Shown here: piece after piece, positions 1-34,746 of the stretch
How positions within the stretch are numbered: position 1 is the first letter of the stretch
Layout of the letters: each line of letters starts with the position of its first letter
Origin: Oscillospiraceae bacterium
GTDB lineage: Bacteria > Bacillota > Clostridia > Oscillospirales > Ruminococcaceae
Length of the DNA stretch: 34,746 nucleotides
Direction of reading: 5' to 3'
NCBI GenBank assembly: GCA_021202155.1
Contig: JAJQDP010000052.1
Span: forward strand, 1 to 34,746
Position numbers and translations under genes: made by a program
Notes under the pieces: model-generated
Told to the model about the DNA's origin: nothing
Database searches by the model: none
Seen by the model: the letters and a program-made list of their open reading frames with translations, nothing else

Positions 1-64
1 AAGGTCGTTGTGTCAACGGCTATTTTTATTTTCCGAGAGATTTTCCTAAAAATAAAATTTCCTC

Positions 65-93
65 TTGACAACTGCTTGACAAAGGTATATAAT
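65..93 (+). promoter_or_regulatory. SigA promoter of the ylxM-ffh operon
   Basis: A perfect consensus promoter is visible: TTGACA at 65-70, a 17-bp spacer, and TATAAT at 88-93. It lies about 75 bases before the chosen ylxM start and should drive the ylxM-ffh-rpsP cluster. Confidence 0.88.
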
Positions 94-168
94 AGTGGCT
101 GTAAAGTTTTCGGGCTTTACCGGGAACACAAGATTTAGTATTTGATTCGGAAAAGGACGGGTGATATT

Positions 169-522
169 GTGGCAAAGGATCTTAAGTACTCTGTGCTTTT
201 GGACATCTATGGCGGAATGCTTACCGAGAAGCAGAGGGAAATGATGGAGCTTTACTACAACGACGACCTCTCTTTGTCCGAGATTGCCGACAACTGCGGA
301 ATCTCCCGCCAGGGCGTCAGGGATTCAATCAAGCGCGGGGAGGAATCCCTTAACGAGCTTGAAGAGAAGGTCGGCGTGACCCGAATGATGAAGGAATACG
401 ACGATAAACTCAGCTTCGTAACCTCGCAGTGCGACGAAATCATCCAGGACTGCAGGACGTATACAACCACCAAGAGTGTGATTGAGAAGTTGGAACGGGT
501 TAAGAAAGTTATCGGTGGGTAA
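169..522 (+). CDS. ylxM: YlxM/UPF0122 family helix-turn-helix protein
   Basis: A 117-residue protein of the YlxM/p13 family, a small sigma-70 region 4-like DNA-binding protein almost always encoded directly before ffh and thought to modulate the signal recognition particle. The N-terminal half carries the family signature: LTEKQREMMELYYNDDLSL followed by the HTH SEIADNCGISRQGVRDSIKR. I chose GTG at 169 (VAKDLKYSVLL) because it aligns with known YlxM N-termini and has AAAAGGACGG upstream; a TTG at 142 would add nine residues. The C-terminal third is predicted helical and charged. The stop codon TAA at 520-522 runs straight into the repeat that begins at 521. Family and context are clear; the exact molecular role is not settled in the family. 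Confidence 0.9.
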   Translation: MAKDLKYSVLLDIYGGMLTEKQREMMELYYNDDLSLSEIADNCGISRQGVRDSIKRGEESLNELEEKVGVTRMMKEYDDKLSFVTSQCDEIIQDCRTYTTTKSVIEKLERVKKVIGG

Positions 523-659
523 ACCCCTCAGTCAGCCCTGTGGGCTGACAGCTCCCCTTTCAGGGGAGCCTTTGACTGCTTCTCTAAAAGCTTTGAGAGA
601 AGGAAAATAGCCTCCCCTGAAAGGGGAGGGGGACCGTGCGAAGCACGGTGGAGGGGTTT
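521..659. repeat. MITE-like GC-rich repeat, copy 1
   Basis: 139-bp element with terminal inverted repeats AAACCCCTC (521-529) and GAGGGGTTT (651-659). Inside are a hairpin GTCAGCCCTGTGGGCTGAC, the palindromic box CAGCTCCCCTTTCAGGGGAG, a variable centre, and the box CCTCCCCTGAAAGGGGAGG followed by a small hairpin GTGCGAAGCAC. The same architecture recurs at least nine times in this window. It sits between ylxM and ffh, covers the ylxM stop codon, and leaves the ffh ribosome binding site just outside. Confidence 0.85.
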
Positions 660-674
660 CCGGAAGGAGCAACC

Positions 675-2036
675 ATGGCATTTGAAGGCTTGAGCGAAAA
701 GCTCAATGGCGTTTTTAAACGCTTGAAGTCGCACGGGCGACTTACTGAGGCGGACGTTAAGGTCGCCATGAAGGAAATACGCATGGCTCTTTTAGAAGCC
801 GATGTCAGCTACAAGGTCGTCAAGGACTTTGTCGCGAAGGTCTCCGAGAGATGCGTTGGTGCTGAGGTTTTGGAGAGTCTCACTCCCGCCCAGCAGGTTA
901 TAAAGATAGTCAATGAGGAGCTCATCGCTCTGATGGGCAACTCCAATTCCAAGATAAACTTCCCGTCGAAGCCTCCGTGCGTCATAATGATGTGCGGTCT
1001 TCAGGGCTCAGGTAAGACCACCCACGCGGCGAAGCTTGCGAAGTACTTCAAGGGCATGGACAAGCGACCGCTTCTCGTCGCCTGCGACATCTACAGACCC
1101 GCGGCTATCGAGCAGTTAAAAATAGTTGGCGAGCGAGCTGGCGTCTCGGTCTTTGAAGAGGGTCAGATTGACCCCCGGAAGATTGTTAAGGATGCACTTG
1201 CACACGCAAAAGATTACGGCAACGACATCGTCATCATCGATACGGCAGGACGCCTTCAGATTGATGAAGAGCTCATGAACGAGCTTTCGGATCTGAAGGA
1301 GATTGCCCAGCCGAACGAGATTATCCTCGTCGTCGACGCGATGGTCGGTCAGGAAGCCGTCAACGTCGCGAAGGCGTTCGACGAAAAGCTCTCTATAGAT
1401 AGTGTAATTCTCACAAAGCTTGATTCCGACACCCGCGGCGGCGCGGCACTCTCAGTTTTGGCGGCGACCGGAAAGCCGATCAAGTTCGTCGGCACAGGCG
1501 AAAAGCTTGACGAGTTCGAGCCCTTCCACCCCGAAAGAATGGCTTCAAGAATCTTAGGCATGGGCGACGTGATGTCGCTGATTGAGAAGGCTCAGAACGC
1601 CGTCGATGAAAAAGAGGCAGAGAAGCTTGCCGACAAGATGAGCGAGGGCAAGTTCGATATGAACGACCTCCTTGATCAGATGCGTCAGATTGAGAAGATG
1701 GGTAGTATCAAGTCCATCCTCCAGATGATGCCCGGCGGAAACAAGATTGATGAAAGTCAGATTGACGAAAAGCAGATTCCCCGGACGGAAGCGATGATCC
1801 TCTCGATGACCCCCGAGGAAAGAGCGAAGCCACAGATTATCAACCCGAAGCGCAAAAGAAGAATTGCCGCCGGAAGCGGCACGAGGGTTGAGGACGTGAA
1901 CAGACTTCTCAAGCAGTACGAGCAGATGAAGGACATGATGAAAAAGTTCGGCTTCACCGGCTCAGGCAAGAACGGCAAGGGCAAACGCAAGAAGATGCCG
2001 AAATTGCCGCCGGAGATGCAGAAACTTATGAAATAA
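675..2036 (+). CDS. ffh: Signal recognition particle GTPase Ffh
   Basis: A 453-residue SRP54 homologue, the usual length. It binds the SRP RNA and signal peptides of nascent membrane proteins and, with FtsY, delivers ribosomes to the membrane. The N domain (about 1-90) begins MAFEGLSEKLNGVFKRL. The NG GTPase shows G1 GLQGSGKTTHAAKLA, the DIYRPAAIEQL insertion-box region, G3 DTAGRLQIDEEL and G4 TKLDSDTRGGAALS. The M domain (about 300-453) has GDVMSLIEKAQ, MMPGG and the basic RNA-binding helix region RKRRIAAGSGTRVEDVNRLL, ending in a Met-rich, Lys-rich tail. Start at ATG 675 is set by AAGGAGC at 664-670 and by alignment; an upstream ATG at 636 lies inside the repeat and is rejected. It is probably co-transcribed with ylxM through the repeat. 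Confidence 0.97.
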   Translation: MAFEGLSEKLNGVFKRLKSHGRLTEADVKVAMKEIRMALLEADVSYKVVKDFVAKVSERCVGAEVLESLTPAQQVIKIVNEELIALMGNSNSKINFPSKPPCVIMMCGLQGSGKTTHAAKLAKYFKGMDKRPLLVACDIYRPAAIEQLKIVGERAGVSVFEEGQIDPRKIVKDALAHAKDYGNDIVIIDTAGRLQIDEELMNELSDLKEIAQPNEIILVVDAMVGQEAVNVAKAFDEKLSIDSVILTKLDSDTRGGAALSVLAATGKPIKFVGTGEKLDEFEPFHPERMASRILGMGDVMSLIEKAQNAVDEKEAEKLADKMSEGKFDMNDLLDQMRQIEKMGSIKSILQMMPGGNKIDESQIDEKQIPRTEAMILSMTPEERAKPQIINPKRKRRIAAGSGTRVEDVNRLLKQYEQMKDMMKKFGFTGSGKNGKGKRKKMPKLPPEMQKLMK

Positions 2037-2040
2037 GGGG

Positions 2041-2230
2041 AAACCCCTCAGTCAGCCACTTCGTGGCTGCCAGCTCCCCTTTCAGGGGAGCCTATAACTG
2101 CCTCTATCAAGGCTTTCGAGAGAACTCAAAAAGCCTCCCCCGAAGGGGGAGGGGGACCATCGCCAAAGGCGATGGTGGAGGGGTGGAATTTCGGCGAAGC
2201 CGAAATTCCGCAGTTGCCGAAGGCAACTGC
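2041..2230. repeat. MITE-like GC-rich repeat, copy 2, plus two adjacent hairpins
   Basis: Core 2041-2184: AAACCCCTC at the left, GGAGGGGT at the right, the box CAGCTCCCCTTTCAGGGGAG and a CCTCCCCCGAAGGGGGAGG box, with the hairpin CCATCGCCAAAGGCGATGG. Two perfect GAA-loop hairpins follow back to back: GGAATTTCGGC/GCCGAAATTCC (2185-2209) and GCAGTTGCC/GGCAACTGC (2210-2230). The element fills most of the ffh-rpsP gap. Confidence 0.85.
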
Positions 2231-2290
2231 CCTTGCAACAGTTTACAACCATTCTAAAATACAAATACCACACGTTGGAGGTGAAAATAT

Positions 2291-2533
2291 ATGGCAGTAA
2301 AAATCAGACTCAGAAGAATCGGTGCCAAGAAGGATCCTTTCTACAGGGTTGTTGTCGCTGATTCAAGATACCCCAGAGACGGTCGTTTCATCGAGGAGTT
2401 AGGGTACTATGATCCCACTGTCGAGCCGTCCGTTCTCAAGGTTGACGGCGAGAAGGCAAAGAAGTGGATCGCTACTGGTGCTCAGCCTACAGATACCGTC
2501 AAGGCTCTTTTCAAGAAGAACGGTATCATCTGA
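2291..2533 (+). CDS. rpsP: Small ribosomal subunit protein bS16
   Basis: An 80-residue protein with the full bS16 signature: [19 protein letters not shown] followed by [19 protein letters not shown] and GYYDPT. It binds 16S rRNA early in 30S assembly. Length and C-terminal region ([17 protein letters not shown]) match clostridial bS16. GGAGGTGAAAATAT directly precedes ATG 2291. The gene keeps its conserved position between ffh and the KH-domain gene. Confidence 0.98.
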
Positions 2534-2733
2534 AACGTTGTATAACCGGCATACCGGCGAACCAAGGTCATCACCCACCCTGTTCGCCGTCGCCGGAACT
2601 GACAACGGGTGGCTCGCAATTTGTCTGAAAACTCTCACACTTGCGGGTCGCAAAAGGAATGCTCTCAGAACGGGGTATTCAGAACTAAGTAAACAGCTTC
2701 GGGTGAGGACTAATGCTTGAAAAGGAGATTCAA
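2534..2733 (+). other. rpsP-khpA spacer with a possible RNA structure
   Basis: This 200-base transcribed spacer holds no convincing gene. A possible hairpin pairs CGGCGAAC (2555-2562) with GTTCGCCG (2582-2589). No T-rich terminator follows, so transcription probably continues into khpA. AAAGGAG at 2721-2727 is the khpA ribosome binding site. Confidence 0.4.
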
Positions 2734-2967
2734 ATGGAGTTACTGCTCAAAACTATTGCGGCTGAGCTTGTTGAAGACAAGGACGCTATTACAGTTACCC
2801 GTGACGAGCCGAATGAGGACGGGATCACCGTCTATCACCTCCATGTCGCTCAGGATGACATGGGAAGAATCATCGGCAAGAAGGGCAGAATAGCTAAGGC
2901 TATCCGCACCCTTATGCGCGCCGGTGCCGCCAAGGTCAACGAAAAGGTCATGGTCGAAATCGAATAA
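2734..2967 (+). CDS. khpA: KH-domain RNA-binding protein KhpA (YlqC)
   Basis: A 77-residue single KH domain protein. In Firmicutes KhpA pairs with KhpB/Jag and binds many RNAs, affecting cell division and envelope growth. The KH core is plain: VYHLHVAQDDMGRIIGKKGR, then IAKAIRTLMRAGA; the GxxG loop is GKKG. I prefer ATG 2734 because AAAGGAG sits six bases upstream; ATG 2713 would add seven residues and has a poorer site. It lies between rpsP and rimM as usual. The following 180-base spacer (2968-3149) has no gene I can recognise. Confidence 0.93.
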   Translation: MELLLKTIAAELVEDKDAITVTRDEPNEDGITVYHLHVAQDDMGRIIGKKGRIAKAIRTLMRAGAAKVNEKVMVEIE

Positions 2968-3149
2968 TCAGCTTGCGGACAGCTCCGGTTGTGGGGGATT
3001 CCTCCGAACATGGACTGACCGACAGGAAGCAGCCTTTCTCTTTCGGCATAAGTCCGGAAGCAGTGGGCTGTTTTGATTGAATGGGATACATATAAACAAT
3101 TTAGCATAGTTAAAATCTCGTGTTAAATTAATCTGAAAGGAAACAGCGT

Positions 3150-3656
3150 ATGGAAAAATATCTCGAAGTGGGAAAGATAGTCACCACTCACGGTGTCAGA
3201 GGCGACGTAAAGGTTATTCCGTGGTGCGACACGGCTAATTTCATATGTAACTTTGAAACACTCTACACAAAGGGCGGCGAGACAGCTTTCAAGGTCACAA
3301 GGGCAAGAGCTCTTGGAAATATGGCGATTCTGAGGTTTGAGGGCTACGACAACCCCAACAAGTCGGATGTTCTCAGGCAGACGGTTCTCTATATCGACCG
3401 CGACGACGCCGACCTCCCCGAGGGCACATATTTTGTCGCAGACCTCATTGGTCTTTCTGTTTACGACGAGCAGGGCAAGCTCTACGGCAAAATCAAGGAC
3501 GTCCTTAAGACCGGTGCTAACGACGTGTACGAGATTGCCGATGACGAGGGCAAGCTCTACTACATTCCCGCAATTCCCGATGTTGTCTTAGAGACAAGCA
3601 TTGAGGAAGGAAAGATGACCATTCACCCGATGGAGGGTCTTTTCGATGCGAATTGA
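3150..3656 (+). CDS. rimM: Ribosome maturation factor RimM
   Basis: 168 residues, normal length. RimM binds the 30S head (uS19) and assists late 16S maturation. N-terminal domain: YLEVGKIVTTHGVRGDVKV, with the conserved GKI...HGxRG motif. The PRC-barrel domain follows from about residue 95 (YFVADLIGLSVYDEQGKLYG, then ANDVYEI and YYIPAIPDVV). GAAAGGAAACAGCGT precedes ATG 3150. The 3' end overlaps trmD by 11 bases, so the two are translationally coupled. Confidence 0.96.
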   Translation: MEKYLEVGKIVTTHGVRGDVKVIPWCDTANFICNFETLYTKGGETAFKVTRARALGNMAILRFEGYDNPNKSDVLRQTVLYIDRDDADLPEGTYFVADLIGLSVYDEQGKLYGKIKDVLKTGANDVYEIADDEGKLYYIPAIPDVVLETSIEEGKMTIHPMEGLFDAN

Positions 3657-4395
3657 CATCGCAACACTTTTCCCCGAGCTTTGTGAAACATGGCTCGGGG
3701 CTTCCATAGTGGGACGTGCGCGCGAGGCAGGAGTCTTTGAGCTCCACTGCCACCAGATTCGCGACTATGCCGAAGGGCGTCACCAGAGAGTGGACGATAC
3801 GCCATACAGCGAACGTCAGGGTATGCTCATGATGGCGGAGCCGATTTATCAGTGCTACAAGGCTGTCGCGGGAGAGCGCAAGCCCTACGTCGTCTTCATG
3901 TCCCCGAAAGGGAAGATTCTGAACCAGGCAAAGTGCCTTGAGCTCTCAAAAAAATCCGACCTCTTCATCCTCTGCGGGCACTACGAGGGCGTCGACCAGA
4001 GGGTTATTGACAAAATTGTTGACGAGGAAATCTCAATTGGCGACTATGTCCTGACCGGAGGGGAACTCCCGGCGGTTGTCCTGGTTGACGGAATCGCCCG
4101 GATGCTCGACGGAACTCTCGGCAAGGACGTCTCCCACGAGGACGAGAGCCTTTTCGACGGGCTATTGGAATACCCCCAATATACAAGACCGGAAGTCTGG
4201 GAAGGAATGTCCGTGCCGGAGGTTCTTCTCAGCGGTCACCGCGAGAACGTCCTCAAGTGGCGCAGGTACAAGAAATTGGAGGAGACCTATAAAAAACGCC
4301 CCGACCTTCTTGAGAAGGCGGAGCTTGACGATGTCGATAAGGCGAATTTGTCGGAAATAACGGCGATTTTGGATGAGAATCCGAAGTGGCTATAG
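3646..4395 (+). CDS. trmD: tRNA (guanine-N1)-methyltransferase TrmD
   Basis: 249-residue SPOUT methyltransferase that makes m1G37 in tRNAs from S-adenosylmethionine and prevents +1 frameshifting. It starts MRIDIATLFPELCETWLG and shows the trefoil-knot motifs LCGHYEGVDQRVID and IGDYVLTGGELPA, with the catalytic-loop region PQYTRPEVWEGMSVPEVLLS near residue 180. Overlaps rimM by 11 bases. The usual next gene rplS is not present here; a convergent gene follows instead. Confidence 0.97.
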   Translation: MRIDIATLFPELCETWLGASIVGRAREAGVFELHCHQIRDYAEGRHQRVDDTPYSERQGMLMMAEPIYQCYKAVAGERKPYVVFMSPKGKILNQAKCLELSKKSDLFILCGHYEGVDQRVIDKIVDEEISIGDYVLTGGELPAVVLVDGIARMLDGTLGKDVSHEDESLFDGLLEYPQYTRPEVWEGMSVPEVLLSGHRENVLKWRRYKKLEETYKKRPDLLEKAELDDVDKANLSEITAILDENPKWL

Positions 4396-4420
4396 GGGGC
4401 GGATATTATCCGCCCCCCTA
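4393..4420. terminator. GGGGCGGATATTATCCGCC palindrome between convergent genes
   Basis: A near-perfect palindrome TAGGGGGCGGATA/TATCCGCCCCCCTA spans the trmD stop codon and ends three bases before the 3' end of the convergent phosphatase gene. It lacks a long T-run, so termination is inferred from the strong hairpin and the convergent layout. The same box recurs at 12731, 12771, 23056 and 34010, so it is also a dispersed repeat. Confidence 0.55.
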
Positions 4421-4423
4421 CAT

Positions 4424-5053
4424 TCAGTCATCGTCCGATTTTACCGTAGGAATACGTCCCATAATCTCCACCGTCTGGGACGTCTGCCACATTTGGGCGG
4501 TGAGCATGACGGTGAAGCCTTCGCCGAAATCGCAGGCGAAATCGTTCGGGTTCTTTTTCGGAAGCCCGAAACAGCTCATAACATTCATTATAATCCCGCC
4601 GTGGGTCACCACGACGGCGTTTTTGTAGCCGTTTTTCATGATGTCCTCGGCAAGAAACTGCATCCCCTCAATCGTTCTCATGACGACTTGTCGGAGGCTT
4701 TCGCCGTTCGGCGGGGGATTGTCGAGCCCACCCTTCAGAAACTGCTTGTAGTCCTCGCGGTTCATAAGATCTACTGCGCGCTTGCCTTCAAAATCCCCGA
4801 AATTCATCTCCCGGAATTCGGGGACAACCCGCGCGTAGCCCTCGGGATAGAGGCAGGCGGCGGTCGAAATGCAACGCTTGAGCGGGCTGACATAGACCTT
4901 GTCAGCCGGGGGATAGACCATCTTCTCCCGCTTCTCAAGGAGCTCGCGGCGACCTCTCTCCGAAATCGGGGACTCGGTGATGCCGACGTACCTGCCCTCC
5001 TCGTTCGCGACAGTGATTCCGTGGCGGATGAAATGTATTCTGTAGCCGACCAT
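4424..5053 (-). CDS. Histidine phosphatase family protein
   Basis: 209 residues of the phosphoglycerate-mutase-like (branch 1) histidine phosphatase superfamily. The catalytic motif is IHFIRHGITVANEEGRY near the N-terminus; the second-half catalytic His is in VVTHGGIIMNV; the mid-region EMNFGDFEGK holds the acidic residue typical of the family, and YVSPLKRCISTA the second conserved Arg. Start ATG at 5053 is chosen because AAGGAAGGC lies upstream (reverse strand) and the RHG motif then begins near residue 9; an in-frame start further out would add 48 unconserved residues. TATAAT-like box at 5072-5077 on the reverse strand may be its -10. The substrate (alpha-ribazole phosphate, sugar phosphate or other) cannot be read from sequence. 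Confidence 0.9.
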   Translation of the reverse strand: MVGYRIHFIRHGITVANEEGRYVGITESPISERGRRELLEKREKMVYPPADKVYVSPLKRCISTAACLYPEGYARVVPEFREMNFGDFEGKRAVDLMNREDYKQFLKGGLDNPPPNGESLRQVVMRTIEGMQFLAEDIMKNGYKNAVVVTHGGIIMNVMSCFGLPKKNPNDFACDFGEGFTVMLTAQMWQTSQTVEIMGRIPTVKSDDD

Positions 5054-5126
5054 ATTAGCCTTCCTTTCGTCATTATATACAAATTTTAGAGTGAAATTTT
5101 GGTGAAAAAGCCGAACTGAAAAGCAC

Positions 5127-5155
5127 TTTACAATCTGTAAAATCCGGTGTATAAT
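5127..5155 (+). promoter_or_regulatory. Promoter of the XRE regulator gene
   Basis: TTTACA (5127-5132), 17-bp spacer, TATAAT (5150-5155), about 40 bases before the XRE start. Overlaps the divergent control region of the phosphatase gene. Confidence 0.8.
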
Positions 5156-5195
5156 ATTCTCTACGTTGACTTGACGCAGAAACAGGGGCGACATC

Positions 5196-5894
5196 ATGAA
5201 CTCAGATTTTGCCAGAATTATGGCACTTTTAAGAAAAGAAAAGAAGATTTCGCAGAAGCAGGCGGCTCAGGATCTTGGAATTTCCCAGGGTCTTCTTTCC
5301 CACTACGAAAAGGGCAAGCGCGAGTGCGGGCTCGATTTTTTGGTGAAAGCCGCGGACTATTACGGCGTTTCCTGCGACTATCTTTTGGGACGCTCCCCCG
5401 AGCCTCAGGGCAAGGTCATCTCTGTCGACGAGCTTCCAGGCGACGACCCGAATCACCGCGACAAGGTCACGCCCGGAACGATGATGGTAGCGTTCAACAA
5501 AAAGCTCATCATGAACTCGCTGAACGTCGTTTTCTCGCTTCTCGGCAAATTCCGCTCGGCGACCGTCATAAAAGAGGTCTCAAGCTATCTGATGCTCGCC
5601 ATCTATAAGTGTTTCCGGTATGTCTACTCTGCAAATCCGAAAAACGACCAGAATTTCTTTATGATTGACAGGACTCTGGCAAAATCCGGCTGTGACGCCG
5701 CGATGAGTTTAGCTGAGGCGAAGCTTAACGCTTCTCTCAAAGGCGTTGTGACCACCGGCGAGGACGCCGTTTCGGAGGATTCCGTCCCCGAAATCAACAC
5801 TCAAAGCCTCTCAGAAGAGTTCCCGCAGTACTACTCCTCGACCGTCAACCTTATCAAGAACAGCGAGGCAAGGATCAAGGAGATCAGTGAATAG
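5196..5894 (+). CDS. XRE-family transcriptional regulator
   Basis: 232 residues. Residues 5-65 form a Cro/CI-type HTH: MALLRKEKKISQKQAAQDLG, then ISQGLLSHYEKGKRECG and YYGVSCDYLLGRS, the standard XRE ending. Residues 80-232 are a helical domain with no motif I recognise; it may be for dimerisation or ligand binding. It is read divergently from the phosphatase gene. Start ATG 5196 follows CAGGGGCG. Its target is unknown; autoregulation is a common pattern in the family but no operator is obvious here. Confidence 0.88.
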   Translation: MNSDFARIMALLRKEKKISQKQAAQDLGISQGLLSHYEKGKRECGLDFLVKAADYYGVSCDYLLGRSPEPQGKVISVDELPGDDPNHRDKVTPGTMMVAFNKKLIMNSLNVVFSLLGKFRSATVIKEVSSYLMLAIYKCFRYVYSANPKNDQNFFMIDRTLAKSGCDAAMSLAEAKLNASLKGVVTTGEDAVSEDSVPEINTQSLSEEFPQYYSSTVNLIKNSEARIKEISE

Positions 5895-5919
5895 TATAGC
5901 ACAAATTTTTAACGGAATC

Positions 5920-6058
5920 AACCCCTCAGTCGCGGCTAAAGCCGCGCCAGCTCCCCTTTCAGGGGAGCCTTTTTGAATTCTCTCAAACGTTTGTACGATG
6001 TACAAATAGCCTCCCCCGAAGGGGGAGGGGGACCGCCCGAAGGGCGGTGGAGGGGTTT
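5920..6058. repeat. MITE-like GC-rich repeat, copy 3
   Basis: About 139 bp with AACCCCTC at the left and GAGGGGTTT at the right. It contains hairpin GTCGCGGCTAAAGCCGCG, the box CAGCTCCCCTTTCAGGGGAG, and CCTCCCCCGAAGGGGGAGG followed by ACCGCCCGAAGGGCGGT. Same architecture and length as copy 1. Confidence 0.85.
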
Positions 6059-6084
6059 GCGAAGCTGTTACCCCGCCGATTCAC

Positions 6085-6169
6085 CTCAAAAGTCTCCACC
6101 AAAAAGACTAAAATGTCTCCAACAAAATACCTCAAAAGTCTCTATCAAAAAAGCTAAAAAGTCTCCAGC
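6085..6169 (+). repeat. 23-bp tandem direct repeat, 3.7 copies
   Basis: Units at 6085-6107, 6108-6130, 6131-6153 and a partial unit at 6154-6169. Consensus of the core is CTMAAAAGTCTCCAMCAAAA; copies differ at a few positions. It ends six bases before the -35 box of the next gene, so it is well placed to be an iterated operator. The array is direct, not palindromic. Confidence 0.85.
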
Positions 6170-6174
6170 GGGTA

Positions 6175-6203
6175 TTGCATAATTCGCGGGACGATGATAT
6201 AAT
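6175..6203 (+). promoter_or_regulatory. Promoter of the DUF4143-type ATPase gene
   Basis: TTGCAT (6175-6180), 17-bp spacer, TATAAT (6198-6203) with an extended TGA before the -10. Directly downstream of the 23-bp repeat array. Confidence 0.82.
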
Positions 6204-6236
6204 ATAGGTGTAATGAGTCTGCAAGGAGGGATTTTG

Positions 6237-7529
6237 ATGGCTCGGGACTATATCAGAAGAGTGTGCGACAGTGAGCTTGAGGAAAAGCTTGAGGTTTTCG
6301 GTGCTGTCCATATTGTCGGTCCGAAATGGTGTGGAAAGACGACTACAGCCAAACAGTTTGCAAAAAGCTACATCGAGATGCAAGACCCTGACAAGAGGGA
6401 AATGTACATCGAAACGGCGAAAATCAAGCCGTCTAATCTTTTAGTTGGCGAGAATCCCCGATTGATTGACGAGTGGCAGATTGCTCCGAACCTCTGGGAC
6501 GCAGTGAGAGTTTCTGTCGACAGGCGAAATGAAGAGGGACTTTATATCCTGACCGGCTCAAACTCTATAGACCGAACGAATATCATGCACTCAGGAACCG
6601 GCAGAATCGACACGATGAATATGTACACAATGAGCCTTTATGAAACGGGCGAGTCGAATGGAGCGGTTTCTCTATCGGAGCTTTTCAGAACCGGCACTTT
6701 TCCGAAGGATGGGTGCGTGTCAGACCTGACAATAGACGAGCTTATTTTTGCGGCTTGTCGGGGTGGATTCCCGTCTTCCATAACCAAAAAAAGCGATAAA
6801 GCCAAGCTCATGATAGCCGAGAGCTACTTTGAGAGCCTTTGTCGCGAGGACATGTCGAGCGTCGATGGGGTCAGGCGCGATGAGACTTCGGCAAGACTTC
6901 TCCTGCGTTCGTATGCCAGAAATATATCAACTCTTGCCACAAACCGGTCGATTATAAAGGACATAAACGCGAACACCGTGATGAGCGAGGCGTCCTACTA
7001 CGAATATGTCAGCTTGCTCAAAAAGCTTTTTGTCATTCAGAATGTAGAGGCATGGTGTCCGGCAATCCGCTCAAAGAGCATGATACAATCGACTGAGAAA
7101 AAAGAGCTTGTCGACCCGTCGCTGGTCGTTGCAGCTTTGGGAGTCGATCCGGAATACTTCAACCTTGATCTGAAGACCTTCGGCTTTGTTTTTGAAACGC
7201 TTTGCTTCCGCGACCTCAAGATTTATTCAAGTGCACTCGGCGGAAGGGTCTCCTATTATCACGACCGTTATGGTCTTGAAGCCGACTGCGTCCTGCATCT
7301 TAGGGACGGAAAGTACGCACTGATAGAGTTCAAGCTTGGAAGTCACGAAATTGACGAGGGTGCAAAGCATCTCCTTGAAATAGAATCGCTTATAAGGAAG
7401 TACAACGAGACTGAATCACAGGCGAAATTGCGCCTGCCTGACCTCAAGCTCATCATCACTGGCACTCAGTACGGCTATAAACGCCCCGACGGCGTATACG
7501 TCATACCAATCGGGTGTCTTAAGGATTAA
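6237..7529 (+). CDS. AAA ATPase with DUF4143-like nuclease-fold C-terminus
   Basis: 430 residues. N-terminal P-loop: VHIVGPKWCGKTTTAKQFA (about 20-40); Walker B-like RLIDEWQIAPNLWDAVR near residue 82; sensor region YILTGSNSIDRTN. The C-terminal third matches the DUF4143 pattern of PD-(D/E)XK fold: HDRYGLEADCVLHL followed by YALIEFKLGSHEIDEGAKHL, the E...D...EFK arrangement. Such proteins are widespread, often multi-copy, and of poorly known function; links to selfish or defence elements are suggested in the literature but not shown by this sequence. Start ATG 6237 is set by AAGGAGGG at 6223-6230; an upstream ATG at 6213 precedes the ribosome binding site and is rejected. Monocistronic, ending at a bidirectional terminator. 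Confidence 0.9.
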   Translation: MARDYIRRVCDSELEEKLEVFGAVHIVGPKWCGKTTTAKQFAKSYIEMQDPDKREMYIETAKIKPSNLLVGENPRLIDEWQIAPNLWDAVRVSVDRRNEEGLYILTGSNSIDRTNIMHSGTGRIDTMNMYTMSLYETGESNGAVSLSELFRTGTFPKDGCVSDLTIDELIFAACRGGFPSSITKKSDKAKLMIAESYFESLCREDMSSVDGVRRDETSARLLLRSYARNISTLATNRSIIKDINANTVMSEASYYEYVSLLKKLFVIQNVEAWCPAIRSKSMIQSTEKKELVDPSLVVAALGVDPEYFNLDLKTFGFVFETLCFRDLKIYSSALGGRVSYYHDRYGLEADCVLHLRDGKYALIEFKLGSHEIDEGAKHLLEIESLIRKYNETESQAKLRLPDLKLIITGTQYGYKRPDGVYVIPIGCLKD

Positions 7530-7575
7530 GAACAAAATGGAAGTAAACCTTACCTCCTAGATTGTATTCCCCATC

Positions 7576-7605
7576 AAAAAAGCCAGCTCAACGCTGGCTT
7601 CTTGA
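7576..7605. terminator. Bidirectional intrinsic terminator
   Basis: AAGCCAGC (7580-7587), loop TCAAC, GCTGGCTT (7593-7600), with A-run before and T-rich tail after. Serves the convergent ATPase and lipoprotein genes. Confidence 0.85.
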
Positions 7606-7626
7606 TTTCATTCTGACTTATCAGCC

Positions 7627-9069
7627 CTATTCATTCAGGCTATACGGGTCGTAGGATGCTATTGTGTTATTGAGCTGGTCGACGTAATAGTCAATCTGCT
7701 CTGAATAGGTCTCCTTGAGCTGAGCCCAGGTGGTCGGGTCTTCCGACTCTCCGAAGCCTTCAAGGGCGGAAACTACGTTGTTGAGCTTGTCGCCCAAGCC
7801 CTCATAGTAAGAAACGATAACCTTGGAGCCGTTGTTGGCGAGGTCATAGCACTCGTCCCACATTTCAAGCATGTCCTCGGTCCAGAGATATGTGGTCTCA
7901 AGCTGCTGACGGTCGATGTTGACAACCGTCGGGTCGACTACCTTGAATCTCATGCAAGCCGCCAGGAGAGCAACTCCCTCGGGATTCTTGGCACCCTGGA
8001 CGAGCGCATATGCTGACGGAGTGGTTTCGGCATAGTAGACGCCGTCGCCGTCATCGTCTCTCGGAAGAGGGACGAACATCAATTCATCCAGATCTCCCCA
8101 GACTGAGCTTATCGAGTCGACAGGACCGGTGAACATGTACGTGCCGCCGATATAGAAGAGGCAGAGTCCTTCCTTCATACCGCCGCCGTCAACGCTGTTT
8201 CTTATCGACCAGCCGTTGTTCCAGACGGGGTATTCGCAGTCGTTCTTGGCAAGGTCATAGAGAAGGCTCGCCGCGCGCTCGATTGCCGGTGCATCGATAT
8301 TCGACTCAAACTCCATCGTCTCGGTGTTGTAGACGACAACGAGCTCGCCGCAGGAGCGCATGAGAGCTTCGCCATAGCCCCAGCCGTCAAGAGCGTATCT
8401 GTCTTCATCAGGATCTGTAAAGTCGATGCACATCTCATAGAAGACGTCCCATGTCCACTCATCATTATAGTAGAGTTCAACCGGGTCGTCATAGCCATAT
8501 TCAGAGACAACTCTGCGGTTGTACGCGCAGACATTTCCGAATGTGACGTCATAAATCATGGTATAGTGCAGACCTTTGATAGTATAATAGCTGTCTGCAT
8601 AGTCCTTCACTTCCGCCCAGAGCGGGTCGCTGTAGTCGATGTAGTCGTCGACCGGCATGAACACGCCCTTCATGCACATCATCGGGAAGATTCCGTCGTG
8701 TCCGGGATAGAAGTCGGGGGAGTTTGACGCTAAGACGTAGTTCGCAATCTCGTCAAAACGGGTGTCCCATGTGACCTCGACCCACTCGACAGTACAGCCG
8801 TACTTTTCCTGGAAGGTCCAGTAGCCTGAGTTGATAATCTCGTCCTCCGAGTAGTTCTGGATGTCGTCGTACCACGCGCACCACTTGACGGTAGTGCCTG
8901 CGGCTGATGTCTCCGAAACGTCCGGCAGATAAATTCCCGCCGCCGCAAGGATAGCCTCAGCATCCTGTGTCGCGAATGTGAGCTGGACAACTTCACGCGA
9001 AGTACTGCCACAGCCGACGAGTGCGACAATCATGATTCCTGCTAATACAAGAGCCAATATTTTTCGCAT
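7627..9069 (-). CDS. Lipoprotein, extracellular solute-binding protein (paralogue A)
   Basis: 480 residues. Signal peptide MRKILALVLAGIMIVALVGC with lipobox LVGC, so a lipid-anchored surface protein. The body resembles family 1 extracellular solute-binding proteins (ABC sugar-type), for example the GYWTFQEKYGCTVEWVEVTW and ASNSPDFYPGHDG regions near the N-terminus and the PEGVALLAACMRFKV segment near the C-terminus. It is very acidic and rich in Tyr and Trp. It is closely similar along its whole length to the gene at 9866-11320. No permease or ATPase gene is adjacent, so it is either an orphan binding protein or works with a transporter elsewhere. AGGAGG sits before ATG 9069. Substrate unknown. 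Confidence 0.88.
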   Translation of the reverse strand: MRKILALVLAGIMIVALVGCGSTSREVVQLTFATQDAEAILAAAGIYLPDVSETSAAGTTVKWCAWYDDIQNYSEDEIINSGYWTFQEKYGCTVEWVEVTWDTRFDEIANYVLASNSPDFYPGHDGIFPMMCMKGVFMPVDDYIDYSDPLWAEVKDYADSYYTIKGLHYTMIYDVTFGNVCAYNRRVVSEYGYDDPVELYYNDEWTWDVFYEMCIDFTDPDEDRYALDGWGYGEALMRSCGELVVVYNTETMEFESNIDAPAIERAASLLYDLAKNDCEYPVWNNGWSIRNSVDGGGMKEGLCLFYIGGTYMFTGPVDSISSVWGDLDELMFVPLPRDDDGDGVYYAETTPSAYALVQGAKNPEGVALLAACMRFKVVDPTVVNIDRQQLETTYLWTEDMLEMWDECYDLANNGSKVIVSYYEGLGDKLNNVVSALEGFGESEDPTTWAQLKETYSEQIDYYVDQLNNTIASYDPYSLNE

Positions 9070-9103
9070 ATGTAATACCTCCTGAGATATTTGCTATTTT
9101 ATA

Positions 9104-9132
9104 ATTATACACTATGTGAAGCAGGTTTGCAA
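9104..9132 (-). promoter_or_regulatory. Promoter of lipoprotein A
   Basis: On the reverse strand: TTGCAA (9132-9127), 17-bp spacer, TATAAT (9109-9104), about 35 bases before the start codon. Confidence 0.8.
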
Positions 9133-9151
9133 GAGATAATATCGAATTGTG

Positions 9152-9179
9152 TTGACAAAAGCATTTTATCGTGTACAAT
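9152..9179 (+). promoter_or_regulatory. Promoter of small-peptide module 1
   Basis: TTGACA (9152-9157), 16-bp spacer, TACAAT (9174-9179). It would give a leader of about 135 bases before the small ORF at 9320. The leader contains a stable hairpin GGAGCAG/CTGCTCC at 9253-9269. Confidence 0.8.
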
Positions 9180-9319
9180 TACGGTGACAGAGAAGTGAGA
9201 GTCAAAAGTAGGTGCACATGCTTGCGATTCAATATGGTCGACCTCTTCCTGGGGAGCAGTTACTGCTCCGGTAGTTTCTGCTCCGCAGAGATTACATAAA
9301 ATAAGGAGAGTCGATAAAT

Positions 9320-9412
9320 ATGACAACTTCCGAAGTTTTATTGCTTCTCAGTTTGATATTTACGGTTGTTTTCAAGCTGTTCGACATTTGGTCGAATGGG
9401 CAGAAAAAATAA
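9320..9412 (+). CDS. 30-residue hydrophobic peptide, putative type I toxin (module 1)
   Basis: The ORF encodes 30 residues: MTTSEV, then a hydrophobic stretch LLLLSLIFTVVFKLFDIW (about 7-24), then a polar tail SNGQKK. AAGGAGAG at 9303-9310 gives a good ribosome binding site. One membrane span followed by a short basic tail is the form of Fst/TxpA/BsrG-type type I toxins. Supporting context: a promoter 140 bases upstream, a convergent consensus promoter at 9532-9560 on the other strand, a hairpin terminator overlapping the stop codon, and two similar peptides at 26650 and 29253. A membrane peptide with a non-toxic role is the main alternative; toxicity is inferred. Confidence 0.65.
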   Translation: MTTSEVLLLLSLIFTVVFKLFDIWSNGQKK

Positions 9413-9526
9413 CCGCCCGGTAACCTAAAGCAAACAAGGACGGTCAATTTTCACCCGCAGTGCAGGATTCATATCCGCACATATGAGGTCGATCCGGAAC
9501 TGTTTGCACCAGTTCCGCTTCTCTGT
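9404..9526 (-). ncRNA. Putative antisense antitoxin RNA of module 1
   Basis: Predicted from the reverse-strand promoter (9560-9532) to the terminator at the peptide stop codon, about 120 nt. It contains the hairpin GGAACTG/CAGTTCC (9496-9516). The + strand here repeats segments of the peptide leader: GATTCATAT (9466-9474) against GATTCAATAT (9226-9235), GCACATATG (9477-9485) against GCACATG (9214-9220), and AGGTCGATC (9486-9494) near GGTCGACCTC (9236-9245). So this RNA could pair with the peptide mRNA leader, as in the Fst/par system, where direct repeats pair two convergent RNAs. Confidence 0.6.
9412..9444 (-). terminator. Shared terminator of module 1
   Basis: ACCGCCC (9412-9418) pairs with GGACGGT (9438-9444) with one mismatch. 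On the reverse strand it is followed by a T-run over 9404-9409, so it should end the antisense RNA; it overlaps the peptide stop codon at 9410-9412. Confidence 0.65.
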
Positions 9527-9531
9527 CAACT

Positions 9532-9560
9532 ATTATAACTCATCTCAGCCGTTTTGTCAA
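9532..9560 (-). promoter_or_regulatory. Antisense RNA promoter, module 1
   Basis: Reverse strand: TTGACA (9560-9555), 17-bp spacer, TATAAT (9537-9532), a perfect consensus. The region also forms AGCCGTT/AACGGCT plus T6 at 9547-9571, which can act as a terminator for + strand transcripts. Confidence 0.88.
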
Positions 9561-9598
9561 CGGCTTTTTTATTTTCGCAAAAAATTTGTAAAAGGCGC

Positions 9599-9744
9599 AA
9601 ACGCACCTTGCGGTGCGCCCTCTCAGTCAGCTTCGCTGACAGCTCCCCCAGAGGGGAAGCCAAGAGTTGCAGAGTAGAAGCGTATCTTGGCTCTCCCTTT
9701 GGGAGAGCTGGCTCGCGAAGCGAGACTGAGAGGGCGTCGCCGCA
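9599..9744. repeat. MITE-like repeat, CCTCTCAGTC subtype
   Basis: Terminal inverted repeats CCCTCTCAGTC (9618-9628) and GACTGAGAGGG (9724-9734) enclose 117 bp with hairpins GTCAGCTTCGCTGAC and GGCTCTCCCTTTGGGAGAGC. A hairpin CGCACCTTGCGGTGCG lies just to the left. It is a variant of the GC-rich family with a different end sequence. The rest of 9745-9804 holds no gene I can see. Confidence 0.82.
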
Positions 9745-9804
9745 GGCACCGACCTTCGTCATCTTGCACAAAATATAACCATTGTAATTGTACATAATGT
9801 CCAA

Positions 9805-9833
9805 TTGAAATCAGGGCGAAAAAGTTGTATAAT
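9805..9833 (+). promoter_or_regulatory. Promoter of lipoprotein B
   Basis: TTGAAA (9805-9810), 17-bp spacer, TATAAT (9828-9833), 33 bases before the start codon. Confidence 0.82.
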
Positions 9834-9865
9834 ATTAGAATCAAATATGTCTAGGAGGGCATAAG

Positions 9866-11320
9866 ATGAAGAAAATTATTGCATTGGTGCTTGCATGTGT
9901 CATGATTCTTGCATTGGTCGGATGCGGAAGCTCAAGCCGTGAAGTTGTACAGCTTACATTTGCAACCCAGGACGCCGAGGCTATCCTGAATGCTGCGGGA
10001 ATTTATCTGCCGGATGCAGAGGACACCGAGGTGTCGGGAAGCTCCATCACATGGTTCGCGTGGTACGACGACATGCAGAACTACTCAGAGGACGAAATCA
10101 TCAATTCAGGTTACTGGACCTTCCAGGAAAAGTACGGTTGCTCCATCAACTGGTATGAGTGCACGTGGGACACAAGGTATGACGAGCTTGCGAACCTCAT
10201 TCTCGCCTCCAACTCGCCCGACTTCTACCCTGGCGACAACGAGGTCTTCCCGAACAGTTGCTTGAAGGGCATCTTCGTTCCCGTCGACGACTATATCGAC
10301 TACAGCGATCCTTTGTGGGCTGATGAACAGGAGTACGCCTACACCTACTTCTCCATCAAGGACAGACCCTACATAATCGTTTACGACAACACTTTCACTA
10401 ACGTCGTTGCTTATAACAGAAGAGTTATGGAAGAGAACGGCTTCGACGACCCCGCTGAGCTCTATTTCAATGATGAGTGGACATGGGATGTCTTCTATGA
10501 GATGTGCGTCGAATTCTCCGATGCCGATGAGGACAAATACGCTCTCGACGGCTTCTGGTACAGTGCGGGACTTATGCACTCCTGCGGCGAGACGATAATC
10601 GTCTACAACACCGAGACTCAGCAGTTTGAGGACAACTCCGATTCTGCGGCTATTGAGAGAGCGGCAAGCCTGCTTTATGACCTCTCAAAGAACGGCTGCA
10701 TCTATCCGAGATGGAACAACGAAAACTGGAATACACGTAACAACTCCACCACCGGCGGCGGCATGAAGGAAGGACTCTGCCTCTTCTATATCGGCGGCTC
10801 ATGGATGTTCACAGACACGGTTGAAAATATCGAAGCTGTCTGGGGAGACATGTCTGAAGGCGAGCTCATGTTCGTTCCGCTTCCTCGTGACGACGACGGC
10901 AACGGCTACTACTACACAGAATCCGCTTCCGCAGGATATTGCATCGTTCAGGGTGCTCCGAACCCGGAGGGTGTCGCTCTCCTGGCGGCTTGCATGAGAT
11001 TCAAGGTCTTAGACCCGACTGTAGTCAATATAGACAGACTCCAGCTTGAGGAGACATACCTCTGGACTCAGGATATGCTTGACATGTATGACGAATGCTA
11101 CGCGCTCTCGACCAGTAACGACAATATCCTGGTTGTCTATGGTGCAGGCTACGGCACAAAGCTTGAAGCGGTTGTATCAACCTTCGAAGGCATTGCCGAC
11201 TCGGCAGATCCGACCACCTGGGCACAGCTCAAGGACTCCTATTCTGAACAGCTCGAGTACTACATCAGCCAGCTGAACAGCCAGATTGAGGAATATGATC
11301 CGTATAGTTTGAACGAATAA
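9866..11320 (+). CDS. Lipoprotein, extracellular solute-binding protein (paralogue B)
   Basis: 484 residues, a close paralogue of the protein at 7627-9069: same lipobox (ALVGC), the same SREVVQLTFATQDAEAIL segment after the lipid anchor, the same NYSEDEIINSGYWTFQEKYG block and the same C-terminal DPYSLNE. Differences cluster in the loops and in the mid-region around residues 175-230. TAGGAGGGC precedes ATG 9866. The pair is transcribed divergently and flanks small-peptide module 1. As with paralogue A there is no linked ABC permease. The two may bind different ligands for one transporter, or one may be regulatory; neither can be decided from sequence. Confidence 0.88.
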   Translation: MKKIIALVLACVMILALVGCGSSSREVVQLTFATQDAEAILNAAGIYLPDAEDTEVSGSSITWFAWYDDMQNYSEDEIINSGYWTFQEKYGCSINWYECTWDTRYDELANLILASNSPDFYPGDNEVFPNSCLKGIFVPVDDYIDYSDPLWADEQEYAYTYFSIKDRPYIIVYDNTFTNVVAYNRRVMEENGFDDPAELYFNDEWTWDVFYEMCVEFSDADEDKYALDGFWYSAGLMHSCGETIIVYNTETQQFEDNSDSAAIERAASLLYDLSKNGCIYPRWNNENWNTRNNSTTGGGMKEGLCLFYIGGSWMFTDTVENIEAVWGDMSEGELMFVPLPRDDDGNGYYYTESASAGYCIVQGAPNPEGVALLAACMRFKVLDPTVVNIDRLQLEETYLWTQDMLDMYDECYALSTSNDNILVVYGAGYGTKLEAVVSTFEGIADSADPTTWAQLKDSYSEQLEYYISQLNSQIEEYDPYSLNE

Positions 11321-11335
11321 GTTCTGATATTACAA

Positions 11336-11362
11336 AAGCCGCTCCGAGTGGGGCGGCTTCTT
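11336..11362 (+). terminator. Intrinsic terminator of lipoprotein B
   Basis: AAGCCGCTCC (11336-11345), loop GAGT, GGGGCGGCTT (11350-11359), then TCTTC. Ten base pairs with one G-T pair. Confidence 0.78.
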
Positions 11363-11363
11363 C

Positions 11364-11560
11364 AATTCGTAATGCGTAATGCGTAATTGGTTGCCCTACG
11401 GGCGACGCCGCTCCGGGAAACCCCTCCACCGTCGCCAGAGGCGACGGTCTCCCTCCCCTTTCAGGGGAGGCTTTTTGTATTCTGGCAAGGTTTGTGTGAG
11501 AGCACGACAATTGTCGGCGTAGCCGACCAATTACGAATTACGCATTACGAATTACGCATT
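11364..11560. repeat. Composite repeat bounded by AATTCGTAATGCG boxes
   Basis: Outer inverted ends: AATTCGTAATGCGTAATGCG at 11364 and its near-complement ending at 11560. Inside are AAACCCCTCCACC, hairpin CCGTCGCCAGAGGCGACGG and CCTCCCCTTTCAGGGGAGG, i.e. one half of the GC-rich element. It shows the two repeat families nested as a unit. The remainder to 11658 has no gene I can see. Confidence 0.8.
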
Positions 11561-11658
11561 TCGACCTTTTCCGCCCCGCTTTCTTCTCCCTTTTCCCGCC
11601 GATTTTTGTGTAAACAGCCGAAATTCAGCGGAAATCCGGATTATTTGCTGGAAAAGTC

Positions 11659-11688
11659 TTGCAATTATGTAATGATTTATGGTAGAAT
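11659..11688 (+). promoter_or_regulatory. Probable promoter of spo0A
   Basis: TTGCAA (11659-11664), 18-bp spacer, TAGAAT (11683-11688). The -10 also fits a SigH -10 (GTAGAATAT), but no SigH -35 lies at the right distance, so a SigA promoter is the safer reading. Confidence 0.55.
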
Positions 11689-11750
11689 ATGGCAAGAGTC
11701 AAGGCTCGCGCGCGGGGTCTTCTCCAAAAAAATTATGGAGGAACAAAAAG

Positions 11751-12569
11751 ATGTCTACAGATAAATCCACAGATAAATCTAAGAAAATCAAGGTACTTAT
11801 AGGCGACGACAGCGAGGAGTATGGCGTGAAGTGCGCCGCGGCACTGAGGGAAGCGGGGTTCTTCTGCATCATGCGCCCGAAGGACGGGAGCGTCATTTTG
11901 GAGGCGGTCAGGGACGAAGTGCCGGACGTCGCGGTTATCGACATGTGGATGCCGGAGCTTGACGCGGTCGAGCTGATGAGAAAGCTCCGGAAGACGGGGC
12001 AAGCGAGCACCATTTTTATAGTGGTGACCCCTTGCGACAGCGAATTCGCTATCCGCCAGGCGATGCAGGAGGGTGCGAGATACTGCATGGTGAAGCCGTT
12101 CGACTACTCGGTTTTAGGCGACCGGATAAAGGAGCTTATGGGCTACGAAGTCGCGGGAGCGCAGAGCGTCAGCGTCTCTCACACCCAGAATAACAGCGTT
12201 GTTGCCAGCTCTCCGGACATCGAAATCGTCGTGACCGAGATGATTCACATGCTCGGAGTCCCGGCGCACATCAAGGGCTATCACTATCTGAGGGCGGCGA
12301 TAATCTACTCGATAAAAGACCCGCAGATGCTCGAAAGCGTGACAAAGATAATGTACCCGACCGTCGCGAAGGATTTCGGGACGACGCCGTCGCGGGTCGA
12401 GCGTGCCATCCGCCACGCGATTGAGATAGCCTGGGACAGAGGTGACGTGGAGACGCTGAATTCCTTTTTCGGCTACACCGTCAACACCGGCAAAGGCAAG
12501 CCGACCAATTCGGAGTTTATTGCTCTCGTGACGGATAGGATTAAGCTTAGGTATCGACAATTCGCCTGA
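11751..12569 (+). CDS. spo0A: Sporulation master regulator Spo0A
   Basis: 272 residues, normal length. N-terminal receiver domain: acidic pair in VLIGDDSEEYG, phospho-acceptor Asp in VAVIDMWMPELD, switch Thr in IFIVVTPCD and conserved Lys in MVKPFDY. A linker with Ser/Asn repeats (about 135-155) leads to the Spo0A C-terminal DNA-binding domain: MIHMLGVPAHIKGYHYLRAA, then TPSRVERAIRHAIEIAW, the recognition helix region diagnostic of Spo0A. It controls entry into sporulation by binding 0A boxes. GGAGG at 11737-11741 sets ATG 11751. The stop codon TGA lies in the loop of a perfect 10-bp hairpin (12557-12580), so the last residues come from repeat-like DNA. Confidence 0.95.
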   Translation: MSTDKSTDKSKKIKVLIGDDSEEYGVKCAAALREAGFFCIMRPKDGSVILEAVRDEVPDVAVIDMWMPELDAVELMRKLRKTGQASTIFIVVTPCDSEFAIRQAMQEGARYCMVKPFDYSVLGDRIKELMGYEVAGAQSVSVSHTQNNSVVASSPDIEIVVTEMIHMLGVPAHIKGYHYLRAAIIYSIKDPQMLESVTKIMYPTVAKDFGTTPSRVERAIRHAIEIAWDRGDVETLNSFFGYTVNTGKGKPTNSEFIALVTDRIKLRYRQFA

Positions 12570-12812
12570 AGGCGAATTGTCCACAATTTGCTTAACCCCT
12601 CCACTGCCGCGCGTTGCGCGGCTTCTCCCCGTGGAAACCCCTCCACCGCCCTTCGGGCGGTCCCCCTCCGGAAGTTCGCAAGCGAACTTCATTTCAGAGG
12701 GAAGCTTTTTTGGTCTGGTGAAACTTTGTGTAGGGGCGGATATTATCCGCCCGAACCTGACGCGGGATGCGGGCGGATGGTATCCGCCCCTACTGTTGTC
12801 GCCTGCGGCGGC
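12557..12812. repeat. Composite repeat region after spo0A
   Basis: From left: hairpin ACAATTCGCC/GGCGAATTGT (12557-12580) over the spo0A stop; AACCCCTCCACTG plus hairpin GCCGCGCGTTGCGCGGC; a second AAACCCCTCCACC half with CCGCCCTTCGGGCGG; hairpin GAAGTTCGCAAGCGAACTTC; and a 62-bp element 12731-12792 with ends TAGGGGCGGATA and TATCCGCCCCTA. No gene is seen in this 300-base gap. Confidence 0.75.
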
Positions 12813-12831
12813 TTCGATTTGGAAAAGTTTA

Positions 12832-12862
12832 AATGCCTCCCTTGTTGAAAGGGAGGCATGTG
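12832..12862 (-). terminator. Terminator of the tenpN-like gene
   Basis: GCCTCCCTT/AAGGGAGGC type hairpin 12834-12858, loop about GTTGA, followed on the reverse strand by ATTTAAACTTTTCC. Just past the toxin gene's 3' end. Confidence 0.65.
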
Positions 12863-12874
12863 CTTTCTTGGAAG

Positions 12875-13351
12875 TTATATTCCCATAACATCATGAAAGT
12901 AAGGCAATGTTGAATACTGATACCTTCTTGCAAATTCTCTTGGATGAAGAGTCTTCTTGCCGGTGATATGGTTTATGTAGGTGTCGACATAGTTAACGGC
13001 TCGGTTGACAATAGTTGGCAGGTTTCGCTTCATTTCCGCATACTCGTCCTGGTCAACAATTGCACTTTCGTCGCTCAGGTAGCTCGTATCACTGATAATG
13101 ACAATTTTTGAGAAATCAAGTCCCGAGTGCGAACGCTTTGAGCGTTCAGTATTCGTGAACAGAAATGCATTTTTGTGATGAATATCCGAACGGAAAGGAA
13201 CGCAGATGAAGTAGTCATCATGAGAGTCTATGAGGAGGCATGTATAAGGTCTGCCATGCTTATGCATGAGCTCCGGAAACTTCTCCGGCGGATAGTCAAC
13301 CGTAAATTTCTGGGACAGTAAGTACAAATCTACGTCGAATTCCAATTTCAT
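12875..13351 (-). CDS. TenpN-like type III toxin endoribonuclease
   Basis: 158 residues. By pattern it fits the TenpN branch of the ToxN/AbiQ fold: N-terminal MKLEFDVDLYLLSQKF, the strand-rich block GRPYTCLLIDSHDDYFICVP followed by FRSDIHHKNAFLF, then SGLDFSKIVII and the helix DQDEYAEMKRNLPTIVNRAV with the conserved late region YVDTYINHITGK. These toxins are RNases held inactive by a repeat RNA read from the same promoter. That context is present: consensus promoter, tandem hairpin repeats and a terminator just upstream. I use ATG 13351; AGGGTG directly before it is a weak ribosome binding site, and a TTG at 13378 lies inside the terminator. AT content is higher than in the neighbours. Family assignment is from memory of the motif pattern, not a search. 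Confidence 0.75.
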   Translation of the reverse strand: MKLEFDVDLYLLSQKFTVDYPPEKFPELMHKHGRPYTCLLIDSHDDYFICVPFRSDIHHKNAFLFTNTERSKRSHSGLDFSKIVIISDTSYLSDESAIVDQDEYAEMKRNLPTIVNRAVNYVDTYINHITGKKTLHPREFARRYQYSTLPYFHDVMGI

Positions 13352-13360
13352 CACCCTACA

Positions 13361-13392
13361 AAAAGCGAGGATGCCCAAACGGTCACCCTCGC
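13361..13392 (-). terminator. Terminator between antitoxin repeats and toxin gene
   Basis: On the reverse strand GCGAGGGTG...CATCCTCGC followed by TTTTTG. In type III loci a leaky terminator here sets the excess of antitoxin RNA over toxin mRNA. Its hairpin resembles a degenerate third repeat. Confidence 0.8.
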
Positions 13393-13534
13393 GGATTTTC
13401 TTCGCCCGGTCAGTTTTATTTTACCGATGTGTCAGAACCGTCACACATCATCTTCGCACGGTCAATTTTTATTTTACCGACGAGTCAGAACCGTCACTCG
13501 TCATCGTTCAGCAAAGGGAAGATTCTCACCTTCC
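13393..13534 (-). ncRNA. TenpI-like antitoxin repeat RNA
   Basis: Two direct repeats of 53 and 52 nt, at 13504-13452 and 13451-13400 on the reverse strand. Each reads hairpin, then CGGTAAAATAAAA, then TGACCG and GCGAAG. The hairpins are GACGAG/CTCGTC and GATGTG/CACATC around the identical loop TGACGGTTCTGA: stems differ by compensating changes, which is good evidence for a selected RNA structure. In type III systems each repeat is cut out by the toxin and binds it as a pseudoknot. The 5' end is predicted at about 13534 from the promoter. Confidence 0.75.
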
Positions 13535-13540
13535 GTCTAT

Positions 13541-13569
13541 ATTATACTCAATATAAACGGATTTGTCAA
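13541..13569 (-). promoter_or_regulatory. Promoter of the TenpIN-like locus
   Basis: Reverse strand TTGACA (13569-13564), 17-bp spacer, TATAAT (13546-13541): perfect consensus. Confidence 0.9.
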
Positions 13570-13580
13570 TAGCTAATTTT

Positions 13581-14273
13581 TTACGGGTAAAGCTCATTCA
13601 ACAAGCAGTTGAATTCCTTCCACAGTTCATACCGTAAGACTTTTACAGAGTATTCTGCACTGCCTTGCTTTTCAGCTAACTCGTCAAACAAAAGATAATC
13701 GTCTGTTTCTTCTTTACTTAATTGCGGTGCTTCGGGGTCGTGCTGATAATCAATATCGCTGGCATAGTTTTTATACGCACGATTCAGCCGTTCCTTGCCG
13801 ATTTCTTTTTCTGCACGCTCCCACTCCCTGCCTTTCATAACAGCATAGCGGTCGTCAAGTTCCTGCAAGCTTATCATAATAGAAACCAGCTCTTCTGACG
13901 ACAGAAGTCGATTGAGGATTCGCCTGTAGTCTTCAGAAAGTCTCCTGAATCCGATATATTCTTCGCCGACTCCGGTGATTTTTCTGATATTCGCAAGAGA
14001 TTCTTTCGTCAAGCCGGTGCTTTCAATGGTTTTCGTTTCCAAACGAGTTCCATCAGAGTAATCCGGCTCGCAGAGAAGGTAGCCCATTTCGCAGTCGAAC
14101 AGCTTGCACATATTTACAAGCATTTCGATCGGCACAAAAAGCTTTCCGTTTTCGTAATTGGAAATTTGCTTCCCTTTAACGAATAGTATTTCGCCAAGTT
14201 CGCTCTGCGTCAAGCCGAGCTTTAACCGTTCTTCTCGTATGCGTTTACCTATTTCTTCCGTGTTATAAATCAT
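13581..14273 (-). CDS. XRE-family transcriptional regulator
   Basis: 230 residues. HTH at about 8-65: IGKRIREERLKLGLTQSELG, then VKGKQISNYENGKLFVP and KLFDCEMGYLLCEPD. The remainder is helical and charged, with no catalytic motif I recognise. It is codirectional with the TenpIN-like locus and 12 bases upstream of that promoter, and divergent from the small membrane protein at 14389. AGGAGGAACT precedes ATG 14273. The palindrome TTTACCT-CAAA-AGGTAAA at 14286-14303 lies just before its start and suggests autoregulation. More AT-rich than the housekeeping genes, like the rest of this island. Confidence 0.88.
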   Translation of the reverse strand: MIYNTEEIGKRIREERLKLGLTQSELGEILFVKGKQISNYENGKLFVPIEMLVNMCKLFDCEMGYLLCEPDYSDGTRLETKTIESTGLTKESLANIRKITGVGEEYIGFRRLSEDYRRILNRLLSSEELVSIMISLQELDDRYAVMKGREWERAEKEIGKERLNRAYKNYASDIDYQHDPEAPQLSKEETDDYLLFDELAEKQGSAEYSVKVLRYELWKEFNCLLNELYP

Positions 14274-14285
14274 AGTTCCTCCTGA

Positions 14286-14303
14286 TTTACCTCAAAAGGT
14301 AAA
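14286..14303. promoter_or_regulatory. Palindromic operator candidate
   Basis: TTTACCT, 4-bp spacer CAAA, AGGTAAA: perfect 7-bp arms, between the divergent XRE and small membrane protein genes. Typical in size and place for an XRE repressor site. Confidence 0.65.
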
Positions 14304-14323
14304 AAGCAATTGTTTGATTTCCC

Positions 14324-14352
14324 TTGACAGTTCAATGTACTTGTATTATAAT
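14324..14352 (+). promoter_or_regulatory. Promoter of the small membrane protein gene
   Basis: TTGACA (14324-14329), 17-bp spacer, TATAAT (14347-14352): perfect consensus, 37 bases before the start codon. Confidence 0.88.
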
Positions 14353-14388
14353 AGATTTCAGATAAGAAGTCAAGAGGGAGGTGAACCT

Positions 14389-14634
14389 ATGAACGAAATT
14401 ATGGTTAGCCAGTCAGCGGAGATACCGAAGCAGGTTGCAGATACAACAGCAAATATATTGACTAAAGGATTTGATTATGTCATAGATACTATAAGTCAAA
14501 GTGAAAATATATCCGCCATCGGGAAAGGTGTTGTGATTAGCATCGTAACAGCAGCCTTCATCAAATTGTCCATTTATGCAGGCACTAAAATTTATACTAT
14601 GTGCGCCGCCTCAATAGCTTTCCCACAACAATAA
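14389..14634 (+). CDS. Small single-span membrane protein of unknown function
   Basis: 81 residues. Polar N-terminal half (MNEIMVSQSAEIPKQVADTT) with amphipathic helix character, then a hydrophobic segment GKGVVISIVTAAFIKLSIYA near residues 45-65, and a short tail ending FPQQ. GAGGGAGGTG precedes ATG 14389; an in-frame ATG at 14314 lies before the promoter and is rejected. It is divergent from an XRE regulator, shares a perfect promoter, and ends at a bidirectional terminator. I do not recognise a family; holin-like or bacteriocin/toxin-like roles are possible from size and context only. Confidence 0.72.
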   Translation: MNEIMVSQSAEIPKQVADTTANILTKGFDYVIDTISQSENISAIGKGVVISIVTAAFIKLSIYAGTKIYTMCAASIAFPQQ

Positions 14635-14660
14635 TTCTGCATTCCGAATTCCTAATTATA

Positions 14661-14692
14661 AAAAAATCCCGACCAAAGGTCGGGCATTTTTT
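14661..14692. terminator. Bidirectional intrinsic terminator
   Basis: AAAAAAT, CCCGACC (14668-14674), loop AAA, GGTCGGG (14678-14684), CATTTTTT. Between convergent small membrane protein and ptsH genes. Confidence 0.93.
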
Positions 14693-14701
14693 CAGATTGT
14701 G

Positions 14702-14974
14702 TTATCTTGCCTCTTCAGCGAACTCGCTCTCGACAAGTTCTACGAGACCGGCTACTGCCTGCTCCTCGTCAACGCCGTCAGCAATTATTCTTATGGACGT
14801 GCCGCTGATTATACCGAGGGAAAGCACGCCGAGCAAGCTCTTGCCGTTGACTCTGCGCTCCTCCTTCTCGACCCAGATGGACGACTTGAATTCGTTCGCC
14901 TTCTGAATGAAGAAGGTAGCAGGACGGGCGTGAAGACCAACCTGATTCTTAACAACAACATCTTTTACGAACAT
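14702..14974 (-). CDS. ptsH: Phosphocarrier protein HPr
   Basis: 90 residues. It carries phosphate between enzyme I and the sugar-specific EIIA proteins of the PTS and, when phosphorylated on Ser, acts as CcpA corepressor. The active-site block VGLHARPATFFIQKA holds the catalytic His; the regulatory Ser is in NGKSLLGVLSLGI, matching HPr Ser46. Presence of the His separates it from Crh. GGAGAG lies upstream of ATG 14974; the longer in-frame start adds an unconserved leader and is rejected. No ptsI follows here. Confidence 0.94.
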   Translation of the reverse strand: MFVKDVVVKNQVGLHARPATFFIQKANEFKSSIWVEKEERRVNGKSLLGVLSLGIISGTSIRIIADGVDEEQAVAGLVELVESEFAEEAR

Positions 14975-15079
14975 ATAGATAACTCTCCATTTCAAATATA
15001 GACAAAGCCTTTTGCACAGCACTTTCAGTGCCACAGCACCAAAAGAAGGTTACACCTTTCTTTCTGATGCTACGATAAC

Positions 15080-15108
15080 AGTATACAAATTCATTTTCGG
15101 AAAGTCAA
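15080..15108 (-). promoter_or_regulatory. Promoter of ptsH
   Basis: Reverse strand TTGACT (15108-15103), 17-bp spacer, TATACT (15085-15080). It leaves a leader of about 100 nt with a small hairpin near 15020-15040. Confidence 0.78.
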
Positions 15109-15362
15109 CGGATAAATATCACCAAAACTTCATTTTAGCCTGATTTTCTGCTTTATGCCCGTTTCAAAAGGGTCGGCAATTTCGCTTTTTGGTGAAGTTG
15201 ACCAACGATTTTTGGGGCTTTCCCGAAATCTCCCTGCAACTCTCATTTGCCAGACACCGTCATCTCAAGCGCATAACATTCGCTTTTCATCAAATAATTG
15301 TATAATCAGTGTTAGGTACAGATAAGCCGGATATGATATGAACCCCAAAAAGGATGATAATT
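15109..15362 (+). promoter_or_regulatory. cotH upstream region with possible promoter
   Basis: No gene is visible in this stretch. TATAAT at 15301-15306 could be a -10, but the -35 (TTCGCT at 15279-15284, 16-bp spacer) is poor; a sporulation sigma factor is possible for a CotH-type gene. AAAAAGG at 15347-15353 is the ribosome binding site. Confidence 0.45.
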
Positions 15363-17129
15363 ATGATTGTACGAACCACAAAGAGGCTTATGGCATTAGT
15401 GCTTGCGGGAATGCTCCTGATAACTGCCTCCGGCTGTTCATCGGAGACTGTCGAAAGCATAACCGAAGAAGTTGAGAACCTGAGCTCCTCGGGCGAGAGC
15501 TATTACAGCGAGACTATTTTCGACACGAGCTATATCCACGAAATCAATGTCGAAATTTCGGAGGATGACTGGGAAGACCTTCTTGAGAACCCCACCGCCA
15601 AGACGAAATATTCGGTAACCGTGACGATTGACGGAAACACACTCTATGAGGTCGGCTTCTCGACAAAGGGAAGCACATCTCTCACATCCGTCGCAACAAG
15701 CGACTCCGACCGCTACAGCTTCAAGCTTAATTTCGGGAAATTCATCGACGGTCAGACATATGACGGGCTTGACAAGCTCGCGCTCAACAACTGCTACTCT
15801 GACGCATCCTATCTAAAAGATTATATCAGCTACCGCATAATGGCGGAGACCGGTGCGGCGGCTTCGCTCGTCAGCTTCGTTCAGCTTTCCATTAACGGCG
15901 AGGTATATGGGCTCTATCTCGCAATCGAAGAGGTCGATGAGTCGTTCCTTGAGAGAAATTATGGCGAGGATTACGGCGAGCTCTACAAGCCGGAGTCTGA
16001 CATGTTTGACGCCATCGGTGGGGACTTTGGCATGGGCAACTTCAATCTTGAAGACTTCGATTTCGGTGATTTTGATATGGGAGATTTCGATACGGAAAGT
16101 GTTCCCGAAAGCACTCCCGAACGCCCGGAAGACTTCGATATTGAGAATTTCGACTTCGGGGATATGGAAAATATCAACTTCGCCGACTTCGGTTCGTTTA
16201 GCTCAAGTAACGGTGCCGACCTCGTCTATACCGACGACGAAATCACGAGCTACAGCGACATTTTCAACAACGCAAAGACCGACGCCACCGAAGAGGACTA
16301 TGAGCGGGTCATCGCCGCCCTGAAACAGCTTTCAACCGGCGAGGATTTAGAGACATGCGTCGACGTCGAAGCGACACTGCGCTATTTCGCCGCACACAAT
16401 TTCACAGTCAACGGCGACAGCTACACCGGCAGTATGCTCCACAACTACTATTTATATGAGGAAGATGGCGTGCTCACGATGATTGCGTGGGATTATAACC
16501 TTGCCTATGGCGGTTTCAGCAATTCAGACGCCTCCGAAGCGGTCAACTATCCGATAGATTCGCCACTCGACAGTGGAGTTTCGGAGGATGATCGCCCGAT
16601 GTGGTCACAGCTCGCCTCGAATGAAGAGTATCTGGAGATGTATCACTCTTACCTCGATGAGCTTGTGACGAACTATTTTGAGTCGGGGAGATTTGAGGAG
16701 GAGTTTGACGCACTGGTTGAGATGATTCGCCCCTATGTCGAAAGCGACCCGACGGCATTCTATACAGTAGAAGAGTTCGACGAGGCGACCGCAACTCTCA
16801 AGGAATTCTGCCTCTTGAGAGCCGAGAGCATCCGCGGACAGCTTGACGGCACAATCCCCTCAACATCAGAAGGTCAGTCAGCCGATTCCTCGACGCTCAT
16901 AGACACGGGAGATATGGACTTATCCGTCATGGGAAGCATGAACACTGGCGGAGGAATTGCTGGTGGCTTCGGAGGTGGAGGCTTCGATTTCGGAAATTTT
17001 GACTTTGACGACTTCGGCATGAGTGATTTTGACGGGGAAATGCCTGATGGAGATTTCAGCATGGGTGATTTCAGTTTTGGCGATTTTGAAGCCGGAGATA
17101 CCGGCGAAGGAACGGCAGAAGAAACTTAG
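15363..17129 (+). CDS. CotH-kinase family lipoprotein
   Basis: 588 residues. Lipoprotein signal peptide with lipobox near ASGC at residue 24-25. The CotH fold follows: EINVEISEDDWEDLLENPTA, FSTKGSTSL, LDKLALNNCYSDASYLKDY, and YGLYLAIEEVDESFLERNYG with ELYKPE (ATP-binding Lys region); catalytic Asp candidates lie in HNYYLYEEDGVLTMIAWDYN. CotH of Bacillus is a secretory protein kinase of spore coat proteins. Inserted near residues 215-280 and again at the C-terminus are low-complexity GDFDMGDFD-type Asp/Phe/Gly repeats. I chose ATG 15363 over 15354 because of spacing to AAAAAGG. In gut Clostridia similar lipoproteins are often surface proteins linked to carbohydrate degradation, so a coat role is not certain. 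Confidence 0.88.
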   Translation: MIVRTTKRLMALVLAGMLLITASGCSSETVESITEEVENLSSSGESYYSETIFDTSYIHEINVEISEDDWEDLLENPTAKTKYSVTVTIDGNTLYEVGFSTKGSTSLTSVATSDSDRYSFKLNFGKFIDGQTYDGLDKLALNNCYSDASYLKDYISYRIMAETGAAASLVSFVQLSINGEVYGLYLAIEEVDESFLERNYGEDYGELYKPESDMFDAIGGDFGMGNFNLEDFDFGDFDMGDFDTESVPESTPERPEDFDIENFDFGDMENINFADFGSFSSSNGADLVYTDDEITSYSDIFNNAKTDATEEDYERVIAALKQLSTGEDLETCVDVEATLRYFAAHNFTVNGDSYTGSMLHNYYLYEEDGVLTMIAWDYNLAYGGFSNSDASEAVNYPIDSPLDSGVSEDDRPMWSQLASNEEYLEMYHSYLDELVTNYFESGRFEEEFDALVEMIRPYVESDPTAFYTVEEFDEATATLKEFCLLRAESIRGQLDGTIPSTSEGQSADSSTLIDTGDMDLSVMGSMNTGGGIAGGFGGGGFDFGNFDFDDFGMSDFDGEMPDGDFSMGDFSFGDFEAGDTGEGTAEET

Positions 17130-17132
17130 CAT

Positions 17133-17165
17133 AAAAAAGCGGAGCAACAAAACGCTCCGCTTTAT
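17133..17165. terminator. Bidirectional terminator between cotH-like and endonuclease genes
   Basis: AAAGCGGAGC (17136-17145), loop AACAAAAC, GCTCCGCTTT (17154-17163), with A-rich and T-rich flanks. The same 10-bp stem recurs at 19110-19136 on the far side of the restriction-modification genes. Confidence 0.9.
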
Positions 17166-17189
17166 TAAAGTGACATTGCTATAAAATCC

Positions 17190-17975
17190 TTATCCGCCAA
17201 AACCGATATATGAACCAAAGCCGAGCATATACAGAGCCAGAGCGAAAGAACCGTTTTTGCTTTCGGCAATTTCTTTGAGCTCGCTGATGACAGTGTCGTT
17301 TGGTGTCTTAACGGTATCGGAAGCCTGAACAACTTCCTCTATAACCGAAGGCAGAACCATACACATCTTGTAGAAAGCATCAGGCTGTCCCGTTACGATT
17401 TTGTAGAACTCATCCATGCTGACACGGCGGATTCTGCGATGTTTATGCTTTTCATTGTCGACAGTTACCTGCCAAGTTATATTTTGCGACCTTTTTGCTA
17501 TCGCTTCAACCAAGCAGCAAACACAGTCATCGTCTTTCAGCAGTTGATCCTGCATTTTGATATAAGTTTTCCCGCTTGATGCTGAATTCATCGTGTTGTG
17601 TTTGTTCTTCATTTCAACATAGACGGTCTTGACTTTACCGCATTCGGGCATTTCAATACCGTCATCTTTGGTGAAAATAACGTCCCAACCGGCTTGCGGA
17701 ACGATGCAACCGTCCATATATTGAAAAATACGCTGATGAAAATAGCCAATATCGTTATTGTTTGCTTTATCTCTCTGTCTGAAAATCTCGTTTTTGATAA
17801 TTTCATCCCAACTGTAGTTATAGACGGTCTTATCAAAAATCAGTTTGATGGGGTCGACTATATTGTTGTTAAATTTAGTTAAGTTATATGGAGCAAGTTT
17901 CTCGCCGTAATGCTCAATGGTCATCTGTACGTGATGACGGAAATCCTCTTCAGATATAAAGTCTAATTCCCACAT
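17190..17975 (-). CDS. Eco47II/Sau96I-type restriction endonuclease
   Basis: 261 residues matching the RE_Eco47II family pattern: LDFISEEDFRHHVQMTIEHY, NNNIVDPIKLIFDKTVYNYS, RQRDKANNNDIGYFHQRIF and NKHNTMNSASSGKTYIKMQD. The catalytic PD-(D/E)xK motif is GWDVIF plus YVEMKNKHN. Family members cut GGNCC or GGWCC. It overlaps the methyltransferase gene by 13 bases, so the pair is translationally coupled with the methyltransferase first, which protects the host. AT-richer than flanking genes. The exact recognition sequence cannot be read from sequence alone. Confidence 0.88.
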   Translation of the reverse strand: MWELDFISEEDFRHHVQMTIEHYGEKLAPYNLTKFNNNIVDPIKLIFDKTVYNYSWDEIIKNEIFRQRDKANNNDIGYFHQRIFQYMDGCIVPQAGWDVIFTKDDGIEMPECGKVKTVYVEMKNKHNTMNSASSGKTYIKMQDQLLKDDDCVCCLVEAIAKRSQNITWQVTVDNEKHKHRRIRRVSMDEFYKIVTGQPDAFYKMCMVLPSVIEEVVQASDTVKTPNDTVISELKEIAESKNGSFALALYMLGFGSYIGFGG

Positions 17976-19027
17976 TGAAATCTCTCCAATCCTTTTTTTA
18001 TTTCAAGCGCAATATCGTACGCTAAATTTACGGGGACTGCGTTTCCGACCTGTTTATATTGACTTCCGACACTGCCGCAAAATTCCCAGTCATCAGGGAA
18101 CGACTGAATGCGCGCGTTTTCCCGCACAGTGAACGGGCGAGGCTCCAAAGGGTGACATCTTTCTGTTTGTTTCTGCGAGGGAGAAGTTAATACTGCTAAA
18201 GAGGGCTCATCCATACTCATGCGGCGCAAAATCCCGGTTCGTCCGCCACCCATATACCAACAACTTTTCATATATTCTTTGGCAATGTCCTCGGGAATAT
18301 CTCGCCAGTAGCCGCCGGGAGGCACAAGTGCAAATATATCTCGTTTATATTTTGAATACTGTGTTCCCAAACTATCGGGAACATCTTGCAAAACATCGCG
18401 CAAAACTGGCTTGTATTCGTGCGGCTCGGGAAAGTCAATTTTGATTTTGCCGACCAAATCGTTACGAACGCCTATCGTAATGAGACGTTCACGCTTCTGG
18501 GCGTTTCCGTAATCCCAAGCGTCTAAAATTTTCTTTTGAATTGTATACCCGGCGTTTTCAAAGACATTCGTTATTGTGGTATAAGTTTTGCCGCCGTCGT
18601 GAGTCAGCAAGCCTCGCACATTCTCGAAAAGAAAAGTCTTCGGTTTCAGCTTTTCGAGGAAAATCGCATAGTGGTAAAAAAGAGTTCCCCGGGTATCTTC
18701 CAATCCCAGACGCTTCCCGGCATATGAAAATGCCTGACACGGTGCGCCGCCTGAAAGCATGTCAAGCTGTCCGACTTCAATATTGAAATATTCAGGCAAA
18801 TCCAAAGGTGAAATATTAGCTATATCATCGCAGATAACGTTCCATTGCGGACGATTACGTTTCAGAGTATCTGCGGCATCACGATCAACCTCTATAAGGG
18901 CAAGTGTATCGAAACCGGCTTTTTCGATTCCGAGAGCAAGACCGCCTGCACCGGCAAATAACTCGATAGTTGTAAAAGCACTCTCAGCGGGTGCTACTGA
19001 TGTATTCATGCAAATATGCTCTTCCAT
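17963..19027 (-). CDS. Type II DNA (cytosine-5) methyltransferase
   Basis: 354 residues with the ordered C5-methyltransferase motifs: I TIELFAGAGGLALGIEKAGF, IV GGAPCQAFSYAGKRLG with the catalytic Cys, VI FLFENVRGLL, VIII QKRERLITIGVR, a target recognition domain at about 205-300, IX region RENARIQSFPDDW and X QVGNAVPVNLAYDIA. It protects sites of the neighbouring Eco47II-type enzyme, probably GGNCC or GGWCC. Start ATG 19027 follows GGAGGGTG; a longer in-frame start adds 22 residues with no good ribosome binding site. Confidence 0.95.
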   Translation of the reverse strand: MEEHICMNTSVAPAESAFTTIELFAGAGGLALGIEKAGFDTLALIEVDRDAADTLKRNRPQWNVICDDIANISPLDLPEYFNIEVGQLDMLSGGAPCQAFSYAGKRLGLEDTRGTLFYHYAIFLEKLKPKTFLFENVRGLLTHDGGKTYTTITNVFENAGYTIQKKILDAWDYGNAQKRERLITIGVRNDLVGKIKIDFPEPHEYKPVLRDVLQDVPDSLGTQYSKYKRDIFALVPPGGYWRDIPEDIAKEYMKSCWYMGGGRTGILRRMSMDEPSLAVLTSPSQKQTERCHPLEPRPFTVRENARIQSFPDDWEFCGSVGSQYKQVGNAVPVNLAYDIALEIKKGLERFQCGN

Positions 19028-19064
19028 TTTCAAACACCCTCCAAGGAACAAAATCTCTATTACT

Positions 19065-19093
19065 ATTTTACAACAAATCCGAGAATAAATCAA
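19065..19093 (-). promoter_or_regulatory. Promoter of the restriction-modification operon
   Basis: Reverse strand TTGATT (19093-19088), 17-bp spacer, TAAAAT (19070-19065). Confidence 0.72.
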
Positions 19094-19107
19094 GTATAAC
19101 TTGTAAT

Positions 19108-19138
19108 CAAAAAGCGGAGCCCGATGCTCCGCTTTTAT
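19108..19138. terminator. Terminator after the PTS-IIC-like gene
   Basis: AAAAGCGGAGC (19110-19120), loop CCGAT, GCTCCGCTTTT (19126-19136). Directly after the permease stop on the reverse strand and just upstream of the restriction-modification promoter. Confidence 0.88.
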
Positions 19139-19140
19139 TA

Positions 19141-20289
19141 TTAATCAAGCTTGAGGTCTCCCTCTTTAATCCACCCGATCTTCCGAAGAAGCAGTCCAAG
19201 AACTGCGCAGATTACTGCCGGGAGGACTATGCAGACTAAAATCAGTCCCACCCAGTCGAAGGCAGTCGGGGTGATGGCACTCGCGCCGTTTGCGATTGCG
19301 GCGTCGCTCGGGGAGACCCAGCCGGTCCAGACGCCGATCAGTCCGCAGAGACCGCAGGTGCCCATGCCGCTGTTGACGGGTGCTCCGTTCATCGTGAGCC
19401 CGAAAATGCAGGTTGCGATCGGTCCCGTAATCGCGCTGGCGACTATCGGGGGAATCCAGATGCGGGGATTGCGGATAATATTCCCCATCTGTAGCATACT
19501 TGTGCCGAGTCCCTGGCTGACGAGCCCGCCCCAGCGGTTCTCTTTAAATGAGAGCACCGCGAAGCCGACCATGTTCGCACAGCAACCGGCGACCGCCGCT
19601 CCTCCGGCAAGACCGGTGAGCGAAAGTGCCGCACAGATTGCCGCGGACGAAATCGGGAGTGTCAGGCAGATTCCGACGACGACCGAGACGACGATTCCCA
19701 TCACGAACGGCTGTTGTTCGGTCGCCCACATGATGAGGTTGCCAATAGCACTTGCCGCTGTTCCAATCGGAGCGGCGACGAGTGCGGCGAGTCCTACTCC
19801 GCAAAGAACCGTCACGAGCGGGGTGACGAGTATATCAATTTTAGTCTTTTTCGAGACGAGTTTGCCGATTTCGCAGGCGATGCAGGCGGTGACGAATACG
19901 GCAAGAGGTCCTCCCGCGCCGCCAATCTGGTTGGTAGCAAATCCGACAGGAATCAGTGAGAAGAGCACCAGTGGCGGAGCTTTGAGAGAGTTTCCGATAG
20001 CGACCGCCATCGCGGGTCCCGCCAGGAGAGAACAGCACTTTCCGACCGTGTAGCCGACGTCATTGAGAGTGAACACCGTCGCGGTGAGAGCTCCTATCCC
20101 GAGTTGCGAGCCAAGAGTGTCGAGGATTGTGCCGATGAGCAGTGAGCAGAAGAGCCCCTGCGCCATTGCGCCGAGGGCATCCACAAAGTACACCTTCGCC
20201 GACAGCGACACGCCGTTCCCGCGGCAGAATCCGACAAACCGAAGCCAAATATTTTTAAGTTTTTGGCAAATATTTTTAAATTTTTGCAT
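19141..20289 (-). CDS. PTS transporter EIIC-like permease (PTS_EIIC_2 family)
   Basis: 382 residues, largely hydrophobic with about nine to ten membrane segments. Blocks such as SAKVYFVDALGAMAQGLFCS, LIPVGFATNQIGGAGGPLAV and GAPVNSGMGTCGLCGLIGVW match the membrane EIIC-like family (PTS_EIIC_2) found alone in many Firmicutes. No EIIA or EIIB gene is linked, so phosphotransfer-coupled transport cannot be assumed; substrate unknown. Start ATG 20289 follows AAGGGG with 8-base spacing; a GTG at 20298 is too close to that site. It ends in DLKLD. Confidence 0.83.
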   Translation of the reverse strand: MQKFKNICQKLKNIWLRFVGFCRGNGVSLSAKVYFVDALGAMAQGLFCSLLIGTILDTLGSQLGIGALTATVFTLNDVGYTVGKCCSLLAGPAMAVAIGNSLKAPPLVLFSLIPVGFATNQIGGAGGPLAVFVTACIACEIGKLVSKKTKIDILVTPLVTVLCGVGLAALVAAPIGTAASAIGNLIMWATEQQPFVMGIVVSVVVGICLTLPISSAAICAALSLTGLAGGAAVAGCCANMVGFAVLSFKENRWGGLVSQGLGTSMLQMGNIIRNPRIWIPPIVASAITGPIATCIFGLTMNGAPVNSGMGTCGLCGLIGVWTGWVSPSDAAIANGASAITPTAFDWVGLILVCIVLPAVICAVLGLLLRKIGWIKEGDLKLD

Positions 20290-20309
20290 TACAAACACCC
20301 CTTAAGGTC

Positions 20310-20364
20310 AAATCAGAGTTAAATGTTTGGAGACTAATATACTCTGATTTCGGGCGTTTGTCAA
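20310..20364 (-). promoter_or_regulatory. Permease promoter with inverted-repeat operator
   Basis: Reverse strand TTGACA (20364-20359), 17-bp spacer, TATATT (20341-20336). A perfect inverted repeat AAATCAGAGT (20310-20319) and ACTCTGATTT (20341-20350), 21 bases apart, has one arm at the -10 and the other in the early leader. This is a good candidate repressor site, or a leader hairpin. Confidence 0.75.
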
Positions 20365-20389
20365 TAGTAAATTAGTGGACAAGAGATCC

Positions 20390-20745
20390 TAACCCCTTGT
20401 CGCCATGCTGGGCACACGACTTGGCTGAAGCCAAGTCGGCGAGTTTCGCCTGCGGCAAAACTCGCGTCGCTCCCTACGGTCGCGACACCTCTCAGTCGCC
20501 TGCGCCGACAGCTCTCCTTAAAAAGGAGAGCCATTTTCGTTCTATACAGGCTTTAAGTGATGCACAACGTTGTTTTGCTACTTTGTGCTCTTGCAGAAAC
20601 TTTTGAGAGAAGTACACTGGCTCCCCTTACTAAGGGGAGCTGTCAGCGGAGCTGACTGAGAGGTGCTATTTTCGCCTGCGGCGAAAATAGCGTGGCTCGC
20701 CAAAGGCGAGCCACTAATTACGCATTGCGCATTACGCATTCCTAA
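20390..20745. repeat. Composite GC-rich repeat, CCTCTCAGTC subtype
   Basis: Core 20486-20665 with 12-bp inverted ends CACCTCTCAGTC and GACTGAGAGGTG. Before it lie hairpins ACTTGGCTGAAGCCAAGT and GAGTTTCGCCTGCGGCAAAACTC; after it GCTATTTTCGCC/GGCGAAAATAGC and GTGGCTCGCC/GGCGAGCCAC, then AATTACGCATT boxes up to 20745. It fills the whole gap; no gene seen. Confidence 0.82.
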
Positions 20746-22314
20746 TTACTTAACCACAACCTCCCCATTCCCCTTCGCCAGTAGCTTCGTCCTATAGAAC
20801 TCCGCGGACGCTCTCTCGAAATAGAGCGTGTCCATCGAGCCGGCGGTTTCGTAGCTTGAGTGCATTGCAAGTTGAGGGAGTCCTATATCCACAGTACTCA
20901 CCGAGAGCTGGCTGGTGGAGAGGTTTCCAAGCGTCGAGCCACCCATGAGGTCAGACCGGTTCGAGAAGGTCTGGGTAGGGACGTTTGACGCCTTGCAGAC
21001 GCATTTGAAGACCGCTTCGCTCATTCCGTCGGTCGCGTACCTCTCGTCGCCGTTGTACTTGATGACGATGCCCTGGTTCATGAACGGGCGATGGGTCGGG
21101 TCGGCGTATTCGGGATGGTTCGGGTGCACCGCGTGGGCGTTGTCGGCGGAGATGACAAAGCTTGACGGGAGCATCTCGTTCAAGTCCTGCCCGAGCCCCT
21201 GGGCAATTCTCTCACACACTGTTCTTAAGAAGTTGGAGCGCGCGCCTTGCTTGGTGCCACTTCCGACCTCCTCGTTGTCAAAGACGCTCAGAACCGAGAT
21301 TGTGTCGGGGTTCTCACCGATGAGGAAGCCCTGCATTGAGGCATATGCGCACTGGAGGTCGTCCAGTTGCGAACTGGAGACGTACTCGCCGTCACTCCCC
21401 CAGACTGTTCCCTTGGTGCGGCTGTAGAGGAAGAGGTCGCTTCCTATAATATTTTTAGCTTTCACTCCTGCGTTTTCGGAGATGAGATTCATAAGCTCGC
21501 CCTTCGCGCTGAGACTCCCCATAAGAGGAACCATGTCGACAGCCGGGTTGAAGGTGAAGCCGTCGTTAATTTTACGTTGCATGTGAATCGCGACGTTCGG
21601 GATGATTAAGAGGTCCTTGTCGATGGCGACGAGCCGGGTCTTGAGAGTGTTCCCCTCCGAAATGATGACCCTTCCGGCGACAGAGAGCGGTCTGTCCATC
21701 CAGGTCGACATAATCATGCCGCCGTACTTTTCGGTGTTGAGGCGGATGTAGTGCCCCAATGTCTCCATCTCCGCGTTCGGCTTAATCTTGAATGTCGGCG
21801 AGTCGCAGTGGGAGCTGATTATATTGAAGCTGGTCGGGTTGTCTGAACCTATTTTAAAAGCCGCAACGGTCGAGAGGTTTCTCGTGACGAAGTACTTTCC
21901 GCCCTTCTCAAGATTCCACTTTTCGCCCTCAAAGAGTTCCACGAAGCCCTCGTTCGAGAGCCTGCGGACGATGTTCGCAATAGCGTGATACCTCGACGGG
22001 CTCGTGCCGATGAAGTCAAGGAGCTTTCGGGCGGAGGTCTTGTGGTCGTTCATGCCGACAATGGTTTCGCTGTAGCCGGCGATTGAGGAGCTGTCCGCGG
22101 ACGAGCCCATCACGTCGGTCAGTCCAAGGACATACTCGGTCGAGACGTTGTAGAGCCGGGAAAGCTTCTGGATAGTCTCAGGGCTCGGGGTGGAGTCCCC
22201 TTTTTCGTACCGCGAGAGCGACTTGTTCCCGATTCCGACTGCACGAGCCGCCGCAGTCTGCGAGAGCCCCGTCTTTTTCCTTGCCGCCTTGAGGCGGTCA
22301 CCTAATGATAGCAT
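20746..22314 (-). CDS. XRE-type HTH fused to M18 family aminopeptidase
   Basis: 522 residues, longer than the usual 430-460 for M18. Residues 1-66 are an XRE HTH: LGDRLKAARKKTGLSQTAAA, then GNKSLSRYEKGDSTPSPETI and YNVSTEYVLGLTD. After a short Ser-rich linker the M18 catalytic domain begins at about 85. Metal and catalytic residues are present: SSHCDSPTFKIKP (His), FDNEEVGSG (Glu pair), VISADNAHAVHPNHPEY (Asp, His) and the late His in QLAMHSSYETAG. So the peptidase should be active. GGGAGG precedes ATG 22314, and the HTH is in frame with no internal break. It follows the nucleosidase gene by 12 bases, an operon. Whether it binds DNA is inferred from the HTH only. Confidence 0.9.
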   Translation of the reverse strand: MLSLGDRLKAARKKTGLSQTAAARAVGIGNKSLSRYEKGDSTPSPETIQKLSRLYNVSTEYVLGLTDVMGSSADSSSIAGYSETIVGMNDHKTSARKLLDFIGTSPSRYHAIANIVRRLSNEGFVELFEGEKWNLEKGGKYFVTRNLSTVAAFKIGSDNPTSFNIISSHCDSPTFKIKPNAEMETLGHYIRLNTEKYGGMIMSTWMDRPLSVAGRVIISEGNTLKTRLVAIDKDLLIIPNVAIHMQRKINDGFTFNPAVDMVPLMGSLSAKGELMNLISENAGVKAKNIIGSDLFLYSRTKGTVWGSDGEYVSSSQLDDLQCAYASMQGFLIGENPDTISVLSVFDNEEVGSGTKQGARSNFLRTVCERIAQGLGQDLNEMLPSSFVISADNAHAVHPNHPEYADPTHRPFMNQGIVIKYNGDERYATDGMSEAVFKCVCKASNVPTQTFSNRSDLMGGSTLGNLSTSQLSVSTVDIGLPQLAMHSSYETAGSMDTLYFERASAEFYRTKLLAKGNGEVVVK

Positions 22315-22326
22315 GTTGAATCCTCC

Positions 22327-23013
22327 CTACTGATTAATTTTATCTATAATTTTTATAAGAGTATTTACCGCGACTCTTGCCGCGTCAGAAGCCATTTTTG
22401 AGAACTCCTCCGCGCCGCCGGTCGCGCTGTCCGAAACCGCTTTTATGAGAAGAGCAGGCACTCCGCATCTGTTCGCCGTGAGAAGAATTCCCGCCGCCTC
22501 CATCTCGCATATCTCGGCGTTGTAGAGCCGGTGGAGCTCGGCTTTCTTCTCCGGATTTCCGACAAACTTGTCCGCCGAGGCGCAAATCACTTCCCGAAGC
22601 TCCGGGGAAACCTCTTTTGCAAGTTCAATCAGCTTTTCATCCGCCGGGATAAAGCAGTCGGAATACCCTGGGTACTGCCCGATCTCAACCGGGTCGAGCT
22701 CGGTAACGTCATAATCATAATGCACCACTTTCCCGACAATAACAGTACTGCAGAGCGACATTTCGGGAGTGAGACCCCCACAGATTCCGAAGTTGAGAAG
22801 CATCTGAACCCCAAAATGCGAAATCAGCAACTGCGCCGCCCCCGCGGCATAAATCTCCCCCGCCCCGCTGTTCGCGACAAAGAGCTCGTGACCGTTTACG
22901 TTATATTCACGGATAGCGATCCCCGCGACCGTTTCACTCTTGACAGGCTCGCCCATCTCCGCGAGCATAGCCTCAATTTCGTCAGCGATGGCGACAATTA
23001 AGCCGATTTTCAT
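22327..23013 (-). CDS. mtnN: 5'-methylthioadenosine/S-adenosylhomocysteine nucleosidase family protein
   Basis: 228 residues of the nucleoside phosphorylase/nucleosidase (PNP/UDP) superfamily, MTAN type. Seen: MKIGLIVAIADEIEAM with the Glu of the active site, NSGAGEIYAAGAAQLL, LLNFGICGGL, VVHYDYDVTELDP, the ribose-binding EMEAAGILL and the catalytic Asp in KAVSDSATG. It should cleave methylthioadenosine, S-adenosylhomocysteine or a related nucleoside to adenine plus thiosugar. It is the first gene of a two-gene operon with the HTH-M18 protein. Substrate preference is not certain; the family also includes futalosine hydrolases. Confidence 0.82.
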   Translation of the reverse strand: MKIGLIVAIADEIEAMLAEMGEPVKSETVAGIAIREYNVNGHELFVANSGAGEIYAAGAAQLLISHFGVQMLLNFGICGGLTPEMSLCSTVIVGKVVHYDYDVTELDPVEIGQYPGYSDCFIPADEKLIELAKEVSPELREVICASADKFVGNPEKKAELHRLYNAEICEMEAAGILLTANRCGVPALLIKAVSDSATGGAEEFSKMASDAARVAVNTLIKIIDKINQ

Positions 23014-23055
23014 TGTGAAAGACTCCTTTTATAAGTAATTTACATATTCATATGG

Positions 23056-23388
23056 TAGGGGCGGATATTATCCGCCCGAACCCTCGGCAAGTGCATTGTC
23101 GTCAAGGCGGCTGAAGCCGCCTTGACGAGCTATTTCGCCAAAGGCGAAATAGCACCCCTCAGGCGCGCGTTGCGCGCCAGCTCTCCGAGGAAACCCCTCC
23201 GTCCGCGCCTGCGGCGCGTCCACCTCCCCTTTCAGGGGAGGCTTTATTTCGTTCTCTCAAAGCTCTGAGCTGAGGGGTAGATATGTAAATTCAAAGTTGT
23301 GATTTAATCAGAAGTTATCCCGAGGCGGTTATAGCCTCCCCCGAAGGGGGAGGGGGACCGCCACGCGAAGCGTGGTGGTGGAGGGGTA
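23056..23388. repeat. Composite repeat region before the two-component genes
   Basis: Left box TAGGGGCGGATATTATCCGC (23056-23075), then hairpins CAAGGCGGCTGAAGCCGCCTTG, GCTATTTCGCCAAAGGCGAAATAGC-like, an AAACCCCTCC half with CCTCCCCTTTCAGGGGAGG, and a right half CCTCCCCCGAAGGGGGAGG...CCACGCGAAGCGTGG...GAGGGG. Probably several insertions nested or abutted. No gene is seen in this 580-base gap, apart from the promoter at its right end. Confidence 0.78.
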
Positions 23389-23490
23389 TGCCCCGCAAAG
23401 TTCGACATCTCTATCCCTAATTCTACCACTTCCCGCCCAAAAATTCAACCTCTCACGATAAAACATTGAACTATCCGTAAAATTTCATAA

Positions 23491-23518
23491 TTCCGACACA
23501 TTTATACGCTATTATAAT
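23491..23518 (+). promoter_or_regulatory. Probable promoter of the two-component operon
   Basis: TTCCGA (23491-23496), 16-bp spacer, TATAAT (23513-23518). The -35 is weak, so an activator is possible. A 70-base leader follows. Confidence 0.58.
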
Positions 23519-23592
23519 AACGGCAGGCTGAACAGCAAAGTGCTGGCGCATTCTGCTCACAAAAGCTAAAACCTGAAAGGACGTTTTTTAAA

Positions 23593-24300
23593 ATGGCTGA
23601 TGTATCAAGAATCTTAATTGTTGACGACGAACAGAAGATAAGGGAAGTCGTCAAGGAATACGCCCTGTTTGAGGGTTACGAGGTGGACGAAGCCGGCGAC
23701 GGAATGGAAGCCATCGAAAAGGTCAAGAACGCCAAAAAAGGCTACGACTGCATAATCATAGATATAATGATGCCCAAGCTTGACGGCTACTCCGCCTGCA
23801 AGGAAATAAAGAAGTATTCAAACGCCCCCGTCATCATGCTCTCAGCACGTGGCGAGGAGTATGACAAGCTTTTCGGATTTGAGGTCGGAATCGACGACTA
23901 CGTCGTGAAGCCCTTCTCCCCGAAGGAGCTCATGGCAAGAGTCAAGGTCGCCATCAAGAGGAGAAAGAGCCCCGACTCGGTCGACATCTTAAGATACAAG
24001 GGTCTCGAAATCAACTTCGCCGCACGTGAAGTCATCATCGATGGCAAGAAGGCTCAGATGACCCCGAAGGAGTACGACATCCTCTTCTACCTTGCGAAGA
24101 ATATGAACATCGCAATGTCCCGCGAGAAGCTCCTTGAGAAGGTCTGGGGATATGACTTCTATGGCGACGACAGAACTGTCGACACCCACATCAAAATGCT
24201 CAGAAACAGCCTGGGTCCATACAGAGACCTGATTGTTACATTGAGAGGAATGGGATACAAGTTTGACGACATCAACAAGAGAGAAGCAAGCGAAGAATAA
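23593..24300 (+). CDS. OmpR/PhoB-family response regulator
   Basis: 235 residues. Receiver domain: ILIVDDEQKIREVVKEYA, phospho-acceptor Asp in CIIIDIMMPKLDGYSA, VIMLSARGEEYD, and VVKPFSPKEL with the conserved Lys. The winged-helix output domain (about 130-230) shows AQMTPKEYDILFYLAKN, SREKLLEKVWGYDF and RTVDTHIKMLRNSLG. GAAAGGACG precedes ATG 23593. It overlaps the kinase gene by 38 bases. The stimulus is unknown. Confidence 0.95.
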   Translation: MADVSRILIVDDEQKIREVVKEYALFEGYEVDEAGDGMEAIEKVKNAKKGYDCIIIDIMMPKLDGYSACKEIKKYSNAPVIMLSARGEEYDKLFGFEVGIDDYVVKPFSPKELMARVKVAIKRRKSPDSVDILRYKGLEINFAAREVIIDGKKAQMTPKEYDILFYLAKNMNIAMSREKLLEKVWGYDFYGDDRTVDTHIKMLRNSLGPYRDLIVTLRGMGYKFDDINKREASEE

Positions 24301-25900
24301 AGCTCCGGCTGCAAAGCCTGCTGACCCGAATAAACGCGCACCAACACTGCGCTCAACGATATGGCTGTATTTCTCTGTATTTACAGCCGTTATCCTTATA
24401 CTCATCTGGCTGTTCCAGGTAGTGTCCTTAAGTGACTATTATGAGGTCTCGAAGAAGCGGAAGATTATCCGCTCAGCCGCTCAGATAGCCGCGAATTTTG
24501 ATGCAGATGACCCCGACAGCGTCGACACTCTCCTTGAAGAGCTCGCCTATGACAACGGTATGGCTATTATCATCACCGACTGGGCAGGTAACGTCGTCGC
24601 CCAGAGCGACTATATGGGTTCATCAATCCTGACGAGCAGTACGAGCTACCTCCTCTTCCAGTACCGCAACGACCTTCTCAGCTCGGACAGCCAGAAGATT
24701 ATCATCACAAACAACAACGAACGGTTCGGAACGACCGAGCTCATCTATGGCGAGGTTCTTGAAAAGCCGGCTGTCGGCAGTAGCGGCTATCTCCTTTTCA
24801 TAAATGCGTCGCTTGAACCGATAACCTCGACCGTCGATATTATCAAGGAACAGTTTGTAATAATCGCTCTCGTCACCTTCTTTATAGCACTAATCATAAC
24901 CCTCATGCTCTCGTCAAGGCTGTCGCGACCGTTCACGAACATCACGGCACTTGCGCACAGGCTTGCGGCTGGGGATTATACCGTCCGATTCCCCGAGGGC
25001 TCCTATGCCGAGGTAAACGAGCTTGCGGAAACGCTGAACTACGCGGCGTCCGAGATGTCGAAGACGGAAGAGCTAAGAAACGACCTCATAGCGAACGTTT
25101 CGCATGACCTGAGAACTCCTCTCACGATGATAAAGGCATACGCCGAAATGATAAGAGACCTCTCCGGCGACAACCCCGAAAAGCGCGAGGAGCACTTAAG
25201 CGTTATTATCGAGGAGACCGACCGGCTCTCGCTGCTCGTTTCAAGCCTTATGGAGCTCTCAAAGCTCCAGAGCGGAAGCTCAAATATCAACCGGACTGAA
25301 TTCTCGTCGAAGGACTTCCTTGACGAAATCCTCTCTAAGTACCAGATTTTCTCCGAGAAACAGGGCTACGAGTTCGTCTTTGAGGAGGACGAGGACGTCA
25401 GACTCTGGGGCGACCAGCAGAAGCTCAGCCAGGTTATGTACAACTTCATCAACAACGCCGTCAACTACTCTGGCGACTCCCGCAGGATTATCATCCGGCA
25501 GATTAACCAGGAGGACTCGGTGAGAATCGAGGTTCAGGATTTCGGCGTCGGAATCGAGAAGGACAAGCTCCCGAAGGTGTTCGACCGCTACTACAGAGGC
25601 GAGCGCACAAAGAGAGATGTCGTCGGAACGGGCTTGGGTCTTTCAATCGTCAAGGAGATTTTGGAGCTCCACGGCTACCGGTTCGGAGTCATGAGCGAAT
25701 TGGGCAAAGGCTCGACCTTCTGGTTTGAGATAAAGCGCGCTGAAGTGCCAAAGCTGCCGCCAAAGACTGAGTCAAAGAAGCCGGAGGAGAAGCCGAAAGA
25801 GCCAAGGAGACCGAGGGACGACAAGTCTGAGAAGCCGGAGAAGTCAGAACCAAGAGCGGGAGAAAATGAAGAGAGCACAGACACAGGCAAGAATGATTGA
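24263..25900 (+). CDS. Sensor histidine kinase
   Basis: 545 residues. Topology: Lys/Ala-rich cytoplasmic start, membrane segment LYFSVFTAVILILIWLFQVV (about 35-55), extracellular sensor of about 140 residues, second span FVIIALVTFFIALIITLML, HAMP (RLSRPFTNITALAHRLAAGD), HisKA NVSHDLRTPLTMIKAYAEMI with the phospho-His, and HATPase_c boxes N (FINNAVNY), G1 (DFGVGIEKDKLPKVFDRYYRG) and G2 (GTGLGLSIVKEI). A Lys/Pro/Glu-rich low-complexity tail ends the protein. TTG 24263 is the only plausible start before the membrane span and lies inside the regulator gene. Its tail overlaps the ROK gene by 35 bases. Confidence 0.92.
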   Translation: MTTSTREKQAKNKAPAAKPADPNKRAPTLRSTIWLYFSVFTAVILILIWLFQVVSLSDYYEVSKKRKIIRSAAQIAANFDADDPDSVDTLLEELAYDNGMAIIITDWAGNVVAQSDYMGSSILTSSTSYLLFQYRNDLLSSDSQKIIITNNNERFGTTELIYGEVLEKPAVGSSGYLLFINASLEPITSTVDIIKEQFVIIALVTFFIALIITLMLSSRLSRPFTNITALAHRLAAGDYTVRFPEGSYAEVNELAETLNYAASEMSKTEELRNDLIANVSHDLRTPLTMIKAYAEMIRDLSGDNPEKREEHLSVIIEETDRLSLLVSSLMELSKLQSGSSNINRTEFSSKDFLDEILSKYQIFSEKQGYEFVFEEDEDVRLWGDQQKLSQVMYNFINNAVNYSGDSRRIIIRQINQEDSVRIEVQDFGVGIEKDKLPKVFDRYYRGERTKRDVVGTGLGLSIVKEILELHGYRFGVMSELGKGSTFWFEIKRAEVPKLPPKTESKKPEEKPKEPRRPRDDKSEKPEKSEPRAGENEESTDTGKND

Positions 25901-26501
25901 GCTGATTCTGAGCGAGGGCGCGATGTCCCGCTCGGAAATAGCTGAGAGGATGGCGGTTTCGCCGTCGGTTGTGACCGGGATTTCCTCTCTGCTGATTGAG
26001 CAGGGAATACTCTGCGAGTGCGGTTACAGGAGCACCGCCACCGGCAAGGGCAGGCGGAATCAGCTCCTTGATGTCGACGTTTCGTGCGGCTTTGCGATTG
26101 GAGTCGGGCTCTATGAGCGGTCACTGAGCGTGGGACTCTGCACAATCAAGGGCGACACCCTCTCACACAGAATAATAGCCCTCCCGGAGAATTTGCCGGG
26201 AGAGCTTGTAATTGAGGAAGGTATAAAGGCGGGAAGGGAAATCCTCTCCGACTGCTGTGTGCCGCCCGGGAAGCTTTTCGGCATCGGTCTTTGCATGACA
26301 AAGAGCAGGCTTGAGGAGCTTGGTTTTTCCGACCAAGGGAAAATCACCCTCCCCGGCATCCCCGAGACCATACCCACCTATTTCGAGCCCGCCGACCGAA
26401 TAATCGCGTATTCGGAAAGTGCCGGACTACCGGTCAACCCGGAAGGGATGTATGTATTCGGGTGCGGGAGAGTGGTGAGGGAGTTTTTTCGTGAAAAATA
26501 A
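25866..26501 (+). CDS. ROK-type regulator, truncated
   Basis: 211 residues, roughly half the usual length of ROK repressors (about 380-400). N-terminal winged HTH: LILSEGAMSRSEIAERMAVS, then PSVVTGISSLLIEQGILCE, followed by the ROK start GKGRRNQLLDVDVSCGFAIG and SVGLCTIKGDTL. The second lobe with the Cys-rich zinc motif and the GTGIG-like phosphate loop is absent; it ends after YVFGCGRVVREFFREK. GGAGAAA lies just before ATG 25866. It overlaps the kinase gene by 35 bases, so it is read in the same operon. It may have kept only the DNA-binding and a ligand-sensing half; a decayed gene is the alternative. Confidence 0.72.
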   Translation: MKRAQTQARMIELILSEGAMSRSEIAERMAVSPSVVTGISSLLIEQGILCECGYRSTATGKGRRNQLLDVDVSCGFAIGVGLYERSLSVGLCTIKGDTLSHRIIALPENLPGELVIEEGIKAGREILSDCCVPPGKLFGIGLCMTKSRLEELGFSDQGKITLPGIPETIPTYFEPADRIIAYSESAGLPVNPEGMYVFGCGRVVREFFREK

Positions 26502-26509
26502 AAAAGCTG

Positions 26510-26538
26510 TTGACAAATGGGCAGCTTTGGGATATAAT
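26510..26538 (+). promoter_or_regulatory. Antisense RNA promoter, module 2
   Basis: TTGACA (26510-26515), 17-bp spacer, TATAAT (26533-26538): perfect consensus, nine bases after the ROK gene. Confidence 0.9.
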
Positions 26539-26544
26539 ATAAGT

Positions 26545-26652
26545 GATGAGAGGCTACCTGAACTGCAATTCAGGTAGCGGTCACTCTCACAAAACGTTGT
26601 GTTTTACGGTTATGACCGCACTTGATAAAACAATCAGGTGCGGTTTATTCTA
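26545..26652 (+). ncRNA. Putative antisense antitoxin RNA of module 2
   Basis: About 108 nt from the + promoter to a terminator hairpin ACCGCACTTGAT/ATCAGGTGCGGT (26615-26644) with tail TTATTCTATTTT that overlaps the peptide stop codon. 5' hairpin GCTACCTGAA/TTCAGGTAGC (26553-26578). Its segment 26569-26588 is a same-strand repeat of 26761-26784, the complement of the peptide mRNA leader, so the RNA can pair in trans with that leader. Confidence 0.65.
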
Positions 26653-26745
26653 TTTTCGGTGTGACCCTACGGTGTAACCGATAGAGAAAGCTGTCATCAG
26701 CAGAGCTAAGACCGCTAAAATTACCGAGATAATTTCAATTTCCAT
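26650..26745 (-). CDS. 31-residue hydrophobic peptide, putative type I toxin (module 2)
   Basis: 31 residues: MEIE, hydrophobic IISVILAVLALLMTAF (about 5-20), then SIGYTVGSHRK. GGGGGTGACGCTG before ATG 26745 is a strong ribosome binding site. Its promoter at 26822-26794 is perfect and convergent with the antisense promoter. Layout, length, hydrophobic core and basic tail match modules 1 and 3, and the leader pairing described for the antisense RNA supports a type I toxin reading. Not too similar in sequence to the other two peptides, as is common for such toxins. Confidence 0.68.
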   Translation of the reverse strand: MEIEIISVILAVLALLMTAFSIGYTVGSHRK

Positions 26746-26793
26746 CAGCGTCACCCCCTTTTCAGGTAAGAGCGACCACCTCTCATCAGGTGT

Positions 26794-26822
26794 ATTATAA
26801 CACATGTTTTACGGCTTGTCAA
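26794..26822 (-). promoter_or_regulatory. Promoter of peptide module 2
   Basis: Reverse strand TTGACA (26822-26817), 17-bp spacer, TATAAT (26799-26794): perfect consensus. Leader begins with GATGAGAGG, also found at the start of the antisense RNA (26545-26553). Confidence 0.9.
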
Positions 26823-26837
26823 CGATATTCTTTCCTC

Positions 26838-26866
26838 TTGACAACCTGTTTTAAATGCGCTACAAT
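26838..26866 (+). promoter_or_regulatory. Promoter of the glycyl-tRNA synthetase gene
   Basis: TTGACA (26838-26843), 17-bp spacer, TACAAT (26861-26866). The leader is only about 35 bases, too short for a T-box. Confidence 0.85.
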
Positions 26867-26907
26867 AGTCTGGAAATAATATCACCTCATCGAAAGGGCT
26901 TGTTAAT

Positions 26908-28290
26908 ATGGACAATACGCAAAAGTCTATGGATAAAATCGTCGCTCTCTGCAAGGGCAGAGGGTTTGTGTTCGCGGGAAGCGACATCTATGGCGGCCTC
27001 GCCAACACCTGGGACTACGGTCCTCTTGGTGCCAGGATGAAGAACAACATCAAGGACACCTGGCGCAAGAGATTCATCCAGGAGAGAAAGAACAGCTACG
27101 AAATGGACGCCGACATCCTCATGCACCCAAGAGTGTGGGAGGCGAGCGGTCACGTCGCCAGCTTCTCCGACCCGCTTCTTGACTGCAAGGAGTGCAAGAT
27201 GAGATTCCGCGCCGACAACCTCATCGACGACTTTGACCCCGAAGCTCACGCCGACGGAATGACCAAGGCTCAGATGTTTGACTACATCAAGGAGCACCAC
27301 ATTCCCTGTCCCCACTGCGGCAAGCACAACTTCACCGACATCCGCGAATTCAACCTCATGTTCCAGACCTATAGAGGTGTAACCGAGGACGCAAAGAACA
27401 TTATTTATCTGAGACCTGAGAACGCTCAGGGCGAATATGTCAACTTCCTCAATGTCCAGCGCACGATGCGCGCAAAACTCCCCTTCTCAATCGGACAGAT
27501 CGGCAAGGCTTTCAGAAATGAAATTACCCCCGGCAACTTCATCTTCCGCACTATCGAGTTTGAGCAGATGGAGTTCCAGACCTTCTGCAAGGAGGGCACG
27601 GACGCCGAGCTTTATGATTACTTCAAGGAGTTCGGAAAGAAGTACTTTGAGGATTTGGGAATCCCAGCTGACCACTTAAGATTCCACGACCACGAGAAGC
27701 TTGCGCACTACGCCAAGGCGGCTTGCGACATCGAATTCCTCTTCCCGTTCGGATGGGGCGAGATTAACGGCACTCACAACCGCACCAACTATGATTTGAC
27801 CCGCCATCAGGAATACTCCGGCACCAAGATAGAGTACCTTGACCCGGACACCAATGAGAAGTTTATACCATATATAGTAGAGTCGACCTATGGTCTTGAC
27901 AGAACCTTCCTGGCTCTCCTCTGTGAGGCTTACGACGAGGAGGTCATCGACGCCGAGAAGAACGACGTGAGAACCGTCCTCCACCTCAGCCCGGTTGTCG
28001 CTCCCTACAAGGCGGCAGTCCTTCCTCTCTCAAAGAAGCTCTCGGGAGAGGCGTTCGACAGGGTCTATGCGGATTTGTCGAAGAAGCTGATGATAGATTT
28101 CGACGACACCGGCTCAATCGGCAAGCGTTACCGCCGCGAGGACGAGATTGGCACCCCCTGGTGCATCACCTACGACTTCGACTCCCAGACGGATAACTGC
28201 GTAACTGTCCGTGACAGAGACACAATGGAGCAGGTGAGAGTGCCGATTGCGGAGTTGGAGAATTATATCAGCAGTAAGATAGAATTCTGA
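26908..28290 (+). CDS. glyQS: Glycyl-tRNA synthetase, dimeric (eukaryote-like) type
   Basis: 460 residues of the class II alpha-2 GlyRS. Seen: MDKIVALCKGRGFVFAGSDI, YGGLANTWDYGPLGARMKNN, motif 2 region IGKAFRNEITPGNFIFRTIE followed by FEQMEFQTFC, motif 3 region ESTYGLDRTFLALLCEAY, and the anticodon-binding domain LSPVVAPYKAAVLPLSKK onward. A zinc-binding insertion is likely: CKECKMRF and CPHCGKHNF. It charges tRNA-Gly. AAAGGGC precedes ATG 26908. Monocistronic with its own promoter. Confidence 0.97.
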   Translation: MDNTQKSMDKIVALCKGRGFVFAGSDIYGGLANTWDYGPLGARMKNNIKDTWRKRFIQERKNSYEMDADILMHPRVWEASGHVASFSDPLLDCKECKMRFRADNLIDDFDPEAHADGMTKAQMFDYIKEHHIPCPHCGKHNFTDIREFNLMFQTYRGVTEDAKNIIYLRPENAQGEYVNFLNVQRTMRAKLPFSIGQIGKAFRNEITPGNFIFRTIEFEQMEFQTFCKEGTDAELYDYFKEFGKKYFEDLGIPADHLRFHDHEKLAHYAKAACDIEFLFPFGWGEINGTHNRTNYDLTRHQEYSGTKIEYLDPDTNEKFIPYIVESTYGLDRTFLALLCEAYDEEVIDAEKNDVRTVLHLSPVVAPYKAAVLPLSKKLSGEAFDRVYADLSKKLMIDFDDTGSIGKRYRREDEIGTPWCITYDFDSQTDNCVTVRDRDTMEQVRVPIAELENYISSKIEF

Positions 28291-28336
28291 TGAGGGATTT
28301 GTCGTCGATTTGCGGCGACGCGCCTCTTGCGAGGCG

Positions 28337-28533
28337 AACCCCTCCACCATCGCCTTTGGCGATGGTCCCCCTCCCCTTTCAGGGGAGGCTATAACTGTCT
28401 CAGGATAGCTCCTGACTTATGCACAACTTTAATTTTATAACCCCGATCCTCACTCCGAACCTTTGGGAGAGCGAATAAAAGCCTCCCCCGAAGGGGAGGG
28501 GGATCGCCGGCGAAGCCGGTGGTGGAGGGGTTT
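28337..28533. repeat. MITE-like GC-rich repeat, long copy
   Basis: About 197 bp: AACCCCTCCACC, hairpin CCATCGCCTTTGGCGATGG, CCTCCCCTTTCAGGGGAGG, a variable AT-richer centre, CCTCCCCCGAAGGGGAGG, hairpin GCCGGCGAAGCCGGT and GGAGGGGTTT. It supplies the upstream half of the next gene's leader; GAGGAGG follows directly. Confidence 0.85.
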
Positions 28534-28548
28534 GAGGAGGATAACGTC

Positions 28549-29100
28549 ATGCCAGAGAAAAAATCCATAAAAAAAGAGGTCTATGTCCTCATTGCGATTA
28601 TCGTTGTGATAGTGCTACTGCTTCTGTTTGTGTTCAGAAACAGCCTTTTCGGCACGCCCTCCGGCTATGAGGACGTCATCTCCCAGTACTTCACCGCCAT
28701 TTGCGACAGGGATTTCAACTCCTATGTCGACACGATGCCGGACGAAATTGCCGCCGATTATGAGACGGAGAAAACCGACCTTGAATATTCCGACTATCAG
28801 TATATGGATGAGCTCTATTACGACGTTTTTGACGAGTTCGGAGAGGACGTTGCGATAACTCTGACTTTCGGAGAAGCAACCCGCCCTGACGACGAGTACA
28901 TCGATTATTTCGTCCAAAGCTATGAAGAGCTCTACGGCGAATCTATCAGCACCAGTAAGGTCTACGGTGTCTACGTGAACGCCAATTTCGCCGGCAGTCT
29001 CTCGGAGGACGACATCGAATTCGAGTGCTTCGTCCTAAAGACCGGTGGAAGATGGTACATGGTCGGGTGCGATTTTTGGAGCGAAGAGAGCGAAGAGTAG
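28549..29100 (+). CDS. Membrane-anchored protein of unknown function
   Basis: 183 residues. Short basic N-terminus MPEKKSIKKE, one membrane span VYVLIAIIVVIVLLLLFVF (about 11-29), then an extracellular acidic domain rich in Asp, Glu and Tyr (YEDVISQYFTAICDRDFNSY, and a late GGRWYMVGCDFW). The pattern of a helix pair followed by strands ending in RWYMVG recalls NTF2/DUF4878-like lipoprotein domains, but I cannot assign it firmly. GAGGAGG sets ATG 28549; an in-frame ATG at 28519 lies inside the repeat. No promoter recognised close by. Confidence 0.72.
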   Translation: MPEKKSIKKEVYVLIAIIVVIVLLLLFVFRNSLFGTPSGYEDVISQYFTAICDRDFNSYVDTMPDEIAADYETEKTDLEYSDYQYMDELYYDVFDEFGEDVAITLTFGEATRPDDEYIDYFVQSYEELYGESISTSKVYGVYVNANFAGSLSEDDIEFECFVLKTGGRWYMVGCDFWSEESEE

Positions 29101-29119
29101 AAAAAATAAAAAAAGACTG

Positions 29120-29148
29120 TTGACAAAACGGCGGGAATAGCATATAAT
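29120..29148 (+). promoter_or_regulatory. Antisense RNA promoter, module 3
   Basis: TTGACA (29120-29125), 17-bp spacer, TATAAT (29143-29148): perfect consensus. Confidence 0.9.
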
Positions 29149-29154
29149 AAAAGT

Positions 29155-29262
29155 GGCGAGAGGGTTGCCTGAAGTGGCATTCAGGCAACGGTCACTCTTT
29201 CCCATATATTAATACGGTAATTGGATGACTGTGGCTGAATAATCAGGCACAGTTATTTCTTT
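29155..29262 (+). ncRNA. Putative antisense antitoxin RNA of module 3
   Basis: About 108 nt, the same length as in module 2. 5' hairpin GTTGCCTGAA/TTCAGGCAAC (29164-29189): against module 2 two stem pairs differ with compensating changes on both arms. Then GGTCACTCT, shared with module 2. Terminator ACTGTGGCTGA/TCAGGCACAGT (29228-29253, one mismatch) with tail TTATTTCTTT, overlapping the peptide stop codon. Confidence 0.68.
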
Positions 29263-29342
29263 CGGTTGTCACCGAGGTCGAGACCTAATCTGATGGCAGT
29301 TAAAACAAGAAGTAGTAACTGAATGGTTTGTGCGATGTCCAT
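29253..29342 (-). CDS. 29-residue hydrophobic peptide, putative type I toxin (module 3)
   Basis: 29 residues: MDIAQTIQ, then LLLLVLTAIRLGLDLG with an Arg inside the hydrophobic stretch, then DNRKK. GGAGGTGAAACCTAG before ATG 29342 is a strong ribosome binding site. Convergent perfect promoters on both sides and a stop codon within the antisense terminator, as in module 2. The charged residue in the span makes it less clearly membrane-inserted than the other two. Confidence 0.66.
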   Translation of the reverse strand: MDIAQTIQLLLLVLTAIRLGLDLGDNRKK

Positions 29343-29395
29343 CTAGGTTTCACCTCCCTTCGCAGGAAAAGAGAAACCGACCTCTCACCAGGTGC

Positions 29396-29424
29396 ATTAT
29401 AACACATAAATCGCGTTGTGTCAA
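29396..29424 (-). promoter_or_regulatory. Promoter of peptide module 3
   Basis: Reverse strand TTGACA (29424-29419), 17-bp spacer, TATAAT (29401-29396): perfect consensus. Confidence 0.9.
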
Positions 29425-29446
29425 CAAATAATTCGATTCTTAATTA

Positions 29447-29472
29447 ATAAGCCGGCTTGCGCCGGCTTAATT
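29447..29472. terminator. Terminator of the penicillin-binding protein gene
   Basis: AAGCCGGC (29449-29456), loop TTGC, GCCGGCTT (29461-29468), flanked by TTAAT on both sides. On the reverse strand it follows the repeat boxes AATTACGCATTACGCATTACG (29470-29490). Confidence 0.7.
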
Positions 29473-29494
29473 ACGCATTACGCATTACGAATTC

Positions 29495-31597
29495 CTAATT
29501 GGTTATTATCACACTCTCCATCATCCCGTTCTCCAGCTCAACCTCCTCGGTTGTCCAGCCGTAGTAGGCTTCGATTATCTTTCTGACGGTGTACTTGGCG
29601 TACTCGCCGTTTTCGATGACCACTGCGAATGCTATCTCGGGGTCGTCGGCGGGGTAGAAGCCGATTACTGTCGAGTTCTGGGTCGCGGTGTTGGAGGCTT
29701 GTGGAGTGCCGGTCTTGATTGCGACGCTTTCGGGGAGAGCGTCGGTCGAGAACTGCGCTAAGAAGGCGTTCTCCTCGTTCGACGCGTAGTATGTCGCGGA
29801 GGTGGTGCTCTCTCCGGCAAGAATCATTCCCTCAATGATGGGCGCAAATACTTCATCATAATCTGCATCTATAATATATGCAACCTCCGGCTCGGTCACG
29901 GAAAGGCACTCGGTCATGTTGTAGTCCCAGATTGAGTCGACGAGATACGGGCTGTATCTCACTCCGCCGTTCGCGATGGTAAGAGCGATTCCCGCCATCT
30001 GCAATGGCGTTACCGCGACCTCCGACTGACCGATTGCCGCTTGTAGGAGCTGTCCCACTGTCCAGTCCAAGCCCAGGTCCGCAAATGTGTCGGGGGATGC
30101 CAGGTAGCCGGAAGACGCGCTGATTTCGAGCCCGGGATCTTCTCCAAGACCATAAGCGGCTTCATACTCAAGGAACAGGTCGAGCCCGACCTCCTGAATA
30201 ACCTGGTAGAAGAAGATGTTGCAGCTCTTCTGGATGGCGGTGACGACGTTTATCGAACCGTGCGAGCCGGTGCAATTTACAACAATATCGAGATAAGTGT
30301 AGTGCCGTGCGCAGTAGAAGAGGGTGTTCGTGTCGATGATTCCCTCCGCCAGAGCCGCAGTCGCGGTGACCGTCTTCATGACCGAGCCCGGGCGGTAGAG
30401 TCCGTCGAAAGCTCTGTTATAAAGCGGTGAGCCGTCGGCATTGAGGACGGAGTTATAGTCCTCCAAGAGGTCGTTTATGTCGTATGAGGGAGAGGTAGCC
30501 GCGGCAAGAACCGCTCCGGTATCGACGTCAAGCACTACAATCGCGCCCGCCTCGCAGTCGGAAAAGTCGAGTTCCTCCTTGGTTGTGGAGTCGGTTTTCG
30601 TGAGAATTCCGTCGCGGAGGTAGCTGATGTGGTTGTCAAGAATTTCCTGGCAAGCCTGCTGAAGCTCAGAATCGATTGTGAGCATGACGGTGTTGCCCGG
30701 CTCAACCTCCTCTGAGACCGACTCGGTGACATCGCCGTCGCTCGAAACGGTCACAATATTCGTTCCGTTAGTCCCCCGAAGAACGCTTTCGAGGGCTTTT
30801 TCTATGCCACTTTTTCCGATTGTGTCGCTGATGAGGTAGCCCTCAGCCTTCAGTTCTTCATACTCTTTGGCATAGACAGGTCCGACGTAGCCGACAATGT
30901 GCGGGGCGACGTCTCCCAAAGCGTAAACTCTCTCGTAGCTCTCGGCAATGTCGACGCCGGTGAGCTCGCCCGAGAGCTCCCGGATTTTCGAGACCGTTTC
31001 AATCGGGACGCCGGTCGCGAAGGTGTAGTCAATCGACGTCGAAAAGTCGCCGATAAGCATCTGATACCTGATTCCGGCGATGATTCGCTTCTCTTCTTCG
31101 GAATAATCGTCCGAAATCTCGTAGTTTTCGACCAGCCTGTCGATGCAGTTCTCCGCCGTCGCGTAGCTGTTGAGGCGGAGCTCCTCCTTAATCTTGGAGA
31201 TTTCCGAGTCGGAGGCGTCCTCCAAAAACTCATATGGCTCGGAGAATGTGATCGGCGTCTCGTCAATCCACTCGACCCCGTCCTCCGAGAGAATCTCCGC
31301 GACCCGAAGGATGATTTCGTTCTGGGTCTCGTAGTCGGAGGGGAAGAAGGAGTACTCGATAATTATGTTGTAGGAGACCTCGTTTTCGACGAGCGAGACG
31401 CCGTTTCTGTCGACAATCTCCCCGCGCGCCGCGTAGACGGTCTTTTCGGCAGTCGTTGAGGATTTGGACATGGAAAGGTACATCTCCCCGTCGACAATCT
31501 GGATTTTCATAAGCTTTATCCCCGCATAAACGCAAGCCACCACAACAACAGCGATGGTGATAACGACACGGAGAATTTCTAAGGTGCGTTTTAACAT
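29495..31597 (-). CDS. Class B penicillin-binding protein, PBP2-like transpeptidase
   Basis: 700 residues. N-terminal membrane anchor ILRVVITIAVVVVACVYAGI (about 8-27), PBP dimerisation/pedestal domain with YAARGEIVDRNGVSL, then the transpeptidase domain. Catalytic motifs: SxxK in RPGSVMKTVTA, SxN in KSCNIFFYQV, KTGT in AIKTGTPQAS. It crosslinks peptidoglycan at the outer membrane face. The SCN motif is more like PBP2/MrdA than FtsI, but I cannot assign elongation, division or spore role. AAAGG sits before ATG 31597; the longer in-frame start is inside a repeat. Its stop TAG is supplied by the CTAATT repeat edge. Confidence 0.93.
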   Translation of the reverse strand: MLKRTLEILRVVITIAVVVVACVYAGIKLMKIQIVDGEMYLSMSKSSTTAEKTVYAARGEIVDRNGVSLVENEVSYNIIIEYSFFPSDYETQNEIILRVAEILSEDGVEWIDETPITFSEPYEFLEDASDSEISKIKEELRLNSYATAENCIDRLVENYEISDDYSEEEKRIIAGIRYQMLIGDFSTSIDYTFATGVPIETVSKIRELSGELTGVDIAESYERVYALGDVAPHIVGYVGPVYAKEYEELKAEGYLISDTIGKSGIEKALESVLRGTNGTNIVTVSSDGDVTESVSEEVEPGNTVMLTIDSELQQACQEILDNHISYLRDGILTKTDSTTKEELDFSDCEAGAIVVLDVDTGAVLAAATSPSYDINDLLEDYNSVLNADGSPLYNRAFDGLYRPGSVMKTVTATAALAEGIIDTNTLFYCARHYTYLDIVVNCTGSHGSINVVTAIQKSCNIFFYQVIQEVGLDLFLEYEAAYGLGEDPGLEISASSGYLASPDTFADLGLDWTVGQLLQAAIGQSEVAVTPLQMAGIALTIANGGVRYSPYLVDSIWDYNMTECLSVTEPEVAYIIDADYDEVFAPIIEGMILAGESTTSATYYASNEENAFLAQFSTDALPESVAIKTGTPQASNTATQNSTVIGFYPADDPEIAFAVVIENGEYAKYTVRKIIEAYYGWTTEEVELENGMMESVIITN

Positions 31598-31615
31598 GGG
31601 ATGCCTTTCCGGGGT

Positions 31616-31690
31616 AAACCCCTCCACCACCACGCTTCGCGTGGCGGTCCCGAGTTCGCTTGCGAACTCGTCTCCCCATTTCGGGGAGGC
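31616..31690. repeat. MITE-like GC-rich repeat, half copy
   Basis: AAACCCCTCCACC (31616), hairpin CCACGCTTCGCGTGG, hairpin GAGTTCGCTTGCGAACTC and a box CTCCCCATTTCGGGGAG. Lies in the leader of the penicillin-binding protein gene, so that mRNA would carry these hairpins. Confidence 0.78.
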
Positions 31691-31870
31691 TTGAGTAATT
31701 TGTCAAAGATGCTATTATGAACACATCCCGCAAACTATCGCAAATGATAATCTGCGGGATGGTGCGATGCGTATTTGCTACTGTAGATATAATAGCATAA
31801 AATCGCAGGGTTGGCAAGGGCGAATTCCTCACTTCTGATTGCAACTTTTCACAATTTCCCCTAAAACCTC
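31691..31870. promoter_or_regulatory. Divergent control region between PBP and rny
   Basis: No gene seen. Hairpin ATCCCGCA/TGCGGGAT at 31725-31760 with an inner ATC/GAT step. A reverse-strand -10 CATAAT (31719-31714) with TTGCGA 18 bases upstream may serve the PBP gene, and the hairpin arm overlaps it, so it could be an operator. Confidence 0.45.
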
Positions 31871-31899
31871 TTGACATGAGCGGAATTCTATTATAAAAT
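31871..31899 (+). promoter_or_regulatory. Promoter of rny
   Basis: TTGACA (31871-31876), 17-bp spacer, TAAAAT (31894-31899). Confidence 0.82.
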
Positions 31900-31905
31900 A
31901 AAAGG

Positions 31906-32285
31906 GTATGTGGGCTGTATTTTGTACAGGTGCTCTTGAGCTGTACGCTGTGCCGCGTTGGCGCAGTGTCTGCATATGTAAACTTTGGCAGGAATGGAAG
32001 ACAGGCGTTGAGATTTGCGGAAGTCTTGCAGGATTTTCAGAAACTCTTGCAGGATTTTTGCGGGATTGCGTCGCAGTTCATTGTGCAACCGGCGTCATTA
32101 ACCGGATTGCAGACCGGCTTTTTTCGGGAAGAGCCAGCCGCTTGCCTTGTTAATTCCGGAGATTACCCGTGGGCGGGGAGTCTCCTTCTTAAAAAACGGA
32201 GGGCGAAAGCTGAGCCCTGGCTTAATCGCAAGTGGAGTCGCGGGAGGCTTCCTCCGAATAAAATACTCAGAAAGGAGAGTTGTTA
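31906..32285 (+). other. Long rny leader, possible regulatory RNA
   Basis: About 380 nt between promoter and start codon with no coding sequence I accept. It has the hairpin CTGTGCC-GCGTT-GGCGCAG (31948-31967 region), a direct repeat CTTGCAGGATTTT at 32025-32037 and 32046-32058, and near 32100-32125 ACCGGATTGCAGACCGGC followed by TTTTTT, which could be an attenuator. AAAGGAG at 32271-32277 is the ribosome binding site. Confidence 0.5.
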
Positions 32286-33851
32286 GTGACATTACCGGTT
32301 ACGATCCTTTTATGTGTAGTTGCCCTTGCGATTGGTGCCGGCGTTAGCGGAGTTGTTTGCTATCGCATGGGAATTGAACATAGAAAGAAAATCGCTGAAG
32401 CGCAGATTGGTTCTGCTGAAGAAGAGGCGAAGAGAATTGTAGAAGAAGCCGGCAAGCAGGCGGAAGCTCTGAAAAAAGAGAAGCTTGTTGAAGCCAAGGA
32501 CGAAATCTACAAAAACCGCATGGATACCGAGAAAGAGCTGAAGGAGCGCAGGTCTGAGGTTTCCCGTCAGGAAAGACGAGTTCAGCAGAAGGAAGAAACC
32601 CTCGACAAGAAGCTTGAATCTGTCGAGAAGAAGGACGAAAACGTTCAGCGTAAGCTGAAGCAGGCGGAATCAAAGCTTGCCGAGGCTGAGAAGGTAAAGG
32701 AAAGCCAGCTCCAGGAGCTCGAAAGAATTTCTGGATTTACGACTGACCAGGCGAAGGAATATCTCCTCAAGTCGCTTGAGGATGACCTCATCCACGAAAA
32801 GGCAGTCAAGATTGCGAGCTACGAGGCTCAGGCGAAGGAGGAGTGCGAAGCAAAGGCAAGGCAGTATATCTCGCTTGCTATTGCAAGATGCGCCGCAGAC
32901 CAGGTTTCCGAGTCGGCAGTTTCGGTTGTCCCGCTTCCGAACGAGGAGATGAAGGGCAGGATCATAGGCAGAGAAGGACGGAATATCTGTGCTCTCGAAC
33001 AGCTCACCGGAGTCGATCTCATCATCGACGACACGCCGGAGGCTATCACACTTTCTTGCTTCGACCCTGTCAGAAGGGAAGTCGCAAGGCTGTCGCTTGA
33101 AAAGCTTATTCAGGACGGCAGAATCCATCCGACAAGGATTGAGGAGTGCGTCGACAAGGCGCGCAGGGAGGTTGAGCAGACAATTAAGTCAGAGGGCGAA
33201 AGAGCTGTCCTTGAGACTAATGTACACGGCTTGAACCACGAGCTTGTCAAGCTATTAGGAAGACTTCACTACAGAACGAGCTATCGTCAGAACGTTCTGA
33301 ATCACTCTATAGAGGTTGCTCACCTGGCAGGAATGATGGCGAGCGAGCTTGGAGTTGACCCGACACTCGCAAGACGTGCGGGACTCCTCCACGACATAGG
33401 AAAGGCTCTGAGCCACGAGATTGAGGGCTCACACGTCCAGATTGGCGTTGACGTTTGCCGCAAGTACAAGGAGTCTCCCGAGATTATTCACGCTATCGAG
33501 GCTCACCACGGCGATGTCGAGTGTCATTCAGTAATCGCGGCACTTGTCCAGGCGGCGGACGCTATCTCCGCGGCAAGACCGGGGGCAAGAAGCGAGAACT
33601 TCGAGAACTACATCAAGAGACTTGAGAAGCTTGAGGAGATTTGTTCCTCCTACGACGGCGTCGAGAAGTCGTTTGCAATTCAGGCGGGCAGAGAAGTGCG
33701 GATAATGGTCTATCCCGACAAGGTCGACGACGATCAGATGGTGATTGTCGCCAGAGAAATCGCTCAGAAGATCGAGCAGGAAATGGACTATCCCGGACAG
33801 ATTAAGGTAAACATAATCCGAGAATCCCGCGCTGTAGAGTACGCGAAATAG
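32286..33851 (+). CDS. rny: Ribonuclease Y
   Basis: 521 residues, normal length. N-terminal membrane anchor ([20 protein letters not shown]), long coiled coil (about 30-190, Lys/Glu-rich), KH domain [20 protein letters not shown], and HD domain with [17 protein letters not shown] and [13 protein letters not shown]. The HD pair is the metal-binding, catalytic site. RNase Y starts mRNA decay in many Firmicutes and is tethered to the membrane. GTG 32286 is best spaced from AAAGGAG; TTG 32280 is too close. Monocistronic, ending at a strong terminator. Confidence 0.96.
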
Positions 33852-33878
33852 AAAAAAGCGGGCACTGCCCGCTTTTTT
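33852..33878 (+). terminator. Intrinsic terminator of rny
   Basis: AAAAAAGCGGGC (33852-33863), loop ACT, GCCCGCTTTTTT (33867-33878), a 12-bp perfect stem immediately after the stop codon. Confidence 0.95.
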
Positions 33879-33885
33879 AATTCGG

Positions 33886-34031
33886 AATTCGTAATGCGTA
33901 ATGCGTAATTAGTCGCCGCTGTGCGGCGACGCGCCCATTGCGTGGGCGCACCTCTCAGTCTGCGCCTTTGGCGGCGGTGGAGGGGTGCGCGAGTCCGCAG
34001 GGCAAGCGCGGGCGGATAATATCCGCCCCTA
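33886..34031. repeat. Composite repeat between rny and the acetyltransferase
   Basis: AATTCGTAATGCGTAATGCG (33886) then hairpins GTCGCCGCTGTGCGGCGAC and CGCCCATTGCGTGGGCG, CACCTCTCAGTC, GGAGGGGT and the right half-palindrome GGGCGGATAATATCCGCCCC (34010-34029) with the final TA. No gene is seen. Confidence 0.8.
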
Positions 34032-34066
34032 CATGAGAATTACCCAACAAAGGAGAATAAACCTAA

Positions 34067-34519
34067 ATGATAAGACCAGCAACCATATCCGACGCCCCTG
34101 CTATCATGTCGCTTCTTAAGCAGGTCGGGGCGGTTCATCAGAAGATTCGCCCTGACATTTATGGGGAACGGCAGGTCAAGTACACCGAGGAAGAGATTAC
34201 AAAGCTCTTTAACGACGAGAATGCGCCTGTTTTTGTCTATGAAGAGGACGGAAAAGTCCTTGGGCATCTCTTCTGCGCCATCAAAGACTTCGCGAAAGTC
34301 AAGACATTCTACATAGAGGACTTCTGCGTCGACGAAAACGCCAGAGGCAAAGGCATCGGGACGAAGCTCTATGAGTTCGCTAAAGCCTATGCCAAAGAGA
34401 TAGGCTGTCACAACCTCATCCTCTGCGTCTGGGAAGGAAACGACGTTGCCAAGGCGTTTTATGACAAGATGGGGATGGGTGTGCAGAGGACGATACGGGA
34501 GGAAATTCTTAATTCGTAA
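34067..34519 (+). CDS. GNAT family N-acetyltransferase
   Basis: 150 residues. GNAT fold: IRPATISDAPAIMSLLKQV at the start, FYIEDFCVDENARGKGIGTK with the acetyl-CoA loop RGKGIG, then LYEFAKAYAKEIGCHNLILC and the late NDVAKAFYDKMGMG. Acceptor substrate unknown; sequences of this kind include amino-acid and small-molecule acetylases. AGGAG precedes ATG 34067. The C-terminal NS and the TAA stop are supplied by a AATTCGTAATGCG box. Confidence 0.9.
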   Translation: MIRPATISDAPAIMSLLKQVGAVHQKIRPDIYGERQVKYTEEEITKLFNDENAPVFVYEEDGKVLGHLFCAIKDFAKVKTFYIEDFCVDENARGKGIGTKLYEFAKAYAKEIGCHNLILCVWEGNDVAKAFYDKMGMGVQRTIREEILNS

Positions 34520-34706
34520 TGCGTAATGCGTAATTAGTCGGCTTCGCCGACGCCGCACTACGGGCGATGCGATTTCGCCGAAGGCGAAATCGCACCCCTC
34601 CACCACCGGCTTTCAGCCGGCGGTCCCCCTCCCCTTGTCAGGGGAGGCAATAGCATCCTAATGCAGGAACTTACGAGAGGAGCAATTATAGCTCCCCTGA
34701 CAAGGC
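34511..34706. repeat. Composite MITE-like repeat at the window end
   Basis: AATTCGTAATGCGTAATGCG box, hairpins GTCGGCTTCGCCGAC and GCGATTTCGCCGAAGGCGAAATCGC-like, CACCCCTCCACCACC, hairpin GCCGGCTTTCAGCCGGC, box CCTCCCCTTGTCAGGGGAGG and, in inverted order, GCTCCCCTGACAAGG. The boxes here read TTGTCAGG where the rest read TTTCAGG, so it is a separate lineage of the family. The element may continue past the window. Confidence 0.75.
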
Positions 34707-34746
34707 ATCCGCGTACACTTAGCGATAAGGTATATACAAGTCAAAA

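Follow-up and report, generated by a model that had tools for sequence, protein, structure and literature searches.

The window analysed here (a 34,746-nt stretch of contig JAJQDP010000052.1, assembly GCA_021202155.1, from an Oscillospiraceae bacterium) carries three small modules, M1 to M3, in each of which an antisense RNA gene predicted from sequence overlaps the gene for a small hydrophobic peptide, as a type I toxin-antitoxin system requires (Table 1). A preliminary description had placed near-perfect promoters facing each other at 9152-9560, 26510-26822 and 29120-29424, and they lie at exactly these positions; five of the six match the consensus at 12 of 12 positions, and the M1 peptide promoter is the only one to depart from it (11 of 12, with TACAAT and a 16-nt spacer). 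Sites within one mismatch of TTGACA-17-TATAAT number 14 in the window, compared with 0.09 expected from 100 shuffles. The short hydrophobic peptides with a ribosome binding site that had been described are present as well (30, 31 and 29 amino acids, each carrying a basic tail and preceded by a Shine-Dalgarno [SD] sequence), and the antisense RNA of about 110 to 120 nt ending at the peptide stop is predicted at 124, 109 and 111 nt, with a terminator stem at the stop codon in each module. The layout supports the label 'type I toxin-antitoxin-like', which we keep.

Table 1. Positions of the features of the three modules in the window
Feature	Position	Strand	Remarks
M1 peptide promoter	9152..9179	+	TTGACA-16-TACAAT, 11/12
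M1 predicted peptide mRNA, ~388 nt	9187..9573	+	Extent deduced from promoter and terminator; fold -133.8 kcal/mol
M1 peptide ORF, 30 aa	9320..9412	+	M1-type copies encode a nearly identical peptide
M1 antisense RNA terminator stem	9410..9446	-	Overlaps ORF stop codon
M1 predicted antisense RNA, ~124 nt	9402..9525	-	
M1 antisense promoter	9532..9560	-	12/12
M1 putative peptide-mRNA terminator around antisense -35 box	9547..9573	+	With T-tract; -8.8 kcal/mol
M2 antisense promoter	26510..26538	+	12/12
M2 predicted antisense RNA, ~109 nt	26545..26653	+	5' hairpin and terminator hairpin
M2 antisense terminator stem	26614..26645	+	
M2 peptide ORF, 31 aa	26650..26745	-	
M2 predicted peptide mRNA, ~291 nt	26497..26787	-	5'-3' pairing
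M2 putative peptide-mRNA terminator around antisense -35 box	26503..26528	-	-6.0 kcal/mol
M2 peptide promoter	26794..26822	-	12/12
M3 antisense promoter	29120..29148	+	12/12
M3 predicted antisense RNA, ~111 nt	29155..29265	+	
M3 antisense terminator stem	29224..29257	+	
M3 peptide ORF, 29 aa	29253..29342	-	
M3 predicted peptide mRNA, ~283 nt	29107..29389	-	Far-end T-run, without a stable terminator stem (exception)
M3 peptide promoter	29396..29424	-	12/12

The three modules are real and part of a genome-wide family, as had been proposed. The genome itself holds 14 places of the family, 13 of them with an open peptide frame (the one that yields none is C25), and the family was found in 11 of the 31 genomes of the genus. 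A pattern search through Oscillospiraceae genomes, which the preliminary description had suggested, found the family in many: the exact convergent promoter pair occurs at 7 places in this genome and at 52 places in the 41 genomes searched (this one included), 8 of which contain it, and the reversed-pattern control gave no match over the 41 genomes. Relatives of the family also occur in other Oscillospiraceae (116 loci). An SD-preceded small open reading frame (ORF) lies inside all 52 distinct exact promoter pairs (8 genomes), with a length of 26 to 33 amino acids in 50 and a shifted frame in two (L044 and L051), and the score of the picking rule reached at least 4.0 in all 52 modules, compared with 17 of 520 shuffled modules. 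Single changes over 56 overlapping pairs comprised 269 synonymous (146 expected) and 176 non-synonymous ones; judged by this substitution pattern, the family peptides of 26 to 33 amino acids are under purifying selection, and 14 copies in one genome together with such selection mean that the unit should matter to the cell.

The copies are many, dispersed and in both orientations, and some stand beside ordinary genes. In three genomes, for example, one lies upstream of the gene for glycyl-tRNA synthetase; at this glyS site (the upstream comparison was made with oriented loci) the module is present in some and absent in others. Such a distribution, together with the 5' word common to the toxin and antisense RNAs (mean 9.4 nt within a module versus 6.1 between modules), would suit miniature mobile elements in which the promoters are cargo and the matching 5' ends serve as terminal inverted repeats of a jumping element. 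However, the repeats lie inside the promoters rather than at the outer edge, the arms within a module covary as a pairing helix would, and the peptide appears to be under purifying selection; we regard this origin as most improbable.

Antisense terminators were located by an explicit hairpin search. Their tails contain 6.1 T per 10 nt, compared with 3.0 in the opposite direction, and the antisense side is the one with more T in 49 of the 53 modules; because the U-tract lies on that side, the stop-codon terminator is one-directional and not common to both RNAs, contrary to the shared terminator first described. A hairpin of -4 kcal/mol or lower surrounds the antisense -35 box in 50 of 53 modules versus 4 of 53 at the control end (49 versus 3 for a hairpin plus T-run). 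M3 is an exception, the stem at its antisense promoter having 0.0 kcal/mol, and folds of -4 or below also occur at three of nine promoter-like sites elsewhere in the window. Cognate terminator arms score -7.86 and swapped arms -4.36 (0 of 2,000 permutations; 51 modules, in a test that ignores kinship). These comparisons point to an intrinsic terminator of the toxin mRNA, folded around the -35 box of the antisense promoter and with covarying arms, in 50 of 53 modules, and the start switch of the antisense RNA appears to double as the signal that ends the peptide message. The 5' hairpin of the M2 and M3 antisense RNAs, for which compensating changes had been reported, is also present: among 39 distinct rows, both sides changed in 14 of 30 pairs (0 of 500 shuffles were as high), the number of further pair types being ordinary (53 of 500 shuffles). 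On the model-fitted alignment, RNAalifold gave 11 pairs, with the inner 5' helix missing, and the named structure has 14 double-change pairs.

The leader of the peptide mRNA pairs with its own 3' end (mean z -2.8, better than all 60 shuffles in 30 of 53 modules) and far less with the antisense RNA (mean z -0.76, better than all shuffles in 3 of 53), the M2 leader showing a partial match to the latter (-31.6 versus -25.5 shuffled). Inverted repeats at both ends of the peptide mRNA thus take the place of the Fst-type direct repeats that had been described in the leader. Cognate 5'-3' pairing averages -29.4 and non-cognate pairing -22.7 (0 of 2,000 permutations, kinship ignored); in subfamily B it equals that of non-cognate partners from the same subfamily (-27.69 and -27.61), and in subfamilies A and C it is better by 2.4 and 1.1 kcal/mol. 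The SD region is computed to be folded. By static folding the 5'-3' pairing adds no hiding of the SD sequence (10.0 kcal/mol, versus 11.5 once most of the 3' part is removed), and by computation the SD-start region becomes costlier to open in 46 of 53 modules, and less costly in 6, if the antisense region is occupied, which in this model is support, not proof, for antisense repression of translation. Among 12 ordinary genes of the window the opening cost runs from 3.0 to 19.3 (mean 7.0), so that folding of the SD region does not by itself set the modules apart. Of 83 modules from outside the genus, 50 become tighter in the antisense-bound form and 18 looser.

Peptides taken singly gave nothing convincing against Pfam and NCBIfam, and for the 44 peptides of the genus set no match to a Pfam, NCBIfam or PHROG family went below E 0.01. 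None of the 44 matched PF16935 (Hol_Tox) at E 10 or below, and 3 of 39 other peptides matched it weakly (best 0.026). As a profile, the genus set aligns with a Hol_Tox-like peptide group of other Oscillospirales (A6, itself weakly tied to PF16935) at 95.6% and E 1.3e-8, versus a probability of 1.6% for the Fst-like group; Fst and Ldr models (NF033608/PF13940) are absent from the matches of the 44 peptides, and the three window peptides have no PXXXG motif. In this profile comparison the family peptides resemble Hol_Tox-like rather than Fst-like ones, and Hol_Tox members (putative holin-like toxins) are likewise short hydrophobic peptides with a Lys-rich tail. A scan of viral contigs yielded 50 stretches, 8 of them with a Hol_Tox-like peptide by eye; many of the remaining stretches are phage genes of the usual kind that follow strong promoters. 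Rfam gave no match at the gathering score, the permissive matches being below cut-off and mostly to eukaryotic or unrelated RNA models.

Small size, hydrophobicity, a basic tail and antisense control are characteristic of type I toxins, and the family peptides have the first three and, by prediction, the fourth, which argues against the view that they are no toxins, being small membrane regulators or signals tuned by antisense RNA and multi-copy for a role in cell physiology. The chromosomal sites beside ordinary genes would agree with such a role, and purifying selection is compatible with any function; the variable presence at one site and the profile match to a group some of whose members have sub-threshold Hol_Tox matches speak against it, and we judge it unlikely.

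The loci outside the genus were treated as two sets, the first of 80 of the 116 and the second of the other 36 (37 modules). By eye, 4 of the 87 modules in the first set (L098, L105, L134 and L135) were dropped, the ORF picked in them not being membrane-peptide-like. The embedded promoter hairpin is far rarer here than in the genus (first set, 22 of 83 versus 9 of 83 for the control end; second set, 13 of 37 versus 3 of 37). Two of the loci belong to named cultures, Agathobaculum butyriciproducens DSM 100391 (L133) and Eubacterium coprostanoligenes ATCC 51222 (L123), and have promoter hairpins unlike the genus type (-9.8 lacking a T-run and -3.0 followed by one, respectively). The class patterns were written after viewing the first-set data and misplace some rows (L086, L095 and L116); the second set was classed by the same patterns, except for a wider genus-type pattern. 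In this second set the 5'-3' pairing was repeated in the K-tail modules (mean z -4.6, with 19 of 21 beating all 40 shuffles) and was again absent in seven of eight Fst-like modules, the eighth being a misplaced row. Leaders of Fst-like modules gave z -1.48 against the antisense RNA in 32 modules and 0.0 in 8 more, a lean that was not repeated, in a test of limited power because these modules gave no clear positive. Facing-promoter modules in the order fall into at least two classes, one Hol_Tox-like and showing 5'-3' pairing, the other Fst-like and lacking it, a distinction that both sets show.

Each module is probably a chromosomal type I toxin-antitoxin-like unit working by a 3'-overlap antisense RNA and, by analogy, most likely acting as in txpA/RatA or bsrG/SR4. 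Anatomy, coding constraint, covariation and distribution can be read from the DNA; transcripts, pairing in the cell, a role for RNase III and toxicity of the peptide we infer, as follows. A near-consensus promoter would give an mRNA of about 290 nt (about 390 nt in M1) for a single-helix membrane peptide of 26 to 33 amino acids, and the facing promoter an antisense RNA of about 110 nt whose end falls at the stop codon of the peptide. Rather than ending at the stop-codon stem, the peptide mRNA would cross the antisense gene and stop at the terminator around the antisense -35 box; because it reads through the antisense gene, its 3' untranslated region would contain a sequence complementary to the whole antisense RNA. 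As long as the mRNA is free, its leader would be paired with its 3' end and the SD region already folded; binding of the antisense RNA to the 3' untranslated region would lead to RNase III cleavage, and the freed leader would fold more tightly over the SD site. Loss of the antisense RNA would allow synthesis of the peptide, whose target would be the membrane.

The apparently new element of this anatomy is the putative toxin-mRNA terminator built around the -35 box of the antisense promoter. Tentatively, and short of calling it probable, we propose a lineage-expanded type I family whose antisense promoter and toxin-mRNA terminator occupy a single stretch of DNA and compete, and in which the antisense RNA refolds an mRNA closed by 5'-3' pairing. 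If this is true, finishing the toxin mRNA and starting the antitoxin RNA compete for one site, and heavy toxin transcription would therefore occlude its own antitoxin; the overlap is a control logic open to direct test. An open-access library searched for type I toxin-antitoxin systems with Oscillospiraceae, or with Ruminococcus and small proteins, gave, by title, only work on riboswitches of C. difficile and prophages of C. clostridioforme.

Among known systems, the preliminary description had named Fst/par, for which PMC7472228 lists convergent promoters, a folded SD region, a bidirectional terminator, a leader made complementary to the antisense RNA by direct repeats, and an Fst-type peptide. 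The convergent promoters, the (computed) folded SD region and a small hydrophobic peptide with a charged tail are indeed held in common with Fst/par of pAD1; the bidirectional terminator, the leader repeats and the Fst-type peptide fell away. A system of that type, with one terminator common to both RNAs and an antisense RNA covering the translation start by way of leader direct repeats, would also be favoured by the partial M2 match and by the Fst-like-peptide modules that exist with the same promoter pairs in other Oscillospirales. Against it stand the one-directional terminator, the separate peptide-mRNA terminator hairpin (50 of 53), leader/antisense complementarity that overall does not exceed shuffles, the different peptide profile and, in the window peptides, the lack of PXXXG. 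We consider this reading very unlikely, and we reject membership in Fst/par because the terminator serves the antisense RNA alone, the leader pairs with the mRNA's own 3' end and the peptides resemble Hol_Tox-like ones.

In aapA/IsoA of Helicobacter pylori, according to PMC6733600, the 5'-3' interaction itself hides the SD sequence and 3' trimming activates translation; likenesses are the long-distance 5'-3' interaction in the full-length toxin mRNA, the SD-sequestering hairpins and a family of several members, and the difference is that the computed SD cost here is not governed by that interaction. With txpA/RatA, bsrG/SR4 and bsrE/SR5 of Bacillus subtilis, as PMC6562991 describes them, the family would share a hydrophobic peptide and an antisense RNA directed at the toxin mRNA's 3' end (complementarity to this part would follow if the peptide mRNA extends as far as the putative terminator around the antisense -35 box). 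The txpA/RatA and bsrG/SR4 pairs interact at their 3' ends, and SR4 lengthens the SD-sequestering stem, a tightening on binding like that computed here. In profile scans the 44 genus-set peptides had no family match in common with the txpA, bsrG and bsrE peptides. Unlike the B. subtilis systems, the family has peptides of 26 to 33 amino acids, an antisense RNA lying wholly within the predicted peptide mRNA, a toxin terminator that appears to be folded into the antisense promoter, and many copies per genome.

Three facing promoter pairs, three small open reading frames (ORFs) with a ribosome-binding site and three antisense RNA units were found in the window where the preliminary description had placed them (modules M1 to M3 in the table). 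Five of the six promoters match the consensus at 12 of 12 positions and the M1 peptide promoter at 11 of 12; sites within one mismatch of TTGACA-17-TATAAT number 14 in the window, against 0.09 expected from dinucleotide shuffles. The exact convergent pair (235-265 nt between hexamers) occurs seven times in the genome that holds the window (2.25 Mb on 54 contigs, the window being contig C7; reversed control, zero) and in 8 of 41 genomes including this one, for a total of 52 modules. Broader sampling turns it up seldom, in 2 of 398 genomes of the phylum and 7 of 295 of the order (own genome counted in each). These 52 modules plus M1 form the 53-module set, two members of which (L018 and L025) belong to another family of the order.

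Coordinates of the modules and neighboring features
Feature	Location	Observation
M1	window 9152-9560	facing-promoter module
M2	window 26510-26822	facing-promoter module, upstream of glyS
M3	window 29120-29424	facing-promoter module
ORFs flanking M1	window 7627-9069 and 9866-11320	opposite orientation; paralogous-looking and lipoprotein-like or solute-binding-like by eye
Long inverted repeat	window 9600-9740	gagggcg/cgccctc type; directly downstream of M1
L029, module at glyS in genome G006	G006:C14:7110-7410

A covariance model built from five of the genome's own antisense RNAs finds seven copies there (four more weak rows are the opposite strand of known copies) and matches 11 of the 31 genomes of the genus, with none in 20. 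M1 represents a distinct subfamily, of which its genome has five full-length copies; M1 DNA has matches in 14 of the 31 genomes, 11 of them strong, and those 11 are the ones matched by the covariance model. A third subfamily adds two copies (contigs C30 and C31), bringing the genome to 14 places. Thirteen of these have the two promoters plus an open peptide frame; in the copy on contig C25 both promoters are present and the peptide frame was not found. Scanned at a spacing of 238-262, contigs of named genomes yielded at least 116 stretches with the promoter pair; among the matches listed, 108 of 116 are labelled Oscillospiraceae, Ruminococcus, Clostridia or Clostridiales, and the other eight Roseburia, Oscillibacter, Ruminiclostridium (two), Flavonifractor, Eubacterium coprostanoligenes, Agathobaculum and Melainabacteria. 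Modules of the Hol_Tox-like (K-tail) peptide class with exact promoter pairs were also seen on IMG/VR viral contigs (L252, L260, L261, L264, L265, L266, L272 and L279), so some copies may be phage-borne.

An exact pair lies upstream of glyS (glycyl-tRNA synthetase) in the own genome and in G001 and G006. The G006 module and M2 have nearly identical outer peptide promoters and interiors of different subfamilies; G016 (L223) has a looser pair, and G009, G437 and G440 keep the same gene upstream of glyS, with no pair at up to two mismatches per promoter. At this one site, the comparison suggests turnover of modules and exchange of their interiors. Pieces resembling, by eye, the inverted repeat beside M1 were noticed upstream of glyS in L196 and L204.

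All 52 exact-pair modules carry a small ORF preceded by an SD sequence and starting 77-108 nt from its promoter's start, with a peptide of 26-33 aa in 50; the ORF-picking score reaches at least 4.0 in 52 of 52 modules, against 17 of 520 shuffled ones. L044 and L051 are 22 nt longer and have a shifted peptide frame (the difference falls at the same place in both, and the added stretch looks like an imperfect palindrome). Over 56 equal-length ORF pairs, which overlap in membership and so do not count independent events, we found 269 synonymous single changes (146 expected) and 176 non-synonymous ones, and 251, 95 and 405 differences at codon positions 1, 2 and 3. M1-type copies encode an almost identical peptide (20 matches read, repeated loci among them), one of which, L241, has no ORF under the picking script's rule. 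By hhalign, 44 genus-set peptides including M1 score 95.6% (E = 1.3e-8) against 24 Hol_Tox-like peptides from other Oscillospirales and 1.6% against 23 Fst-like ones, where the comparison groups were picked by eye and scores are soft for short hydrophobic peptides; the Hol_Tox-like group's own tie to Pfam Hol_Tox is weak. A separate set of facing-promoter modules (L082, L090, L150, L177 and L192, the last with four modules) encodes 25-31 aa HIG/HV..T.T peptides, beta-like rather than helical in look.

The predicted antisense RNA is 96-126 nt long in the 53 modules, with its terminator stem at the peptide stop codon. Per 10 nt, the terminator tail has 6.1 T on the antisense side against 3.0 on the peptide side, the former being the T-richer one in 49 of 53, and we therefore infer that the peptide's Lys and stop codons may double as the antisense U-tract. 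In one subfamily (39 distinct rows, fitted to the named structure), 14 of 30 pairs show both-sided changes, a count reached in 0 of 500 shuffles; the number of further pair types is unremarkable (53 of 500). Run without guidance, RNAalifold predicted 11 pairs from this alignment, of which 8 have double changes.

A candidate terminator lies within the antisense promoter: in the reading direction of the peptide, the -35 box of that promoter supplies the loop and some of the 3' arm of a hairpin, with a T-tract behind it. A hairpin of -4 kcal/mol or better is present in 50 of 53 modules (exceptions, M3 and two modules of another family), against 4 of 53 at the opposite module end; a T-run follows in 52 against 10, and both occur jointly in 49 against 3. 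The hairpin by itself is not diagnostic, because 3 of 9 other promoter-like window sites also fold to -4. Cognate arms pair at -7.86 against -4.36 when swapped between modules (0 of 2000 permutations as strong; 51 modules, kinship ignored). Outside the genus this signal is weak, with the hairpin in 22 of 83 modules and at the control end in 9 of 83 (second set, 13 of 37 and 3 of 37). Among open-access toxin-antitoxin papers, judged by their titles, we found no antisense promoter overlapping a terminator in this arrangement. A further facing-promoter class encodes W/F-rich peptides without a basic tail, with a stem around the antisense -35 that is GC-rich and very strong in L102, L118 and L132 (-19 to -31 kcal/mol) and only -3.7 in L115.

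The leader of the peptide mRNA shows complementarity to the 3' end of the same transcript (mean z -2.8, with all 60 shuffles beaten in 30 of 53 modules) but overall none to the antisense RNA (z -0.76; 3 of 53). Cognate 5'-3' pairing averages -29.4, against -22.7 for swapped partners (0 of 2000 permutations as strong), and much of this gap is between subfamilies, the gain within A, C and B being 2.4, 1.1 and 0.1 kcal/mol. The 83 outside modules behave likewise on average (z -2.98 to the 3' end, -0.91 to the antisense RNA). Under a split by peptide type defined after these data were seen, the 3'-end z is -4.84 for K-tail modules, 33 of 34 of which beat all shuffles, and -0.31 for Fst-like modules; a second set, with 37 modules, gives -4.6 (19 of 21) and -0.44, the latter mostly due to one misplaced row. 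The lean of Fst-like leaders toward the antisense RNA (z -1.48) did not repeat in the second set (z 0.0).

In its passages on convergent modules, a review of Clostridia describes C. difficile toxins of 50-53 aa and makes no mention of Ruminococcus (PMC6563280). In bsrG/SR4, antisense binding at the 3' end extends an SD-sequestering stem and RNase III cuts, and in txpA/RatA RNase III is essential (PMC6562991), while in aapA the SD is hidden by the 5'-3' interaction itself (PMC6733600). By static folding, opening the SD-start region of the free mRNA costs 10.0 kcal/mol; the cost is 11.5 when most of the 3' part is removed and 12.8 when the antisense region is occupied (tighter in 46 of 53, looser in 6), compared with a mean of 7.0 (range 3.0-19.3) for twelve ordinary window genes. 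The aapA model appears less well supported by these computed costs, which point to bsrG/SR4 or txpA/RatA as the nearest known systems: the antisense RNA would bind the 3' end of the peptide mRNA, with control resembling one or the other.
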